Positions 1 through 64,000 of a DNA stretch of 64,000 nt are shown piece after piece. Position 1 is the first letter of the stretch; each line of letters starts with the position of its first letter. This DNA comes from Chelativorans petroleitrophicus (GTDB lineage Bacteria; Pseudomonadota; Alphaproteobacteria; Rhizobiales; Rhizobiaceae). The notes under the pieces are model-generated. The model saw only the letters and a program-made list of their open reading frames with translations. It searched no databases and was not told where the DNA came from. The stretch lies in assembly GCF_025398195.1 (NCBI RefSeq), contig NZ_JAODNV010000020.1, positions 1-64,000 of the forward strand, given 5' to 3'. Made by a program: the position numbers and the translations under genes.

Positions 1-183
1 TGGCGCAGCCTCAAATACGAGTGCGTCTTCCTCAACGCCTTCGAGACAGGCGGTGAGGCCCGGGCTGGCATCGGTTCATGGATCGACTATTACAACCGGC
101 GACGCCCCCACTCGACCTTCGACGGCAGGACACCCGACGAGGTCTATGCTACGGCAGAAATGATGGAGAAATTGGCGGCGTAA
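1..183 (+). pseudogene. IS3-family transposase OrfB, C-terminal fragment (5' end outside window)
   Basis: The frame is open from base 1 to a TAA at 181-183 and encodes 60 residues typical of the end of an IS3-family DDE transposase. It carries WRSLKYE, where the E is the last catalytic acid of the DDE triad in this family, then YYNRRRPHS and DGRTPDEVY. The start lies outside the window, so it cannot be judged whether the whole transposase is intact. It lies upstream of a copper-resistance cluster in the same direction and may have brought or mobilised it (inference). Confidence 0.85.
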
Positions 184-240
184 AAACCAACCCGATCCAC
201 CTTAGCCAAGCCGCCAAACTGTCTCACCAAGCGGGTCCAC
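184..240 (+). mobile_element. Probable right end of the IS3-family element
   Basis: About 57 bases follow the transposase stop and end in GTCTCACCAAGCGGGTCCA (221-239). This resembles the right terminal repeat of IS3-group elements, which end in CA. The left end is outside the window, so neither the inverted repeat nor the target duplication can be confirmed. Confidence 0.5.
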
Positions 241-278
241 CTCTGGACATTCTCGTGAGCAATGCCTATTTTGTTGGC

Positions 279-638
279 ATGTTCGCGCGTGTCCTCTCAA
301 TCCTAGCCGTCCTTGCGATCGCCGTGGTGACGACGATCAGCGCAGCCCATGTTGCGCGGATGGATGGCATGCAGGGAGACCACGCGCTCCATGCAGGCGC
401 CACGATGCACGCGTCCGCTGACACTCACCCGTCCTGTGACGACGGCCAGCATTGTGAATCGGCGGACGCAGCCGTGTGCGAGTTCGTCTGCGCAGGCCTG
501 TCGGTCTTCCTGACAATGCCGGGTTCAGAAGCCGGAGACGCGTACGGGCCAGCCAGCCACGATCTCCCGTCCGAGGCAGCCCACGTCAGCCATGCGCCAG
601 GACTGAACGAACGCCCTCCCAAGCCCCGTCTCCTCTGA
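279..638 (+). CDS. Exported His/Cys/Met-rich small protein of the copper cluster
   Basis: A 119-residue protein begins at ATG 279; an in-frame GTG at 255 is an alternative start. The N-terminus (MFARVLSILAVLAIAVV) is a hydrophobic signal or anchor. The next 45 residues are rich in metal ligands: HVARMDGM, HALHAG, MHASADTHPSC, HC and the Cys pair of CEFVC. The C-terminus is hydrophilic. It lies directly upstream of the multicopper oxidase. I recognise no named family; a periplasmic copper-handling role is inferred from composition and context only. Confidence 0.55.
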   Translation: MFARVLSILAVLAIAVVTTISAAHVARMDGMQGDHALHAGATMHASADTHPSCDDGQHCESADAAVCEFVCAGLSVFLTMPGSEAGDAYGPASHDLPSEAAHVSHAPGLNERPPKPRLL

Positions 639-712
639 GCGCGCCGCAGGCCGACGCCCGCGGCGTCCCATAGGCATTGATGCACGGGACGGAATGTCCC
701 GAGGAGACGACC

Positions 713-2257
713 ATGAACACCCTTTCGCGACGCGGCTTTCTCGCCGCAAGTGCAGCAGCCGTTGCGGTTGCGCACGTGCCCCGTCTTGCCCTCGCGCAGA
801 CGGCGGCCCCGATCCGCCTCGCTGCCACCACGCGCACGCTCGACATCGACGGACGAGCGGCTTCTGTCTTCGGCCTTGCCGGTCCCGGCGGTCAGGGGCT
901 GGTATTCGATCCCGGACAGCGGTTCCGGGTCGATCTGACCAACGATCTCGACGTCGGCATGATCATACACTGGCATGGGCAGATCCCGCCCAATGCGCAG
1001 GACGGGGTGCCCGACATGCCGATGCCCCTCCTCGCGCCGGGCGAGACGCGGTCCTACGACTTCGAGGCCCGGCCGGGAACGCACTGGATGCACAGCCATG
1101 TGCCGGTCCAGGAGATGCAGCTGCTCGCCGCGCCCCTGATCGTGCGTTCGGCCGAGGACATTGCCGCAGACCGGCAGGAGGTCGTGATGTTCCTGCACGA
1201 CTTCTCGTTCAAGGCCCCGGAAGAGGTTCTGGCCGAGATAAGCGGCGGTCACGCGGGCGGCGGTCACGGCACGCACGCGCATCACGGCGGCGCGCAACCT
1301 ATGCAGGGGCTCCCCATGGGCGGCATGGGCGCCATGCCGGGCATGGATCACGGTGCGATGGGCGGCATGCCGAAGGGCCAGATGCCGGGTATGGGCGGGA
1401 TGATGGGCATGGGCGGCCAGATGGGCGGCATGGCCATGGACCTGAACGACTACGACTGGGACGCCTATCTCGCCAACGATCGCACGCTATCTGACCCCGA
1501 CGTGGTCCGGGTCGAACGCGGCGGCCGTATCCGGCTCCGCGTCATCAATGCCGCGGCGGCCACGGTGTTCTGGATCGATACCGGGGCGGCCGGGGCGCGC
1601 CTCGTCGCGGCGGACGGTCACGCGGTGCAGCCGCTTTCCGGCAACCGTTTCGGGCTCGCCATGGGACAGAGGCTCGATCTCGAGATCGACCTGCCGAACG
1701 AAAACGGAGCCTGGCCGATCCTCGCGCTGCGCGAGGGGGCGCGGGAGCGCACCGGTCTGATCCTCGCCACGCCCGGTGCCGAGGTGCGGCGCGTCGATGC
1801 CGTGGCGGAGGCTGAAGCGCCCGCGTTCGACACCGATCTTGCGCAGGAAGCACGGCTGATCGCGGTGGACGCCCTGCCGGAGCGCCCCGTGGATCGCAGC
1901 CAGATGCTGATGCTGGGCGGCTCGATGCAGCCCTATGTCTGGACGATCAACGGCGCCGTCTGGGGCCAGCACCAGCCGGTCACGGCGCGCAGAGGCGAGC
2001 GGGTTGTGCTCTCCTTTCACAACATGTCGATGATGGGGCACCCGATGCATCTGCACGGCCACGTGTTCCAGGTCGTCGGGTTGAACGGACGCCGCGTGGC
2101 AGGCGCCTTGCGCGACACGGTCTACGTGCCGCCGATGTCGATGGTGGACGTGGCGCTGGACGCGGGCGAAGCCGCGCGCTGGATGCTCCATTGCCATCAC
2201 ATGCCGCACCTGGCGACCGGCATGATGACCGAGTTCGCGGTATCGGCTTCGGTCTGA
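713..2257 (+). CDS. Multicopper oxidase, Tat-exported (copper tolerance)
   Basis: This 514-residue multicopper oxidase probably oxidises Cu(I) in the periplasm. The start at ATG 713, rather than the upstream ATG at 677, gives a proper Tat signal (SRRGFLAAS, residues 5-13) and sits behind a GAGGAGACG Shine-Dalgarno region. All four copper motifs are visible: HWHG (86-89), HWMHSH (124-129), HPMHLHGH (443-450) and HCHHMPHLATGMM (493-505). A His/Met/Gly-rich insert at about residues 180-255, with many GMGG and MGGM repeats, resembles the extra copper-binding loops of CopA/CueO-type oxidases. It heads a rightward copper cluster. Confidence 0.92.
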   Translation: MNTLSRRGFLAASAAAVAVAHVPRLALAQTAAPIRLAATTRTLDIDGRAASVFGLAGPGGQGLVFDPGQRFRVDLTNDLDVGMIIHWHGQIPPNAQDGVPDMPMPLLAPGETRSYDFEARPGTHWMHSHVPVQEMQLLAAPLIVRSAEDIAADRQEVVMFLHDFSFKAPEEVLAEISGGHAGGGHGTHAHHGGAQPMQGLPMGGMGAMPGMDHGAMGGMPKGQMPGMGGMMGMGGQMGGMAMDLNDYDWDAYLANDRTLSDPDVVRVERGGRIRLRVINAAAATVFWIDTGAAGARLVAADGHAVQPLSGNRFGLAMGQRLDLEIDLPNENGAWPILALREGARERTGLILATPGAEVRRVDAVAEAEAPAFDTDLAQEARLIAVDALPERPVDRSQMLMLGGSMQPYVWTINGAVWGQHQPVTARRGERVVLSFHNMSMMGHPMHLHGHVFQVVGLNGRRVAGALRDTVYVPPMSMVDVALDAGEAARWMLHCHHMPHLATGMMTEFAVSASV

Positions 2258-2378
2258 CCGCAGGCGGGGCGTTCGCTTCGAGCGCCCCGACGTCCCGATC
2301 GCTGCGGTTTCGCTCCACCACCTTCTCGCGAGATCCGCAGAGACGGGCCTCTCGCAGCCCGGAAAACAGGAGGACGAC

Positions 2379-2507
2379 ATGATGAACTGGAACGACATGG
2401 GCACCGGTATGGGTTGGGGCATGGGGTTCGGCTGGCTGTTCGGCCTGCTGATCCTTGTGCTGCTGGTTTTGGCCATAGCAGCGCTGATCAAGTATCTTCG
2501 GAAATAG
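2379..2507 (+). CDS. Small Met/Trp-rich single-pass membrane peptide (42 aa)
   Basis: ATG 2379 follows a Shine-Dalgarno AGGAGGA at 2369-2374 with good spacing, and a TAG ends the frame at 2505-2507. The N-terminal 17 residues (MMNWNDMGTGMGWGMGF) are full of Met, Trp and Gly. They are followed by one clear transmembrane helix (LLILVLLVLAIAALI) and a basic end (KYLRK). Similar tiny membrane proteins occur in copper islands. Copper binding through the Met-rich head is inference. Confidence 0.65.
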   Translation: MMNWNDMGTGMGWGMGFGWLFGLLILVLLVLAIAALIKYLRK

Positions 2508-2523
2508 GAGAAAGGATTTCGCG

Positions 2524-2910
2524 ATGACCTACACGATCAATCGCATGATCCCCGACGCAAGTATCGACGACGTCGACGCTCGGGCACGAAAGGCGCTGGC
2601 GGATCACGGTTTTGGCGTTCTGACCGAGATCGACGTCAAGGCGACTATGAAAGAGAAGCTCGACGTCGACATGCCGGACTATCGCATCCTCGGCGCCTGT
2701 AACCCGAAGATGGCGTGGCAGGCCATCGGGATAGAGCCGCGGGTCGGCGCGATGCTGCCCTGCAACGTCATCCTGCGGGAGGTCGAGGGCGGCGTGGAGG
2801 TCTGCGCCATCGATCCGGTGGCGTCCATGCAGGCCATCGAGAACGCCGAGCTGCACGCCGTTGCAGGCCAGGTCCGCGACCTGCTGGCGAAGGCCGTCGC
2901 GGCGGTTTGA
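2524..2910 (+). CDS. DUF302 domain protein
   Basis: A 128-residue soluble protein matching the DUF302 fold. It begins with YTINRMIPDASIDDVDARARKALADHGFGVLTEIDV and contains the family-like segments YRILGACNPKMAWQAI and GAMLPCNVILREVEGG. It has two Cys residues that could bind metal. DUF302 proteins often travel with metal-efflux genes, but their biochemical role is unknown. Its start is 17 bases after the preceding small peptide, behind GGAGAAAGGA, so they are probably co-transcribed. Confidence 0.8.
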   Translation: MTYTINRMIPDASIDDVDARARKALADHGFGVLTEIDVKATMKEKLDVDMPDYRILGACNPKMAWQAIGIEPRVGAMLPCNVILREVEGGVEVCAIDPVASMQAIENAELHAVAGQVRDLLAKAVAAV

Positions 2911-2911
2911 G

Positions 2912-3583
2912 ATGAGCCTGCGCGCCGGCATTCTCACGGGTCTGGCGATCCTCGGGATCGTTCTGCTTGGGGTGTGGTTCATCGCGCCTTCGGCCCTTGC
3001 CGAGGTCCGGGACTGGTTCGAGCCCGAGCGGCTGGAGACGCTAGTCGCGCGCGCGGGTCTCTGGGGGCCGGTGCTGATCGTCACGCTCATGACTATGGCG
3101 GTCGTGCCCAGCCCGATCCCGAGCGCACCGATCGCGCTGGCGGCGGGCGCGGCCTACGGACACGTCTGGGGCACGGTTCAGGTCGTGATCGGCGCCGAAC
3201 TCGGCGCGCTGATCGCCTTCGGCCTCGCGCGGGTTCTGGGGCACGATGTCCTGCGGCGGATGTTCGGAGACAAGGTCGATGCCGGCCCCCTCGGCTCGCA
3301 GACCGCGCTGACGGCGACAGTCTTTGCGAGCCGCCTCATGCCCTTCGTGTCCTTCGACATGATCAGTTACGCCGCGGGGCTCAGCCGCCTGCATGCCTGG
3401 CGGTTCGCGCTGGCGACGCTCGCCGGCATCATCCCGGCGAGCTTCCTGCTGGCGCATTTCGGCGGCGAGGCGGTGAGCGGTGACCTTGGCCGAGCCACAT
3501 GGGCGGTTCTCGGTCTCGGCCTCGTGACCGGGCTGCCGCTGATCTGGGCCGCCACGCGCGGAAAGGCAGAAAGGAAGAGGTGA
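2912..3583 (+). CDS. TVP38/TMEM64 (DedA-like) family membrane protein
   Basis: A 223-residue integral membrane protein of the VTT/SNARE-associated family. Several hydrophobic segments flank VVPSPIPSAPIALAAGAAYG, the family's proline-rich re-entrant motif, and the second motif LMPFVSFDMISYAAGLS. ATG 2912 overlaps nothing but lies one base after the DUF302 stop, so translation is probably coupled. Members are candidate lipid or ion transporters and recur next to mercuric and copper reductases. Substrate unknown. Confidence 0.82.
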   Translation: MSLRAGILTGLAILGIVLLGVWFIAPSALAEVRDWFEPERLETLVARAGLWGPVLIVTLMTMAVVPSPIPSAPIALAAGAAYGHVWGTVQVVIGAELGALIAFGLARVLGHDVLRRMFGDKVDAGPLGSQTALTATVFASRLMPFVSFDMISYAAGLSRLHAWRFALATLAGIIPASFLLAHFGGEAVSGDLGRATWAVLGLGLVTGLPLIWAATRGKAERKR

Positions 3584-4936
3584 TGGCCCAGCAGTACCAG
3601 AAGAACAGCCTGTCGCTCTTCGATACAGTGGCAATGGGAACAGGCGTGATGATCGGTGCGGGCATTCTCGCACTGACCGGGCAGATCGCCGAACTTGCAG
3701 GGCCATTGTTCCCGCTGGCCTTCGTCGCAGCCGCCTTGGTGACAGGATTCAGTGCCTACACCTACGTCAAGATGTCCAACGCCTGGCCGTCTGCGGGCGG
3801 GATCGGGATGATCCTCACCAAGGCCTATGGCCCGACGACGGTTGCGGCCGGTGCCGCGCTGCTGATGGCGCTGTCGATGGTCATCAACGAAAGCCTCGTG
3901 GCGCGGACATTTGCGACCTACCTGCTGCGGGGGCTCAATCTGGAGCCCGAAGGCTGGCTGGTCCCTGCCATCGGCGTGGGACTCATCGTCTTCGCCTACC
4001 TCGTGAATGCGGCAGGCAACCGCTCCGTGGGTCTTCTGTCGCAGCTCATGGCGGTGCTCAAGGTGGGCGGCATCGCGGCCTTCGGCATTGCCGCGCTCTG
4101 GGCCGGCGGCTTCTCTTTCGAGGAGGCGGAAGGCGCGGATGGCGGTGCGGTTGCGGGCTTCCTTGCCTCGGTGGCGCTCGCGATCCTGGCCTTCAAGGGC
4201 TTCACGACGATCACCAACAGCGGCGCCGAGGTCACCGACCCGCACCGCAACGTCGGGCGAGCGATCGTCATATCCATCGCGATCTGTGTCGTCGTCTACC
4301 TTCTCGTCGCCTTCGCCGTCGGCGCCAGCCTGCCGCTCGATCGGATCGTGGCGGCAAAAGACTACGCGCTCGCCGAAGCGGCCGAGCCCACCCTCGGGCG
4401 GATCGGCTTCTACCTTACCGTCGCGCTCGCACTGGTCGCGACCGCCTCGGGCGTGATCGCCAGCATCTTCGCGGTATCGCGGATGCTGGCCATGCTGACC
4501 GACATGAAGCTGATCCCGCACAGCCATTTCGGCATGCCGGGCACGATCCGCGACCATACGCTCGTCTATACGGTGGTGATCGCCGGAGCGCTGACGATCT
4601 TCTTCGACCTCAGCCGGATCGCCTCGCTTGGCGCCTTCTTCTACCTCGTGATGGACATCCTGATCCACTGGGGTGTCTGGCGGACCCTGCGGGTGGAGAT
4701 CGGCGCGCGAGGATGGGTCTTGCTGACGGCGATCGGACTGGACGCGGTGGTCCTTGCGGCCTTCGCCGCGCTCAAAATGGCAGAGCGACCCGTTGATCGT
4801 CGTCATCGCGATCGCCGGCATGACCGCCGTTTTCCTGTTCGAGCGCATCTTCCTCGCGCTCAACCCGCCATCGCACGAACCGGCGCATGGCAGCCACCAT
4901 TCCGCACAAAAAGAAAGACACGAGCCCACCTCTTGA
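3583..4936 (+). pseudogene. APC-family amino-acid permease, interrupted by one frameshift
   Basis: ATG 3583 overlaps the previous stop (TGATG). The frame reads a clear APC-superfamily transporter: SLFDTVAMGTGVMIGAGIL at the N-terminus, about 11-12 transmembrane segments, and the family signature FKGFTTITNSGAEVTDP near residue 205. At AAAA (4774-4777) the frame breaks; removing one A restores [20 protein letters not shown], a last transmembrane helix, and a His-rich tail ending at TGA 4936, about 450 residues in all. Without the correction the frame runs as low-complexity Arg-rich sequence to 5421, over the next gene. Sequencing error, true mutation and slippage are all possible. Confidence 0.8.
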
Positions 4937-4985
4937 CCTTCCAACGACTGGAGGCCGCACACCGGGACAGAAAGGACATCAATCC

Positions 4986-7319
4986 ATGGCCAACCATCAT
5001 CACCATCACGCTGCCTCCGACACCAAACCCGGCGCAAAGACCGCGACCGACCCGGTCTGCGGGATGCAGGTCGAGATCAAGGAGGGCGCGCGGACGCGCG
5101 ACTACGGCGGCGAGACGTTCCACTTCTGCTCCGCCGGGTGCCAGGAGAAATTCGACGCCGATCCGTACTTCTACGCCTCCGGCAACGCGAAGAAGGCCGG
5201 ACAGAAGGCCCAGCCCGGCACGCAATACACCTGCCCGATGCACCCCGAGATCGTGCGTGACGAGCCGGGGAGCTGCCCGATCTGCGGCATGGCGCTGGAA
5301 CCAATGGTGCCTTCGGACGAACCGAGTCACGAGCTCGTCGATTTCACGCGACGCATGTGGATCTCGGCGGCGGCGGCGGTGCCGCTCATCATCATCACCA
5401 TGGGCGAACTCGTCGGGCTAGACGTGCGTGGGTGGATGGGGCACCGCCTCTCGGTCTATGCCGAGTTCGTGCTGGCGACCCCGGTGATCCTCTGGGCCGC
5501 GCTGCCGTTCTTCCGGCGCGGGATCGACTCGATCCGCAATGTCTCGCCGAACATGTGGACGCTGATCTCGCTCAGGGTCGGCGCGGCCTATCTCTACTCG
5601 CTGGTCGCGACCTTCGCGCCGGGCGTGTTCCCGGCCGAATACCGGATGGGCCACGGCGTCGGTACGTACTACGAGGCGGCTGTTGTCATCGTGGCGCTTA
5701 TCTTCGTCGGTCAGGTGCTGGAGCTGCGTGCGCGGGAGCGGACGGGCGACGCGATCCGCGCGCTTCTGGACCTCGCGCCCAAGACCGCTCGGCGCATTTT
5801 GGCAGACGGGTCGGAATACGACGCACCGCTCGAGAACATCGTCGAGGGCGACCTTCTGAGGGTCCGGCCCGGAGACAGCGTGCCGGTGGACGGCGAGGTG
5901 GTCGAGGGCCGATCGTCGGTCGACGAGAGCATGATCACGGGCGAACCGGTCCCGGTGGAGAAGGTCGAGGGCGACCGCGTCACCGGCGGCACGATCAACA
6001 AGAACGGGACGCTGGCGGTGCGCGCCACGCAGGTCGGCGCGGACACGGTGCTGTCGCAGATCGTAGAGATGGTCGCCGGCGCCCGGCGGTCGCGGGCGCC
6101 GATCCAGGGACTCGCGGACAAGGTGTCGTCGATCTTCGTGCCGACCGTCGTTGTGATAGCCATCATCGCCTTCGGCGTCTGGCTCTGGGCCGGGCCCGAA
6201 CCGGCGCTGGCCTTCGCGATCGCCTCGGCCGTTTCGGTCCTGATCATCGCCTGCCCGTGCGCGCTGGGGCTCGCCACGCCGATCTCCATCACCACGGCCG
6301 CCGGCCGGGGCGCGCAGGCGGGCGTCTTGATCAAGGATGCCGAGGCGCTGGAACGCATGGCGCGGGTCGATACGGTGATCGTCGACAAGACCGGCACGTT
6401 GACCGAGGGCAAGCCGCGACTGACCGATGTGGTAGCGCTTCATGGCGACGAGGCGGAGGTGCTGGGCCTTGCCGCTGCGCTCGAGCGCGGGTCAGAGCAT
6501 CCGCTTGCCGAAGCGATCGTGGCCGGGGCGAAGGACCGCAGCCTGTCGCTCGAGACTGCGGAGGACTTCGAGGCGGTCACCGGCAAAGGGGTCCACGGCA
6601 CTGTCGGGGGACGCAAGGTCGCGCTCGGCAATGCGGCGATGATGACCGATCTCGGGCTTTCGACGGACGAGGCCGAGGCGGAGGCCGACATGCTCCGCGC
6701 GGACGGCAAGACGGCGATGTTCGTCGCCGTGGATGGAACGCTCGCGGGGATCGTCGCCGTGGCGGATCCGATCAAGGAGACGACCGAAGCCGCGATCCGC
6801 GACCTTCACGCGCTGGGGCTCACCATCATCATGGCCACCGGCGACAACCGGCGCACGGCCGAGGCGGTGGCGTCGAAGCTCGGCATCGACGAGGTCCGCG
6901 CCGGCGTCCTGCCGGAGGACAAGCAGAAGCTGGTCGAGGAGCTGCGTGCCAAGGGCAAGTCGGTCGCCATGGCCGGTGATGGCGTGAACGATGCTCCTGC
7001 GCTCGCGGCCGCGGACGTCGGCATCGCCATGAGCACCGGCGCCGACGTGGCCGTGGAAAGTGCCGGGATCACGCTCATGCGCGGCGATCTCGTGGGGCTT
7101 GTCCGCGCGCGGAAACTGGCCGTCGCGACGCTCAGGAACATCAAGCAGAACCTGTTCTTCGCCTTCGTCTACAACGCCGCGGGCGTGCCCGTCGCCGCGG
7201 GGGTGCTCTATCCCCTGACCGGCCTCCTGCTCTCGCCGATGATCGCGGCGGCGGCGATGAGCCTCTCGTCGGTCTCGGTCATCACGAACGCGCTGCGGCT
7301 CAGGCGGATCGACCTCTGA
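4986..7319 (+). CDS. Copper-translocating P1B-type ATPase with YHS and HMBD N-terminal domains
   Basis: A 777-residue copper exporter. Start ATG 4986 follows AAAGGA; an ATG at 4887 is in frame but would overlap the permease. The N-terminus is [10 protein letters not shown], then a YHS domain (DPVCGM to [16 protein letters not shown], about residues 20-60), then a heavy-metal-binding domain ([10 protein letters not shown] to [10 protein letters not shown], about 80-110). The ATPase core carries TGEPVPVEK, the Cu(I)-type transmembrane motif [10 protein letters not shown], phosphorylation site DKTGTLTEG and hinge [10 protein letters not shown]. There is no classical HMA domain. The CPC motif argues for Cu+ (or Ag+) rather than divalent metals. 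Confidence 0.95.
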
Positions 7320-7350
7320 GCGCACCTGACTTCAACCCATGGAGAACGAC

Positions 7351-7830
7351 ATGACACAAGACACCCTCACCCGACGCGGCCTGCTGATCGGCAGCGCGGC
7401 CCTGCTTGCAGGGCTCCCCCAACTGTCGCTGGCGCAATCCGGAGGACCGTCGATACACGTCCTGAAGGACCCGAATTGCGGCTGCTGCTCGGCCTGGATC
7501 GAGATCCTGGAGGGTGATGGCTTCACCGTCACGACCGAGGCGAGCATGGGCACGATGCTGATGCGCTACAAGTCCGACAATGGCATCCCGCAAGAGATGG
7601 TCTCCTGTCACACCGGCCAGGTCGAGGGCTACACGATCGAGGGCCATGTGCCGGCCGCTGATATCCGGCGGCTGCTGGCCGAGCGTCCCAACGCCGTGGG
7701 TCTGGCCGTTCCGGGCATGCCCTACGGTTCCCCCGGCATGGGGCCGGAGAGCGAACGCGAGGCTTACGACGTGTTCCTCATCCATCATGACGGCAGCACC
7801 GAAGTGTACACCAACTACGAGGCTGCCTGA
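7351..7830 (+). CDS. DUF411 exported metal-binding protein
   Basis: A 159-residue protein of the DUF411 family. ATG 7351 is preferred over 7339 because GGAG at 7341-7344 is well placed for it and it opens with a Tat-like signal (TRRGLLIGSAALLAG). The mature part has the family motifs KDPNCGCCSAWIEIL and EMVSCHTGQVEGYTIEGHVPAADI. The CxCC cluster is a likely copper or thiol site. DUF411 proteins often lie in copper- and cobalt/zinc/cadmium-resistance operons as periplasmic binders. It ends the copper cluster and is convergent with the phage lysis genes 42 bases away. Confidence 0.88.
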   Translation: MTQDTLTRRGLLIGSAALLAGLPQLSLAQSGGPSIHVLKDPNCGCCSAWIEILEGDGFTVTTEASMGTMLMRYKSDNGIPQEMVSCHTGQVEGYTIEGHVPAADIRRLLAERPNAVGLAVPGMPYGSPGMGPESEREAYDVFLIHHDGSTEVYTNYEAA

Positions 7831-7872
7831 CACGGTGGGGTGCCGGTGAAGCCCGGGCGCGAGCGAAGATCC

Positions 7873-8127
7873 TCAGCCATCGCACGTCCGCGCCTGCTCC
7901 CGCATCACGGCATAGTCGCTCAGCATCTCCATGATTGCCGAGCCTTCCGGCAGCAGAACCAGTTCCACTGCCGCCGATTCCTGGAAGTCCTCGCTGTACT
8001 CGACGACCGGTGGGCACGCCGCCAGGCCCTCGACGTCAGAAGAGACCGTCGCGCAGCCTGTCAGCAAGCTCGTGGTGATCGCGAGGACGGCGAGCCGCCG
8101 CTTCCAGCATCCGACGTTGGACGTCAT
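7873..8127 (-). CDS. Rz1-like outer-membrane spanin (lipoprotein)
   Basis: An 84-residue frame from ATG 8127 has an N-terminal signal with lipobox LLTGC (lipidation Cys about residue 24), followed by a short polar periplasmic part. Its first 92 bases lie inside the next gene upstream in another frame, the classic nested arrangement of Rz/Rz1 spanin pairs. It is unusual in not being Pro-rich. Function is inferred from architecture: two-component spanins fuse inner and outer membrane in the last step of phage lysis. Confidence 0.6.
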   Translation of the reverse strand: MTSNVGCWKRRLAVLAITTSLLTGCATVSSDVEGLAACPPVVEYSEDFQESAAVELVLLPEGSAIMEMLSDYAVMREQARTCDG

Positions 8128-8293
8128 TGACCTTCTCCGAGGTTTCGAGGCGTTCCGCCAGCCGTCCCGCACGCTCGCCGGAGCGCCGGAGTGAGAGCAG
8201 GAACAGAAGTGCGGCGAGTGCGATGGCGCCGTAGCGCAAGGCCGCCCGCATCCACGGGCTGGCGACGATCCCGGTGAACAGAGCGGCGATCAT
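8036..8293 (-). CDS. Rz-like inner-membrane spanin
   Basis: An 85-residue protein with one N-terminal transmembrane helix (ALRYGAIALAALLFLLSL) and a charged helical periplasmic tail rich in Glu, Arg and Leu that could form a coiled coil. Its ATG overlaps the endolysin stop (ATGA at 8290-8293), and its 3' part overlaps the lipoprotein frame. The order endolysin, Rz, nested Rz1 matches a Gram-negative phage lysis cassette. Confidence 0.6.
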   Translation of the reverse strand: MIAALFTGIVASPWMRAALRYGAIALAALLFLLSLRRSGERAGRLAERLETSEKVNDVQRRMLEAAARRPRDHHELADRLRDGLF

Positions 8294-8964
8294 CGACGCC
8301 CCCGCTTCCAGTCGTCGATGCGGGCGTAGATCGTCACAGCAACGCCGGCGAGCGCCACGGCGATGAACACCCAGCGCAGCGTGTCGAGATATGGCACGAG
8401 CGGCAGGACGGCGGACTGCGTCTCGGCCAGGACGTTCTGCGCCACCTCAACGCCGGCGGCGCCCAGCGTCGCCACGCCTGCCGCGCCGCTGCCCTTCATC
8501 GTGCGGCTCTGCGCCAGGGCCTCGCGCGCGGGCGCCGTTTCAGCGGCGAACGCCGTCGCCTGCACCGGGAACCGCTCGCCCCATTGCCGAGCAGGACCGA
8601 GGTCGATGTGCATGAAGCCCGAACGGGGATAGTAGCCGAAGCCGAGAAAGCCGACGGCTCGGGCAGCGGCCTCGAAGGCGACCGGATCGTGGTTCGACAT
8701 GGCGATGTCGAAGGCCGTGCCGTCCATGTGCTTTGAGCGCGGCGCGCCGCCGACGGCCCGGTTATGCGCCGGACTGCGGTAGGCCGAACGGACGATGAGG
8801 GGCTTGCCAAGCCGATCGCGCAGCGCCTGGAGCTTGTCGAGCGCATCTTCGTTGATCCGCAGGGAGCCGCTGCCTCGGCAGGCGATCTCAGCGGGGGAAA
8901 AATCCTTCCAGCGCCACGAGCGCTCGGGCACATCGCGCCAGTGTTTGTAGGTCATTGTCGTCAT
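8290..8964 (-). CDS. Endolysin: peptidase M15 with C-terminal membrane anchor
   Basis: A 224-residue protein. The first 130 residues form a peptidase M15 (VanY/M15A-like) zinc D,D- or L,D-carboxypeptidase domain, with the family segments LIVRSAYRSPAHNRAVGG, SKHMDGTAFDIA (zinc His and Asp) and SGFMHIDLG (second His). The last 60 residues contain one transmembrane helix (LRWVFIAVALAGVAVTIYA). In phages such enzymes cleave peptidoglycan cross-bridges. The C-terminal membrane segment is common in alphaproteobacterial relatives and may control timing. It precedes the two spanin genes. Confidence 0.85.
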   Translation of the reverse strand: MTTMTYKHWRDVPERSWRWKDFSPAEIACRGSGSLRINEDALDKLQALRDRLGKPLIVRSAYRSPAHNRAVGGAPRSKHMDGTAFDIAMSNHDPVAFEAAARAVGFLGFGYYPRSGFMHIDLGPARQWGERFPVQATAFAAETAPAREALAQSRTMKGSGAAGVATLGAAGVEVAQNVLAETQSAVLPLVPYLDTLRWVFIAVALAGVAVTIYARIDDWKRGRR

Positions 8965-9038
8965 GGCAGGTCTCCAGGCACAAAAAAGCCCGCTCCTCGA
9001 CGAGGGCGGACGGTTGTCTGATAGGTCGGGCGGATGGG

Positions 9039-9326
9039 TTAAGGCGTCGGTCCGAAGAGCTTCAGCTTGATGGCGATGCCGGCCATCAGGGCGAGCAGGA
9101 CGCCGGTGGTGATCAGCCGCACGGCGGTCTGGACGGCCGTCTGTTTCGCGAGCCGGAAACCCGCGAGCAACGAGCGAAGATCACGGATGTCCTCGGCGGC
9201 ATCCTGGCCATCGAGGCCGACCTCATGCAGGGCGCGCCGCGCACCCGTCTCGGCTGCGCGTGCCAGCAGCGCCTCGAACTCGGTCTCGGACATGCGGAAC
9301 TGCTCGTTCGCTTGCGGCGGCGTCAT
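9039..9326 (-). CDS. DUF6127-like phage protein with one membrane segment (holin candidate)
   Basis: A 95-residue protein. The N-terminal 60 residues are helical and polar (MSETEFEALLARAAETGARRALHEVGL), and one transmembrane helix follows at about 66-88 (AVRLITTGVLLALMAGIAI). It resembles DUF6127, found in alphaproteobacterial prophages just upstream of the endolysin. Its position and membrane helix make it a holin candidate (inference). It lies directly after the head-closure gene, where tail genes would be expected. Confidence 0.55.
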   Translation of the reverse strand: MTPPQANEQFRMSETEFEALLARAAETGARRALHEVGLDGQDAAEDIRDLRSLLAGFRLAKQTAVQTAVRLITTGVLLALMAGIAIKLKLFGPTP

Positions 9327-9378
9327 AGCGGTTCTCCCGGAGAGTCTGGTTTTGGCTCGCGGCTTTGCCGGTGGCCGC

Positions 9379-9726
9379 TCAGGTCGCCACGCCGGACTCG
9401 CACAGCAGGGTGATGAAGCGGCGGCGGCGCTCCATGTCGGCGGCGGTGCGAATGTTGTAGACGGTGCCTGAACGTGTCTCGATCAGTCGCCAAGTGGGAG
9501 TGATGGTGGCAGTCTCGGTATCGAAACGCACGATTATCAGCGCCGGCTGAACGTTTTGCAGGCGTGCGGCAATGACGGTCTCGCCGCCTTTGGAGAGTAG
9601 AATGCAGGCGTCGCGCTCGAACTGTGGCACCCACTGGCCATAGGTGCCGCCATAGCCATCATCGATCTCCTCGCGCTTTTCGAGGCGGACGCGGTCGCGC
9701 AGGGAGTTGGCGGTGATCCGGGCCAT
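9379..9726 (-). CDS. Phage head closure (head-tail adaptor) protein
   Basis: A 115-residue protein of the HK97-type head-closure family. It begins with RITANSLRDRVRLEKREEIDDGYGG and ends with GTVYNIRTAADMERRRRFITLLCE, the usual pattern for these stopper proteins that sit under the connector and bind the tail. Its ATG overlaps the connector stop (TGATG at 9724-9728), so translation is coupled. It is the last recognisable morphogenesis gene before the lysis genes. Confidence 0.85.
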   Translation of the reverse strand: MARITANSLRDRVRLEKREEIDDGYGGTYGQWVPQFERDACILLSKGGETVIAARLQNVQPALIIVRFDTETATITPTWRLIETRSGTVYNIRTAADMERRRRFITLLCESGVAT

Positions 9727-10295
9727 CAGATCGGGCTTCTGCGGTAGGGTGCGATCAGGGCATGGACGGTGCGGTCAATGGCAACATCGATGCTGGTGTC
9801 TGCACCATCGAACAGGCGCTGGACGATGAGCAGGATGGCCTGGCGGATGGGCTCCGGCACGCCGGCCGCCGCGCCATAGCCGGCGGTGAAGATGATCGAG
9901 ACGGCATCCGCGCGACGGAAGGTAGCCGGCCAGGATTGGCCTGACCGCCGGGTGACATAGGCACCGCGCGCGTCGGCAAACAGATCGTAGACGCCGGTGT
10001 CCAATGTCTGCTGCACATTGTCGCCGTCGAAGTAGCTGACGCTGTCGATCGCGGTCACCGGCGCCAGCGGCAATGGCAGGTGATCGGCAAAGCGGCCAAA
10101 CTCCTGTCGCCAGGTTTGGGTAATCAGCGCCCGCCCGAGAATGCCGGACCAGCCGTCGAGATATGCCGTCGCCGCCTTGATCTGAGCGGTGATCAGATCG
10201 TCCTGGTCATCGTGATCGACGCGCAGATGGGCCTTGGCCTCGGCCAGCGACACCGGCATGGTCGCGGGCGCAACCGTGCGGACGGGAGCGAGCAT
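9726..10295 (-). CDS. Phage head-tail connector protein (HK97 gp6-like)
   Basis: A 189-residue protein. Its N-terminal half has the hallmark of gp6-like connectors: VSLAEAKAHLRVDHDDQDDLITAQIKAATAYLDGWSG. It continues with the beta-rich LPLAPVTAIDSVSYFDGDN and ends with AILLIVQRLFD. Such proteins form a ring under the portal. It belongs to the structural block running from terS. Confidence 0.85.
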   Translation of the reverse strand: MLAPVRTVAPATMPVSLAEAKAHLRVDHDDQDDLITAQIKAATAYLDGWSGILGRALITQTWRQEFGRFADHLPLPLAPVTAIDSVSYFDGDNVQQTLDTGVYDLFADARGAYVTRRSGQSWPATFRRADAVSIIFTAGYGAAAGVPEPIRQAILLIVQRLFDGADTSIDVAIDRTVHALIAPYRRSPI

Positions 10296-10372
10296 GGCTG
10301 TCTTCCAACAGTTTGATGAACGGGGGGTGGCCAGAATCTCGGCGCTGCCGACTGTCTGGCCCCTCTGACCGA

Positions 10373-10759
10373 TCAGGCAACCGGCGCGTCGTGGGGATGG
10401 CCGAGCGCAAAGATCGCACCCGCGGCGATCGACGTGCCGGAGGTTTTGGTGATGACGGCACGAATGTAGCGCTTGTTGCCCTTGTAGCCCTGCTTGCAGA
10501 CCGTGTCGGCTTCGAGCGCTGCCGGTAGAGTGCCCTGGAGGTCGGCTGCGGCAACGTCGCTGAAGTCGCCGTCGTCCGTGGTGTCGGCATGCTGCAGCTT
10601 CACGTCGAACACGCCGTCGCCGGCAATCGCCCCGGTGGTGATGATCAGCGTTGCCGCGTTGTAGCCCTGCAGATCGGCATGGCTGCCCTTGGTGGTGGCC
10701 GTGACCACGGCCGGAACCAGAGACGCAACCAGGCTGAGGCCGGAGATACCGTCCTTCAT
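10373..10759 (-). CDS. Small phage structural protein, head decoration type (uncertain)
   Basis: A 128-residue beta-rich protein (HADLQGYNAATLIITTGAIAGDGVF, LQHADTTDDGDFSDVAAADL, KRYIRAVITKT) placed between capsid and connector. Proteins of this length, place and composition in alphaproteobacterial siphophages are annotated as hypothetical or minor capsid proteins. A capsid-decorating role is inference from position; I recognise no enzymatic motif. Confidence 0.5.
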   Translation of the reverse strand: MKDGISGLSLVASLVPAVVTATTKGSHADLQGYNAATLIITTGAIAGDGVFDVKLQHADTTDDGDFSDVAAADLQGTLPAALEADTVCKQGYKGNKRYIRAVITKTSGTSIAAGAIFALGHPHDAPVA

Positions 10760-10826
10760 GACAGGAGTCCTTTCGATGAATGGGAATTGTGAAGAGACGG
10801 GCAGCCGGAGCCGCCCGCCATGTGGA

Positions 10827-12101
10827 TCAGGTGCTGATCTTCAGCAGCTTGAGCGCCTCGAAGTTGACCACGCCGCCGCCGACGCGCTTGGTGGTGTAGA
10901 ACAGCACGTTCGGCTTGGCGGTGTAGGGATCGCGCAGGACGCGGATGCCGATGCGGTCGACGATCAGATAGGCGCGGCCGAAGTCGCCGAAGGCGACGGG
11001 AAAGGCATTGGCCGCCACCGCCGGCATATTGTCGTCGGTATGGACCGGCTTGCCGAGGATGGTGGCCACCTGTGCAGGGCCGGAGGGTGGCGCCCAGACA
11101 TAGGCGCCCTCGGCGTCCTTGAACTTGCGCACCGTGTTCATGGTCGCATCCGACATCAGCCAGGAGGCCCCGTTCCGGTAGCCGGATTTCAGGGCATAGT
11201 AGAGGTCGATCAGGCAATCGGCGGGATTGGCCGATGCGGTTGCCGCAACAAAGCCTTCAGCCTTGCCTGAAGCGACGAAGCCGATCTTGCCCCAGGCATG
11301 GGAGGCATTGGCCACCGTGTCATAGGCAAGGATGCCGCGCGGCTTGTTGATGCCGTCGCCATGGGCAAAGGCAGCACCCTCCTGCTCGGCGAACTCGATC
11401 GCCACTTCCTCGGCCAGCCATGCGGCAAGATCGATGCGGGCATCGTCGAGCGAGGTCTGCGTGGCGCCGGGCATGGCGTAGATCTCGCCGGTATTGATGG
11501 CGATCTCGCGCAAGGTCGGCGTGGCGGTGCCGGGACGATCCTGTTCCTCGCCAACCCAGCCGGAAGTCGCCCCGCCCATATTGACCAGCTTCTTGTAGGT
11601 GCTGGTCGAGATCGAGATGGTGCGGGCGAGCGAGCGGATGGTGGAGACGGTGCCGAGCACCCGGTCGATCCCGGCCTCGGTCTCTTCGGGCACCAGATAG
11701 CCGCCGTCAGGATCGGACTGGGTGGTCAGCTTGGCCTTGACCTCGAGATCACGCAGGCCGGCATCGACGCCGCGGCGGAAGAAGCGGTCGAAGGCCTGGG
11801 CATGTTCGGCCTTGTCGGGGTCAGCCGGGCCACCCACCCCGCCGACCTTGAGCGCTGCCAGCGCGGCATTGGTCTCGTCGAGGGCCTTTTGCAGGGCGGT
11901 GATCTCGGCATTGATGCGGTCGACCTTTTCGGTCTGGACCACATCGGCCATGCCGGCCCGGATGTCGGCGAGTTCCTTGTCGCGCTCGACCTTGAAGTCC
12001 TCGAAGGTCTTCTGCAGTTCGGCCAGGATTTTGGTGGCATTGCCGGAATCGGCGCGCACGCCGACGATCCCGCGCGCACGCGGGGTGAGTTCGATACCCA
12101 T
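10827..12101 (-). CDS. Phage major capsid protein, HK97 family
   Basis: A 424-residue HK97-fold capsid protein. The first 120 residues are a coiled-coil delta/scaffold domain (ILAELQKTFEDFKVERDKEL and DETNAALAAL), probably removed by the neighbouring protease. The capsid domain follows, with DPDGGYLVPEETEAGIDRVL, ATQTSLDDARIDLAAWLAEE, EGAAFAHGDGINKPRGIL and the C-terminal FGDFGRAYLIVDRIGIRVLRDPYT. Size and order (portal, protease, capsid) are canonical. Confidence 0.95.
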   Translation of the reverse strand: MGIELTPRARGIVGVRADSGNATKILAELQKTFEDFKVERDKELADIRAGMADVVQTEKVDRINAEITALQKALDETNAALAALKVGGVGGPADPDKAEHAQAFDRFFRRGVDAGLRDLEVKAKLTTQSDPDGGYLVPEETEAGIDRVLGTVSTIRSLARTISISTSTYKKLVNMGGATSGWVGEEQDRPGTATPTLREIAINTGEIYAMPGATQTSLDDARIDLAAWLAEEVAIEFAEQEGAAFAHGDGINKPRGILAYDTVANASHAWGKIGFVASGKAEGFVAATASANPADCLIDLYYALKSGYRNGASWLMSDATMNTVRKFKDAEGAYVWAPPSGPAQVATILGKPVHTDDNMPAVAANAFPVAFGDFGRAYLIVDRIGIRVLRDPYTAKPNVLFYTTKRVGGGVVNFEALKLLKIST

Positions 12102-12111
12102 CTCGGGTCTC

Positions 12112-12981
12112 CTATGATCTGATGGTGTCGATCAGCCGCTGCAGGGCGGCGGCATTCAGTTCGGGATTGTCGCCTGCATCGCGCGCGGCGGAAGGCTGGC
12201 CTGCATCACGCGTGGCCGAGCCGATCAACTCCGAGAGCATCTCGGAGCGCATGGTGCGGGTGAAGCCGGCCTTCGCGAGCGCGGCCTCGGTTTGCCGGCG
12301 TGCCATCAACCGCCGGTCTGTGCTTTTGGCATCGCCGGAAGGCGCTGCAACGCCATCGTCGACGGCATCGGCAAAGCCATATTCGACGGCCTGCGCTGCC
12401 GTCATGAAGGTCTCGGCATCCATCAGCCGTTCGATGCCGACGCGATCCATGCCGGTGCGGGCCTCGTAGATGTCGGCAAGTGCCGCATCGAACTGCTCGA
12501 ACAGGCTGGCGGCCTCGCGCAGGTCATGGCGGTTGCCGATGACCAGACCCCAGGCATTGTGCACCATCATGAAGGAGCCGAGCCCCATGCGGATCACATC
12601 GCCGGCCATGGCGATGATGGACGCGGCCGACGCTGCCCAGCCCAGCACCTCGACGGTCACCTTTGCCGGGTGCGTACGCAGTAAATTGTAGATGGCGATG
12701 CCCTCGAACATGTCGCCGCCGGGCGAGTTGATGCGCACGATGACGTCGCGATTGCCGATCGAACGGAGCGCCGCCGAGATGCGCTTTGCCGTGACGCCGC
12801 CGCCTGTCCAGCCATCCTCGCCGATGACGTCGAAGATGGAGATGGTGGCGTCGGCGTCGGCACCGGGCGCAGCGGCAAAAGGGTGCTCTGCCCATTTCGC
12901 CAGCACGTCGCTCGGCGCATCCCACTGGTAGTTCTGTGGGCGAGCCATTGTGGGCGCCTCGGGCAGCTGGCGTAGGCTCAT
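12112..12981 (-). CDS. Head maturation protease, ClpP-related
   Basis: A 289-residue prohead protease of the ClpP/S49-like family. ATG 12981 overlaps the stop of the 50-residue membrane protein (TGATG) and is preferred over upstream in-frame codons, which would read low-complexity Arg-rich sequence. ClpP hallmarks are VIVRINSPGGDMFEGIAIYN, the nucleophile region GWAASAASIIAMAGD, and MMVHNAWG with the likely catalytic His. It processes the capsid protein during head assembly. Confidence 0.92.
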   Translation of the reverse strand: MSLRQLPEAPTMARPQNYQWDAPSDVLAKWAEHPFAAAPGADADATISIFDVIGEDGWTGGGVTAKRISAALRSIGNRDVIVRINSPGGDMFEGIAIYNLLRTHPAKVTVEVLGWAASAASIIAMAGDVIRMGLGSFMMVHNAWGLVIGNRHDLREAASLFEQFDAALADIYEARTGMDRVGIERLMDAETFMTAAQAVEYGFADAVDDGVAAPSGDAKSTDRRLMARRQTEAALAKAGFTRTMRSEMLSELIGSATRDAGQPSAARDAGDNPELNAAALQRLIDTIRS

Positions 12982-13133
12982 CAGAGGTTCTCCAGAAGCT
13001 GGAACAGGTATCCGCCGAGCGTGACGCCACCGATGAAGATGCCGAAGTCGAAAGCAGGGCTGATGGCGGCCAGCCCGACAACCGCCATGACGATCAGCGT
13101 CGAGGCCAGTTTCAGCGCACCAAGAAGGCTCAT
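12981..13133 (-). CDS. Small phage membrane protein between portal and protease (50 aa)
   Basis: The frame from ATG 13133 to TGA 12981 encodes a hydrophobic 50-residue protein with two transmembrane helices (LIVMAVVGLAAISPAF and FGIFIGGVTLGGYLFQLL). Its start overlaps the portal stop (ATGA) and its stop overlaps the protease start (TGATG), so the three genes are translationally chained. This coupling on both sides argues strongly that it is real. Function unknown. Confidence 0.75.
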   Translation of the reverse strand: MSLLGALKLASTLIVMAVVGLAAISPAFDFGIFIGGVTLGGYLFQLLENL

Positions 13134-14428
13134 GGTTCGTTCTCCTTTGGTTCAAAATGGTCAGCGTCGGCGTCTCCGTCTGCACTCATGCCACCAGCTG
13201 GTTCGCCCGCCGTGTTCGGCGGCGGATAGAAGACGTCGCCGCCGTCTCGCGGGTTCTGGTCTTCCAGCGCCCGGATTTCGTTCGGGCTCCACACGCCCCA
13301 TTGCAGGCCTTTGACGTAAGCCTCCCAGCGCGCCTTGATGTCGCCCTTGACCAGCGCCGCCCGGTTGAAGCGCGCGTAGAGATCGTCTTCCGCGCCGATC
13401 AGGTCGCGGTTGATCGCCTCTTCCCACATGGTCAGATGGTCCTCGAGCGTCCAGGCGACGAAGCCGATCGATTGCTGCTCGATACCCGTGCCCCAGCTGG
13501 TCGACTTTTCCGTATCGCCGATCATGTGCGGCGGCACGCCGAAGAACATGGCAATGTCGGTGCGGCTGAACTTGCGGCTCTCGATCCATTGCGCATCCTC
13601 GGCCGTCATGGCGATGCGGGCATAGTCCATGCCCTCTTCGAGGATCAGGTTCTTTCCCTCCTGCTCGCCGCCGGAGCGGAACTCTTCGAGCCCGGCCTTG
13701 AGATTGGCGACCGCCTCGGGCCCGAGCTTGTTCGGATGTTTCAATACGCCGCTGACACGGGCGCCATTACGGAAGGTGCTTGCACCATGGTCTTCCATGG
13801 CCAGCGACAGCCCGATGGTCTCGCGGGCGTAGGCAATCGCCGACACGCCATGCACGCCATCCAGCGTCAGCCCGACCAGATGGAACACCTCATCCTGGCG
13901 GAGCCGGATGCGCCGTCCGTCCTGGCGGGTGTAGATGTATTCCAGCGCCAGATCGTCCGTCTGCCTGACCTCGACCCGGTCGGGATGCAGCGGGATCAGT
14001 TCCTGCACCAGTCCACGTGACCGCACGATCATGGCGTAGGCATTGCCGCGCAAAAGCAGATGCGCCTGCAGCATGCGGCGGAACTGCGACGGCGTCTGCC
14101 AGCGGTTCGGCCGTCGTCGCAGCACCGTCCAGATCGGCGTGTCGGAGGCGTCTTCGCGGGTGCGCTCATCCACCCGGCGCTTGATGTGCAGCGGCAATGT
14201 CGCCACAGCACCCGAGATGATGCGCACACAGGCATAGACGGCCGCCACCCGCATGGCGCTGTCGGGCGTCACCGCAGCCCCCGAGGCGGTCACCGTTCCC
14301 GAGCGCAGCGCCTCTTCCAGCTGCTGCGCCGTGGTGATGACGATCCCGCCACCCGCATCCTGGAACGACGCGCGCGGAGATGCGGCCGGCGGTTTTGCGC
14401 CGCCGAACCAGTTCGACCAGAATGCCAT
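13130..14428 (-). CDS. Phage portal protein, HK97 family
   Basis: A 432-residue portal. Diagnostic stretches are AVYACVRIISGAVATLPLHI near residue 75, LLLRGNAYAMIVRSRG, ELIPLHPDRVEV, EVFHLVGLTLDGVHGVSAI, FFGVPPHMIGDTEKSTSWGTGIEQQ and WEAYVKGLQWGVWSPNEIR. The portal forms the ring through which DNA enters the head. It lies between terL and the chained membrane-protein and protease genes. Confidence 0.95.
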   Translation of the reverse strand: MAFWSNWFGGAKPPAASPRASFQDAGGGIVITTAQQLEEALRSGTVTASGAAVTPDSAMRVAAVYACVRIISGAVATLPLHIKRRVDERTREDASDTPIWTVLRRRPNRWQTPSQFRRMLQAHLLLRGNAYAMIVRSRGLVQELIPLHPDRVEVRQTDDLALEYIYTRQDGRRIRLRQDEVFHLVGLTLDGVHGVSAIAYARETIGLSLAMEDHGASTFRNGARVSGVLKHPNKLGPEAVANLKAGLEEFRSGGEQEGKNLILEEGMDYARIAMTAEDAQWIESRKFSRTDIAMFFGVPPHMIGDTEKSTSWGTGIEQQSIGFVAWTLEDHLTMWEEAINRDLIGAEDDLYARFNRAALVKGDIKARWEAYVKGLQWGVWSPNEIRALEDQNPRDGGDVFYPPPNTAGEPAGGMSADGDADADHFEPKENEP

Positions 14429-14448
14429 CGGGTTCTTTCGTCAGCTCT

Positions 14449-16242
14449 TTACAGCATCAGGATGCCGCGGGTCTCATAGACCGAGCGGCCGGCATTGACG
14501 TCGCGGGCCAGCGCCCGCCCGAGCGCGTTGCAGATGGCGACAATGCCGTCGATGCGCTCTCTGGAGCGTTCCTTGTCCGGCTTGATGTTGCCGGCCGGAT
14601 CATGGCGCACGGCAACATTGGAGGCGTTCCAGCGCAGTACGGGATGGCCGCCATGCCAGAGCGAGCGCGACACCGACAGCCGCTCCAGTTCCGCCGTCGG
14701 AGCGGCCATGCTCAAGAAGCCTTGCCCGAACTGCACCAGGTTCAAGCCTTCATCCTGCAGATGCTGGACGATCTCGCCGGCAAAGGTGCGGTCATAGGAA
14801 AGCTCACGCAGGTCATAACGGGAGGCGAGATCCAGAATCTCGGCCTCGATGAAGGCAAAGTCGGTGGCGTTGCCGGGCGTAGCGGTCAGGAACCCCTGGT
14901 CACGCCAGACGTCATAGGGCACGCGGTCGCGCCGCACACGGCGGACTATGTCGTCCTCGGGAATCCAGAACCGGCAGGTGACGATCCATTTGTCGGCAAG
15001 CTTTCCAAGCGCCTCATCCAGTGTCGGCGGGAAGACCAGCACGAAGGCTGACAGATCATTGACCCGGGCAAGGTCGAGCCCGCCAAAACATTCGCGGCCG
15101 AGCAGCTTGTTTTCCATCTCCTCCAGCTCGTGCTTGACGATGCGCCAGTCGGTGGCAGCTGGCAGTCCGCCTTCCTCCCACACGCTCATGTCGAGCCAGC
15201 GCGTGACCTGTTCGGTCCATTCGTTCAGGCGCAAACGCCGGATGGCGTTCTGCTGCGCCGGCATTTCCCTGGCCTCGTCGATCTGCCGCTTCAGGTCATC
15301 CAGCTTCACCGTCACGCCAAGGCTCGGATTGGCCTTCACCCAGACCTTTTCGTCGGTCCAGTCGTCGCCCTCATCGATGGTGGCGATATAGGCAAACCAG
15401 CTGTCCGACGATTCCGTCGGCACCGTGCCTTCCAGCGCCTTCACCGAGAACTCGTGATGCTGGCGGCAGACCGAATGGCGATCATAGCCGGCCGTCGTGA
15501 TCTCGAAGATCAGCGGCTGGCGCCGCGCACCGGTGGCGGTGTTCAGCTTCTGGATGATCTCCGGTCCCGGATGTTCGTGCACTTCATCGACGGCCGCAAA
15601 ATGGATGTTCAGCCCGTCCATCTTGCTGGCGTCCGCCGACAGCGGCCTGAACCAGGACGAGGTCGGCAGCACGGCCAGATTGTTCACCGTGCGTGTGATC
15701 CTCGATTGCAGCGCCGAACTCGCTGCCACCATGCGCTCGGCCTCGCCAAAGACGATCCTGGCCTGATCGCGCGTCGTTGCCGCCGAATAGACATGCGCAC
15801 CGGGCTCGCCATCGGCGATCAGCGCATAGAGCGCCGTGCCGGCCAGAAGCACCGACTTGCCGTTCTTCCTTGCTACTTCGACATAGGCGGTGCGAAACCG
15901 GCGCAATCCATCCTTGCGCTTCCAGCCATAGAGCGAGCCGACGACGAACTGCTGCCAGCCCTGAAGCACGAAGGGCTCGCCGGCCCATTCGCCGGTCGAG
16001 TGGCGCAGATGGCCGAAGAAGTCGATCGCATGACGTGCCGCAGCGCCATCCCAGACCAGGCCGCGTTTTACCCCCACCTTCAGGTCCGCGAGGTGCCGCT
16101 CGCAGGCCAGACGCACCAGCCGGCCGGCGACGATCCGGCCGCCAACCACCGCACGGGCATAGGCTGTAACCGGGCAGGATGGAGCCTTCTTGCCGCCATC
16201 ACCCCGTTTGCGCGAAGCACAGGAACTAGGCTTTGCGGCCAC
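14449..16242 (-). CDS. Phage terminase large subunit
   Basis: A 597-residue terminase motor. The ATPase domain has Walker A-like YVEVARKNGKSVLLAG near residue 120, a Walker B-like stretch HFAAVDEVHEH near 220, and the coupling region. The nuclease domain has GGLDLARVNDLSAFVLV and the late acidic segment. The start is GTG 16242, which overlaps terS by 17 bases. It cuts concatemers and pumps DNA into the prohead with the portal. Confidence 0.95.
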   Translation of the reverse strand: MAAKPSSCASRKRGDGGKKAPSCPVTAYARAVVGGRIVAGRLVRLACERHLADLKVGVKRGLVWDGAAARHAIDFFGHLRHSTGEWAGEPFVLQGWQQFVVGSLYGWKRKDGLRRFRTAYVEVARKNGKSVLLAGTALYALIADGEPGAHVYSAATTRDQARIVFGEAERMVAASSALQSRITRTVNNLAVLPTSSWFRPLSADASKMDGLNIHFAAVDEVHEHPGPEIIQKLNTATGARRQPLIFEITTAGYDRHSVCRQHHEFSVKALEGTVPTESSDSWFAYIATIDEGDDWTDEKVWVKANPSLGVTVKLDDLKRQIDEAREMPAQQNAIRRLRLNEWTEQVTRWLDMSVWEEGGLPAATDWRIVKHELEEMENKLLGRECFGGLDLARVNDLSAFVLVFPPTLDEALGKLADKWIVTCRFWIPEDDIVRRVRRDRVPYDVWRDQGFLTATPGNATDFAFIEAEILDLASRYDLRELSYDRTFAGEIVQHLQDEGLNLVQFGQGFLSMAAPTAELERLSVSRSLWHGGHPVLRWNASNVAVRHDPAGNIKPDKERSRERIDGIVAICNALGRALARDVNAGRSVYETRGILML

Positions 16243-16696
16243 GGTTCAGGAACTCCTCGAACGGATCGCTCGTCTCGGCGGGTTCCGCCATACGGATGCG
16301 CGAGCGGCTCGACGGCGTCAGTCCGAATTCGCTCTCGATCTGCGCCATCTGCGCCAGGCACTTGTTGGCCACAGCCAGGAACGGGTTCTGGATGATGTTG
16401 TCATTCGACGTCTTCACCACAGGGCCACGGCGCTTCACTTCCTGCTCCGCCTCCAGCCAGCGCCGCCAGATCACGACGTAGCGGGCGAGTGCGCCGGCAT
16501 CCAGTTCCGTCATGACACCGTGGCGGGCAAGCAGTTCCGCCATTTCGGTGAACTTCAGCTTGGCGGCTTCATCGAGATGGTCAGGCGGTTCGGGTGTCGC
16601 CACCACCGGCTTCGGCTCGGCCTTGTTCAGGCGATGCGGACGGGCCGTGCCCTTCACCAGCTTCAGATGTGTCGGCAGCGGCTTGCGTCCCGCCAT
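16226..16696 (-). CDS. Phage terminase small subunit, P27 family
   Basis: A 156-residue protein of the P27 (HK97-like) TerS family. It opens with MAGRKPLPTHLKLVKGTARP, the typical basic N-terminus, and continues with the helical core LKFTEMAELLARHGVMTELDAGALARYVVIWRRW and NPFLAVANKCLAQMAQIESEFGLTPSSRSRI. TerS recognises the packaging site and recruits TerL. It starts the structural operon; a cos or pac site should lie nearby. Confidence 0.93.
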   Translation of the reverse strand: MAGRKPLPTHLKLVKGTARPHRLNKAEPKPVVATPEPPDHLDEAAKLKFTEMAELLARHGVMTELDAGALARYVVIWRRWLEAEQEVKRRGPVVKTSNDNIIQNPFLAVANKCLAQMAQIESEFGLTPSSRSRIRMAEPAETSDPFEEFLNRGRKA

Positions 16697-16826
16697 GTCA
16701 AAAACTCCCTGCGCCAGCGTTGCAGCGGCGCCGGCGTCAAAAACAGCAACAAAATGATCGTCTTATCCGGTTGATGATCTCGTCGTTCAGAGCATGACTG
16801 TGATTGCCAGGATGAAGGAAACAGCC

Positions 16827-17057
16827 ATGACGAACAGCAACCAGTCCAAGACCCGAGCCACAGCCATCGACGCCTTCCTCGCCGCGAAGTTCGAGATCGA
16901 CGCCATGCTCGAACGCCTGTCGGCGCTCAGCGCGGAGCATTTCGACACCGACCCCGACGAGATCGACTGGGGCCATGTCGGCACGCTCGAGCACTACCGC
17001 AACAAGCTGCGCGAGATCACCGACATGGCGTTCCGCGAAGGCGAATATGCCGAGTAG
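16827..17057 (+). CDS. Hypothetical protein, 76 aa, rightward within the phage module
   Basis: ATG 16827 follows GAAGGAAAC; the upstream ATG at 16794 lacks a good ribosome site. The 76-residue product is helical and acidic (AIDAFLAAKFEIDAMLERLSALSAEHFDTDPDEIDW) and ends EITDMAFREGEYAE. I recognise no family. It and the next gene are the only rightward genes in the leftward phage block, so they probably form a separately expressed two-gene unit. Confidence 0.65.
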   Translation: MTNSNQSKTRATAIDAFLAAKFEIDAMLERLSALSAEHFDTDPDEIDWGHVGTLEHYRNKLREITDMAFREGEYAE

Positions 17058-17077
17058 CGCCAACCTCTCCGAAGCCT

Positions 17078-17149
17078 GCCCGCCGCAAGGCGGGCTTGGG
17101 GTCGTAGAAGGGCCGCGATGGGCGCGGCCCCGATCAAGGAGACGACCCC
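17078..17149 (+). promoter_or_regulatory. Structured 5' leader with nested inverted repeats ending at the start codon
   Basis: GCCCGCC (17078-17084) and GGCGGGC (17089-17095) form a stem with a GCAA tetraloop. Then GGGGTCGT (17098-17105) pairs perfectly with ACGACCCC (17142-17149), enclosing a second perfect stem, GGGCCGCG (17110-17117) with CGCGGCCC (17123-17130). The Shine-Dalgarno AAGGAG (17136-17141) sits just inside the outer stem, whose last base touches the ATG at 17150. This could lock or gate translation of the DUF3489 gene. Confidence 0.6.
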
Positions 17150-17668
17150 ATGACCCAGATTCAGCTTTCCGACGCCCAAGCCGTCATCCTGTCCACCGCC
17201 TGCGCGCGCGAGAACGGGGCAGTGTTCCCCGTCACCGCCAGCCTCAAGGGCGGCGCTGTCGGCAACGTCTGCAAGAGCCTCCTGAAGCAGGGGCTGATCG
17301 AGGAAATCGCCGCCACGGACCTCGACACGGTCTGGCGGCACGACGAAGAACGCGGCCCGATCACGCTGCGCGCCACTCCGCTGGCCTACAGCACCCTTGG
17401 GATCACGGACGAGCAGACCGACACCCCGCAGGCTGAACCGCTGACCGCCCCGGTCCAGCGCCGGAAGGGCACCAAACAGGCAACGTTGATCGCCATGCTG
17501 CAGGCGCCCGACGGCGCGACCATCGAAGAGATCATGGCCGCGACCGGCTGGCAGTCGCACACGGTGCGCGGTGCAATGGCCGGTGCGCTGAAGAAGAAGC
17601 TTGGTCTCGAGGTCAGTTCCGAGAAGGTCGAAGGACGTGGGCGGGTCTACCGGTTGCCCGCAGCCTGA
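17150..17668 (+). CDS. DUF3489 domain protein
   Basis: A 172-residue protein. The C-terminal half matches DUF3489, a winged-helix-like domain: KQATLIAMLQAPDGATIEEIMAATGWQSHTVRGAMAGALKKKLGLEV, then GRVYRLP. The N-terminal half (QLSDAQAVILSTACARENGAVFPV, SLLKQGLIEEI) is a second winged-helix-like segment. DUF3489 genes are frequent in alphaproteobacterial islands and prophages and probably bind DNA, though their role is unknown. Translation may be governed by the hairpin leader just upstream. Confidence 0.82.
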   Translation: MTQIQLSDAQAVILSTACARENGAVFPVTASLKGGAVGNVCKSLLKQGLIEEIAATDLDTVWRHDEERGPITLRATPLAYSTLGITDEQTDTPQAEPLTAPVQRRKGTKQATLIAMLQAPDGATIEEIMAATGWQSHTVRGAMAGALKKKLGLEVSSEKVEGRGRVYRLPAA

Positions 17669-17687
17669 CGCCGCAGCTCTCATCCTG

Positions 17688-17945
17688 TCACGGCCGTCGC
17701 CCCTTCGGGGCGGCGGTTGCCTCGTTGGCACGCCGCATCCGGATGGCCTCGAACAGCCGCCGCAATGTAAAACTGCGCGCGATCGACACCACGGTGAAGA
17801 TCGCGCCCATGGCCATGTTGTCCGCCAGCGTGGTGGACAACCCGAACAGCGGGAACACCAGCATCTGCGTCACCACGGCAATGCCATAGCCGACGGCGAC
17901 ATTGGCGAAAGCCTCCACCAGAGACATGGTGCGGGATTGCTTCAT
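17688..17945 (-). CDS. DUF7220-like small membrane protein
   Basis: An 85-residue protein with two hydrophobic segments (VAVGYGIAVVTQMLVFPLFG and NMAMGAIFTVVSIARSF) and a basic tail (TLRRLFEAIRMRR). It resembles the DUF7220 family seen in prophages. Its ATG overlaps the methyltransferase stop (ATGA at 17942-17945), so the two are co-translated. Function unknown. Confidence 0.7.
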   Translation of the reverse strand: MKQSRTMSLVEAFANVAVGYGIAVVTQMLVFPLFGLSTTLADNMAMGAIFTVVSIARSFTLRRLFEAIRMRRANEATAAPKGRRP

Positions 17946-19333
17946 GCCGCTGCCGCATCCCTGGTCGCGGTCCCGGCATCAGGCACTCGATCGGCGGCGA
18001 TCTCATCAAAACGGCGGCCGTCGCCATCGAGCGTGGCCGCCTTGCCGGTGAATGCCTGCCAGCGCTTGACGACGACGTCGCAGAAGGCCTCCGACAGTTC
18101 GAGGCCATAGACGCGGCGGCCGGTCTTCTCGCCGGCGATCAGCTGCGAGCCCGAACCGGAGAACGGCTCGTAACAGATATCGCCCGGTCTTGTGTGCAGC
18201 TGCATCGGCAGCGTGAACACGCGCACCGGCTTCGAAGTCGGATGCTCGCGGGTTTCGATCTCCGAGGATGGGATGTTCCACACCGTCGTCGGCCAGCTCT
18301 CGAACCCCTCGCGGTTGATGCGGGGCTTCTTGCCGCGACGCCATCCGAACAGGCACGGCTCATGCGCCCACAGCATCACCGAGCGCGTCAGCACCGGGCG
18401 CGATTTGGCCCAGATGATCTGCTGGTGATGCAGCACATCGAACTGATCCCAGACCGTTTCCAGCATGCGTTGGCGGCGCGAGGCGTGCCAGCAATACCAT
18501 GCCACATCCTCGGCAATGGCATGCTCGATCGCCACCTTGCAGAAGGCCTCGTAGAACTGCGGTCCTTGGGCAGAATCATCCCAGTGTGGCTGCTCGATAT
18601 AATCGTCGCCCCAGTCCTTGTTGGCGATTTTCTTCGCCCGCGCCGAGGCGGTTTTCTTTGTCGGATGGTTGGTTCCGTCATAGTCGACCAGGTAGGGCGG
18701 ATCGGTGGCAAACAGCGCCGCCCGTTCGCCGTTCATCAGGCGACCAACATCTTCCGGCGAGGTGCTATCACCGCACAGCAGCCGGTGATCACCCAGCAGC
18801 CACAGATCGCCGCGCCGTGTGACAGGCGTTGCCGGAACTTCCGGAATGGCGTCGTCCTCGGTCAGCCCATCGTGTTCGTCATGGCTGCCGTAAAGCAGGT
18901 TCTGCAACTCGTCGTCGCCGAAGCCGGTGAGGCCAAGGTCAAAGCCGGCCTCCTGCAGGTCGGAGAGCTCGAGCGCCAGCAGCTCCTCGTCCCAGCCGGC
19001 ATTCATGGCAATGCGGTTGTCGGCGAGCACCAGCGCCCGGCGCTGCGTCTCCGACAGTCCCGCCAGCACGATCGTCGGCACCGTCTCCATACCGAGCTTG
19101 CGCGCCGCCAGCACCCGGCCATGGCCGGCAATCAGCGTGCCATCCTCGGCAATCAGCACCGGGTTGGTGAAGCCGAAGGCGCGGATCGACCCGGCGATCT
19201 CGGCCACCTGCGCATCCGAATGCGTGCGGGCATTGCGCGCATAGGGCACCAGGCTGTCGAGCGGCCGGTATTCGACCGCCAGCTGGCGCTCGGTAACACC
19301 GAGATCAACAGGGCCAAGATCAGTCGCAGGCAC
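17942..19333 (-). CDS. ParB/Srx-domain DNA methyltransferase (orphan phage MTase)
   Basis: Best start is GTG 19333, preceded by AAGGAT at good spacing; a TTG at 19348 is in frame but lacks one. The product has 463 residues. An N-terminal ParB-like nuclease fold (LVPYARNARTHSDAQVAEIAGSI, LIAGHGRVLAARKLG) precedes a beta-type N6-adenine/N4-cytosine MTase with catalytic ATDPPYLVDY near residue 208 and SAM motif EPFSGSGSQLIA near 418. Such fusions are common in phages and protect DNA or alter expression. No cognate restriction enzyme is adjacent. Confidence 0.9.
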   Translation of the reverse strand: MPATDLGPVDLGVTERQLAVEYRPLDSLVPYARNARTHSDAQVAEIAGSIRAFGFTNPVLIAEDGTLIAGHGRVLAARKLGMETVPTIVLAGLSETQRRALVLADNRIAMNAGWDEELLALELSDLQEAGFDLGLTGFGDDELQNLLYGSHDEHDGLTEDDAIPEVPATPVTRRGDLWLLGDHRLLCGDSTSPEDVGRLMNGERAALFATDPPYLVDYDGTNHPTKKTASARAKKIANKDWGDDYIEQPHWDDSAQGPQFYEAFCKVAIEHAIAEDVAWYCWHASRRQRMLETVWDQFDVLHHQQIIWAKSRPVLTRSVMLWAHEPCLFGWRRGKKPRINREGFESWPTTVWNIPSSEIETREHPTSKPVRVFTLPMQLHTRPGDICYEPFSGSGSQLIAGEKTGRRVYGLELSEAFCDVVVKRWQAFTGKAATLDGDGRRFDEIAADRVPDAGTATRDAAAA

Positions 19334-19473
19334 GAGTTTATCCTTCAATTCGCACGTTCATTTTATCGTCGCACCCCCCATGCTCCATTTTGGCCACGCA
19401 TATGTTTTTGGTGGCGCGCGGTCCTGGCAGCAAACTTTCGCTACTTTTGAGGTCCCCGGGGGGTGTTGCGGGC

Positions 19474-19818
19474 TCATGTGCAGCGCCGCGTATTGCCGAA
19501 GCCGCCATCCTGCGCCGCCGTCTTGCGGCCATGGCACGAGGCACACAGCGCCTGCCAGCGGCTGCAATCCCAGAACACCGTCTCATCACCACCATGGGGA
19601 TCGATGTGGTCGACGACGCTGGCTGGTCGGATCAGGTCATGACGCGCGCATTCCACACACAGCGGATGCTCGTGCAGGAACGCGGCGCGTTCCGTTCGCC
19701 AGCGCTTCGAGCGGTAGAGCGCACGTGCCACCGGATTGCGCCTGCTTGCGTAATCACGATCGCGCTCGCGCTTGTCGCGCCGGCCAACCGGGCGATGGAT
19801 CGGCGGACGCACGGGCAT
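19474..19818 (-). CDS. HNH endonuclease (phage packaging-associated type)
   Basis: Start at ATG 19818 gives 114 residues; the frame continues upstream without clear similarity. The basic N-terminus includes ARALYRSKRWRTERAAFLHEHPLCVECA, followed by the HNH core VVDHIDPHGGDETVFWDCSRWQALCASCHGRKT with two CxxC zinc pairs. Small HNH proteins of this form accompany terminases in HK97-like phages, where they stimulate cleavage at cos sites. Here it lies about 2.8 kb upstream of terS in the same orientation. Confidence 0.85.
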   Translation of the reverse strand: MPVRPPIHRPVGRRDKRERDRDYASRRNPVARALYRSKRWRTERAAFLHEHPLCVECARHDLIRPASVVDHIDPHGGDETVFWDCSRWQALCASCHGRKTAAQDGGFGNTRRCT

Positions 19819-19996
19819 GGGGCTGATCTCGTCGATAATGCTGATGATGGTGACGGTAGTACTGGAAACGACAACGCCCGCGATGGTTTTCACCGTCGCG
19901 GGCGCGCTGCTCTCCCGAGCATATCCAGAATCTACCCCAAACAAGCCGGTTTTGTCCGTTCGAAAACTGTCCGCCGAACAAAGTTCTACCCGGTTC

Positions 19997-20431
19997 TCAT
20001 GCTTGCGACGCACAAGCCAGTTCGATCACCTTGCGCCTCGACAGGTTGCGATTGAACCGCCGCCGGTTGAGCTTCAGGGCGATGAGGCACAGCGCATAAA
20101 GCCAGTGTTGGTTGGCTGCGGACCGCTGAAGCCCGACCCGGCCGCAGATCGCCTTCCAGCGCCAACCATGGGCTTTCATCCACACGATCCTGCCGTCGAC
20201 CGGGTCGAGGTCGAAAGTCCAGGTCAGCGTTTCCTCCATCTGGCTGATGGCGGCGGGCGACGGGACGAGGCGCATCGGCTGCGGTTCCTGACCGACGAGG
20301 TCGGCGAACTCGTAGAAGTAATCCGGCCAGGTGTTGAAATATCCCTGCCGCCGCGGTTCGGGCAGACGGTTGAGAACTGCGGCGGCTTCCGCGAGCCGCT
20401 CCTCGACCATGCTCGGCGTCCAACCGCTCAT
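19997..20431 (-). CDS. DUF6362-like phage protein
   Basis: A 144-residue protein from ATG 20431, which overlaps the RuvC-like stop (ATGA). The N-terminal half has MVEERLAEAAAVLNRLPEPR and the C-terminal half DGRIVWMKAHGWRWKAICGRVGLQRSAANQHWLYALCLIALKLN, which looks like a helix-turn-helix of the sigma-factor or RinA type. It resembles DUF6362. A late-gene activator role is conceivable from its place before the packaging genes, but this is inference. Confidence 0.65.
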   Translation of the reverse strand: MSGWTPSMVEERLAEAAAVLNRLPEPRRQGYFNTWPDYFYEFADLVGQEPQPMRLVPSPAAISQMEETLTWTFDLDPVDGRIVWMKAHGWRWKAICGRVGLQRSAANQHWLYALCLIALKLNRRRFNRNLSRRKVIELACASQA

Positions 20432-20964
20432 CGCACACCGCCTGCGGTTTCCACCGCCCACAGCAACAGCGCGATGGCGTCGGCCTCGTTATCGTCGGCG
20501 GGACTGAAACCACGCGCACGGACCGCGGCAAGCACGGCCTCCTTGCCAGCATTGCCCTTGGCCGTCACGTGACGTTTGATCGTGCCGACCGGAACGCCCT
20601 GATAAGGCACGCCATGCTGCTCGGCCCAAGCGGTCAGCGTCGCCATCAGCCCGCCATAGACATGGGCAGCGTCGGTGCCGGCATGGCGGCGCACCTCCTC
20701 GAACCAGATCGCGGCCATCGGCCCGGACAGCCGGTCGATCTCGGCCAGCCAGTTGGCAAAGCGCAGGTAGCGCATGCCGCCGCCATCGAAGCGGCCCGGG
20801 CGCAGCGAGACGGTGCCGCTGGTGATCAGGCCATCGCCATCGCGCAATGCCCAGCCGGTGGTGGTGCCGAGATCCAGGGCGAGAATGGCGCCGCCCGTAG
20901 ATGTGGCGATGACCGGGGCCGGATGGGGCGCGCTCTTGGGGAGGGGTGACGGGCACTGGCTCAT
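20428..20964 (-). CDS. RuvC-like RNase H-fold nuclease
   Basis: ATG 20964 follows AGAAGGACC; the product has 178 residues. It shows the RuvC/RNase H pattern: first acidic strand ILALDLGTTTGWAL (Asp31), IWFEEV (Glu89/90), then the C-terminal DDNEADAIALLLWA carrying the last acids. Phage enzymes of this type resolve Holliday junctions and branches in replicating DNA before packaging. It is translated ahead of the DUF6362-like gene. Confidence 0.8.
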   Translation of the reverse strand: MSQCPSPLPKSAPHPAPVIATSTGGAILALDLGTTTGWALRDGDGLITSGTVSLRPGRFDGGGMRYLRFANWLAEIDRLSGPMAAIWFEEVRRHAGTDAAHVYGGLMATLTAWAEQHGVPYQGVPVGTIKRHVTAKGNAGKEAVLAAVRARGFSPADDNEADAIALLLWAVETAGGVR

Positions 20965-21047
20965 GGTGGTGGGTCCTTCTCGTCTGATGTCGGTGAGGGG
21001 ATAGACGGCACGGCGACCGCGCGCGCGAAGCCCCTGGGGGTGGGAGT

Positions 21048-21094
21048 GGGAGAACCCGCTTGGCGCGGTTCTCCCCCACCCCCGAAGGGGGTGG
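21048..21094. repeat. Two adjacent GC-rich hairpins
   Basis: GGGAGAACC (21048-21056) pairs with GGTTCTCCC (21067-21075) over a 10-base spacer. It is followed at once by CCACCCCC (21076-21083) and GGGGGTGG (21087-21094) with loop GAA. No T-tract follows on either strand, so they are not typical terminators. They lie in the 5' region of the leftward RuvC-like gene. Confidence 0.65.
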
Positions 21095-21152
21095 CTTTCA
21101 CCCCCACAACTTCGAGAGCGCATCAACGCGTTGAATCTTTTGGAGAAATCGA

Positions 21153-21367
21153 AGTTGGGACGGCCTATTGTGTGGGTCGCGTTCCCAACTTGAATCTGCG
21201 AAAGGCCGCGCAACGGAGCGCGCGGGAGCCAAGGTAGTTGGGACGAGCTTTCCCAACTTGAATGTGCGCGGGATGGCTGGGCGGAGCGCGGCGGCGCGAA
21301 AAGCAACGAAAGTAGTTGGGAAGCTGGCCGCCCAGCTCGCCGCAACTTGCCACAACTTGATTCTGCG
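21153..21367. repeat. Three-copy inverted-repeat array (AGTTGGGA / TCCCAACT)
   Basis: AGTTGGGA occurs at 21153-21160, 21236-21243 and 21314-21321. The first two copies are followed by the inverted TCCCAACT at 21183-21190 and 21251-21258; the third has the degenerate CACAACTT at 21351-21358. Each ends with a shared tail, CTTGAATCTGCG, CTTGAATGTGCG or CTTGATTCTGCG. Arm spacing varies from 7 to 29 bases while arms and tail are kept. This suggests protein-binding sites or an origin rather than decayed coding sequence. Confidence 0.7.
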
Positions 21368-21398
21368 TAAGTCCGCGTAATCGGAATGAGCTGGCGCA

Positions 21399-23687
21399 TC
21401 ACGAGGTCTCCTCCGTCTGATAGACCCAGACCAGGGGGTTCTCGACCGGCAGCGCCGCGCCGCTCTGCGGGCATTTGTAGGTGCTGGGAAGGACCGGGAT
21501 CCAGACGGGCACGACCTCGCCGGTGTCGGGGTCTGCCGTCTCTTCTCCGGTCGGGAACGTCATGCCCTCGACGCAGAGATAGCCGAACTTCGAGCGCGAG
21601 GTTGGCAGACCGAACGGCGCGCCATCGCGCACGAACTTGATGAAACCCTTCGTGGCCAGCACGCTGATCCGTTCGCGGATAGTATCCTTTCCGCCGAGCC
21701 CGGCCTGATTCTCGAACGTCTCGGCGAACTGCAGCGCGGTGTAGAGCCGGCCGGCCCCGGCCTCATCGAAGAGCAGTTGAAGGATCACGTCGTGTTTGCG
21801 TGCGCGCTCGGCGTCGAGCTTCTCGCCGAACTCGCGACGCACGAGCCTTGTCTCCGAGCGATCGATCACGATCCAGCGTCCGTCCGCCTTGTCGATGATC
21901 ATCGGCTCGATGCCGGGGCCGTTGCGGAGCTCGAAATGCAGCATCCGCTCCGGTCGGTCCTCGTCGGGCCGGTGCATGATCACGCCGGAGGTGTAGAAGC
22001 TGCGGAGGCTACCCGCGCCCGAGAGCGCCATGAACGGATCCTCGGCGAGCTGCTTCTTGGTGATCTTGCGGGTGTGATGGCAGAGGATCAGGCCGGCATC
22101 CGGGGCTACGGCGTCCCGCAGCGCTTCTACCCGCTCCTGCAGGAAGAACATCATGGCGGCGTTGTCGTTCTCGCCGCCGCCGTCCGGACCGCCATCGAAG
22201 AGATTGCGGATCGGGTCGATGCAGAGGATGTCGGGCGCGCCATGCCCGTAGTGGGCGCGAACCGCGGCGATGGTCAGGCCCACGCCGCCGGCGTCGAGCA
22301 GCATGCGGACCTTCGGCGTAGCGACGAGATTATCGCGCGCCGCGGCCAGGAGCGCCGGCTCGATCCGGATGGCATGAAGGCGCTCCCGCAGATAGTGGTA
22401 TTGAATCTCCGCCTGCAGATAGAAGATCCGTAGCGGCCGGCTTGGTGCAAAGCCGAGGAACGGCACCCCCGCCGCCATGTGGACGAGCAGACTGATCAGG
22501 AAGTCGCTCTTGCCGACCTTGGGCGCGCCGCCGAGCACCAGCATCCCGCCGGGCGTCAGCAAACGCGGCGCGATGATGTCGTCGGGCATCGGGCTCACGT
22601 CGTCGAGCAGTGCGCCGAGCGTGAAAACCGGCAGCGCGGACATCGGCGGCACGGCGATCCGTTCGAGGGCCGGTCCGTGGCGCTCTTCATGCAGCCGCCA
22701 GAGGCGCTGTGCTTCCGAGGCGAGACGTTCGAGCGGCCAGCTCGGACGGAGCTGGGCGGCGTTGTACTGGCAGATCGCCTCCCAAGCGTCGTCGCGGCTC
22801 ATGCGGCCCTCGTGAGCCATGCGGACGTAGTGGCCGATCGCAGCGCTCGCCCCTTGGAAGCGGGTCCAATCGTCCGATCCGCCTTCGCGGACCGGCGTCG
22901 TCAGGATATCGGTGATCGACGGTTTGTCCGTAGAGGGGCCTGGCTCGGATCCGACCCCGGCAAGCGGCGGCATGTCGGCGACTGCTTCCGCGAAGTCGCG
23001 CAGATGGACCTCGATCCGCGGGCTGTGGCGGCGGATGTTGACCAGGCGCTTGAACCCGCCCTTGTGATAGACGGAGCCGGCCAGGCGGATCGGCTGGTGG
23101 GCCGATCGGAAATGCGTGTCGCCGCCGACCTTGACCGCGATGTCGCCGCGCAGCCGACAGAGAAGCGCGATGTCCTCGCCCTCGGCCGGTTCGCTCAAGC
23201 GCCACCAGACATGCAGCTTGTCGAGACCGTCCGGCGTCCGGCCGCCGCTTTCGACGAGCAGTGTCGGCTCGCCGAGATGCCGGATGAGGTGGTCGAGCTT
23301 GGCGGCGATGTCACCCGCGTCGAGGTCGACCAGGACCGTCTGCATCTGCTGGACATCGGCGGCCTTGGCCTTGCCGGTCTCGGCGACCGTTCCTGGCACC
23401 ACATAGAAGGCCGCCCCTTCGCGTGCTGCCCAACCGGCGAAGGAAACCGCCTTCTCCAGCAAACTGTCGTCGATCTCGATCCAGGCGTTGTGGGGTCGGC
23501 CGTCGATGCCTTGGCCCTTGTCCACGAACCCGCGCAGGGGCACCCAGCCCTCGCAGTAACCGAAGACGACGTCGAGAAAGACGGCGATCTGCTCTGGATC
23601 CGGCTCGATGTCGAACGGATCGGCCTGCGGCGCGGCGTCGTTGAAGTCGCGCCACGCATCGAGGGAGACGACCTTGTTCCCGCTCAT
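21399..23687 (-). CDS. Primase-helicase: AEP/RepB-like primase fused to RecA-fold helicase
   Basis: ATG 23687 overlaps the upstream nuclease stop (ATGA) and gives 762 residues. Residues about 60-260 look like an archaeo-eukaryotic/RepB-type primase: QTVLVDLDAGDI with the acidic pair, LHVWWRLSEPAEGEDI and THFRSAHQPIRLAGSVYHKGG. A RepA/DnaB-like ATPase follows near residue 390, with Walker A LGGAPKVGKSDFLI, DILCIDPIRNLFDG (Walker B) and LILCHHTRK. The C-terminus may hold a winged helix (DTIRERISVLATKGFIKFV). It is the likely replication initiator or replicative helicase of the element. Confidence 0.85.
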   Translation of the reverse strand: MSGNKVVSLDAWRDFNDAAPQADPFDIEPDPEQIAVFLDVVFGYCEGWVPLRGFVDKGQGIDGRPHNAWIEIDDSLLEKAVSFAGWAAREGAAFYVVPGTVAETGKAKAADVQQMQTVLVDLDAGDIAAKLDHLIRHLGEPTLLVESGGRTPDGLDKLHVWWRLSEPAEGEDIALLCRLRGDIAVKVGGDTHFRSAHQPIRLAGSVYHKGGFKRLVNIRRHSPRIEVHLRDFAEAVADMPPLAGVGSEPGPSTDKPSITDILTTPVREGGSDDWTRFQGASAAIGHYVRMAHEGRMSRDDAWEAICQYNAAQLRPSWPLERLASEAQRLWRLHEERHGPALERIAVPPMSALPVFTLGALLDDVSPMPDDIIAPRLLTPGGMLVLGGAPKVGKSDFLISLLVHMAAGVPFLGFAPSRPLRIFYLQAEIQYHYLRERLHAIRIEPALLAAARDNLVATPKVRMLLDAGGVGLTIAAVRAHYGHGAPDILCIDPIRNLFDGGPDGGGENDNAAMMFFLQERVEALRDAVAPDAGLILCHHTRKITKKQLAEDPFMALSGAGSLRSFYTSGVIMHRPDEDRPERMLHFELRNGPGIEPMIIDKADGRWIVIDRSETRLVRREFGEKLDAERARKHDVILQLLFDEAGAGRLYTALQFAETFENQAGLGGKDTIRERISVLATKGFIKFVRDGAPFGLPTSRSKFGYLCVEGMTFPTGEETADPDTGEVVPVWIPVLPSTYKCPQSGAALPVENPLVWVYQTEETS

Positions 23688-24451
23688 GCCGGCAGCCCCC
23701 AGCAGCGTTCCGCCCACGGGCACATCCGGCACTCGTGGAAATCACGGGCCGTGGCGATGCGCGGCAGCAGATCCCCTGCATCCGTCGCCTGAAGGATCCG
23801 CACGGCGCGGTCGCTCATGCGTTGGGCGAGCCCCGCATCGAACGGCACGAGTTCGTGGTGCAGTTCGGCCGTGTCCTTGTTGATCGCGGTGAAGAGCGCG
23901 GGATTGTCGGAGATGCCAGGGACCTGCGCTTCCATGTAGGCCTGGTAGAGGGCGATCTGGGACGCGTAGACGGGCTTCGCGACAACCACGCCCTTGGCCA
24001 CGGTCTCGCGCCAGTTCCTGGCGTTCATCGTCTTGCATTCCCAGAGCGCGGGAACGCCGATGCCCAGCAGCTGGGGCGCGGCGGCGATGATCCCATCGAC
24101 ATGACCGCGGATGCGGCCACCAGCGACCGAGAAGCCGAATTGCTCGCCGTCCGGACGGTTGCCCTTGCGGGTATAGAGATCGAACCCGGCGCCGCGCAGC
24201 CAGCGGATGGCAAGATCTTCGAGCGCGTGTCCGATCTCGAAGATCCGCAGAGACTGGCCGGAGAACTCCTGGCCCTCATCCTTCGGCGCGCCCGCGAACT
24301 CGAATTGCAGAGCGCGCTCACAGCCGTGTCCGAGGCGGGAGCCGCCCAGATAGTCGCGGGCTGGCCGTGTCACTTGATCGGCGGTGAGCGCCCGATCGAC
24401 GGTGGCGTTGACCCGGTCGGCAAAGCTGGGACGGCGGTTATAGTCCAGCAT
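23684..24451 (-). CDS. PD-(D/E)XK nuclease, Cas4/RecB-like
   Basis: A 255-residue nuclease. Motifs are GHVDGII (116-122, metal-binding Asp) and LWECKTMN (ExK, 138-140), followed by the QxxxY helix VYASQIALYQAYM. Four cysteines (C44 and C241, C244, C250 in CRMCPWAERC) match the iron-sulfur cluster arrangement of Cas4/AddB-type enzymes. It is probably a phage exonuclease for recombination or end-processing. No CRISPR genes are nearby, so a CRISPR role is not suggested. Confidence 0.82.
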   Translation of the reverse strand: MLDYNRRPSFADRVNATVDRALTADQVTRPARDYLGGSRLGHGCERALQFEFAGAPKDEGQEFSGQSLRIFEIGHALEDLAIRWLRGAGFDLYTRKGNRPDGEQFGFSVAGGRIRGHVDGIIAAAPQLLGIGVPALWECKTMNARNWRETVAKGVVVAKPVYASQIALYQAYMEAQVPGISDNPALFTAINKDTAELHHELVPFDAGLAQRMSDRAVRILQATDAGDLLPRIATARDFHECRMCPWAERCWGLPA

Positions 24452-24836
24452 GCTGACCTCCCTCGTAGCTGCGGTGGGCGAGCCCGTGGCAGGTCGAGCA
24501 GAGCCATTCGACCGCGAGCGGCTCGAAATAGTCGTGATGATGGGCTTCGAGTTCGGTCACGCAGCCGCAGCGCTGACACCAGACCGGCACGATGATCCGG
24601 CACGCCTTGACTGCACTCCTGACGATGCCGTGCGCCTTGTTCTTTTCAGCGTGGCGCAGCCGATACCGGCGCTGCGCCTCCCGATGCCTTTCGGGATCTC
24701 GGAAGTTCTGCGCGTAGGCACGCTGATATTCCCGGCGGCAATCCCGGCACCAAGCCTGTAGACCATCGGGGCTCCGGCGCCGCACGCCAAACTCTACCGC
24801 CGGCTTCTCTTCACTGCATTTGCTGCACGTTTTCAT
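24438..24836 (-). CDS. Zinc-finger/HNH-like protein
   Basis: A 132-residue, Cys- and His-rich protein. N-terminal CxxC pairs (CSKCSEEK and CRDCRREYQRAYAQNF) form a ribbon, and the C-terminal half has WCQRCGCVTELEAHHHDYFEPLAVEWLCSTCHGLAH, an HNH-like treble clef with the AHHHDY core. Similar proteins are common in phage replication regions and are called HNH endonucleases or DNA-binding zinc-finger proteins. Its start overlaps the upstream stop (TGATG), and its end overlaps the nuclease gene by 14 bases. Confidence 0.7.
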   Translation of the reverse strand: MKTCSKCSEEKPAVEFGVRRRSPDGLQAWCRDCRREYQRAYAQNFRDPERHREAQRRYRLRHAEKNKAHGIVRSAVKACRIIVPVWCQRCGCVTELEAHHHDYFEPLAVEWLCSTCHGLAHRSYEGGQHAGL

Positions 24837-25246
24837 CAGAACGGCACCTCCGCGTCGGCGTCGGCTGCCATGGCGTGCATGGCATCCTGGAAGCCGCCGA
24901 CGGCGACCTCGATGAGCGTGAGCACCTGCGCCTCCGTGAGGTCGGAGAAGCGCGCCTGCCAGCCGATTTCCTCCATGATCTCGGCGACCGGCTTCATGGC
25001 AGCGCGAATTGCCGCCTTCTCCTGTTCTGTGAGATCAACCATGGCCCAGCGCTCCCGCGCCAAGCGCGTCCAGAAGCCTTGGCAGGCCATCGAGCAGAAC
25101 CAGACCGAGGGGCGCGGTTGCTTCGAGCGCACCGGGTCGAACCAGCCAAAGCCACGGGTGGGTCGCCGGCAGACAGCACAGAGCGTTCCACGCGGATGCC
25201 AGAGCCGCCGCCGGTCCTCGGCCGTGGTGGGGGAAACAGATGCCAT
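24836..25246 (-). CDS. DUF6511-like zinc-ribbon phage protein
   Basis: A 136-residue protein. The N-terminal zinc ribbon is CAVCRRPTRGFGWFD then WFCSMACQGFW. The C-terminal helical half is TEQEKAAIRAAMKPVAEIMEEIGW and AQVLTLIEVAVGGFQDAMHAM. The pattern resembles DUF6511, known mainly from alphaproteobacterial prophages next to the helicase. Function unknown, probably nucleic-acid binding. Confidence 0.65.
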   Translation of the reverse strand: MASVSPTTAEDRRRLWHPRGTLCAVCRRPTRGFGWFDPVRSKQPRPSVWFCSMACQGFWTRLARERWAMVDLTEQEKAAIRAAMKPVAEIMEEIGWQARFSDLTEAQVLTLIEVAVGGFQDAMHAMAADADAEVPF

Positions 25247-25249
25247 GGC

Positions 25250-26953
25250 TCATGCCGCCCTCCCTATGGCTGCTTCGGGCGCGGCATCGGCCGCCCCAAA
25301 GACGAGGGAGCGGATGGCGTCGCGGTTGAAGCGAAAGGCCAGCAGCGCCGATGCCTGGTAGCGGGTGAGCCCGAAGTCCTGCCGGTAATCCGGCGGCAGG
25401 AAGGCGAGCTGCCGGTCGGTGGGCGGCTGGTTCAACCAGCGGCGCGTCTTGTGCGCGCTCTCGTCGCTCTCATGCTCGTTGAGCCAGTCGTCCGCCGCCG
25501 CGAGGCAGACAGTGCGCTCGCCCATCGCCAGCAGATGAGGCCGCTGCTTCTGCAGACCGCCGATGCCGTACCAGCGACCTTTCAGGAAGAAGACACCGCC
25601 CCAGGCATTGAAGCCGTTGGCGATGAGCGCGGCATCGTCGCCGAAGAGATCGCACCAGCGAAAACTCGATCGCTTCAGGAGGTCGATCTCGGACATCACG
25701 AAGTCGCCGAGCGGCGCTGCTTCGCCGCCTTCGGGACGCTCCCAGAGGTGCCCACACAGCGGGCATTCGATAGTGGCGAGCGGCACGATGGCGCCGCAGT
25801 CCGGGCAATCCTTGGTGGGCGCCTCGCCGGAGGGCTCGCGACCGTCCAGGTCGACGTCTTGCTCCAGCGATCCGTGCAGCAGGGTCGACGTGCCGAAATC
25901 GAGCACGATGCAGTCGGTTTTGATGATACCGGGATGCTCCTCGGGCGAGACCGTGCGCAGGCCGCGACCGACCATCTGGATCATGGTCGATTTGTAGGAG
26001 CTCGGCCGCAGCAGCACGACGCAGCCCGTCGGGGGATGATCCCAGCCCTCAGTAAGGACGGCGACATTGACGACGACCCGCAGCTCTCCAGCGGCGTAGG
26101 CGTCGAGGGTCGTCTTCCGGTTGGTATCGGCCATGTCGCCGTGGATCAGCCCGGCGGCGACACCGGCCGCGTTGAAAGCGGCGGTCACGTTGCGCGCGTG
26201 GTCCACGGTCGAGCAGAACACCACCGTCTGGCGCTCGCCCGCCTTTTCCCGCCAGTGGCGGATGACGGCGTCCGTGACCGGCGACCGGTTCATGATCGCG
26301 TCGACCTCGGCCATGTCGAAATCGTCGGCCGTGCGACGCACCTTGGTGAGCTGGTCCTGGACGCCGACATCGATCACGAAGGTGCGCGGCGGCACGAGAT
26401 GGCCGGAGGCGATCAGTTCGCCGATCCGGATCTGATCGGCGACGTTGGAGAACACCGGGCGCAGACCGCGCTTGTCGCCCCGATTGGGCGTCGCGGTGAC
26501 GCCGTAGACCCGGCACTCGGGATTGCGCTGCAGCGCGGCGTCGATGATGCGGCGATAGCTGTCGGCGGCCGCGTGGTGTGCCTCGTCGATCACCAGGAGG
26601 TCAAGCGCGGGCAGCTGGCCGAGATTACCGGCGCGCGCCAGCGTCGGCACCATCGCGAAGGTGACCTGCCCGTTCCAGGACTTCTCCTTCGCATCGACGA
26701 CCGAAGTCGTGATACGGGGATTCACCCGGCCGAACTTACTCCGGTTCTGATCGGTCAGCTCGTCGCGGTGGGCGAGCACGCAGGCCTTGGCGCCCGTGCT
26801 CTTCGGGGTTTCGCCGACCATGCGACCGACGACGCCCGAGAGCATGATCGTCTTGCCGGCTCCGGTCGGGGCTACGCCGAGGGTGTTTCCGTGTTCGCCG
26901 AGCGCGCGGACGCTGCGCTCGACGAACTGCTTCTGGCGGGGACGCAGCAGCAT
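25250..26953 (-). CDS. DEAD/DEAH-box superfamily 2 helicase
   Basis: ATG 26953 begins 567 residues; upstream in-frame sequence is Arg-rich and unlikely to be translated. SF2 motifs are LGVAPTGAGKTIML (I), LLVIDEAHHAA (II), GVTATPNR (III), VVVNVAVLTEGWDHP (V) and MIQMVGRGLRT (VI). After the helicase core comes a zinc ribbon (CPDCGAIVPLATIECPLCGHLW) and a 150-residue domain I do not recognise. It resembles phage helicases that unwind branched DNA during recombination-dependent replication. Confidence 0.9.
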   Translation of the reverse strand: MLLRPRQKQFVERSVRALGEHGNTLGVAPTGAGKTIMLSGVVGRMVGETPKSTGAKACVLAHRDELTDQNRSKFGRVNPRITTSVVDAKEKSWNGQVTFAMVPTLARAGNLGQLPALDLLVIDEAHHAAADSYRRIIDAALQRNPECRVYGVTATPNRGDKRGLRPVFSNVADQIRIGELIASGHLVPPRTFVIDVGVQDQLTKVRRTADDFDMAEVDAIMNRSPVTDAVIRHWREKAGERQTVVFCSTVDHARNVTAAFNAAGVAAGLIHGDMADTNRKTTLDAYAAGELRVVVNVAVLTEGWDHPPTGCVVLLRPSSYKSTMIQMVGRGLRTVSPEEHPGIIKTDCIVLDFGTSTLLHGSLEQDVDLDGREPSGEAPTKDCPDCGAIVPLATIECPLCGHLWERPEGGEAAPLGDFVMSEIDLLKRSSFRWCDLFGDDAALIANGFNAWGGVFFLKGRWYGIGGLQKQRPHLLAMGERTVCLAAADDWLNEHESDESAHKTRRWLNQPPTDRQLAFLPPDYRQDFGLTRYQASALLAFRFNRDAIRSLVFGAADAAPEAAIGRAA

Positions 26954-26960
26954 GGCCGCC

Positions 26961-27557
26961 TCACTGCGCCCAAGACGGGCGCGTGCCCGCCGCCGGTGCT
27001 GAAGAGTGCGGCATGGAGGGCTGGGAAGGCTGAGCCTGCGGCTGCGGTGCCGCACCGGGCACGCCCATGAGGGCGGCATAGTCCTTGTGATCCGGCGTCA
27101 CGGCTGCGCGGATCTCGTTTTTCTCCTCGCCGTTGGTGTCGGTGCCGATGTCGATCCGCGCCACGAACTCGAGGCCGTCGAGATCGGCAAAGCCGCTGAT
27201 GCGACGCGCGGCCTGGGCCTGAGCGGACGTGTCCTTGTCCGAAATGCCGCGCGCGGAGTTGAGCATGCCGCGGATCAGGCTGCGGCCCATGTTCGCCCAG
27301 TCCGGCCCCTTGGGGCTGTAGAGCCCGATCAGGGTGAAGATCTTGCGCCGGGCGTAGGGCCCTTCGAGAACCGTGAACTCGCCCGAGAGATAGACCGAGC
27401 CGGTCGTCCCCCGCGTGGCGTATCCGCCGGTCCAGCCCTGCGCCGGATCGTCGAATCCGCCCGGACGGATCGTCAGGCGCACCTTGGCCAGCGTGCCCTT
27501 GGGGATGATGTTGCTGTTCTGCTTGGCGTCGTTGAAATCGTTCCAGGATCCAGTCAT
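26961..27557 (-). CDS. Probable phage ssDNA-binding protein (DUF669-like)
   Basis: A 198-residue protein beginning SWNDFNDAKQNSNIIPKGTLAKVRLTIRPGGF, with a beta-rich body (GSVYLSGEFTVLEGPYARRKIFTLIGLYS) and a Pro/Gln/Ser-rich disordered tail ending in RPSWAQ. Such proteins occur beside Sak4-like ATPases in phages, where they act as single-stranded DNA-binding partners. The OB-fold assignment is inferred from composition and context. Confidence 0.65.
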   Translation of the reverse strand: MTGSWNDFNDAKQNSNIIPKGTLAKVRLTIRPGGFDDPAQGWTGGYATRGTTGSVYLSGEFTVLEGPYARRKIFTLIGLYSPKGPDWANMGRSLIRGMLNSARGISDKDTSAQAQAARRISGFADLDGLEFVARIDIGTDTNGEEKNEIRAAVTPDHKDYAALMGVPGAAPQPQAQPSQPSMPHSSAPAAGTRPSWAQ

Positions 27558-27573
27558 GGCTGGGTCTCCTCGT

Positions 27574-28503
27574 TCAGGCGTTTTCGGAATGGGTGGGTGC
27601 GTCGGAGGTCGGCGCCGTCGCGGCCGGGGGCGGGCTGCGATAGGCCAGCCGCTCGGAGGCGGGCTTCACGGGGCCGCGGATCTTGGCCATCAGGCGGCCG
27701 AGATGCGGCTCCTCGATCAGGTCGAGACGGCCGGATCGATCCTTCGCCGGGAAGTTCCAGGGGTTGATCGTCTGGCAGACGAAGGCACGGTACGGCGCGC
27801 CGGACTCGTCCTTGATCTCCGCCATCGTCAGGACTTCATCGACGATGCCCGGCAGCTCGAGGCCGGTCTTCGAGCCGTCGATCTGCGGCTGGAAGATGCG
27901 TCGATTGAAGTCGTCGAGCTTTTCGTCGAGGATCCCGACGAACCAGACGTTCTTCGCCCGCGTGTGCTGCAGATGCGTGAGCCACGCGACCATCTCGCGG
28001 CCGTGCAGGCCATAGGCGCCGCGGACATCGGGCTTGCCGGTCTTCTCCGAGAACGCCTCGGGCTGCCCCTTGCACCATTGGAAGCAGAGCCGCCCGGCGA
28101 CGGTGATCGAGTCGATGAAGACCGTGTGATAGCGGTCGAGCGAAGCCGGATCGCCGAAGCGCTCGCACACCGCCGCGAAGTGGGCCTCGCTGTAGACCTG
28201 GTCGTCCCGCAGCGCCGGATTGGGGCCGCCGATGAAGACCGCGAAGTCGCGGCACTCGGCCCATGTGCGCGGCCGGACGCTGTCGCCGGACCATCCCTCG
28301 ATGGCGAGGTCGCCCGCCTCCAGGTCGATGAACAATGTAGTGGCGGGGTCGAGCGTCCAGAGAAGCGAGGTCTTGCCGATCCCGGACTTGCCGAAGATCG
28401 TGCCCTTGATGCCGCGCGGCTCGGCGAGCCGCTGATCGGCCGAGATGATTGGCAAGAGGCGAGGAAGGCCGGAGGCCTGACAGGGAGAGGCAGGAATCGC
28501 CAT
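27574..28503 (-). CDS. Sak4-like RecA-fold ATPase (single-strand annealing/recombination)
   Basis: A 309-residue ATPase. The first ATG is at 28503 (overlapping the previous stop as TGATG); a GTG just before it is also possible. Walker A is IFGKSGIGKTSLLWTL near residue 40, then LFIDLEAGD and the Walker B-like HTVFIDSITVAGR near 130, and KNVWFVGILDEK. This is the AAA_24/Sak4 pattern. Together with the likely SSB, helicase and Cas4-like nuclease it forms a homologous-recombination set. Confidence 0.8.
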   Translation of the reverse strand: MAIPASPCQASGLPRLLPIISADQRLAEPRGIKGTIFGKSGIGKTSLLWTLDPATTLFIDLEAGDLAIEGWSGDSVRPRTWAECRDFAVFIGGPNPALRDDQVYSEAHFAAVCERFGDPASLDRYHTVFIDSITVAGRLCFQWCKGQPEAFSEKTGKPDVRGAYGLHGREMVAWLTHLQHTRAKNVWFVGILDEKLDDFNRRIFQPQIDGSKTGLELPGIVDEVLTMAEIKDESGAPYRAFVCQTINPWNFPAKDRSGRLDLIEEPHLGRLMAKIRGPVKPASERLAYRSPPPAATAPTSDAPTHSENA

Positions 28504-28799
28504 CACTTGCCTCCCTTCGCCGCGATCAAGGCGTCGACCGCGATGTCCGCTCCCAGCGCGCCGGCCTTGCGGGCCTCGTCGTGGAGGGTGCGCACCGCGT
28601 CGATCTCGCGGTAGAGAGCCGATGCCTGCTCGTTCAGCCCGATGAGGGCGAAGGCCAGGTCGTCGATCGAGGCCGCCCCGACCGGCTTGACGGTCTCGTC
28701 GTGACGCTCGCCAAGGGCCGGCACCCGGATGGTCTCGGGCAGCTTGTCCAGCCCGAAATGTTGCTCGCGGAGCATCGCGAGCTTCTTCGTGATGCTCAT
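28503..28799 (-). CDS. Hypothetical phage protein, 98 aa
   Basis: A 98-residue helical protein (KLAMLREQHFGLDKLPETIRVP; ALIGLNEQASALYREIDAVRTLHDEARKAG). I recognise no domain. Its start overlaps the stop upstream and its stop overlaps the Sak4-like start, so it belongs to the same early operon. Confidence 0.65.
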   Translation of the reverse strand: MSITKKLAMLREQHFGLDKLPETIRVPALGERHDETVKPVGAASIDDLAFALIGLNEQASALYREIDAVRTLHDEARKAGALGADIAVDALIAAKGGK

Positions 28800-29284
28800 G
28801 ACGTCACCTCGGTGTTCAGGGAAAGACGGAAGCTGGGCTTGCCGGTGCGGACGGTGCGCGCGTCCTCGAAGGCGGAGCGGATGTGGCTCGGCCAGGCCGC
28901 GTACTTGCGCTCGGACACCTTGATCGCGACATCGACGTATTCGGTGGGGTCGTCGCCCTCGGCCCGGATGCGTTCGACGAGAGCGGTGAGCTTGTCCTGG
29001 TCCCAGTCGACGCGCTTCGGCAGGTCGGCGATCACGGTGACCGCGCCGTCGTCGAAGCGGATGGTCCCGGTGTCTTTGCCGGCGGCCTGCCGTGCGGCGT
29101 GGGCACGATCGCCGTACTTCAGCGCGACGGCCCCATCGAGCCAGTCGCAGACGGTCTTGGCGCGGCGCAGAGCGTCGGCGGCCTCGTCCTGCAGGAGGGC
29201 GAGCTGCTCGGCGGACAGAGCGGCGATGTCGCCGACAGCCATGCGCCGGAGCTCATCGAGGGAGATGCGGTTGGAGATCGTCAT
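28796..29284 (-). CDS. Hypothetical phage protein, 162 aa
   Basis: ATG 29284 is preferred over the in-frame upstream start, which would overlap the HTH gene. The protein has a helical N-terminus (SLDELRRMAVGDIAALSAEQLALLQDEAADALRRA), a middle part VTVIADLPKRVDWDQDKLTALVERI and a basic C-terminus ending SFRLSLNTEVTS. The pattern is often seen beside phage recombination genes. I assign no function. Confidence 0.65.
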   Translation of the reverse strand: MTISNRISLDELRRMAVGDIAALSAEQLALLQDEAADALRRAKTVCDWLDGAVALKYGDRAHAARQAAGKDTGTIRFDDGAVTVIADLPKRVDWDQDKLTALVERIRAEGDDPTEYVDVAIKVSERKYAAWPSHIRSAFEDARTVRTGKPSFRLSLNTEVTS

Positions 29285-29294
29285 CACCACCACC

Positions 29295-29504
29295 TCATGC
29301 TGCAGGCTTGCTGGGGTGGTCGGCGGTGCTCGCCCGGATCTGCTCGCGCTCGTACTCCTCGACGTCTTCGAGGCGATACACGACGCGACCGCCGAGCTTG
29401 ACGAAGCGCGGGCCTTCGCCCGTCCAGCGCCACCGCTCAAGCGTGCGGTGACTGATGTTCCAGCGCGCAGCCAGGTCGATCTGGTTGAGGTGTTTCGTAG
29501 CCAT
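29295..29504 (-). CDS. AlpA/excisionase-like HTH protein
   Basis: A 69-residue protein with a single helix-turn-helix domain: LNQIDLAARWNISHRTLERWRWTGEGPRFVKLGGRVVYRLEDVEEYERE, the HTH_17/AlpA pattern. Such proteins act as excisionases or activators in prophages and satellites. It is the first gene of the leftward replication/recombination operon, so it may control it or excision (inference). Confidence 0.82.
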   Translation of the reverse strand: MATKHLNQIDLAARWNISHRTLERWRWTGEGPRFVKLGGRVVYRLEDVEEYEREQIRASTADHPSKPAA

Positions 29505-29605
29505 CTGTTTCTCCTTCGGTTTTGGTCGAAAACCTGCGGAGACGATGGCTGGCCGGGAGGGAGAAAACCGACCCGGTCAGAGGGAGAAGAACAGAGAGAA
29601 TTTCG

Positions 29606-30550
29606 TCAGAGCGCGAAGCCCCAGAGACCGTTCTCGGACTTCAGATAAGGTTCGAGGTCTGCCCATCGCTGCGCGCCAAATGCTTGACGCAGCGTCTTCG
29701 CGCTGGAGTGGGCATGATCAAGGAGTTCCCGAGCGCTGAAGCGTCGGCCGTCCTGGTGTCCCTCAACCAGCTTGCGAATGATGGCGATATGGATGTCCGA
29801 CTTGAGATCGATCGTGACGTTGCCATGGATGGTGAGTCGCTGCCCGCTCGGTGAGAGGGACAGGGGCGTATGAGGGCTGACGGCGGGTGTGCCATCGAGA
29901 AGTGCCGATAGGATTTCAGGGCTGACCGCCATTCCGTCATCGAAATCGATGGCATCGCCGATGGACACGACGAGGTGCCCCGGCAGCCCCGGTTCAAGGA
30001 GCCGACCACTGGGCGTGCTGGTCAAGAGAATGCGGACATGGGGTGTTGGTCGCCTTCGGGCCGCATCAGCCACATCTGCCCAAATCCTCCGGTCCGAAAG
30101 GCGGCGCGCGAACCAGATCGGGACCCGCTGCGGGCGACGGCCGATGCGCGCGTCGCCAAGCTCCCACAAAGCTCGTGGAACGAGCGCTCTGGCGCCGCCA
30201 CGGGACGCAATGTCCAGCCCGACCAGCAAGCGGGCGAAAAGGACCGGGAAGTCCACCCCGTAGACTCCCATTCGCTCTTTCGGGACATCGACCCAGCCAG
30301 CAGACGGGCTGAAGTATCCGTAGCCGTTCCGTTCCGAGGACCAGATCAGGGAAACCGGCTCGTCTTCGAAATCAGCCAGCGAGGCGGCCGCCGCGTTATG
30401 GCCATCCAGACGCAGCACATTCGCCGCCAGCAATTTCCCCGCGCTGTTGGCGTGATAGTCGGAGAGCACGGCGCCGGCGACTTTGGCATCCGCGCTCTCC
30501 ACGATTGAGAGGAGCAGATCAACCGCCCTCCGATCAATCGACGACGACAC
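29606..30550 (-). CDS. Unknown protein, 314 aa, with winged-helix-like C-terminus
   Basis: Start is GTG 30550, overlapping the previous gene by 17 bases. I do not recognise a family. Visible features are a helical N-terminus (AVDLLLSIVESADAKVAGAVLSDY), a middle part with ERNGYGYFSPSAGWVDVPKERMGVYGVDF, an RxxRR-rich segment, and a C-terminal 70 residues (IAIIRKLVEGHQDGRRFSARELLDHAHSSAKTLRQAF) resembling a response-regulator-type winged helix. It forms a tight pair with the upstream 395-residue gene. Possible regulator or effector. Confidence 0.7.
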   Translation of the reverse strand: MSSSIDRRAVDLLLSIVESADAKVAGAVLSDYHANSAGKLLAANVLRLDGHNAAAASLADFEDEPVSLIWSSERNGYGYFSPSAGWVDVPKERMGVYGVDFPVLFARLLVGLDIASRGGARALVPRALWELGDARIGRRPQRVPIWFARRLSDRRIWADVADAARRRPTPHVRILLTSTPSGRLLEPGLPGHLVVSIGDAIDFDDGMAVSPEILSALLDGTPAVSPHTPLSLSPSGQRLTIHGNVTIDLKSDIHIAIIRKLVEGHQDGRRFSARELLDHAHSSAKTLRQAFGAQRWADLEPYLKSENGLWGFAL

Positions 30551-31721
30551 CGCCGTCTCCGGAAAGGATGCCCCAGCGCCGGAGATACTTCTCGCCGATC
30601 AGCTGCTCCTCTTCGGTCTGGTCCTTGAGATTGCAGCCATGCGGCATCGTGATCGTCAACGGCAGCGTCCGACCGCGTTTGGCATCGCCCTTGGGATGGA
30701 ATTTGATGGAGAGTTTGGCCTGTGTCGCCACCCAACCGCCAGCCAGCGGATCGTTGGCGCCGAACCGCTCCGCCGACATGCTCCAAATAGTGCGGTCGGC
30801 CTTCCGAAGACATTCCAGCGTGACGCGCTCGCCCACATTGTCGATGGGCATCAGACGCAGCTGCTTGACCTCGACGGACTCGATCCCATCCTCCGGGTCG
30901 GTCGGAAAATCGAAAGGATGAAGCAGAACTGCGAGGTCGTAGGTGCGGAAGGGCACCTTCTCGCTCTGGAACTCGATCCCCAGCAGGTCGCGCGCCATGA
31001 AGCGGACCATCTCCTCGCGGCTCTCGCGGTCGTTGGCGACGACTTCGATGACGCCGGTCGCCGGTTCATACGTCATGGCCGCCTCGAAGACGGGACGGCG
31101 GGCGCGGCGGACGAGCGTTCCCGCGTCATCGAACGCCAGGAAATCGTCGAGGAGGCCTTCGCGGTAAATCGCGATCTGGACAAGCTCGCAATCCTCGCCG
31201 TCGAGGGTCGGCCGATAGCGCCCGAAGATGTCGATGTGGATGTTGTTGGAAGCGAACCGATCGCGCAGTGCCGTCTTGAAGGCATCGATGGATGCCTCGT
31301 CCCGCCGCAGATCGAGGTTCGGCTCGCCGATGAACCCGTCCCAGCTCCGACCACGGCGCCGCTCATCGGTGTAACGGACCTCCTCAGCATGGCGGAACCG
31401 AACCGGTTCGTTCAGGAACATCCAGAGCGAACGTGCATGGCCATTTGCCAGATCATCGAGCACCGTGCGGTCGTCGATCACGCTGTAGAGTGCGGTCTGC
31501 CCCGCATCATCGGCCAGGGCGCTCACCCGCTCGGCGTCATTGACGATGCGGGCGCGGGCTTCGTCGTCCATCTCGTCAACGGCGCGAAGCGTGACGCGAA
31601 CCACCTCGGGCTCGGGCGCCTCCCAATCGACCTCGGTCGGAAGCTCGATGCCGGTGTGGTGGAAATAGGCCTGCAGCGACGAGGCAGGCACGTTGCGGAT
31701 GAAACTCGTCACTGAGGCCAT
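30534..31721 (-). CDS. Unknown protein, 395 aa, partner of the 314-aa protein
   Basis: ATG 31721 is chosen over an earlier in-frame start that would overlap the DUF2188 gene; a weak AGGAGA lies 6-11 bases upstream. The protein is acidic and mixed alpha/beta, with VTSFIRNVPASSLQAYFHHTGIEL at the N-terminus, a block of charged segments (RRRGRSWDGFIGEPNLDL; HIDIFGRYRPTLDGEDCEL), and the C-terminus PLTITMPHGCNLKDQTEEEQLIGEKYLRRWGI. No catalytic motif is recognised. It lies between a DUF2188 gene and the 314-residue gene, all translated leftward from one promoter. Confidence 0.7.
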   Translation of the reverse strand: MASVTSFIRNVPASSLQAYFHHTGIELPTEVDWEAPEPEVVRVTLRAVDEMDDEARARIVNDAERVSALADDAGQTALYSVIDDRTVLDDLANGHARSLWMFLNEPVRFRHAEEVRYTDERRRGRSWDGFIGEPNLDLRRDEASIDAFKTALRDRFASNNIHIDIFGRYRPTLDGEDCELVQIAIYREGLLDDFLAFDDAGTLVRRARRPVFEAAMTYEPATGVIEVVANDRESREEMVRFMARDLLGIEFQSEKVPFRTYDLAVLLHPFDFPTDPEDGIESVEVKQLRLMPIDNVGERVTLECLRKADRTIWSMSAERFGANDPLAGGWVATQAKLSIKFHPKGDAKRGRTLPLTITMPHGCNLKDQTEEEQLIGEKYLRRWGILSGDGGVVVD

Positions 31722-31732
31722 GGCCGATCTCC

Positions 31733-31975
31733 TTAGCCCTTGATGTTGCGGGGGTCGTTCCCGTGGGAATCGGACTGGCCAATCCGGCCATCCTGGTTGT
31801 GGATCTTGAATTCCGTCCCGGCGTTGCGGCTGATCTCTCGCCCACGGTCGATCGCCTCCCGCTTCGTGTCGAAGTGCCCGCTGGCGCGCTCGGCGCCGCC
31901 GCGGCGGACATCCCATCCGCCATTGGGATTGGGGACCACGTGATGGGTGCCCGAACCGTTACCTGCTTTAGCCAT
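31733..31975 (-). CDS. DUF2188 protein
   Basis: An 80-residue protein matching DUF2188: HHVVPNPNGGWDVRRGGAERASGHFDTKREAIDRGREISRNAGTEFKIHNQDGRI. DUF2188 is a small domain of unknown function common in mobile and stress-related loci. It is the first gene of the leftward three-gene operon, divergent from the XRE regulator. Confidence 0.85.
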   Translation of the reverse strand: MAKAGNGSGTHHVVPNPNGGWDVRRGGAERASGHFDTKREAIDRGREISRNAGTEFKIHNQDGRIGQSDSHGNDPRNIKG

Positions 31976-32009
31976 GACGGCCTCCTGTCTCGTGAAAGCG
32001 CGAACGCGG

Positions 32010-32025
32010 GTTCGTTACTACGAAC
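32010..32025. promoter_or_regulatory. Operator-like palindrome in the XRE/DUF2188 divergent region
   Basis: GTTCGTTACTACGAAC is a perfect 6+4+6 inverted repeat (arms 32010-32015 and 32020-32025). It lies just downstream of the leftward -10 element (32034-32039), around the expected start of transcription. A further half-site TAACGAAC lies at 32082-32089, close to the XRE start. These are the likely binding sites of the XRE repressor. Confidence 0.65.
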
Positions 32026-32033
32026 TTGTGCGC

Positions 32034-32063
32034 AAGATAGGTATTGCAGGTACGGCGTGTCAA
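32034..32063 (-). promoter_or_regulatory. Promoter for the leftward DUF2188 operon
   Basis: On the minus strand TTGACA (complement of 32058-32063) is a perfect sigma-70 -35 box. It is followed after 18 bases by TATCTT (complement of 32034-32039) as the -10 box. The palindrome at 32010-32025 lies just past the -10, a position where bound repressor would block initiation. Confidence 0.65.
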
Positions 32064-32115
32064 GGACTAGATGTATCGCGATAACGAACCCGGCGGACAA
32101 ACAGGAGAACACCCG

Positions 32116-32433
32116 GTGCCAACACCCTTGGGAGAGCGCGTTCGCGAGCTCAGACTGAAGCGAGGACTGACCCTGGAGGCGCTCGCCGAAAGGGTCGGAT
32201 CCAGCAAGAGCTACATGTGGGAGATCGAGAACAAGGACGTCGCGCGCCCTTCGGCGGAAAAACTTGCTCTGATCGCAACCGCAATCGACACCACCGTTGA
32301 GTACCTGCTGGCAGGTGACGGAGAGAAGGAAGAAGACGCAGAGGACATCGCATTCTTCCGAAAATACAAGAAGATGGATGCTCCATCGAAAGAGCGACTC
32401 CGTCGCATATTGGACGCGTTGGACGACGACTAA
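32116..32433 (+). CDS. XRE-family transcriptional regulator (probable element repressor)
   Basis: The start is GTG 32116, set by AGGAG at 32103-32107; an ATG at 32071 is in frame but has no ribosome site. The 105-residue product has a Cro/CI-type HTH (LGERVRELRLKRGLTLEALAERVGSSKSYMWEIENKDVARPSAEKLALIATAI) and a C-terminal acidic helix. Its stop overlaps the start of the ImmA/IrrE gene (TAATG). XRE-ImmA pairs control lysogeny or transfer in many elements; here the XRE protein probably represses the divergent operon. Confidence 0.88.
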   Translation: MPTPLGERVRELRLKRGLTLEALAERVGSSKSYMWEIENKDVARPSAEKLALIATAIDTTVEYLLAGDGEKEEDAEDIAFFRKYKKMDAPSKERLRRILDALDDD

Positions 32434-33365
32434 TGAGCAATGGAAAGCGCAAATCCCCTCAACAAGAGGCGAACCGTCTTTCGATCCTGCTACGTCATGT
32501 TCTGGGAGAGGACCGCTTTCCGGTGGACGTCGAAGCGCTTGCCCGCGAGGTCTCCAAAAACAACGAGGATCCGATCACCAAGATCGTGGGCGGGGATCTA
32601 CCCGGCTTCGAGGGTATGCTCAGGCCACACAGGAAGAGGCCGGAATGGCACATCGTCTACAACGACGATCCGCGGTATCGGGGCCGGGTGCGGTTCACAC
32701 TCGCGCATGAATTCGGTCATTATCTGCTTCATCGCCCGACCTTGACCGCCCAAGACTACAATTCGGGCATTCTCGATCGCGATTGCGATTTCCAGTGCAA
32801 ACCACTGCTTCCCAATAGCTGGCAGGAGGAGGAGAAGCAGCGGGAGGAGGAAGCCGACACGTTCGCGTCTTTCCTGCTTATGCCGCTCGACGATTATCGG
32901 GCTCAGGTCGATGGACACGAGATGACCGTCGATCTCCTGAACCACGTCACGGATCGCTACGGCGTGTCGTTGATCGCCGCTTGCCGGAAGTGGATCGATT
33001 TCACGGATAGGCGAGCGGCGATGATCGTGGCGCGCGACGGCCACGCGAAATGGGGACGCGCCAGCAAAGCCGCCCTAAAGAGCGGGATCTTCGTTCGATC
33101 GGGGATGCCGATCCCGGATGACGCGCTGGCCGCCATCGGCGCTGCCGAAAGAGGATTCGTTTCGGACAGGCCAGTCGCCCGGCCGAACGGCGTTTGGAAC
33201 TTCAGCCGCGGCTCGGAGCCAGTGCGCGAATTGGCGATGGTGTCCGAGTTTCTCGACATGTCTCTGACCATTCTCCAGTTCGATGACGCCTTCGATGTTT
33301 GTGAGATCGAAGAGGATACGCCCTGGGACGCGTACGACCAGTTCACCCGTGATGATTCGATGTAA
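32433..33365 (+). CDS. ImmA/IrrE-family metallopeptidase (anti-repressor candidate)
   Basis: A 310-residue protein. The zinc-protease motif HEFGH (92-96) lies in FTLAHEFGHYLLHRPT, and a third ligand probably comes from REEEADTFASFLLMP. The N-terminal half is PVDVEALAREVS, and the C-terminal half is an extra 150-residue domain I do not recognise (KSGIFVRSGMPIPDDALAAIGAAERG). ImmA-type proteases cleave their partner XRE repressor on DNA damage in elements such as ICEBs1; the same is inferred here. Confidence 0.85.
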   Translation: MSNGKRKSPQQEANRLSILLRHVLGEDRFPVDVEALAREVSKNNEDPITKIVGGDLPGFEGMLRPHRKRPEWHIVYNDDPRYRGRVRFTLAHEFGHYLLHRPTLTAQDYNSGILDRDCDFQCKPLLPNSWQEEEKQREEEADTFASFLLMPLDDYRAQVDGHEMTVDLLNHVTDRYGVSLIAACRKWIDFTDRRAAMIVARDGHAKWGRASKAALKSGIFVRSGMPIPDDALAAIGAAERGFVSDRPVARPNGVWNFSRGSEPVRELAMVSEFLDMSLTILQFDDAFDVCEIEEDTPWDAYDQFTRDDSM

Positions 33366-33555
33366 CGACCCAACAATGCTGCGGGCAGCGCCGCTCCGGG
33401 CGACTTGCACAGATGTTCACGCTGGAAAGGCCTGACGAACGGCTTCGATCTGCTTCTAATGATTCCGCAGAAAAGCGATAAGTCATTGAATATGATTGCA
33501 TATCGTCGTTTTGCGACTACCGTTTCGCCAGTCATCTTCTGTTGCGAACGGTCTC
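33366..33555. promoter_or_regulatory. Relatively AT-rich gap before the recombination module (candidate promoter/att region)
   Basis: About 190 bases with lower GC than the surroundings and no gene. It includes ATATG ATTG CATAT (33490-33503), a perfect 5+4+5 inverted repeat. Serine-recombinase attachment sites and promoters commonly lie just upstream of the recombinase operon, so both are candidates; neither is proven. Confidence 0.35.
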
Positions 33556-33780
33556 ATGCAAGACGCCCGATCTGGCCCGAACCCGCTGCTGCCCGTCCGT
33601 CTGTCGACGGGCGAACGCCTCGATGAACTCGCGTTCATTTTTGCCGCGGGGCTGAGGCGTATACTGCCGGAACAGTCCAGTTCTTTATCTGCACCTGGCG
33701 AAGACAGTTCATTCGACATTCTCGCCCTCAAACGCCGTGTTGGTCGTCGCAAACCGAGCAACCGAGTTGGAGGGCAATAA
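33556..33780 (+). CDS. Small protein of the DUF2924/recombinase module (74 aa)
   Basis: From ATG 33556. The pattern LPVRLSTGERLDELAFIFAAGLRRILPEQSSSLS resembles the small companion protein often found before DUF2924 in proteobacterial elements, and the C-terminus is basic (RRVGRRKPSNRVGG). Its stop overlaps the DUF2924 start (TAATG), which supports it being real. Function unknown. Confidence 0.65.
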   Translation: MQDARSGPNPLLPVRLSTGERLDELAFIFAAGLRRILPEQSSSLSAPGEDSSFDILALKRRVGRRKPSNRVGGQ

Positions 33781-34289
33781 TGCCAGGAACAAAGAGAAAG
33801 ACTGACGCCGCGCCATGGCGGGTGGGCGAACGCGACGCGGCGGACGCGAGCGTGGTCACGCAGCTTGCAGCGCTGAAACGAATGACGGTGGTCGAGCTGA
33901 AGGCGAAGTGGGAAAGCATCTTCGGCACCCCCGCTCCGAACAACAGCCGCAGTTACCTCGAGCTGAGGCTCAGCTACCGGGTCCAGGAACTGACCCTCGG
34001 CGGCCTGTCCCGCGAGACGCGGCGGACGCTGGACTTGCTGGCTGACGAAATCGAGGGCCGGGCCGGGCGCAAGACGATCATCGCGGATCCCCGCAACCCC
34101 GTGGTCGGAACCCGCCTCGTGCGCGAATGGGACGGGGTAGAGCACACCGTCACGGTGATGAAGGACGGCTTCGACTGGCAGGGGCGCAAGTTCAAGTCGC
34201 TCTCGGCGGTGGCGCGGGCGATCACCGGCACGCAGTGGAACGGCTACCGCTTCTTCGGCTTGCGCGAGGCGCGGAGGGACGACCGATGA
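33780..34289 (+). CDS. DUF2924 domain protein
   Basis: A 169-residue protein of the DUF2924 family: LAALKRMTVVELKAKWESIFGTPAPNNSRSYLELRLSYRVQELTLGGLS, then RLVREWDGVEHTVTVMKDGFDWQGRKFKSLSAVARAITGTQWNGYRFFGL. DUF2924 genes almost always lie next to a serine recombinase and probably assist it. Overlaps with both neighbours (TAATG and ATGA) show tight coupling. Confidence 0.9.
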   Translation: MPGTKRKTDAAPWRVGERDAADASVVTQLAALKRMTVVELKAKWESIFGTPAPNNSRSYLELRLSYRVQELTLGGLSRETRRTLDLLADEIEGRAGRKTIIADPRNPVVGTRLVREWDGVEHTVTVMKDGFDWQGRKFKSLSAVARAITGTQWNGYRFFGLREARRDDR

Positions 34290-35623
34290 GCCGTCATCAG
34301 GAAGCCGTCGCGGTCGTTCCGCGCCGCCAGCGCTGCGCCATTTATACCCGCAAGTCGAGCGAGGAAGGGCTCGACATGGAGTTCAACAGCCTCGACGCCC
34401 AGCGCGAGGCTTGCGAGGCCTTCGTGACGAGCCAGAAGGCGGAAGGCTGGGCCACCATTCGCGAACGCTACGATGACGGCGGCTTCTCCGGTGGCACGCT
34501 GGAACGGCCCGGCCTGAAGCGCCTCATTCAGGACGTCGAGGCCGGTCTGATCGATGTGATCGTGGTTTACAAGATCGACCGGCTATCGCGCTCGCTGATG
34601 GACTTCGCCAAGCTGGTCGAGATCTTCGACCGCAATCAGGTGACCTTCGTTTCGGTCACGCAGTCGTTCAACACCACGACCTCGATGGGCCGCTTGACCC
34701 TGAACATCCTCCTGAGCTTCGCGCAGTTCGAGCGTGAGGTGATCGGCGAGCGCATCCGCGACAAGGTCGCGGCATCCCGCAAGCGCGGCATGTGGATGGG
34801 CGGTCACGTCCCGCTGGGCTACGACGTGCGCGACCGCAAGCTGGTGGTCAACGAGGCCGAGGCCGCGACGGTCCGGATGATCTTCGAGCGATTCGTCGCC
34901 ATGGGCTCCGCCACGACGCTGGCCAAAGCGCTCGCGGCTGAAGGCGTGCTGAACAAGCGCGGCAAGCCGATCGACAAGGGCTTCCTCTACAAACTGATCA
35001 ACAACCGGGTCTACCTTGGCGAAGCCGTGCACAAGGGCACGGCCTATCCCGGCGAGCACGAGGCCATCATCGATCAGACCCTCTGGGACAAGGTGCATAG
35101 CATCCTGCAGGAGAGCCCGCGCCTGCGGGCGAAGAATACTCGCCGCCAGACGCCGGCCCTGCTGAAGGGGATCATCTTCACCGAGACAGGCACGGCGATG
35201 ACGCCGACCGCGACGAAGAAGGGCACGCGCCTCTACCGCTACTACGCGTCGATGGACCTGATCCGAAACCGCCCGACCGGAGACGCCTCGGGTCCGCTGC
35301 GCTTGCCCGCCGGCATGGTCGAGGATGCCGTCGTCGGCGAAATCCGCCGCATGATCCGCGCACCCGAAGTCGCGGCGCGAACCATAAAGGCCCTGCGCGA
35401 CGAGAGCCCGACCATCGATCAGAAGGCGGTCGTCACGGCGCTCGGCGAGTTCGATCAGCTATGGGCGGCGCTCTATCCGGCGGAGCAGACCCGCATCGTC
35501 CAGCTTCTGGTCGAGCGGGTGACCGTCGGCGAAGACGGCATCGCCGTCGATCTGCGCCACGACGGGCTGGGCTCGGTTCTCCGGGACATGATGGCGCCCC
35601 GCCAGACGGAGGCCCACGCATGA
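34286..35623 (+). CDS. Serine recombinase (resolvase/invertase N-terminus, recombinase domain)
   Basis: A 445-residue site-specific recombinase. Catalytic Ser24 lies in YTRKSSEEG, with the fold markers FNSLDAQREACEAF, IVVYKIDRLSRSLMDFAKL and NILLSFAQFEREVIGERIRDK. The recombinase domain is at about 165-290 (GYDVRDRKLVVNEAEAATVRMIF; NRVYLGEAVHKGTAYPGEHEAIID). The usual zinc ribbon has no cysteines here (GIIFTETGTAMTPTATKKGTRLYRYYASM). It likely integrates and excises the element. The start overlaps DUF2924 (ATGA). Confidence 0.93.
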   Translation: MSRHQEAVAVVPRRQRCAIYTRKSSEEGLDMEFNSLDAQREACEAFVTSQKAEGWATIRERYDDGGFSGGTLERPGLKRLIQDVEAGLIDVIVVYKIDRLSRSLMDFAKLVEIFDRNQVTFVSVTQSFNTTTSMGRLTLNILLSFAQFEREVIGERIRDKVAASRKRGMWMGGHVPLGYDVRDRKLVVNEAEAATVRMIFERFVAMGSATTLAKALAAEGVLNKRGKPIDKGFLYKLINNRVYLGEAVHKGTAYPGEHEAIIDQTLWDKVHSILQESPRLRAKNTRRQTPALLKGIIFTETGTAMTPTATKKGTRLYRYYASMDLIRNRPTGDASGPLRLPAGMVEDAVVGEIRRMIRAPEVAARTIKALRDESPTIDQKAVVTALGEFDQLWAALYPAEQTRIVQLLVERVTVGEDGIAVDLRHDGLGSVLRDMMAPRQTEAHA

Positions 35624-36012
35624 CCGACTCGACGAACACCATCCGGGTCGTCATCCCCCTGACGATCCGCAAACGCAATGGGCGGCCGAAGATCCTGCCG
35701 CCCGACGAGGTGACGGTTCGGAACGGCCGGTCACAAGACCCTCATGTGCTGCGCGCCATCGCCCGCGCCTGGAGCTGGCGGCGGCAGCTGGAAACGGGCG
35801 CCGCTTCCACGATCCAGGACATCGCGGCGGCCGAGAAGGTCTCCGACCGGTTTGTGAGCCGAATGATGCGGCTCGCCTATCTGTCACCCGAGGTGCTTGA
35901 ACACCTCGTCATCAGGCGCGTCCCACCGGCGCTGTCATTGAACGACCTTGTTTCGGTCGCCGACCGGCCATGGGCGGAGCAGATGGGGATAGTGTTTGAG
36001 GGACTGGCTTAA
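35620..36012 (+). CDS. Recombinase-associated protein with HTH-like region (130 aa)
   Basis: ATG 35620 overlaps the recombinase stop. The product has a basic N-terminus (IPLTIRKRNGRPKILPPDE) and a helix-turn-helix-like middle (STIQDIAAAEKVSDRFVSRMMRLAYLSPEVLEHLV). This protein regularly follows DUF2924-type recombinases and may act as a directionality or regulatory factor (inference). Its stop overlaps the convergent merA stop by four bases. Confidence 0.75.
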   Translation: MTDSTNTIRVVIPLTIRKRNGRPKILPPDEVTVRNGRSQDPHVLRAIARAWSWRRQLETGAASTIQDIAAAEKVSDRFVSRMMRLAYLSPEVLEHLVIRRVPPALSLNDLVSVADRPWAEQMGIVFEGLA

Positions 36013-37457
36013 CCGGCACAGCAGGAGAGTTTTGCCACATCCTTGTCGAATGTCTGGGCGGCCAGCTTCAACCCTTCAACAGTGGTCAGGTAGGGGAAGA
36101 TCATCTCTCCGAGTGCCTTCGTGGTCATGCCGAACTTGAGCGCCAGCGCCAGCGTCTGGATGCTGTCGGCGCCCTCGGGCGCCATGATCACACCTCCCAG
36201 AAGCCGGTCGGTTTTCGCGTCCGCCACAAGCTTGATGAGCCCACGCGTGTCGCGCGCGGCCAGCGCCCGCGGCACGTTGTCTAGCGTCAGGACGCTCGTC
36301 TTGACCTCATGCCCGGTCGCGCGCGCCTCCGCTTCGGTCAGGCCGACACCCGCCACTTGTGGATCCGTAAACACGACCCACGGCATGGTTCCATTGTCGT
36401 AGACGAGGCTATCGCCATTCAGCGCGTTCTTCGCGGCGAGCTTTGCGCCATAGGCCGCCATGTAGACGAACTGGTCCCGGTTGGTCACATCGCCCGCCGC
36501 GTAGACGCCGGCTTTCGAGGTGCGCATGTGGTCATCGACCACGATGGCGCCGCGAGCGTCTTGCGCCACACCGGCCTCCGCCAAGCCGAGGGTTGCGGTA
36601 TTGGGGATGCGTCCCGTCGCGACCAGCAGCCGCTCCGCCTTCAGCTCGACCGTCTTGCCGCCTTCGCTGACGCAGACGGTGACGCCGGTCTCATCTTCAC
36701 AGCAGGCATCGTAGGTGATGCCGCAATGAAGCGTGATGCCTTCGGCGCGGAAGGCCGCAGCCAGCGCGTCCGACACTTCCGGTTCCACCTGCGGCAGCAG
36801 GCGCGACCGGCAGATCACCGTCACCTCAACGCCCATGCGCGCCATCATCTGGGCAAGCTCCACGCCGATATACCCGCCGCCGATGACAATCAGGCTCCTG
36901 GGCAGCGTCTCCAATTCCAGCAGTGTCGTGCTGGTCAGGTAGGCCACGGTCTTGATGCCGGGAATCGGCGGCACGGCAGGTCGTCCGCCCGTAGCGATGA
37001 TGATATTGTCGGCGGCGACAGGGCCGTTTTCGACGAGCACGCCGGCGCCGTTCAACCGCGCCGCGCCCTCCAAATAGGTAATCCCGTCATACTCGGGCAG
37101 CAGGTCGGCGTATTTCTTCTGCCGTAGCGTCGAGACGAGATCGTCCTTGGCGGCGATCAGACGTCGCCAATCATTCACCTGCGCGTCGCCGGTCAGGCCC
37201 GGGAACCGGCCCGCCGCCCTTGCGCCATGTAGCGCCTCGGCGGCGCGGATCATGGTTTTGGACGGCACGCAGCCGACATTGACGCAGGTGCCGCCAATGG
37301 TGCCGTGGCCGATCAGGGCGACGCTCGCCCCTTGCTCGGCCGCCGTGATGGCAGCGGAAAAGCCTGCCGAACCCGCGCCGATGACGGCGAGGTCGTAGGT
37401 TGTCCGGGATCGTGCGTTGGGGGTGCAGCAGTGGCTTGGCTTGAGGCGTTCGTTCAT
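36009..37457 (-). CDS. merA: Mercuric reductase MerA (no N-terminal HMA domain)
   Basis: A 482-residue flavoprotein reducing Hg(II) to Hg(0) with NADPH. It has the FAD-binding GAGSAGFSAA, active-site disulfide GGTCVNVGCVPSK (C58, C63), NADPH-binding VIGGGYIGVELAQ and FAD site VYAAGDVTNRDQFVYMAAYG. The C-terminal vicinal pair (CC at 479-480, LSCCAG) that takes up Hg is kept. The NmerA heavy-metal domain is absent, as in many MerA proteins. It is the last gene of a leftward mer operon and ends against the recombinase module. Confidence 0.95.
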   Translation of the reverse strand: MNERLKPSHCCTPNARSRTTYDLAVIGAGSAGFSAAITAAEQGASVALIGHGTIGGTCVNVGCVPSKTMIRAAEALHGARAAGRFPGLTGDAQVNDWRRLIAAKDDLVSTLRQKKYADLLPEYDGITYLEGAARLNGAGVLVENGPVAADNIIIATGGRPAVPPIPGIKTVAYLTSTTLLELETLPRSLIVIGGGYIGVELAQMMARMGVEVTVICRSRLLPQVEPEVSDALAAAFRAEGITLHCGITYDACCEDETGVTVCVSEGGKTVELKAERLLVATGRIPNTATLGLAEAGVAQDARGAIVVDDHMRTSKAGVYAAGDVTNRDQFVYMAAYGAKLAAKNALNGDSLVYDNGTMPWVVFTDPQVAGVGLTEAEARATGHEVKTSVLTLDNVPRALAARDTRGLIKLVADAKTDRLLGGVIMAPEGADSIQTLALALKFGMTTKALGEMIFPYLTTVEGLKLAAQTFDKDVAKLSCCAG

Positions 37458-37477
37458 GTCCGTCTTTCTTTCTGTTC

Positions 37478-38833
37478 TCAGACCATCGACCCGAGGTCCG
37501 AGGCGTAGCTGGGATAGGCGAAGATCGCCGCCTTGATCCGGTTGGCGGTCAGCCCCGCACCCATGGCCATCGCGAAAAGATTGATCTGTTCCTCCGTTCC
37601 CGGACCAATCAGATGCGCGCCGAGGATGTGGCCGGTCTCACGCTCCACCAAAACCTTGAAGCCGCTGGCCACGGCGCTTACACGTATCGAGGAATACCAT
37701 CGCTCGGTCCGCTCGAAATGGACGTCGAAGTCGTGTCCCGCCTCCTTCGCTGCGGCCTCGGACAGGCCGACGCTGCCAAGCGGCGGCAGGGTGAAGACCG
37801 TGCTCGGGATCGGCGGATAGACGATCTTGCGTTCGTCCTGGTTCGCCAGCAGGTTCTTGGCCGCAATGCGCGCCTCGTTGGCCGAGACCGGCGTCAGGTT
37901 CGGCCCGCTGTCGGCGCAGTCGCCCGCGGCGAAGATCGCCGGGTTCGACGTGCGCATTGCGGGGCTGACCTTGATGCCGCGTTTCGTTGCATCCACCCCG
38001 GCGGCCTCGAGGTTCAGATCCTCGATGTTCGGCACCCGCCCGGCCGCATGAACCGCAACGTCGCAGACGACCTTCTTCGGCCCATCCGGCGTTTCGTACT
38101 GCACGGCAAAGGCGTTACCCTCGCGCGCGATGCCGCTGACCGCGGCCCCGGTGTGGACATCGACGCCCAGCGCCTCGGTCGCCTCAGCCAGGATCGCCGT
38201 CAGGTCGGGATCGAAGTTCGGCAGGATGCGGGGCCCGCGTTGCAGCACGGTGACCGTCTCGGCCCCGGCGCGCGCGGCGATATGCGCAAATTCCAACGCG
38301 ATATAGCCGCCGCCGACAAAGACGATGCGCCGCGGGCATTCCGGCAGCTCCAGGAAGTCGGTGCTGGTGATCAGATGCTCCTCGCCGGGGATCCCCAGCG
38401 TGGCAGGCCGCGCGCCCGTGGCGATGTGGAAATGCCGCGCTCGCCAGGCCCTGCCGTCGATCTCGACCGTGTCGGGCGCGGTGAAACGCGCCGATCCTTG
38501 GAGCGTGGCGATGCCGGCCCTGTCGTGTCCGGCCTCGATCCGGCCCGGCATGGCGTCGGTGAAGGTCCGCTTGAAGGCCATCATCTCGGCCCAGTCGATC
38601 CGGGGCTCGGCGATCAGCCCCTTGCCGTCCATCGCCCGCGCCCGTTCGACGCCTTCGGTCACGCCGACCAGCATCTTCTTGGGATCGCACCCCCTGAGCG
38701 CGCAGGTGCCGCCGTAGGGAAGCCGGTCGACGATGGCGACCTTCCAGCCCTCGGCGGCGGCCATGCGCGCCACGCCGTTGCCGCCCGTTCCCGCGCCGAT
38801 GACGATGAGGTCGAACTCAAATCCGTCGGACAT
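37478..38833 (-). CDS. FAD/NAD(P) disulfide oxidoreductase in the mer operon
   Basis: A 451-residue pyridine-nucleotide disulfide oxidoreductase. FAD motif is VIGAGTGGNGVARMAA, redox disulfide GGTCALRGCDPKK (C44, C49), NAD(P) motif FVGGGYIALEFAH and C-terminal FAD motif IFAAGDCAD. It is closest in pattern to glutathione-reductase-like proteins rather than MerA, and lacks the C-terminal Cys pair. Such genes occur in alphaproteobacterial mer operons and may recycle a thiol. Substrate unknown. Confidence 0.85.
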   Translation of the reverse strand: MSDGFEFDLIVIGAGTGGNGVARMAAAEGWKVAIVDRLPYGGTCALRGCDPKKMLVGVTEGVERARAMDGKGLIAEPRIDWAEMMAFKRTFTDAMPGRIEAGHDRAGIATLQGSARFTAPDTVEIDGRAWRARHFHIATGARPATLGIPGEEHLITSTDFLELPECPRRIVFVGGGYIALEFAHIAARAGAETVTVLQRGPRILPNFDPDLTAILAEATEALGVDVHTGAAVSGIAREGNAFAVQYETPDGPKKVVCDVAVHAAGRVPNIEDLNLEAAGVDATKRGIKVSPAMRTSNPAIFAAGDCADSGPNLTPVSANEARIAAKNLLANQDERKIVYPPIPSTVFTLPPLGSVGLSEAAAKEAGHDFDVHFERTERWYSSIRVSAVASGFKVLVERETGHILGAHLIGPGTEEQINLFAMAMGAGLTANRIKAAIFAYPSYASDLGSMV

Positions 38834-38838
38834 GAAGG

Positions 38839-39096
38839 TTATTTATCTCTCTGAAAATTAATCGTCTGGACATCGTCCCTATCGCAGCAAGCCGCCGCGC
38901 GGCTCTGCCGCCACAGGCCGTAGGCCGCCACGCCGAGGAAGAGGACGAGCGCGGGCAGCAGCACATAGTCGAGACCGCCAATCCACGCCGAAAGGCCGAC
39001 CGCGCCGAGGGCAATGACAAGCACCGGCGTGGCGCAGCAGATCGCGGCGATCGCGGCCCCGATGATACCGGTCTTGAGGATCGTTGCGTCCTTCAT
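38839..39096 (-). CDS. merF: Mercury transporter MerF
   Basis: An 85-residue inner-membrane protein with two transmembrane helices. The first carries the Hg-binding pair in AIAAICCATPVLVIALGAVG, and a second vicinal pair lies after the second helix (AACCDRDD). This is the MerF pattern. It sits between merP and the oxidoreductase. Confidence 0.88.
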   Translation of the reverse strand: MKDATILKTGIIGAAIAAICCATPVLVIALGAVGLSAWIGGLDYVLLPALVLFLGVAAYGLWRQSRAAACCDRDDVQTINFQRDK

Positions 39097-39101
39097 CGGC
39101 C

Positions 39102-39434
39102 TCAGCCTCGGACCGAGGCCGGATAGCCCGCGTTGGTCGAGGCCGCGGCGATGGCGTCTGCGTTCGTCACCGATGGGTCGAAGACCACGGTTGCTGTCTT
39201 GGCATCGAAGTCGATATTGACCGAGCGAACGCCCTCTACGCCTTCCATGGCGCGTTTCACGGTCACTGGGCAGAGCGCGCAGGTCATGTTCTGGATGGCG
39301 AAGGTCCGGGTCTGGGCGGCCGCCACCTGTTGGGAGGCGGACTGGGCGGCGGCCGGGGCCACGGCCGTTCCGATGGTCCAGCCGAGTCCGCCGAGGGCCA
39401 GCAAGGCAGCAGCGAGGATAAGGGGGCGTCTCAT
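39102..39434 (-). CDS. merP: Periplasmic mercury-binding protein MerP
   Basis: ATG 39434 gives 110 residues: a signal peptide (LILAAALLALGGLGWTIGTA) and a linker, then an HMA domain with the metal motif NMTCALCPVTVKRAMEGVEGV. MerP captures Hg(II) in the periplasm and hands it to MerT/MerF. Start 23 bases after the merT stop. Confidence 0.92.
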   Translation of the reverse strand: MRRPLILAAALLALGGLGWTIGTAVAPAAAQSASQQVAAAQTRTFAIQNMTCALCPVTVKRAMEGVEGVRSVNIDFDAKTATVVFDPSVTNADAIAAASTNAGYPASVRG

Positions 39435-39457
39435 GGCGGTTACTCCTATGTTTGGTC

Positions 39458-39856
39458 TCAGTAGAAGAGCGGCGCCCACCAATTGATGGTCAGCGCGAGC
39501 AAGATCACCACGGTGGAGAGGCAAAGCGCAGTCTTGGTGATGACGGCCGACTGCGGCTTGGCGCAATAGGAACCGTCCACACAAGCGGGCTTGGCTTTGA
39601 AATAGACCTGCCGGAAGCCGAGGCCGATGAAGACAAGCGCAATGCCTGCGAAATACGGCTTGTAGGGCTCAAGCGCGGTAAGGTTGCCGATCCAGGCCCC
39701 GGAGATGCCGAGCATTACGAACAGCAGCGGCACCACGCAGCAGGTCGAGGCCAGAATGGCGCCGATCACACCGCCCGCCGCAAAGATGTTCCGCTTCCGA
39801 TCGTCTGCATCTTCAGCGGCTTGTACCGTCTGGATTCCTGCTTCGGGTGTGCTCAT
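39458..39856 (-). CDS. merT: Mercury transporter MerT
   Basis: A 132-residue inner-membrane protein with three transmembrane helices. The first holds the Hg-binding pair STCCVVPLLFVMLGISGAW, and the cytoplasmic loop has two further cysteines (KPACVDGSYCAKP). It is the first gene of the operon, driven from the merR-merT promoter. Confidence 0.92.
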   Translation of the reverse strand: MSTPEAGIQTVQAAEDADDRKRNIFAAGGVIGAILASTCCVVPLLFVMLGISGAWIGNLTALEPYKPYFAGIALVFIGLGFRQVYFKAKPACVDGSYCAKPQSAVITKTALCLSTVVILLALTINWWAPLFY

Positions 39857-39887
39857 GCGTCATCGTCCTCGCCTTGGTTCTGATTTT

Positions 39888-39918
39888 AAGATAAGGTCTG
39901 TAGTGACTACAGACTCAA
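39888..39918 (-). promoter_or_regulatory. mer operator-promoter with 19-bp spacer and perfect dyad
   Basis: On the minus strand TTGAGT (complement of 39913-39918) and TATCTT (complement of 39888-39893) are separated by 19 bases, the overlong spacer typical of MerR-controlled promoters. Within it GTCTGTAGTGACTACAGAC (39896-39914) is a perfect 9+1+9 palindrome, the expected MerR binding site. MerR with Hg(II) twists this DNA to switch on merT-P-F. Confidence 0.92.
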
Positions 39919-39934
39919 GGGGGTTTTTGACAGA

Positions 39935-40348
39935 ATGGGAGATCACGTTTCCGGGAAGGGACTGAAGCGCGCGGACCTTGCGCGGCGCACGGGCTGCAAT
40001 CTGGAGACCATCCGTTATTACGAGAAGATCAGCATGATGCCCGATCCACCGCGCACCGCATCCGGCTACCGCGTCTATGACGAGACCCATGTTGGGCGTT
40101 TGCGCTTCATCCTGCGCGGCCGGGAGCTGGGCTTCTCCATCGAGGAGTTGCGCGGGCTCTTGCAGCTCGTAGATCGAGGGACTCAGACCTGCGCCGAGGT
40201 GAAGGCGCTGACGGAGCAACATCTTGCGGACGTGCGCGCCAAGATCGCTGACCTCAGGCGCATAGAGAAGGTGCTCGCCGCCACGGCTGCGCAGTGCTCG
40301 GGCGAAGAGGTGCCGGAGTGCCCCGTGCTGGAGGCGCTGGCATCGTGA
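39935..40348 (+). CDS. merR: Mercury-responsive regulator MerR
   Basis: A 137-residue MerR-family regulator, divergent from merT. The winged helix is LKRADLARRTGCNLETIRYYEKISMMPDPPRTASGYRVYDE; the dimer helix and the Hg-binding cysteines follow (TCAEVKAL, AQCSGEEVPECPVL). The three Cys positions fit the trigonal Hg site of MerR. It binds the palindrome just upstream. Confidence 0.9.
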   Translation: MGDHVSGKGLKRADLARRTGCNLETIRYYEKISMMPDPPRTASGYRVYDETHVGRLRFILRGRELGFSIEELRGLLQLVDRGTQTCAEVKALTEQHLADVRAKIADLRRIEKVLAATAAQCSGEEVPECPVLEALAS

Positions 40349-40639
40349 TCAAACGGATCCACAAGTGTGCGCATCTGCGCGATTGATTTGGCGTTTGATG
40401 GTTCGTGTGAATACGTCGCACAACGCCTATCGCGCGTTCTCAGGATGGCGACGCCAGCCGGGATAACTGCCGCAGAAAATGCCCTGGTGCGATGGGCGGA
40501 ACTACCTGAAAACGTAGACTTTCACGAAGCCGAACCGCTCGGCATGAGGTTCGGTCGGTTAGAGACGGAGGGCCGTTTAGAGACGGAAACTGGACCCGGC
40601 GTCAGTCTCCGAGGTTCGGATGCCTCGGCTAAACGCCTT
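40349..40639. other. Gap between merR and the tRNA-Ser terminator, no clear gene
   Basis: About 290 bases. A 91-residue open frame (40367-40642) has no recognised domain and no good ribosome site, so I leave it uncalled. A short tandem-like repeat, GGTTAGAGACGGAGGGCC then GTTTAGAGACGG (40557-40586), is visible. This could be the junction between island and core genome. Confidence 0.5.
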
Positions 40640-40641
40640 TG

Positions 40642-40674
40642 AAACAAAAAGAAAAAGGCCCGCGGGTGGGGCCT
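40642..40674 (-). terminator. Intrinsic terminator of the tRNA-Ser gene
   Basis: On the minus strand AGGCCC (complement of 40669-40674) and GGGCCT (complement of 40656-40661) form a six-pair stem over a 7-base loop. The stem is followed by TTTTTCTTTTTG. This is a good rho-independent terminator 25 bases past the tRNA. Confidence 0.8.
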
Positions 40675-40698
40675 CATCTCGGGTTCGCTACAAGATAA

Positions 40699-40788
40699 TG
40701 GCGGAGAGGGAGGGATTCGAACCCCCGATACGGTTGCCCGTATGCCGCATTTCGAGTGCGGTGCTTTCAACCACTCAGCCACCTCTCC
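40699..40788 (-). tRNA. tRNA-Ser (anticodon CGA)
   Basis: The minus strand folds as a 90-base serine tRNA with encoded CCA. The acceptor stem is GGAGAGG (complement of 40782-40788) with CCTCTCC, discriminator G then CCA. The anticodon loop CTCGAAA lies between CCGCA and TGCGG, giving anticodon CGA. A long variable arm (ATACGG with CCGTAT) is typical of tRNA-Ser, and the T loop is TTCGAAT. Its 3' end points toward the accessory region. Confidence 0.95.
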
Positions 40789-40880
40789 GCGCGCTGAAGC
40801 GTTCTCATGCAGCGGCGCTTAGATAACGGCGAAGCGGGCCCGACACAAGGCCAAATGCAGCGTAACCCGCCCGCCTCACC

Positions 40881-40909
40881 TTGACCTTTCGCCTCATGTC
40901 CGATATGGA
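40881..40909 (+). promoter_or_regulatory. Candidate promoter for rplU-rpmA
   Basis: TTGACC (40881-40886) and TATGGA (40904-40909) with a 17-base spacer resemble a sigma-70 promoter, about 140 bases before the rplU start. No experimental support; the match is partial in the -10. Confidence 0.45.
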
Positions 40910-41051
40910 GCCGTCATCCGCGGCGTGGGGCGCATCCCGCGCCGCTTATTTCGTGGGCTCTCGCGGCCCGATCTTGAACGACTGACAAAAAGACGGCAGG
41001 CGACTTTTCGCAAGGCGCCCAAGCCGGACCGGACACCGAAAGGCAAGAAAG

Positions 41052-41726
41052 ATGTTCGCAGTCATCAAAACCGGCGGCAAGCAGTATCGCGTTGCCGCGG
41101 ACGACCTTCTAAAGGTCGAGCGGCTCGCCGGAGAGCCGGGCGAGATCATTGTGATCAGCGATGTGCTCGCCGTGGGCGAGGGCGACAAGGTGACGATCGG
41201 CACGCCCTTTGTCGAGGGCGCCAGTGTGGCGGCCGAGGTGGTTGACCACACCAGAGGGCCGAAGGTGATCGCCTTCAAGAAGCGCCGCCGCCAGAACTCG
41301 CGCCGCAAGCGCGGCCATCGCCAGCTGCTGACGACCGTCAGGATTTCCGAGATCCTGCTCGACGGCGCCAAGCCTTCGAAGAAGGCGGCCGCCAAGCCCG
41401 CTGGGAAGGACGAGGAAAAGCCTGCTGCGGCGAAGAAGGAGACCAAGCCCGCGGCGGAAGAGGCGCCGAAGAGGGCCAAGGCGTCCGCCGAGGCGAAGGA
41501 GGTCAAGCCGCTCTTCACCGCGCCGGAAGGCGAAGGCGACGATCTGACGAAGATCAAGGGCATCGGTCCCGTGGCGGCCGGTCAGCTCAGGGAGCAGGGC
41601 CTCACCACATTCGCCCAGCTTGCCGGACTTTCCGACGAGGACATCGCCAGGATCGACGCGGCCATGCCCTTCAGCGCTGACCAGATCAAAGACTGGCGTG
41701 AGCAGGCCAAGACCCTGGCGCAATAA
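41052..41726 (+). CDS. rplU: Ribosomal protein L21 with C-terminal helix-hairpin-helix extension
   Basis: Residues 1-104 are a standard bL21 ([43 protein letters not shown]). Normal L21 ends near there; this protein has 224 residues. The extension is a Lys/Ala/Pro/Glu-rich linker (about 107-155) then a 65-residue HhH-like domain, [41 protein letters not shown]. Similar extensions are known in some Hyphomicrobiales. The HhH may bind RNA or DNA; its role is not established. Confidence 0.95.
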
Positions 41727-41821
41727 GTGAGGGCTCTGGCCCGACCAAACGGAATTGCATTCGAGCGCGTGAGCGTTCATATATGAGTGAAGCGCCCCGG
41801 TAGGCGCAAAGGAGCAGTCTG

Positions 41822-42091
41822 ATGGCACACAAGAAAGCTGGCGGGTCGTCGCGTAACGGTCGCGATTCCGAATCCAAGCGCCTCGGCGTGAAGAAGTTCG
41901 GCGGCGAGCGGGTCGTGGCCGGCAACATTATCGTGCGCCAGCGCGGGACGAAGTGGCATCCCGGCGCGAATGTCGGCATGGGCAAAGACCATACGCTTTT
42001 TGCGCTTGCCGCGGGTGCCGTGTCCTTCGCCACGAAAGCGAACGGGCGAACCTACGTGTCGGTAAACCCGATTCTCGAAGCAGCGGAGTAG
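41822..42091 (+). CDS. rpmA: Ribosomal protein L27
   Basis: An 89-residue bL27: [62 protein letters not shown]. The N-terminus reaches into the peptidyl-transferase centre. It follows rplU as usual, 95 bases downstream, behind AAAGGAG. Confidence 0.98.
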
Positions 42092-42112
42092 CCGGTTCCG
42101 CACCAAAACACC

Positions 42113-42184
42113 GGCGACCCATCCGGGAGCTGGTGTCCGGGAAAATCCGGAAAAGGTTCAGGGGAGATGGGTCGCCGTCTCCCC
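42113..42184 (+). promoter_or_regulatory. rpmA-GNAT intergenic RNA: terminator with overlapping alternative stem
   Basis: GGGGAGA (42161-42167) and TCTCCCC (42178-42184) form a terminator hairpin followed by TAAATTTTTG. An upstream GGCGACCCATC (42113-42123) is perfectly complementary to GATGGGTCGCC (42166-42176), which covers the terminator loop and the end of its left arm, so both stems cannot form fully. A small inner stem, TCCGG with CCGGA (42136-42151), lies between. This fits attenuation or read-through control of the GNAT/obgE genes. Confidence 0.6.
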
Positions 42185-42210
42185 TAAATTTTTGTCCGGA
42201 GGAAAAGGCC

Positions 42211-42798
42211 ATGGTTGCCGAAACTGAAGAGGTTGAGGGTGATAGTCTCCGTATAGAATGTCCTGTTCTCGTGACCGAGCGTCTGGTGCTGCGCCCCCCG
42301 CATGAGGACGACATTCCCGAGCTGGCGCAGCTCGCCAACAACCGCCGCGTGGCCGAGATGCTGTCGCGCATGCCACATCCCTATTCCGAGGCTGATGCCG
42401 CGGCCTTCGTGCGCGGCAGCCGCTCGCGCGACCGATCCGGCTGCCACTACGCGGTGGCCCTTGCCGGCAGTGGTGCCTTCATCGGCTGCGCCGGGCTTGA
42501 CAATCGCGAGTACGGGCTGGAGCTTGGCTACTGGATGGGCGAGCCCTACTGGGGGCGAGGCTACGCGACCGAGGTGGCGCATGCGCTGGTCGATCTCGCC
42601 TTCCGGGCGACGAACATCGACCGGCTCAATGTCTCCTGCCGCGTCATCAACGACGCCTCGCGGCGCGTCATCCACAAGTGCGGATTCCAGTATGTCGGCC
42701 AGGGCATGATGGATTCCGTGGTGGCCGGCAAGGTGCCCGTTGAGCGCTACCAGCTCGACCGCAGGACCTGGGTCAGCCTCAGGAGCTGGGGCTCGTAG
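42211..42798 (+). CDS. GNAT-family N-acetyltransferase
   Basis: ATG 42211 follows GGAGGAAAAGG; the product has 195 residues. It is a RimJ/RimL-like acetyltransferase: VLVTERLVLRPPHEDDIPELAQLANNRRV at the N-terminus, acetyl-CoA region LGYWMGEPYWGRGYATEVAHALVDLAF, and VINDASRRVIHKCGFQYVG. A GNAT gene in this place between rpmA and obgE is conserved in related genomes. Substrate unknown. Confidence 0.88.
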   Translation: MVAETEEVEGDSLRIECPVLVTERLVLRPPHEDDIPELAQLANNRRVAEMLSRMPHPYSEADAAAFVRGSRSRDRSGCHYAVALAGSGAFIGCAGLDNREYGLELGYWMGEPYWGRGYATEVAHALVDLAFRATNIDRLNVSCRVINDASRRVIHKCGFQYVGQGMMDSVVAGKVPVERYQLDRRTWVSLRSWGS

Positions 42799-42822
42799 GG
42801 GCGATGATGCCTGCGATTTTGA

Positions 42823-42845
42823 GGGCTTGGGCAGAGCCCAAGCCC
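42823..42845. repeat. Strong hairpin after the GNAT gene
   Basis: GGGCTTGGGC (42823-42832) and GCCCAAGCCC (42836-42845) form a ten-pair stem with loop AGA. No T-run follows immediately, so it may pause or stabilise RNA rather than terminate. Confidence 0.5.
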
Positions 42846-42881
42846 AAGAATTTGCTTTCTCCGCTGCCAAGGGGGCGTTAG

Positions 42882-44081
<1,200 letters not shown>

Positions 44082-44128
44082 GCGGGCGCTTGGCCGATAT
44101 AAGTCAGGAGGGCGGAAGAGAGAGTCAT

Positions 44129-45298
44129 ATGAAACGCGTCACGCTTTCCTCCTACCGCCGTATTACCATCAAGATTGGCTCCGCCCTGCTGGTGGACCGC
44201 AATACGGGCCTGAAGCGGGCGTGGCTAGCCACCCTGGTGGATGATATTGCACGGCTGGCTGCTGCCGGAACGGAGGTGCTGGTGGTTTCCTCCGGTGCGA
44301 TCGCGCTTGGGCGCACTGTGCTCGGCCTTGGCCGGCGCACGCTCCGGCTTGAGGAAAGCCAGGCCGCCGCCGCCGTGGGCCAGATCGCGCTTGCGGGCGC
44401 CTGGGCCGGTGAGCTTGGCCGGCATGGGCTTACCTCCGGCCAGGTGCTGCTAACGCTGGGAGACACGGAGGAGCGCCGGCGCTATCTCAATGCGCGCGCC
44501 ACCATCTCCACGCTTTTGAAGATGAAGGCGGTGCCGGTCATCAATGAGAACGACACGGTCGCCACCAGCGAGATCCGCTACGGCGACAATGACAGGCTCG
44601 CGGCCCGGGTCGCCACTATGATGGGCTGCGATCTGCTCATCCTCCTGTCGGATGTCGACGGCCTCTACACCGCCCCGCCGGAGCGCGACCCGGATGCGCG
44701 CTTCATTCCCGTGGTGGAGGCGATCACGCCTGAGATCATGGCCATGGCCGGGGACGCGGCGTCAGAGCTTTCGCGCGGCGGCATGCGCACCAAGCTCGAT
44801 GCGGGCCGGATCGCCACGGCCGCCGGCACGGCGATGATCATCGCCTCGGGCAAGGAAACGGGCCCGATATCGGCGATTGAGCGCGGCGCGCGCGCAACGC
44901 TTTTCCGCGCGAGTCCCACGCCGGTGCGCGCCTACAAGACTTGGATCGCGGGCCAGCTCGAGCCTGCGGGTCGCATCGTCATCGATGAAGGCGCGCTGAG
45001 GGCGCTGCGGTCCGGCAAAAGCCTGCTGCCTGCCGGTGTGAAGGCGGTGAGGGGCTCGTTTTCGCGTGGCGATACCGTTGCCATTATCGGGCCGGACGGC
45101 ACCGAGGCGGGGCGCGGGCTGGTTGCCTATGACGCCAGCGATGCCGTAAAGATCGCGGGGCTCAAGACCGGCGAGATAGCCGCAGTGCTCGGCTATGAGG
45201 CGCGCGCGGCCATGGTGCACCGCGACGATCTGGTCCTTTCTCCGCCGGCTGGTGAAAGGATGCGCAAGGTGGAGGGAATCGATGCTGAAGGTGCATGA
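44129..45298 (+). CDS. proB: Glutamate 5-kinase ProB
   Basis: ATG 44129 gives 389 residues. The amino-acid kinase domain has [53 protein letters not shown] and [10 protein letters not shown]; the C-terminal PUA domain starts near [14 protein letters not shown]. It phosphorylates glutamate in the first step of proline synthesis. Its end overlaps proA by 17 bases. Confidence 0.96.
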
Positions 45299-46562
45299 GG
45301 GCGCTGACATCGCGACCCTGATGAACGAGCTTGGCGCGCGCGCCCGGGCTGCTGCAAGACCGCTCGCAGTCGCCACCACCGAGCGGAAAAACGCAGCGCT
45401 TCTGGCCATGGCGGACGCGCTGGAAGCCAATACGCCTGACATTCTCGAGGCCAATGCGCGCGACATGGAGGCCGGCAGGGCAGCGGGCCTGTCTACCGCT
45501 CTACTCGACCGCCTGATGCTCGATGAAAAGCGGGTTGCGGCCATGGCTGCGGGCATCCGCGAGATTGCCCGGCTTGAGGACCCGGTCGGCCAGGTGATCG
45601 CTGCGTGGGAGCGGCCCAATGGTCTTTTCATCGAGCGCGTGCGCACGCCGCTCGGCGTCGTTGGCGTGATCTATGAGAGCCGCCCGAATGTGACGGCCGA
45701 TGCCGGCGCGCTCTGCCTCAAGGCGGGCAATGCCGTGATCCTGCGCGGCGGCTCGGACTCTGCCCATTCCTCTGCCGCCATTCATGCCTGCCTGGTCGAA
45801 GGTCTGGTGAAGGCGGGTCTGCCTGAAGATGCGATCCAGCGCGTGCCGGTGACCGACCGGGCCGCTGTCGGCGAATTGCTGAAGGGCCTTGACGGCAATC
45901 TGGATGTGATCGTGCCGCGCGGCGGCAGGAGCCTGGTGGAGCGCGTCCAGAAGGAGGCGCGGGTGCCCGTCTTCTCGCATCTGGAGGGCATCTGCCACCT
46001 CTATATCGACAAATCAGCCCGGCTCGATATGGCAGTTTCGCTCACGGTCAACGCCAAGATGCGGCGCACCGGCATCTGCGGTGCGGCCGAGACGCTGCTG
46101 GTGGATCGCGCGGCTGCCGACACGCATCTCGTGCCGGTTCTGGACGCTCTTGCGGCGGCCGGCTGCGAGATCCGCGGCGATGAAGGTGTGCGCGTGCGTT
46201 TCCCATCCGCACGGCCTGCAACCGAGGAGGATTGGCGCACCGAATATCTGGATGCGATCATCTCGGTGAAGCTGGTGGACGGCGTTGGGGAGGCCATCGA
46301 ACATATCGAAACCTGGTCCTCCCACCACACCGAAGCCATCGTAGCGGAGGACGCTTCGGCGGTGGAGCGTTTCTTCAATGAGATCGATTCGGCCATCCTG
46401 CTCCACAACGCTTCGACCCAGTTCGCTGACGGCGGCGAGTTCGGCATGGGCGCGGAAATCGGGATCGCTACCGGAAAGATGCATGCGCGCGGGCCGGTAG
46501 GCGTGGAGCAGCTCACCTCCTTCAAATACCGCGTGCGTGGCACCGGCCAGGTTCGGCCCTGA
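45282..46562 (+). CDS. proA: Gamma-glutamyl phosphate reductase ProA
   Basis: A 426-residue enzyme reducing gamma-glutamyl phosphate to the semialdehyde. Landmarks are [42 protein letters not shown], the catalytic region [16 protein letters not shown] with Cys, and the C-terminal [26 protein letters not shown] 45282 lies within the end of proB, so the two are coupled. Confidence 0.96.
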
Positions 46563-46565
46563 GGA

Positions 46566-47195
46566 ATGGCCTTGGCGGAGGAGAGCGTGCCGGCGCGCTA
46601 TCTGCGCATGCCGCACGTGGAAAAGGGCATGGCCGTGGGTCTTTTCGGCGGGTCGTTCAACCCGCCCCATGCGGGCCATGCTCTGGTGGCGGAGACGGCA
46701 ATCCGCAAGCTTCGTCTCGACCAGCTCTGGTGGATGGTCACGCCGGGGAATCCGCTGAAGGATCGCGGCGCCCTGGCGCCGCTTGCCGAGCGCATTGCCA
46801 TGTCGGAAAAACGCGTCTCAGACCCACGCATTCGCGTGACGGCCTTCGAAATGCGTTATCGCATCCGCTACACGGCCGATACCATCCGGCTCGTCAAAAG
46901 CCGCCATCCGGGCGTGTTCTTCGTCTGGATTATGGGTGCCGACAGCCTGCGGGATTTTCACCGCTGGGAGCGCTGGCGCGAGATCGCCGAAAGCGTGCCG
47001 ATTGCGGTCTTCGACCGGCCGGGGGCGACGCTTTCCTTCCTGTCCTCGACCATGGCGCGGGCCTTCAGCCATGCCCGCATAGCGGAAACGGAAGCGGCTC
47101 GGCTTGCGCGGCTTTCTCCGCCTGCCTGGACATTCATCCACGGCCCGCGTTCATCGCTTTCCTCCACCGCGCTGCGCGAGGCAGCCCGCCGGTAA
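46566..47195 (+). CDS. nadD: Nicotinate-nucleotide adenylyltransferase NadD
   Basis: A 209-residue enzyme of NAD synthesis. The nucleotidyltransferase motif is VGLFGGSFNPPHAGHALVAE, then WWMVTPGNPLKD, FVWIMGADSLRDFHRWERWREI and the ISSTxxR-like HGPRSSLSSTALREAAR. It begins 4 bases after proA. Confidence 0.95.
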   Translation: MALAEESVPARYLRMPHVEKGMAVGLFGGSFNPPHAGHALVAETAIRKLRLDQLWWMVTPGNPLKDRGALAPLAERIAMSEKRVSDPRIRVTAFEMRYRIRYTADTIRLVKSRHPGVFFVWIMGADSLRDFHRWERWREIAESVPIAVFDRPGATLSFLSSTMARAFSHARIAETEAARLARLSPPAWTFIHGPRSSLSSTALREAARR

Positions 47196-47291
47196 GTGCC
47201 GCTTGCAGTGCGAAACACGACTTGTCTTGAAACTGTCGGGGTACTCTGCCTATTTTATCGATTGTCTCTTGGCGTAAAGCAGGGGACGCAG

Positions 47292-47726
47292 TTGTTCTTA
47301 TCGGAAAGGGAAGACACTCTGAGAACAGCACTCCAGAAGAAGGCAAGCATCTTGCCTTCGCCGGCCGGGGCAAGCGAATCGGGCCTGTCTCGCGCCTTAC
47401 AGACAGCGCTTCGGAGTCTGGAAGACTCGAAGGCGGAAAACATCGTCTCCATCGACATTCAGGGCAAGTCTCCGCTGGCGGACTATATGATCGTGGCCTC
47501 CGGCAGATCGCATCGTCACGTCACGGCGGTGGCGGATCACCTCTTGCGCTCCTTGAAGGAAGCGGGCTTCGGCTCGGCGCGGGTGGAAGGTCTTTCGGGC
47601 GCCGACTGGGTGTTGATCGACGCGGGCGACATCATCGTTCACGTCTTTCGCCCGGAAGTCCGGGAGTTCTACAACATCGAGAAGATGTGGCAGGCTCCGG
47701 ATCTCGAGGAGGAAACGGTGCACTAG
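47292..47726 (+). CDS. rsfS: Ribosomal silencing factor RsfS
   Basis: The RsfS domain is clear: ALQTALRSLEDSKAENIVSIDIQGKSPLADYMIVASGRSHRHVTAVADHLL, then SGADWVLIDAGDIIVHVFRPEVREFYNIEKMW. No ATG lies before it; the in-frame options are TTG 47292 (with AGGGGAC upstream) or GTG 47196, overlapping nadD's end. I use TTG 47292, giving 144 residues. RsfS blocks subunit joining in starvation. Confidence 0.88.
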   Translation: MFLSEREDTLRTALQKKASILPSPAGASESGLSRALQTALRSLEDSKAENIVSIDIQGKSPLADYMIVASGRSHRHVTAVADHLLRSLKEAGFGSARVEGLSGADWVLIDAGDIIVHVFRPEVREFYNIEKMWQAPDLEEETVH

Positions 47727-47757
47727 CGAAAGCTAGCGCCTCTTCGCGTGCGTCGCG

Positions 47758-47784
47758 CCGGAAGGACGGCACCTCACCTTCCGG
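47758..47784. repeat. Inverted repeat between rsfS and rlmH
   Basis: CCGGAAGG (47758-47765) is a perfect inverted copy of CCTTCCGG (47777-47784). A smaller stem CTAGC-GAAA-GCTAG lies at 47723-47736, spanning the rsfS stop. Either may act in termination or mRNA processing; no T-run is seen. Confidence 0.5.
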
Positions 47785-47905
47785 AAGGAGTCCGATGCGC
47801 GCCGCGCCGGCCATATCGGACGTGAATCATCGGCCGGAATTCCTTCTGCTGCTGATGCATCCGTGCGTGCCATCTTCCCGCTACGGAACTTGATCGAGGT
47901 AACCC

Positions 47906-48385
47906 ATTCGCATCACCGTCCACGTGGTAGGCCGCATGAAGGCCGGCCCCGAAAAGGAACTTGCCGAACGGTACTTCGAGCGCCTCGCCCGGAGCGGCGG
48001 GGCTGTCGGCCTTGAATTCGCGGGCGTGCGTGAAATCCTCGAAAGCCGGGCAAGAACGGCGGACGCGCGTAGGCGCGAGGAGGCGCAGAAGCTTCAGGAT
48101 GCGGCACAAGATGCACTGCTGGTGCTGCTTGATGAGCGTGGAAAAAACCTGCCGTCACAAGAGCTTGCCTCAAGCCTTGCCGGATTCCGCGATTCGGGGA
48201 CCCGGCATCTCGTCTTCGCCATCGGTGGGCCGGACGGCCACGACGAGATGCTGAAGCGGGCTGCCGGCCTCAGCCTTTCCTTCGGGGCACAGACCTGGCC
48301 ACACCAGCTCGTCCGCGTCATGCTGGCCGAGCAGCTTTATCGCGCGGTGACGATCCTCTCCGGCCATCCGTACCATCGCGAGTAG
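47906..48385 (+). CDS. rlmH: 23S rRNA pseudouridine1915 N3-methyltransferase RlmH, apparent ATT start
   Basis: The conserved RlmH N-terminus (RITVHVVGRMKAGPEKELAERYF) is encoded from ATT at 47906, preceded by GAGGT and by an in-frame TAA two codons upstream, so no ATG is available. The next in-frame option, GTG 47924, removes the first conserved strand. From ATT the length is 159 residues, normal for RlmH. The SPOUT knot is LVFAIGGPDGHDEM and SLSFGAQTWPHQLVRVMLAEQLYRAVTIL. Confidence 0.9.
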   Translation: MRITVHVVGRMKAGPEKELAERYFERLARSGGAVGLEFAGVREILESRARTADARRREEAQKLQDAAQDALLVLLDERGKNLPSQELASSLAGFRDSGTRHLVFAIGGPDGHDEMLKRAAGLSLSFGAQTWPHQLVRVMLAEQLYRAVTILSGHPYHRE

Positions 48386-48536
48386 CCGCGAGCCCTGTTT
48401 TCCGTGAACAACCGGCGATCAAAGGGGTTGTGGTTCCATCGCGGAACATGCGATTGAACGCTTATTCCGGTGCGTGATGGTTGATCATTCCTTAACGATC
48501 TATCTTTAAAGGTGGGCGCGTGTTCGCAACGGCGAG

Positions 48537-49805
48537 GTGAAGGTGCGACCGGTCGGCTCTTGGGGAGGGGCGCTCCTTACGGCGGCTATTGCATTAGCCG
48601 CACAGCCCGCCGGCGCGCAGGCCGTCGATCAGCTCGAATTGCAGCAGAACCAGAAGGTCGAAGAATATCGCCGCGTTTCGGAGCAGCTGGCGCTGTCGGA
48701 AAAGCGGCAGGCCGAGATTGCCGCCGAGATCGCCGCTCTCAAGGATGACAGCGCCGCGCTGACGGCGGCCCTGATCCAGGCCGTGAAGACGGAGCGCAAG
48801 CTCGCGGAGGACATCGATGATATCGAGAACCGGCTGGAGGTTCTTGTCCACCGGGAGAACGACCTGAAGGTCTCGCTCGCGGGCCGCCGCGGCATCCTGG
48901 CGGAGGTGCTTGGTGCGCTCCAACGCATGGGGCTCAGTCCGCCGCCAGCCATCCTCGTGCGGCCGGAAGATGCGCTCGGATCGGTGCGCAGCGCCATTCT
49001 TCTGGGCGCGGTGGTGCCGGAACTGCGCGCCGAGACGGAAATGCTGATTTCCGACCTTCGCGCGCTATCGCGCATTAAAACCTCCATAGCCGCCGAGAAG
49101 GAACGGCTCACGGAAGGACGCCTCGCTCAGGCGGAGGAAAAGCAGCGCCTGACCCTTCTTCTGGAGGAGAAGCGGCGCATCCATGCCGAGGCGGAAGCGC
49201 GCATGGAGGCCGAACGCGCCCAGGCGGAGGAGCTCGCCGCGCGCGCCGAAGGTCTGCAGGATCTGATTGCCTCGCTCGAAAAGGAGATCGAGTCGCTGCG
49301 CAAGGTGCTTGAGGCGCGCGAGCAGGCGGGGGAGGGAAGCCTGCTTGCCGAAACGCTTCCCTTTGCGCGCCGCGCTGGGCTCGTGCCGCTGCCGGTCGTC
49401 GGCGAATTCTCCAAGCGTTTCGGAGAGGATGACGGCACGGGAAGCCAGCTCAAGGGCGACATTCTAAGGACACAATCAGGCGCAATCGTCACGGCACCAG
49501 CGGACGGTACGGTCCTTTACGCCGGGCCTTTCCGCTCCTACGGTCAGCTATTGATACTGAGCCCCGGCGACGGCTATCATATCGTGCTGGCAGGCATGGA
49601 TCGGCTGAACGTTTCCATCGGTCAGGCCGTTCTGGCGGGCGAGCCGGTCGGGATCATGGGTGAGGCCCGCCTCGCGAGTCTCGCCGCCACTACCGTGGGT
49701 GCGGTGCCTGAACTATATGTTGAGTTCAGGAAAGACGGAAAGCCGATCGACCCGAAGCATTGGTGGGCTCGGGAGCTATCTGGAAGGACGGGAAATGATA
49801 CGTAG
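48537..49805 (+). CDS. EnvC-like murein hydrolase activator (degenerate LytM/M23)
   Basis: Start GTG 48537, 422 residues. It has a signal peptide (ALLTAAIALAAQPAGAQA), a long coiled coil (about residues 35-270, with LALSEKRQAEIAAEIAALKDD and AEAEARMEAERAQAEELAARAE) and a C-terminal M23 fold (GAIVTAPADGTVLYAGPFRSYGQLLILSPGDGYHIVL). The HxxxD zinc site of active enzymes is missing (SQLKGDIL instead), as in EnvC, so it probably activates amidases at division. It overlaps ctpA by 11 bases. Confidence 0.88.
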   Translation: MKVRPVGSWGGALLTAAIALAAQPAGAQAVDQLELQQNQKVEEYRRVSEQLALSEKRQAEIAAEIAALKDDSAALTAALIQAVKTERKLAEDIDDIENRLEVLVHRENDLKVSLAGRRGILAEVLGALQRMGLSPPPAILVRPEDALGSVRSAILLGAVVPELRAETEMLISDLRALSRIKTSIAAEKERLTEGRLAQAEEKQRLTLLLEEKRRIHAEAEARMEAERAQAEELAARAEGLQDLIASLEKEIESLRKVLEAREQAGEGSLLAETLPFARRAGLVPLPVVGEFSKRFGEDDGTGSQLKGDILRTQSGAIVTAPADGTVLYAGPFRSYGQLLILSPGDGYHIVLAGMDRLNVSIGQAVLAGEPVGIMGEARLASLAATTVGAVPELYVEFRKDGKPIDPKHWWARELSGRTGNDT

Positions 49806-51123
49806 AATGTCGCTCTTGCTCGCCGGCGCGCTGATGGGCGCATCCGTCATGAGCTTGGTTTACGGGACGAACGGAACGGTGGCCAATGCGGCGGGGTCGG
49901 AAACGTATCGGCAGCTCGCCATTTTTGGCGATATTTTCGAGCGCGTGCGCGCTCAGTATGTGACGCCGCCGGACGAGAAGGAGCTGGTGGAAAGCGCTAT
50001 TAACGGCATGCTTTCCTCGCTCGACCCGCATTCCTCCTATCTCGATCCCGAGGCCGCCAAGGACATGCGCGTGCAGACCAAGGGTGAGTTTGGCGGTCTC
50101 GGCATCGAGGTTACCATGGAGGATGAGCTGGTGAAGGTCGTCGCGCCCATCGACGACACCCCGGCTGCTCGCGCCGGTATTCTGGCCGGCGACCTCATCT
50201 CCGAGATCGATGGCGAGCCGGTGCGCGGCCTGACGCTGAACGAAGCCGTCGACAAGATGCGCGGGCTCGTCAACACGCCGATCGAGCTAACCGTCCTGCG
50301 GGAAGGGCAAGCGGAGCCACTGAAGTTTACCATCATCCGCGACATCATCAGGGTCAAGGCGGTCAAGTATCGCGTCGAGGGCGGCGATGTCGGCTACCTG
50401 AAGATCAGCTCCTTCACCGAGCAGACGACGGACGATCTGCGCAACGCCATCGAGGCAATTCGCAAGGAGGTCCCCGAGGACGAGCTCAAGGGCTACATTC
50501 TGGATCTGAGGCTCAATCCTGGCGGCCTGCTTGATCAGGCGGTGAATGTCTCCGACGCTTTCCTTGATCGCGGAGAGATCGTGTCTACGCGCGGGCGTGA
50601 GCCCAGCGACATCACCCGCTTCGGTTCTCAGCCTGGCGACCTGACGGATGGCAAGCCGCTCATCGTCCTCATCAATGGCGGCTCGGCAAGCGCGTCGGAA
50701 ATTGTGGCGGGCGCGTTGCAGGACCACCGTCGCGCCACCATTCTAGGAACCCGCTCCTTCGGCAAGGGATCGGTGCAGACTATTATTCCGCTTGGCGAGA
50801 ACGGTGCACTGCGGCTGACCACGGCGCTCTACTACACGCCTTCGGGACAGTCGATCCAAGGCAAGGGGATCACTCCTGATATCAAGGTCGAACAGCCGCT
50901 GCCGGAGGAACTCCAGGGCCGTGATCTGGCGCGCGGCGAATCGGATCTGCCCGGACATATCCGCGGCGAGGCGGAGAGCGAGGAGGGTTCCGGCTCCATC
51001 GCCTATGTGCCGCAAGACCCGGCTGAAGACGTGCAGCTTGCCTACGCGCTCGATCTGCTGCGCGGCGAGAAGACGGATCCCGCCTTTCCGCCTAGCCCCG
51101 ATAAGGCGGTGATGAACCGATAA
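49795..51123 (+). CDS. ctpA: C-terminal processing peptidase CtpA (S41)
   Basis: A 442-residue periplasmic serine protease. It has a signal/anchor (MSLLLAGALMGASVMSLVY), a PDZ domain (FGGLGIEVTMEDELVKVVAPIDDTPAARAGILAGDLISEIDGEPV) and an S41 domain with GGSASASEIVAGAL (Ser) and GTRSFGKGSVQTIIPL (Lys). The gene order EnvC-like, ctpA, yibQ, rppH is conserved in Hyphomicrobiales. Confidence 0.95.
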   Translation: MIRRMSLLLAGALMGASVMSLVYGTNGTVANAAGSETYRQLAIFGDIFERVRAQYVTPPDEKELVESAINGMLSSLDPHSSYLDPEAAKDMRVQTKGEFGGLGIEVTMEDELVKVVAPIDDTPAARAGILAGDLISEIDGEPVRGLTLNEAVDKMRGLVNTPIELTVLREGQAEPLKFTIIRDIIRVKAVKYRVEGGDVGYLKISSFTEQTTDDLRNAIEAIRKEVPEDELKGYILDLRLNPGGLLDQAVNVSDAFLDRGEIVSTRGREPSDITRFGSQPGDLTDGKPLIVLINGGSASASEIVAGALQDHRRATILGTRSFGKGSVQTIIPLGENGALRLTTALYYTPSGQSIQGKGITPDIKVEQPLPEELQGRDLARGESDLPGHIRGEAESEEGSGSIAYVPQDPAEDVQLAYALDLLRGEKTDPAFPPSPDKAVMNR

Positions 51124-51125
51124 CA

Positions 51126-52358
51126 ATGTCGGCGCAATCCCGGGAAAACGGGATGCGCCGCTCTACGAACGGGCGGGGCGATAGCAGGGGCATGGAACCG
51201 GTCGGCGACGGGATCGACCAGCCACTTGGCCAGAGCCGGCGGCGTGGGAAGGCAGTGTCGCTCCCCTGGTCCCGCATTCTGCTCGTGTTCTGCAGCTTGG
51301 CCATTTTCGCCACATCCGGCGCCGTGGCGCTTCGCGAGCGGCCGTTCCGTGAACCTCCGGAGACCATGGCCTCAGCCGAAGACAGTAGCGCAAGGGCGGA
51401 AAGCCAGTCCGCCCGCCCGGCTGGAGGCACATTGCTTACGGATGAGGATCGGGTGCATCCTTCACTCATCCGGCTTGGCCCGGACGCGGAACTTTCCTCC
51501 CGTAACGTGATCGTGATCCGCGATCCCTCATCCGTTGGGCAGCATCCGCGTCTTGCCCATCTTCCCGACCGCGCCCTCATCGAGGAATCGGAAACGGGAC
51601 CGCTTCCCGCGCGCGGTCCCGATGGCCGCAGGCCTTTTGACGCCTATGCGCGCCCGTGGTCCGGCGCGCGGGGTGCGCGGATTGCCGTCGTCATCGGCGG
51701 TCTCGGAATTTCCCAAACGGGTACGCAGGAAGCGATCGCGAAACTTCCCTCGGAGATCACCCTGGCCTTCGCGCCGCTCGGCAACAGCCTGATGCGGTGG
51801 ATGCAGGAGGCAAGGCGCGAAGGGCATGAGCTCATACTGCAGGTACCCATGGAGCCCTTCGGATATCCTGGAACCAATCCCGGCCGCTATACGCTGCTGA
51901 CGCAGGCTTCGTCTGAGCGGAATCTGGAAAACCTACGCTGGATGCTGTCGCGCATGACCAACTATGTGGGCGTGATGAACTATATGGGCGGCCGGTTCAC
52001 CGCCGACAGGCAGGCCATGACCCTGCTGATGGACGTGCTCCATGAACGCGGGCTTGCCTATTTCGATGATGGCACCTCGGCGCGCAGCCTGGCGCAGGAA
52101 ATAGCGCTTGCCAAGGGTGTGCCCTTCGTGGCCGGCGATGCGGTGATCGATGGCGAACGTGAGCGCGCGGCGATTCTGGCAAAGCTCGACGAGCTGGAGC
52201 GGATCGCGCGCGCGCGTGGCTTTGCCGTGGGCGGCGGTTCAGCCCTGGAAGTGACCGTGGATACGGTCGCCGCCTGGGCGGGTGAGGTCACGAAACGGGG
52301 CATCGAGCTTGTGCCCGTGTCCGCCGTCACCTTCGATCCGGAGCGCACTGGCCAATGA
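51126..52358 (+). CDS. Divergent polysaccharide deacetylase family protein (YibQ/DUF610)
   Basis: A 410-residue protein. The variable N-terminus contains one transmembrane helix ([20 protein letters not shown]). The C-terminal 240 residues are the YibQ domain: [70 protein letters not shown] and [14 protein letters not shown]. The activity of this family is not well defined. It follows ctpA by 2 bases and overlaps rppH (ATGA). Confidence 0.88.
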
Positions 52359-52870
52359 CGCGAATAAAAGCCGAAGATCTGCCTTACAGGCCCTGCGTGG
52401 GCGTCATGGTGCTCAATCGCGAAGGCGCGGTCTGGGCCGGGCGGCGCATACGCGAGCGCGCGAGCGAAGTTGACGGCGCCACCATGCTCTGGCAGATGCC
52501 GCAGGGCGGCATTGACGAAGGGGAGGACCCGCTTCAGGCGGCGCGCCGCGAACTCTATGAGGAGACCGGCATTCGCAGCGTCTCGCTTCTCGCCGAGACG
52601 CCGGGCTGGATAACCTATGAGCTGCCGGAACACCTTGTGGGCGTTGCGCTTCAGGGGCGCTATCGCGGGCAGAAGCAGAAATGGTTTGCCTTCCGCTTCG
52701 AAGGGAATGAGAGCGAGATCAGCATCAATCCGCCGCCCGGCGGCCATGCACCGGAATTCGACGCCTGGGCGTGGAAGCCCATGGACGAGCTTCCGAAGTT
52801 GATCGTTCCCTTCAAACGAAAGGTCTATGAGGAGGTCGTCGCCTGTTTCCGGCCGCTGGTGCAGGCCTGA
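52355..52870 (+). CDS. rppH: RNA pyrophosphohydrolase RppH
   Basis: A 171-residue Nudix enzyme. [21 protein letters not shown] opens the family, and the Nudix box is [23 protein letters not shown]. The later segments ([35 protein letters not shown]) fit RppH/NudH. It removes pyrophosphate from mRNA 5' ends and so triggers decay. Confidence 0.95.
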
Positions 52871-52963
52871 CGATGCGGTGAGAATCCTCCGCGAGCGGCC
52901 GCCCGCAAGAGGCGGCTCCGTTTACTGAAGCCCGTGTTGAAGAAGATACCGGAATGGGGAGGC

Positions 52964-52994
52964 CGCCGCCAAAGCCGCACCGGCTTTGGCGGCG
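52964..52994. terminator. Perfect 14-bp stem between convergent rppH and leuC
   Basis: CGCCGCCAAAGCCG (52964-52977) and CGGCTTTGGCGGCG (52981-52994) form a 14-pair hairpin with loop CAC. Its position between two convergent genes suggests a shared terminator, but T-runs are absent on both sides. Confidence 0.55.
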
Positions 52995-53001
52995 AAACGA
53001 C

Positions 53002-54411
53002 TTACTGCCAGGTTCTGATGTCGATGAAATGGCCGGCGATTGCCGCGGCCGCCGCCATGGCGGGCGAAACGAGATGCGTGCGGCCCTTGAAGCCCTGGCG
53101 GCCCTCGAAATTGCGGTTCGAGGTGGACGCGCAGCGCTCGCCGGGCTTCAGCCGGTCGTCATTCATGGCTAGACACATAGAGCAGCCCGGCTCGCGCCAG
53201 TCGAAGCCGGCTTCGATGAAGATCTTGTCGAGCCCCTCCGCCTCGGCCTGCGCCTTCACCAACCCTGAGCCCGGCACGATCATGGCGTTGACGCGCTCGT
53301 GAACCTTGCGGCCCTGGGCGATCTTCGCCACCGCGCGCAGGTCCTCGATGCGGCCATTGGTGCAGGAGCCGATGAAGACGCGGTCGACCGCGATGTCGGT
53401 GATCTTCGTGCCGGGGGTGAGGCCCATATATTCCAGCGCGCGCTTTTTCGACAGGCGCTTGGTCTCATCCTCAATCAGATCGGGATCCGGAACGACGCCA
53501 GTGACGGAAACCACGTCCTCCGGCGAGGAGCCCCAGGTGACGAGGGGCGGCAGGTTGGCCGCATCGAGCTTCACCACACGGTCGAAATGGGCACCTTCGT
53601 CGGTGTGCAGCGTCTCCCAATAGGCGCGGGCCATGTCCCAGGCCTTACCTTTCGGTGCACGCGGACGGTCCTTGATGTAGGCAAAGGTGGTTTCGTCGGG
53701 CGCGATCATGCCGGCGCGCGCACCGCCCTCAATCGACATGTTGCAGATCGTCATGCGGCCTTCCATGGAGAGCGACCGGATCGCCTCGCCCGCATATTCG
53801 ATCACATGGCCCGTGCCGCCCGCCGTGCCGATCTCGCCGATGATGGCGAGGATGATGTCTTTGGCGGTCACCCCTTCGGGAAGCTTGCCATCCACCTGAA
53901 CGAGCATGTTCTTCGCCTTGCGCTGGATCAGCGTCTGCGTGGCCAGCACGTGCTCCACTTCGGAGGTGCCGATGCCGTGCGCCAGCGCACCGAAAGCACC
54001 GTGGGTGGAGGTGTGACTGTCGCCGCACACGATGGTCATGCCTGGCAGGGTGAAGCCTTGCTCGGGACCCACGATGTGGACGATGCCCTGCCGGCGGTCG
54101 GCCTCGTTGTAATATTCGATGCCGAAATCGGCGGCGTTCTTCGCCAGCGCCTCGACCTGAATGCGGCTTTCCTCGTTCTTGATGCCGAAGATACGGTCGG
54201 GCGAGGTGGGCACGTTGTGGTCGACGACGGCGAGCGTCTTTTCCGGATGGCGCACGGTGCGGCCTGACATGCGCAGGCCCTCGAAGGCCTGCGGGCTCGT
54301 CACCTCATGCACCAGATGCCGGTCGATATAGATCAGGCAGGTGCCGTCATCCTGCCGGTCGACCACATGGTCTTCGAAGATCTTGTCATAAAGCGTACGC
54401 GGTTCGGTCAT
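53002..54411 (-). CDS. leuC: 3-isopropylmalate dehydratase large subunit LeuC
   Basis: A 469-residue aconitase-family enzyme for leucine synthesis. It starts [17 protein letters not shown] at ATG 54411. It carries [32 protein letters not shown], and the [4Fe-4S] ligands lie in [16 protein letters not shown] and [14 protein letters not shown]. The partner leuD is not in this window. Confidence 0.97.
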
Positions 54412-54750
54412 GTTCGGAAATCCTCGGGCGGTTGCGGAAGGGAAAGCCGCATGAGGCGCGGCATCTGTCCGCTCAGGCAGGCCGGCAGAGAAGTGAGCCG
54501 GAAATTCGCGCGAAGAAGCGGCCGGGCAGGCGTTTGACGTCCTGCAGCAGGAAGCCCCTGAAGGCGAAAGGTTCCATATGCTCAGCCATACGAGCCTAAT
54601 ATCAAGCTTTTGCGTTCCGGGCAATCGAACCTGCAGCCCGTTGCCAGATCCTTAAAATAGGCACAGGGGGCAGCGCCGCCAATCATTCCTCCCCGGCTGC
54701 AGGCAGGCGGCGCTTCACATCCGTACGGCCTTCCCTTAGATGCTTGGGAC
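54412..54750. other. leuC upstream region (leader and promoter)
   Basis: A 339-base gap between divergent leuC and holA. It contains a candidate 38-residue leader frame (54473-54589, minus) and several GC-rich imperfect repeats. Promoters for both directions must lie here; I see no strong consensus boxes. Confidence 0.5.
54473..54589 (-). CDS. Candidate leader peptide upstream of leuC (38 aa)
   Basis: A small frame from ATG 54589 to TGA 54473 encodes [20 protein letters not shown] and a further 18 residues ending SGSLLCRPA, and stops 62 bases before leuC. It has five Leu residues but no run long enough to prove attenuation. It could be a leucine leader, a small protein, or chance. Confidence 0.25.
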
Positions 54751-55788
54751 ATGGCGCAGAAAAAAGCCCACGAAGTCGATGCCTGGCTTGCGCGGCCGGA
54801 CCCGCGCATGTCCGTCGTGCTCGTCTACGGGCCGGATCGCGGTCTCGTCTCGGAGAGGGCGCGGCTTTTCGCTGAACGCTCGGGCCTGCCGCTCGACGAT
54901 CCCTTCTGTGTGGTCAAGATAGACGGGGCGGAAATTGCCGAGCCCGGCCAGCTGGTTGACGAAGCGCGCACCGTACCCATGTTCGCAGATCGCAGGCTGG
55001 TGTGGGTGCGCAATGCCGGGAGCCAGAATGCGCTGGTTGCGGACGTTGCTGCGCTCGTCGCCGACCCTCCCGCGGATTGTCTCGTGCTTATCGAGGCGGG
55101 GGATCTGAAGAAGAATGCGGCTCTACGCACCGCGGTGGAGCGCGGCGAGCGGGCTATGGCGCTGCCCTGCTACAGCGATGATGCGCGCAGCCTCGACTCG
55201 GTCATCGACAATGTTCTTTCCGCCGCGGGGCTTTCCATTTCGCTCGAGGCGCGGCAGTTGCTCAAGGCCAGCCTTGGGGGCGACCGGCTCGCCACACGCG
55301 GGGAGCTGGAAAAGCTTGCCCTTTACTGCGCCGGCGCCGGAAATGTGACGGTGGAGGATGTGCGCGCCGCCGTCGGTGACGTTTCCATCGCAGGCGCGGA
55401 CGAGGCCGTGGATGCCGTGATGTGCGGCCGCATAGCGCAGTTCGATACGTTGTTCACCCGGCATCTGGCAGCGGGCGCCCCGCCCTTCCTCATGCTTTCC
55501 GCCGCTCTTCGGCACGTACAGGGGCTGCAGCTTATGCGGGCGCAGGTGGAAGCGGAGGGCAAGTCGCCGGCGGCCGCCGTGGCTTCGGCGCGCCCGCCTG
55601 TTTTTTTCGCCCGCCGCCGCGCTGTGGAGCAGGCGGTGGAGCGCTGGACGCTCTCCATGCTGCAGGCGGCGGCGGAACGGCTGCAGGGCGCGGTGCTGAA
55701 ATCCCGCCAGCATCCGGCCGTCGCCGCATCCGTCAGCCGCCAGACGCTGCTTGCCCTTGCCATCGAGGGCGCGCGGGCCGGGCGCTAA
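54751..55788 (+). CDS. holA: DNA polymerase III subunit delta HolA
   Basis: A 345-residue clamp-loader subunit. Family features are MSVVLVYGPDRGLVSERARLFAE at the N-terminus, DDPFCVVKIDGAEI, PMFADRRLVWVRNAG, ALPCYSDDARSLDSVIDNVL, and the C-terminal collar domain. In many relatives holA follows leuS-lptE; here it stands beside leuC, so local order has changed. Confidence 0.93.
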   Translation: MAQKKAHEVDAWLARPDPRMSVVLVYGPDRGLVSERARLFAERSGLPLDDPFCVVKIDGAEIAEPGQLVDEARTVPMFADRRLVWVRNAGSQNALVADVAALVADPPADCLVLIEAGDLKKNAALRTAVERGERAMALPCYSDDARSLDSVIDNVLSAAGLSISLEARQLLKASLGGDRLATRGELEKLALYCAGAGNVTVEDVRAAVGDVSIAGADEAVDAVMCGRIAQFDTLFTRHLAAGAPPFLMLSAALRHVQGLQLMRAQVEAEGKSPAAAVASARPPVFFARRRAVEQAVERWTLSMLQAAAERLQGAVLKSRQHPAVAASVSRQTLLALAIEGARAGR

Positions 55789-55820
55789 GCGCCTGAACGT
55801 CCGCACGGCCGGCTACAGGC

Positions 55821-56006
55821 TCATACATCGCATGGCGGAAGCGGCTCCCGCCTCAACTGGCGGGCCCACGGGTCCCAGCCAATGTCTCTCTGCAGATGAG
55901 GTGGCAGGTCATTCATGATCTGCTGCCCCAGCCTGCGGCGCCGGTGAAGCCGGCTTCTGCTGGTCAAGCGTGCGATAGCTCCTGCGAAGAAGCGTGTCAC
56001 GGTCAT
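55821..56006 (-). CDS. Small DUF1127-like basic protein (61 aa)
   Basis: A 61-residue Arg-rich protein. RSRLHRRRRLGQQIMNDLPPHLQRDIGWDPW resembles the DUF1127 (YjiS-like) pattern with a terminal L.RDIG motif. Such proteins in alphaproteobacteria help regulate RNA and phosphate/carbon metabolism. The assignment is tentative. Confidence 0.55.
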   Translation of the reverse strand: MTVTRFFAGAIARLTSRSRLHRRRRLGQQIMNDLPPHLQRDIGWDPWARQLRREPLPPCDV

Positions 56007-56185
56007 GACTTGTTATCCTCCGACTGAATGCCGGAGGATTATCCCTAACCCCCGCTGACAGCCTGCCGTCAGCAGCGCGCATGCGCGATTCCGGGAAACG
56101 CGGCTGCCGGTTTTCCGTTCGGAATGGCGCGAAAGAAATCAAAGACTTGGATCATTCCGGTGTTTTCCATGAAACGCCAGGTGAT

Positions 56186-56977
56186 CTAATCCTCCTCGCG
56201 CACTTCGACCGTGTAGTTAAGCGGCAGCCGTCCGCCGTCGGCATAGATGGTCTGGCCGGTGATGTAGCTGGCGTCATCGGAGGCAAGAAATGCGGCGATG
56301 GAGGCGATTTCCTTCGGGTCGCCGATGCGGCCGAGCGGAGTGCGCGAGAGAATGCGCCTGCGGGCAGCCGGATCGGCATTAACGCTCGCCAGCATGTCGG
56401 TCATGATGGAGCCGGGCCCGATGGCGTTGACGCGGATGCCATAGGGCGCAAGCGCGAGCGCCATGGCCTTCGTAAGCTGGTTCACGCCGCCCTTGGAGAC
56501 GGAATAGGGAATCTGGTTCGCGATGGCGAAGACCGCATTGACGGACGACATGTTGATGATGGCGCCGGCTGGACCGCCCTTCTTCACCTTCTCAACCATG
56601 TAGCGGGCCACTGCCTGGCCCACCAGGAAGCTTCCCTTCAGATTGACCTGGAGAACCCGGTCGAAATCCTCTTCCTTGAGGTCGAGGAAATCGGCTCCGT
56701 GCACGATGCCCGCATTGTTGACGAGGATGTCAATGTCGCCCAGCAGGTCCATGGCCGAGGCGACCAGATTGTGAACGTCGAGCGTCTTGCCGACATCGGC
56801 CTTGACGAAGTGAACCTCGCCGAGCGCCGCGAGATCGCGAGCGGCGCGGGCGCCCTTCTCCCCGTCGATGTCGGCCATCACGACGCGCACGCCGTCACGC
56901 AGGAAGCGTTCCGCGATTGCATGGCCGATGCCGGCGGCCGCGCCCGTCACGATTGCTGTTTTCCCATCGAGTGCCAT
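56186..56977 (-). CDS. SDR-family oxidoreductase
   Basis: A 263-residue classical short-chain dehydrogenase. It has cofactor motif VTGAAAGIGHAIAERF, MADIDGEKG (Asp at the end of beta2 favours NAD), NNAGIVHGADF, catalytic SSVNAVFAIANQIPYSVSKGG (Ser, Tyr, Lys) and PGSIMTDML. Substrate cannot be deduced. Confidence 0.92.
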   Translation of the reverse strand: MALDGKTAIVTGAAAGIGHAIAERFLRDGVRVVMADIDGEKGARAARDLAALGEVHFVKADVGKTLDVHNLVASAMDLLGDIDILVNNAGIVHGADFLDLKEEDFDRVLQVNLKGSFLVGQAVARYMVEKVKKGGPAGAIINMSSVNAVFAIANQIPYSVSKGGVNQLTKAMALALAPYGIRVNAIGPGSIMTDMLASVNADPAARRRILSRTPLGRIGDPKEIASIAAFLASDDASYITGQTIYADGGRLPLNYTVEVREED

Positions 56978-57119
56978 GGTTCACCTCAATTCTTCGTCCG
57001 GTTGAAACTGGTCCGGGGGTAGGGTGGCGTCAAGCGCCAACCGGAAAGCGCTGGACGCTTCTTTGACAGAGGCCGTAAAATACGCTCAAAGCGGGTACTC
57101 TAGGCTAGAGGCCCGCCGA

Positions 57120-57287
57120 ATGACCAAGTTACTGTCGCTCCTGATCGTGGCCATCATGATCCTGCACGTCATCCGGCCGCTCGGCCTGCCGGGCCTGAAG
57201 AAGCGCAGCGACTTCTGGAAGATCGCGGTGGTTGCCCTCGCCGCGATCGGGATCACCGCCGCCCTTGGCCACCACGCAGGCGGATAA
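57120..57287 (+). CDS. Small two-helix membrane protein (55 aa)
   Basis: ATG 57120 begins MTKLLSLLIVAIMILHVIRP; a second hydrophobic segment is WKIAVVALAAIGITAALG, with the KKRSD loop between. Similar short membrane proteins occur beside tal and priA in related genomes. Function unknown. Confidence 0.65.
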   Translation: MTKLLSLLIVAIMILHVIRPLGLPGLKKRSDFWKIAVVALAAIGITAALGHHAGG

Positions 57288-57327
57288 GGGTATCGCAGGC
57301 GCCGGGAGCGCCTGCGCTTGGAGGGTC

Positions 57328-57981
57328 TTAAGCGATCTTCTGGCCCGTTTTCGCCCAGTCCGCGAGGAAGGCTTCGAGCCCCTTGTCGGTCAGCGGATGC
57401 TTGACCAGCGCCCTGAGCACCGCTGGCGGGACGGTTGCCACGTCAGCGCCGATCAGGGCCGCCTGCTTCACATGGTTCACGGAGCGGATGGAGGCTGCGA
57501 GAATCTGCGTCTCGAAGTCGTAGTTGTCGTAGATCGTGCGGATTTCAGAGATCAGCTCCATCCCGTCGAGGCCCGTGTCGTCCAGCCTGCCGATGAAGGG
57601 CGAGATGAAGGTCGCGCCGGCCTTCGCGGCAAGCAGGGCCTGGTTGGCGGAAAAGCAGAGCGTGACATTGACCATGCGGCCGTCGGAGGTGAGCGCCTTG
57701 CAGGCCTTGAGGCCGTCCATGGTGAGAGGTACCTTGATGGCGATGTTGTCGGCGATCTTGGAGAGGATGTCGGCCTCGCGCATCATCTCCTTGAACCCCA
57801 CCGCGGTAACCTCGGCCGAGACCGGCCCGTCGACGATCTCGCAGATCTCCTTGGTGACCTCGAGGATCGGCCGGCCGGATTTCATGATCAGCGAGGGATT
57901 GGTCGTCACCCCGTCGAGCAGCCCGGTTTCGCTCAACGCGCGAATCTCACTCACATCGGCGGTGTCGACGAAAAACTTCAT
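57328..57981 (-). CDS. Transaldolase / fructose-6-phosphate aldolase family
   Basis: ATG 57981 gives 217 residues. It has [29 protein letters not shown], the Schiff-base Lys in [47 protein letters not shown] and [19 protein letters not shown]. This short form (about 217 residues) is the TalC/FSA subfamily; it acts in the pentose phosphate pathway or as an aldolase. Confidence 0.93.
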
Positions 57982-58073
57982 GGCACTCTCCTTTGTCCCG
58001 CTCGCCGAGCCGCCCGGCCCGGCATTCATGCTCGGCCTTGCTCTAATCCAAGAAACCGGCAAGGTCACGTCCT

Positions 58074-60257
58074 ATGAAACAAGATTCGGCCCCAGGGCGC
58101 GTGATTCCGGTGATGCTTCCCATGCCTGCCGAGCGGCCCTACTCCTATGCCGTGCCCGATGGCGCCACCGTCGCACCGGGCGCCATATTGCGCGTGCCGC
58201 TCGGGCCCCGCGAGGTGGCGGGCGTGGCCTGGGATGGCGACGGCGAGCCGGTGGCGCCCGGCAAGCTGCGGCAGATTTCCGAGATCTTCGACTGCCCACC
58301 GCTTTCGGCCGAGATGCGCCGCTTCATCGAGTGGGTGGCTGGCTACACGCTGTCGCCTCCCGGCATGGTGGCGCGCATGGCGCTGCGTGCGCCGGCCGCC
58401 TTCGACCCTGAGCCACCTGTCGAGGGCCTGCGCCTCACCGGCAGAGAGCCGGACCGCATGACGGCGGCGCGCGAGCGCGTGCTGGCGCTTGCCGCCGATG
58501 GCCAGGCCTGGACGCGGTCCGGCCTCGCGCATGCGGCGGGCGTATCACTCAGCGTCATCGACGGGCTGATGGCGCAAGGCGTTTTCGAGCGCACGGAAAT
58601 CCCGCCGCGCCCGGTGGTGCCGCCGCCTGACACGGCCTTTGTACGGCCGGAACTGACGCCTGACCAGCAGGCGGCCGCCGACCGCCTGCGGGAGCGTGTG
58701 AGCGCGGGCGGCTTCGGCGTCACTCTGCTGGACGGTGTGACGGGGTCGGGCAAGACGGAGGTCTATTTCGAGGCGGTCGCAGCAGCGCTTGAAAGGGGGA
58801 AACAGGTGCTCATCCTGCTTCCCGAGATCGCGTTAACCCAGGCCTTCCTCGAGCGCTTTCACGACCGCTTCGGGGCAAAGCCCGCCGAATGGCATTCCGA
58901 CCTTGCGCCGAAAAAGCGGGAAAGGGTGTGGCGGCAGGTGGCGGAAGGCCAGGTGCGGGTGGTCGCCGGAGCCCGCTCGGCACTGTTTCTGCCCTTCCGC
59001 GAGCTCGGCCTCATCGTTGTCGACGAGGAGCATGATCCCGCCTACAAACAGGAGGACCGGGTCTTCTACAATGCCCGCGACATGAGCGTGGTGCGCGGCC
59101 ATATCGGAAACTTCCCGGTCGTGCTCGCCTCGGCCACGCCCTCCATCGAAAGCCGGGTGAATGCCGATCAGGGCCGCTATCAGCGAATTGTGCTTCCGGC
59201 CCGCTTTGCCGATGCGGCGATGCCGGAACTCGCCGCCATCGATATGCGCCGCTCTCCGCCTGAGCGCGGGGGCTTTCTCTCGCCGGTGCTGATCGAGGCG
59301 ATCGAGAGAACGCTGGCGCGCAAGGAGCAGGCGCTGCTTTTCCTCAACCGGCGCGGCTATGCGCCGCTCACGCTCTGCCGTGTGTGCGGGCACCGCTTCC
59401 AGTGCCCGAACTGTTCGAGCTGGCTGGTGGAGCACCGCTTCCGCCACCAGCTCGTCTGCCATCATTGCGGCCACAATGAACCGCAGCCGGAGGCCTGTCC
59501 CGAATGCGGCGCGCTTGACCATCTCGTTCCCTGCGGTCCGGGCGTGGAGCGCATTGCCGAGGAAGTGGACCGCCACTTTCCCGCGGCGCGCACGATCGTC
59601 TTGTCCTCGGATCTCATGGGAGGCGTGAAACGGCTGAGGCTGGAGCTGGAAGCCATCGCCAAAGGCGAGGCCGACATCGTTGTGGGCACGCAGCTCGTTG
59701 CCAAGGGTCACAATTTTCCGTCGATGACGCTGGTGGGCGTGGTGGATGCCGATCTAGGGCTTGCCAATGGCGATCCGCGCGCGGCCGAGCGCACGTTTCA
59801 GCTCTTAAGCCAGGTCACCGGCAGGGCGGGGCGTTCGGGAAAGAAGAGTTTTGGCCTGTTACAGACCTATCAGCCTGAGCATCCGGTGATGCGCGCGCTC
59901 GTCTCGGGCGATGCGGAAACCTTCTACGAGCGCGAAATCGCGGAGCGCGAGCGGGCCGGCCTGCCGCCTTTCGGGCGTCTCGCCTCCATCATCGTGAGTG
60001 CCGCGACCCGGTCCGAGGCCGAGAACCATGCGCGCGCGCTCCGGCGTGCGGCGCCGGCCGCGGCCGAGATCGACATTCTGGGTCCCGCCGAAGCCCCGCT
60101 GGCGCTGGTGGCCGGGAGGCATCGATTCCGCCTGCTCGTGCACGGCTCCCGCCGGGCGGACCTCCAGGCCTATCTGCGGCAAATGATCTCAACGGCGGAG
60201 CGGCCGCGCGGCTCCGTTCGCGTGCAGGTGGATATCGATCCCCAGAGCTTTCTTTGA
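58074..60257 (+). CDS. priA: Primosomal protein N' (PriA) helicase
   Basis: A 727-residue replication-restart helicase. The N-terminal DNA-binding domain is VIPVMLPMPAERPYSYAVPDG. Helicase motifs are LLDGVTGSGKTEVYFEA, IVVDEEHDPAYKQED, LASATPSIES and LLSQVTGRAGRSG. The zinc domain is CRVCGHRFQCPNCSSWLVEH and CHHCGHNEPQPEACPECG. It restarts stalled forks. Confidence 0.97.
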   Translation: MKQDSAPGRVIPVMLPMPAERPYSYAVPDGATVAPGAILRVPLGPREVAGVAWDGDGEPVAPGKLRQISEIFDCPPLSAEMRRFIEWVAGYTLSPPGMVARMALRAPAAFDPEPPVEGLRLTGREPDRMTAARERVLALAADGQAWTRSGLAHAAGVSLSVIDGLMAQGVFERTEIPPRPVVPPPDTAFVRPELTPDQQAAADRLRERVSAGGFGVTLLDGVTGSGKTEVYFEAVAAALERGKQVLILLPEIALTQAFLERFHDRFGAKPAEWHSDLAPKKRERVWRQVAEGQVRVVAGARSALFLPFRELGLIVVDEEHDPAYKQEDRVFYNARDMSVVRGHIGNFPVVLASATPSIESRVNADQGRYQRIVLPARFADAAMPELAAIDMRRSPPERGGFLSPVLIEAIERTLARKEQALLFLNRRGYAPLTLCRVCGHRFQCPNCSSWLVEHRFRHQLVCHHCGHNEPQPEACPECGALDHLVPCGPGVERIAEEVDRHFPAARTIVLSSDLMGGVKRLRLELEAIAKGEADIVVGTQLVAKGHNFPSMTLVGVVDADLGLANGDPRAAERTFQLLSQVTGRAGRSGKKSFGLLQTYQPEHPVMRALVSGDAETFYEREIAERERAGLPPFGRLASIIVSAATRSEAENHARALRRAAPAAAEIDILGPAEAPLALVAGRHRFRLLVHGSRRADLQAYLRQMISTAERPRGSVRVQVDIDPQSFL

Positions 60258-60325
60258 CAGAAGTCTGCCGTATGGAATGTTACGGCACAGGCGATTCGTC
60301 AGCTTCAGTAATGGGAGGATAGCGA

Positions 60326-60721
60326 ATGGACCTCGCCTTTCCCTGGCCCTACAGCCAGGGCGAGTGGCTGGCGTGGACAGCTGCGGTGATCACCGGCCTG
60401 CTCGGCCTTCTAAGTCTCATCGCGCCCCGGCGTGCGCTTCGCGGACTTGGACTGCGGCCAGTCGACGGGCGGGCGGATGGGCTTGCGGCGGCGCGCGCTC
60501 AGCTTGGCGGATTCTATCTTGGAGTCGGCCTTGCGGCAATTCTGTTCGCCCAGCCGCTCATCTATATGGCGCTGGGCGCGGCGTGGGCGCTGGCGGCTCT
60601 CGGTCGCATCATAACGATTGCGTCAGACCGCGGCGGCAGTTTCGCGATCTGGATCGGCCTTTTCGCCACGCTCGCGCTGGCGGTGCCGCCTCTTGCCTTC
60701 GCGCTCGGTTTCATCCGCTGA
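60326..60721 (+). CDS. Conserved membrane protein, 131 aa (DUF4345-like)
   Basis: A 131-residue protein with four transmembrane helices (LAWTAAVITGLLGLLSLIAP, ARAQLGGFYLGVGLAAILFA, ALGAAWALAALGRIITI, FAIWIGLFATLALAVPPLAFAL). Its pattern is similar to DUF4345-type proteins. AATGGGAGGATAGCG precedes the ATG. It lies between priA and atpH. Confidence 0.65.
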   Translation: MDLAFPWPYSQGEWLAWTAAVITGLLGLLSLIAPRRALRGLGLRPVDGRADGLAAARAQLGGFYLGVGLAAILFAQPLIYMALGAAWALAALGRIITIASDRGGSFAIWIGLFATLALAVPPLAFALGFIR

Positions 60722-60955
60722 TGCCCCGCAGTCAGCCGGCGGCATGCGACAAAAAGGGGTGCCGATCCTTGAAAATCCCCGTGTTGCGAGTCTGGAAAGC
60801 CTGTGCTAGACGGCTCTCGGCTTTCGGCTGGGGGACGGCGATGCCCGTACACCTGTTGCCGGGAATCTGTCAATCATGGCCAGGGGTTTTGCCCGAGCTG
60901 CCGGCGGCTCCAGTGCAATTCTTCGGCCTCAACCCGTGAGAAGAGACCCAATCCC

Positions 60956-63045
<2,090 letters not shown>

Positions 63046-63058
63046 GGCAGGACACGGC

Positions 63059-63937
63059 ATGCCCTCGCTAAAGGACCTTCGCAACCGGATTGCGTCCGTC
63101 AAGGCGACGCAGAAGATCACCAAGGCGATGCAGATGGTCGCCGCGGCGAAGCTGCGCCGCGCCCAAGAGGCTGCCGAGGCCGCCCGTCCCTATGCGGAGC
63201 GTATGAGCGCGGTGCTTGCAAATGTCGCCGGCTCCATCTCCGGCAGCGACGCGCCGGCGCTCATGACCGGCACCGGCAGCGACCGGACGCATCTGCTCGT
63301 CGTCTGCACGGCCGAGCGCGGCCTGTGCGGCGGCTTCAACAGCCAGATCGCCAGGAAAGCGCGCGAACATGCGCGCGCGCTGCTTGCCGATGGGAAAGAC
63401 GTCAAGATCATGACCGTCGGCAAGAAGGGTTACGATATGCTTCGCCGGGATTTCGGCGATCGCATCATCGAGCGGATCGAGCTGCGAGAGGTCAAGCGCA
63501 TCGGCTTCATCCATGCCGACGAGATCGCCAAGAAGGTGATCGGTCTGTTTCAGGACGGGCAGTTCGACGTCTGCACCCTGTTCTATTCGGAGTTCAAGTC
63601 GGTCATCAGCCAGGTTCCGACGGCGCAGCAGATCATTCCTGCAGCCGCTCCCGAGGCGGCGGCTTCGAACGGGGAAGCGACGGCGGTCTACGAATATGAG
63701 CCGGATCCGGCGTCCATCCTGGCCGATCTCATCCCGCGCAACATTGCGGTGCAAATCTTCCGTGCGCTTCTGGAGAACGCGGCGGGCGAGATGGGCGCCA
63801 AGATGACCGCGATGGACAACGCGACCCGCAATGCCGGCGAGATGATCGACAAGCTGTCGATCACTTACAACCGCCAGCGCCAGGCGCAGATCACCAAGGA
63901 ACTGATCGAGATCATTTCGGGCGCGGAAGCGCTCTAG
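63059..63937 (+). CDS. atpG: ATP synthase F1 subunit gamma
   Basis: ATG 63059 gives 292 residues: [55 protein letters not shown] and the C-terminal [44 protein letters not shown]. It is the central rotor stalk. Confidence 0.97.
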
Positions 63938-63959
63938 CGGATTGAGGAAGGGTTAGATA

Positions 63960-64000
63960 ATGGCGAAAGCAGCGACCCCCAAGAAGGCCCCTGCCGGCCA
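63960..64000 (+). CDS. atpD: ATP synthase F1 subunit beta, start only
   Basis: ATG 63960, 22 bases after atpG and behind GGAAGGG, begins MAKAATPKKAPAG, the usual Ala/Lys-rich N-terminus of alphaproteobacterial beta subunits. The rest is outside the window. The call rests on operon order. Confidence 0.85.
   Translation, partial: MAKAATPKKAPAG

What the first reader, a model, noticed from the sequence alone, without database searches (positions are those of the whole stretch)
7873..36012. Capsid-forming but tail-less mobile element
Seen: terS, terL, portal, membrane peptide, protease, HK97 capsid, connector and head closure, followed within 53 bases by lysis genes, plus a replication/recombination set, an XRE/ImmA switch and a serine recombinase. 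No tail tube, tape measure or host-specificity gene is visible. Known: capsid-forming satellites (cf-PICI type) encode HK97-like heads and borrow helper tails. Inference: this may be an alphaproteobacterial satellite of that kind, here carrying lysis genes, or a prophage with its tail block deleted.
Basis: partly seen in the sequence, partly recalled or inferred. Interest (0 to 1): 0.78.

Follow-up and report, generated by a model that had tools for sequence, protein, structure and literature searches.

The report
Tail-less satellite on a phage chassis
This bacterial mobile element keeps a phage's genes for integrating, copying itself, building heads and bursting the cell but has no tail genes we could find, and relatives in other bacteria are built alike, so it probably spreads by putting its DNA-filled heads on tails made by other phages.

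Summary
Gene list and coordinates are right (7,873-36,012; 28.1 kb). No tail gene was recognised, and this recurs: of 43 distinct head-closure DNA sequences of the family, the first recognised gene downstream is a lysis gene in 40; none shows a tail terminator, tube or tape measure. Members lie in ten genera of Rhizobiales and Rhodobacterales; head genes are under purifying selection, so it is not simple decay. Nor is it a plain tail deletion. Integration, replication and lysis genes match, up to 95% in DNA, tailed prophages (Shinella sp. PSBB067, ~41 kb; IMG/VR contigs). Homology stops at window 9,282-9,296 and resumes at 16,762-16,872: a ~7.5-kb head-only cassette stands where Shinella has ~21 kb of a different head plus a full tail. 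Trees of two backbone genes need at least three changes between the forms; three related elements keep the C-terminus of the siblings' last tail gene near the joint. Best reading: a capsid-forming satellite on a whole temperate-phage chassis, with own lysis genes, borrowing tails. It works like a cf-PICI but fails on lysis genes and size. Helper, particles and transfer are untested.

The parts
7873..36012 (.). whole element as far as it can be bounded (28.1 kb); attachment sites not resolved; homology to other members and to tailed siblings starts at about 7,880
7873..8172 (-). Rz1-like outer-membrane spanin lipoprotein (name by eye), phrog_26778
   Evidence: same place in other members
8036..8293 (-). 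Rz-like inner-membrane spanin (name by eye), phrog_27122
8290..8964 (-). M15 peptidase, endolysin
   Evidence: phrog_17373 (3.5e-120) and phrog_894 endolysin; dN/dS 0.11
9039..9326 (-). DUF6127 protein, first gene of lysis cassette A
   Evidence: PF19622; phrog_10540
9300..16760 (-). head-only structural cassette that replaces the head+tail block of the tailed siblings
   Evidence: DNA homology to siblings stops at 9282-9296 and resumes at 16762-16872; 96% identical to Chelatococcus and Paracoccus
9379..9726 (-). head closure Hc1
   Evidence: phrog_25
9726..10295 (-). head-tail adaptor
   Evidence: phrog_442, phrog_40
10373..10759 (-). phrog_5707 protein, perhaps a head decoration protein (inference from place)
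10827..12101 (-). HK97-type major capsid protein
   Evidence: phrog_10
12112..12981 (-). head maturation protease
   Evidence: phrog_1684; start from the gene caller
12981..13133 (-). 50-aa peptide of unknown role, kept in many members
   Evidence: no family
13130..14428 (-). portal protein
   Evidence: phrog_12
14449..16242 (-). terminase large subunit
   Evidence: PF20441, PF03354
16226..16696 (-). terminase small subunit
   Evidence: PF05119
17942..19348 (-). ParB-like/DNA methylase protein
   Evidence: PF01555
19474..19893 (-). HNH endonuclease
   Evidence: PF01844 on ORF 19474-20013
20428..20964 (-). RuvC-like Holliday junction resolvase
   Evidence: phrog_159
21399..23732 (-). AAA_25 protein, probably primase-helicase (role inferred)
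   Evidence: PF13481
23684..24451 (-). PD-(D/E)XK nuclease
   Evidence: PF12705
25250..26953 (-). DEAD/ResIII-type helicase
   Evidence: PF04851
27574..28506 (-). AAA_24 RecA-like ATPase
   Evidence: PF13479
32071..33365 (+). XRE repressor-like (32071-32433) and M78/ImmA-like peptidase (32433-33365) switch
   Evidence: PF13560, PF06114
33822..36012 (+). integration module: DUF2924 (33822-34289), serine recombinase (34286-35623), small protein (35620-36012)
   Evidence: PF11149, PF00239, PF07508; at the far end of the other members

Best explanation
The element is a capsid-forming, tail-borrowing satellite built on a complete temperate-phage chassis. Shown by sequence: in a family of tailed prophages the structural block (a different head plus a whole tail, about 21 kb in Shinella) stands where this element has a head-only cassette of about 7.5 kb that ends at head closure, while integration, replication and lysis genes are shared; the two forms have interchanged more than once, and the tail-less form persists under selection in many hosts. 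Inferred: on DNA damage the XRE/ImmA switch releases the element without a helper; it replicates, packages its own DNA with its own terminase into its own heads and lyses the cell with its own endolysin and spanins. Infection of a new cell needs a tail from another phage, joined to the element's adaptor/head-closure neck inside the cell or after lysis; a siphophage with an HK97-type neck is the likeliest donor.
For: Recurrence without tails: 40 of 43 distinct head-closure sequences are followed by a lysis gene; 0 of 99 redundant rows with TerL 74% or more hit any of 78 tail queries, against 11 of 14 capsid-relatives that had not supplied queries. PHROG scan of 39 further proteins from ten members lists no tail family except the lysozyme domain of an endolysin, while a tailed relative used as control gives terminator and tape measure. 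Exact exchange borders against tailed siblings; 9 of 80 loci with this M15 gene have the family's neck genes, 67 have tail hits, none both. At least three forced changes on the trees of two backbone genes. Remnants of the siblings' last tail gene in three members. Purifying selection on head, neck and lysis genes. Neck genes exchanged independently of the capsid.
Against: No particle, helper or transfer has been seen. The tailed sibling's terminase is co-resident at 96% in only 1 of 14 member genomes and not in G000. In G000 the only tape-measure match, with one family tried, lies in what looks like a gene transfer agent. The sibling's own head differs, so its tail may not fit this neck. Attachment sites are unresolved. 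Some copies are decayed (G004a, G004c, a partial copy in G008).
Confidence: 0.7

Rival explanations
1. Defective prophage: a tailed phage lost its tail by deletion and survives as a remnant.
For: Relatives with the same chassis and lysis cassette have a tail block exactly here; a few copies are visibly decayed.
Against: The head genes differ too, so it is a replacement; the same tail-less joint is found in many genera; dN/dS of head and neck genes is 0.08-0.27.
Confidence: 0.07
2. The tails come from the host's own gene transfer agent cluster rather than from a helper phage.
For: G000 has a GTA-like cluster, recognised by eye from gene order, whose capsid is 50% and whose adaptor is 39% identical.
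Against: Nearest outside adaptors and head-closure proteins by profile score belong to other loci, several with tail genes of their own. Co-occurrence with GTAs was not tested.
Confidence: 0.1
3. The tailed sibling phages themselves are the helpers: same switch type, so both are induced together, and the sibling lends its tail.
For: Shared backbone to 95% in DNA; a sibling locus with XRE 89% and ImmA 84% (L380); G013 holds both.
Against: Sibling head, terminator and neck are of another type; 13 of 14 member genomes lack a close sibling terminase. This is a variant of the best explanation, differing in the tail donor.
Confidence: 0.08
4. The heads are released and act without any tail, for example as vesicle-borne DNA carriers or as a host-protective decoy.
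For: No helper found; own lysis genes.
Against: Adaptor and head closure, which serve tail joining, are intact and under purifying selection and come in alternative types.
Confidence: 0.05

Closest known systems
[quoted passage not shown] 2023, not held; taken from passages of PMC10690885, PMC10803314 and PMC13230959)
   Same: Own capsid, protease, portal, head-tail connectors, terminases and HNH; no tail genes; break after head closure.
   Different: Own lysis cassette; 21-28 kb against an average of 14 kb; large replication set; XRE/ImmA switch and serine recombinase; shares its backbone with tailed prophages.
Tailed temperate prophage of Shinella sp. PSBB067 and its IMG/VR relatives (sibling form)
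   Same: Integration module, replication set, DUF6127-M15-Rz/Rz1 lysis cassette and, in Shinella, the copper-resistance flank.
   Different: Terminase, portal and protease-capsid of other families and a full tail; about 41 kb.
cf-PISP of Vibrio (PMC13230959, passages) and Mulch/Flayer satellites of Streptomyces (PMC10690885, abstract and passages)
   Same: Own head genes; cf-PISP and MulchRoom are read by their authors as using helper tails.
   Different: cf-PISP is an episome; Mulch and Flayer depend on virulent helpers and lack key replication genes; no lysis cassette of their own is mentioned in the passages read.
Second small element in the same genome (L286:5581-14617)
   Same: Integrase, HNH, portal, protease, capsid, TerL, head closure and adaptor; no tail recognised.
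   Different: About 9 kb, tyrosine-type integrase family, no lysis genes recognised; nearer to a classic cf-PICI.

Membership tests
cf-PICI | own head, connector and packaging genes | tested here: met
cf-PICI | no tail genes | tested here: met
cf-PICI | no lysis genes; release depends on the helper (general statement on satellites in PMC11389934, passage) | tested here: not met
   M15 endolysin and spanin-like genes; lysis genes in other members
cf-PICI | size near 14 kb (average in PMC10803314) | tested here: not met
   28.1 kb here; 20.8-26.1 kb in ten others, one cut by its contig
cf-PICI | PICI-type control (Stl/AlpA, induced by helper) | tested here: inconclusive
   XRE/ImmA switch in the window; how it is induced was not testable
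cf-PICI | mobilised with tails of a helper phage | not testable with these tools
   needs induction and particles
Tailed temperate phage (sibling family) | shared integration, replication and lysis modules | tested here: met
Tailed temperate phage (sibling family) | sibling-type head and complete tail | tested here: not met
Gene transfer agent (features recalled) | tail genes present, no integrase and no replication genes | tested here: not met
   integrase and replication set present, no tail found

The most novel reading that the evidence does not exclude
The head-only cassette is a selfish unit of its own: by recombination at fixed borders it repeatedly turns tailed temperate phages into self-inducing, self-lysing satellites that release DNA-filled tail-less heads, and these take tails of unrelated phages and so cross between bacterial orders.
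Probability: 0.35. Interest if true: 0.87.

Novelty: new variant of a known kind. Interest (0 to 1): 0.72.

Why it matters
[quoted passage not shown] Here is a lineage that looks like a satellite in what it lacks and like a phage in what it keeps, with a tailed sister form for comparison. It suggests a direct route from phage to satellite, a single exchange of the structural block, explains how such an element can own lysis genes, and offers natural pairs that differ mainly in that block, so that tail borrowing and neck-tail specificity can be tested cleanly.

Tried and rejected
Empty integration site: merA, next to the serine-recombinase end, was searched in 289 genomes of the class and in plasmids; none of the 20 loci read showed the empty site. 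Contig C13 begins at window base 1, so the left side cannot be followed. No att core was found by eye. Whether the metal-resistance genes at the lysis end are cargo stays open.

Decay or artefact: rejected by recurrence and dN/dS. Tail genes hidden elsewhere in the element: not found. GTA or sibling as tail donor: kept as rivals.

Limits. Distant tails could be missed: rows with TerL 42-52% gave few tail hits although several have long gene runs after the head genes. Seven of 21 capsid-relatives (capsid 58-81%, TerL under 74%) had supplied tail queries; of the other 14, 11 had three or more tail regions and L021, L029 and L217 did not. In one search only head-closure genes recognised by tblastn entered, so L098/L099 (other head module, unclassified small genes before M15), L467 and L472 are not counted there. 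One search lists 25 of 45 families. Of 80 exonuclease loci, 23 lead to the sibling terminase, 2 to the tail-less one and 55 end before either. Trees are of the 'quick' kind, with one long row (L092) in the exonuclease tree. The gene caller is home-made. Loci are redundant between collections. G004d has a broken capsid reading and G003b one stop in the protease.

Literature: eight searches of an open-licence library showed no description of this element in the listings or passages I saw. Alqurainy 2023 and de Sousa 2023 are not held, and identifiers tried from memory gave nothing, so earlier print cannot be excluded.
Full report
WHAT IS THERE. The structural and lysis genes run on the minus strand from terS (16,696) to an Rz1-like gene (7,873); replication genes lie at about 20.4-29.5 kb; on the plus strand an XRE/ImmA switch and a DUF2924-serine recombinase module end at 36,012. 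Family searches support the parts. Between head closure and DUF6127 there are 52 bases. No window protein scanned matched a tail family.

IT RECURS. A capsid search of the species-genome collection gave 40 loci. Fifteen of them carry the same terS/terL-portal-capsid block with TerL 89.7-97.5% to the window and no tail hit: Chelatococcus, Paracoccus, Brucella (2), Chelativorans (2), Falsochrobactrum (2), Labrys, Aquamicrobium, Mesorhizobium (3), Nitrobacter and Gellertiella, that is ten genera. A TerL search of the 13 genomes behind them found further copies, four in one genome, of which one is cut after terL and one has lost the genes between portal and adaptor. The structural cassette is 96% identical in DNA to those of Chelatococcus and of Paracoccus, a different order. 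In a sample of 397 genomes of the window's order, 2 have a close TerL, the window's own included.

WHAT FOLLOWS HEAD CLOSURE. Of 43 distinct head-closure DNA sequences, the first recognised downstream gene (within 2.5 kb) belongs to lysis cassette A (DUF6127-M15-Rz/Rz1) in 20, to B (a 277-aa protein, phrog_90 endolysin) in 12 and to C (phrog_181 endolysin, then a holin-like protein) in 8; one is followed by a fragment of a tail gene with the contig ending soon after (L097), one lies in a decayed copy (L055) and one was too short (cassettes identified). In one search a tailed relative used as positive control gave tail terminator, tape measure and other tail hits. Of 39 further proteins from ten members, the 25 families listed (of 45) include no tail family except the lysozyme domain of endolysin B. 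None of 99 redundant rows with TerL 74% or more, window included, hit any of 78 tail queries.

THE TAILED SIBLINGS. Shinella sp. PSBB067 holds a complete tailed prophage of about 41 kb with the same backbone: the same copper-resistance flank, Rz1-Rz-M15-DUF6127, replication set and kind of integration module, but between them another terminase (phrog_15), portal (phrog_21) and protease-capsid protein, and a full tail with terminator, tape measure and fibre-like gene. Of 80 IMG/VR loci with this M15 gene, 9 have the family's neck genes upstream, 67 have tail hits, none has both and 4 have neither; in the tailed context the M15 protein is up to 96% identical (L291). Of 80 exonuclease loci, 23 lead to the sibling terminase, 2 to the tail-less one, none to both; helicase and RecA-like proteins are 97-98% identical in the tailed L370 and L377. 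The switch is shared in some siblings (L380: XRE 89%, ImmA 84%) and replaced in others. No isolated phage record comes close.

THE BORDERS. At DNA level, homology of the window to siblings ends at 9,296 (Shinella), 9,283 (L291) and 9,282 (L303), and resumes at 16,872 (Shinella), 16,867 (L370), 16,863 (L377) and 16,762 (L387, the same contig as L303); it is patchy up to about 20 kb and strong, to 95%, beyond. So 7.5 kb of head-only genes stand where Shinella has 20.9 kb. Of 418 loci classed by markers, 138 are tail-less, 102 sibling-tailed, 178 neither and none both (redundant).

HOW OFTEN. On trees of the exonuclease (33 rows) and helicase (27 rows) the label changes 6 and 3 times, of which well-supported branches force 3 in each; M15 (76 rows) needs 7. 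Changes do not tell direction, but the window and its nearest tail-less row lie inside a mostly tailed group. In Labrys (L050) and in contig L192/L451 the last 85-89 residues of the sibling's last tail gene (DUF2793/C1q-like, 358 aa) follow lysis cassette C, and in L097 its last 110 residues follow head closure. I read them as scars of replacement; a small working protein is not excluded.

SELECTION AND NECK TYPES. Median dN/dS: TerL 0.08, capsid 0.08, portal 0.09, Hc 0.15, protease 0.23, adaptor 0.27 (15 members chosen from those at hand); DUF6127 0.12, M15 0.11, Rz 0.32 (7-9 members). Adaptor and head closure occur in types exchanged independently of the capsid: G004b and G007 have capsids 91% and 89% like the window but necks of about 36-44%. 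The same terminase sits with at least four other head modules (capsid 62%, 47%, 43% and 27-29%), with no tail recognised where the contigs can be read. By profile score the nearest outside adaptors are in the tailed L015 and L011 and the nearest outside head-closure proteins in L227, L279 and L025.

HOW IT MOST LIKELY WORKS. Switch and lysis genes suggest helper-free induction and release; own terminase and head suggest own packaging; the missing tail suggests dependence on another phage for entry. That cf-PICIs use diverse phage tails is reported in PMC13345588 (passages); release of tail-less cf-PICI heads that later gain tails is recalled from He et al. 2025, not held. All these steps are inference for this element. 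The sibling terminase is absent from G000 and present at 96% in 1 of 14 member genomes, G013; G000's only tape-measure match, with one family tried, is in a GTA-like cluster. The tail donor is open.

COMPARISON. By the passages read, cf-PICIs carry head and packaging genes and depend on helpers for tails, are called widely distributed in one paper (PMC10690885) and, in another, primarily found in groups that do not include alphaproteobacteria, with an average of 14 kb (PMC10803314). This lineage shares the logic but fails on lysis genes and size, so I do not file it as a cf-PICI; it works like one.

Noticed in passing
L286:5581-14617 (G000 contig C16): A second, much smaller tail-less head element in the same genome: integrase, HNH, portal, protease, capsid, TerL, Hc1, Ad1; about 9 kb, looks like a classic cf-PICI.
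   Followed up: partly
L288:5384-19818 (G000 contig C9): GTA-like cluster with capsid 50% identical to the element's; recognised by eye from gene order.
   Followed up: partly
window 244-7830 and lysis-end flanks of other members: Copper-resistance genes beside the lysis end, contiguous with the lysis cassette in Shinella too (78% DNA); other members have arsenic-like or P-type ATPase genes there, named by eye. Possible cargo zone.
   Followed up: partly
window 36009-39096: merA and merF next to the serine-recombinase end; Gellertiella (L067) has the same neighbour, and another genome has a similar recombinase end beside merA (L171).
   Followed up: partly
window 16812-17668, plus strand: Two genes on the opposite strand upstream of terS (81 aa, no Pfam family; 172 aa, DUF3489), with DNA similarity to the tailed siblings.
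   Followed up: no
L098, L099: Same terminase clade (80-81%) with a wholly different head module (capsid 27-29%) and M15/Rz lysis; small unclassified genes lie between capsid and M15.
   Followed up: no
L201:1-5549: Capsid-adaptor-closure-DUF6127 appears twice in tandem on one short contig; two copies or a misassembly.
   Followed up: no
[not shown]
   Followed up: no
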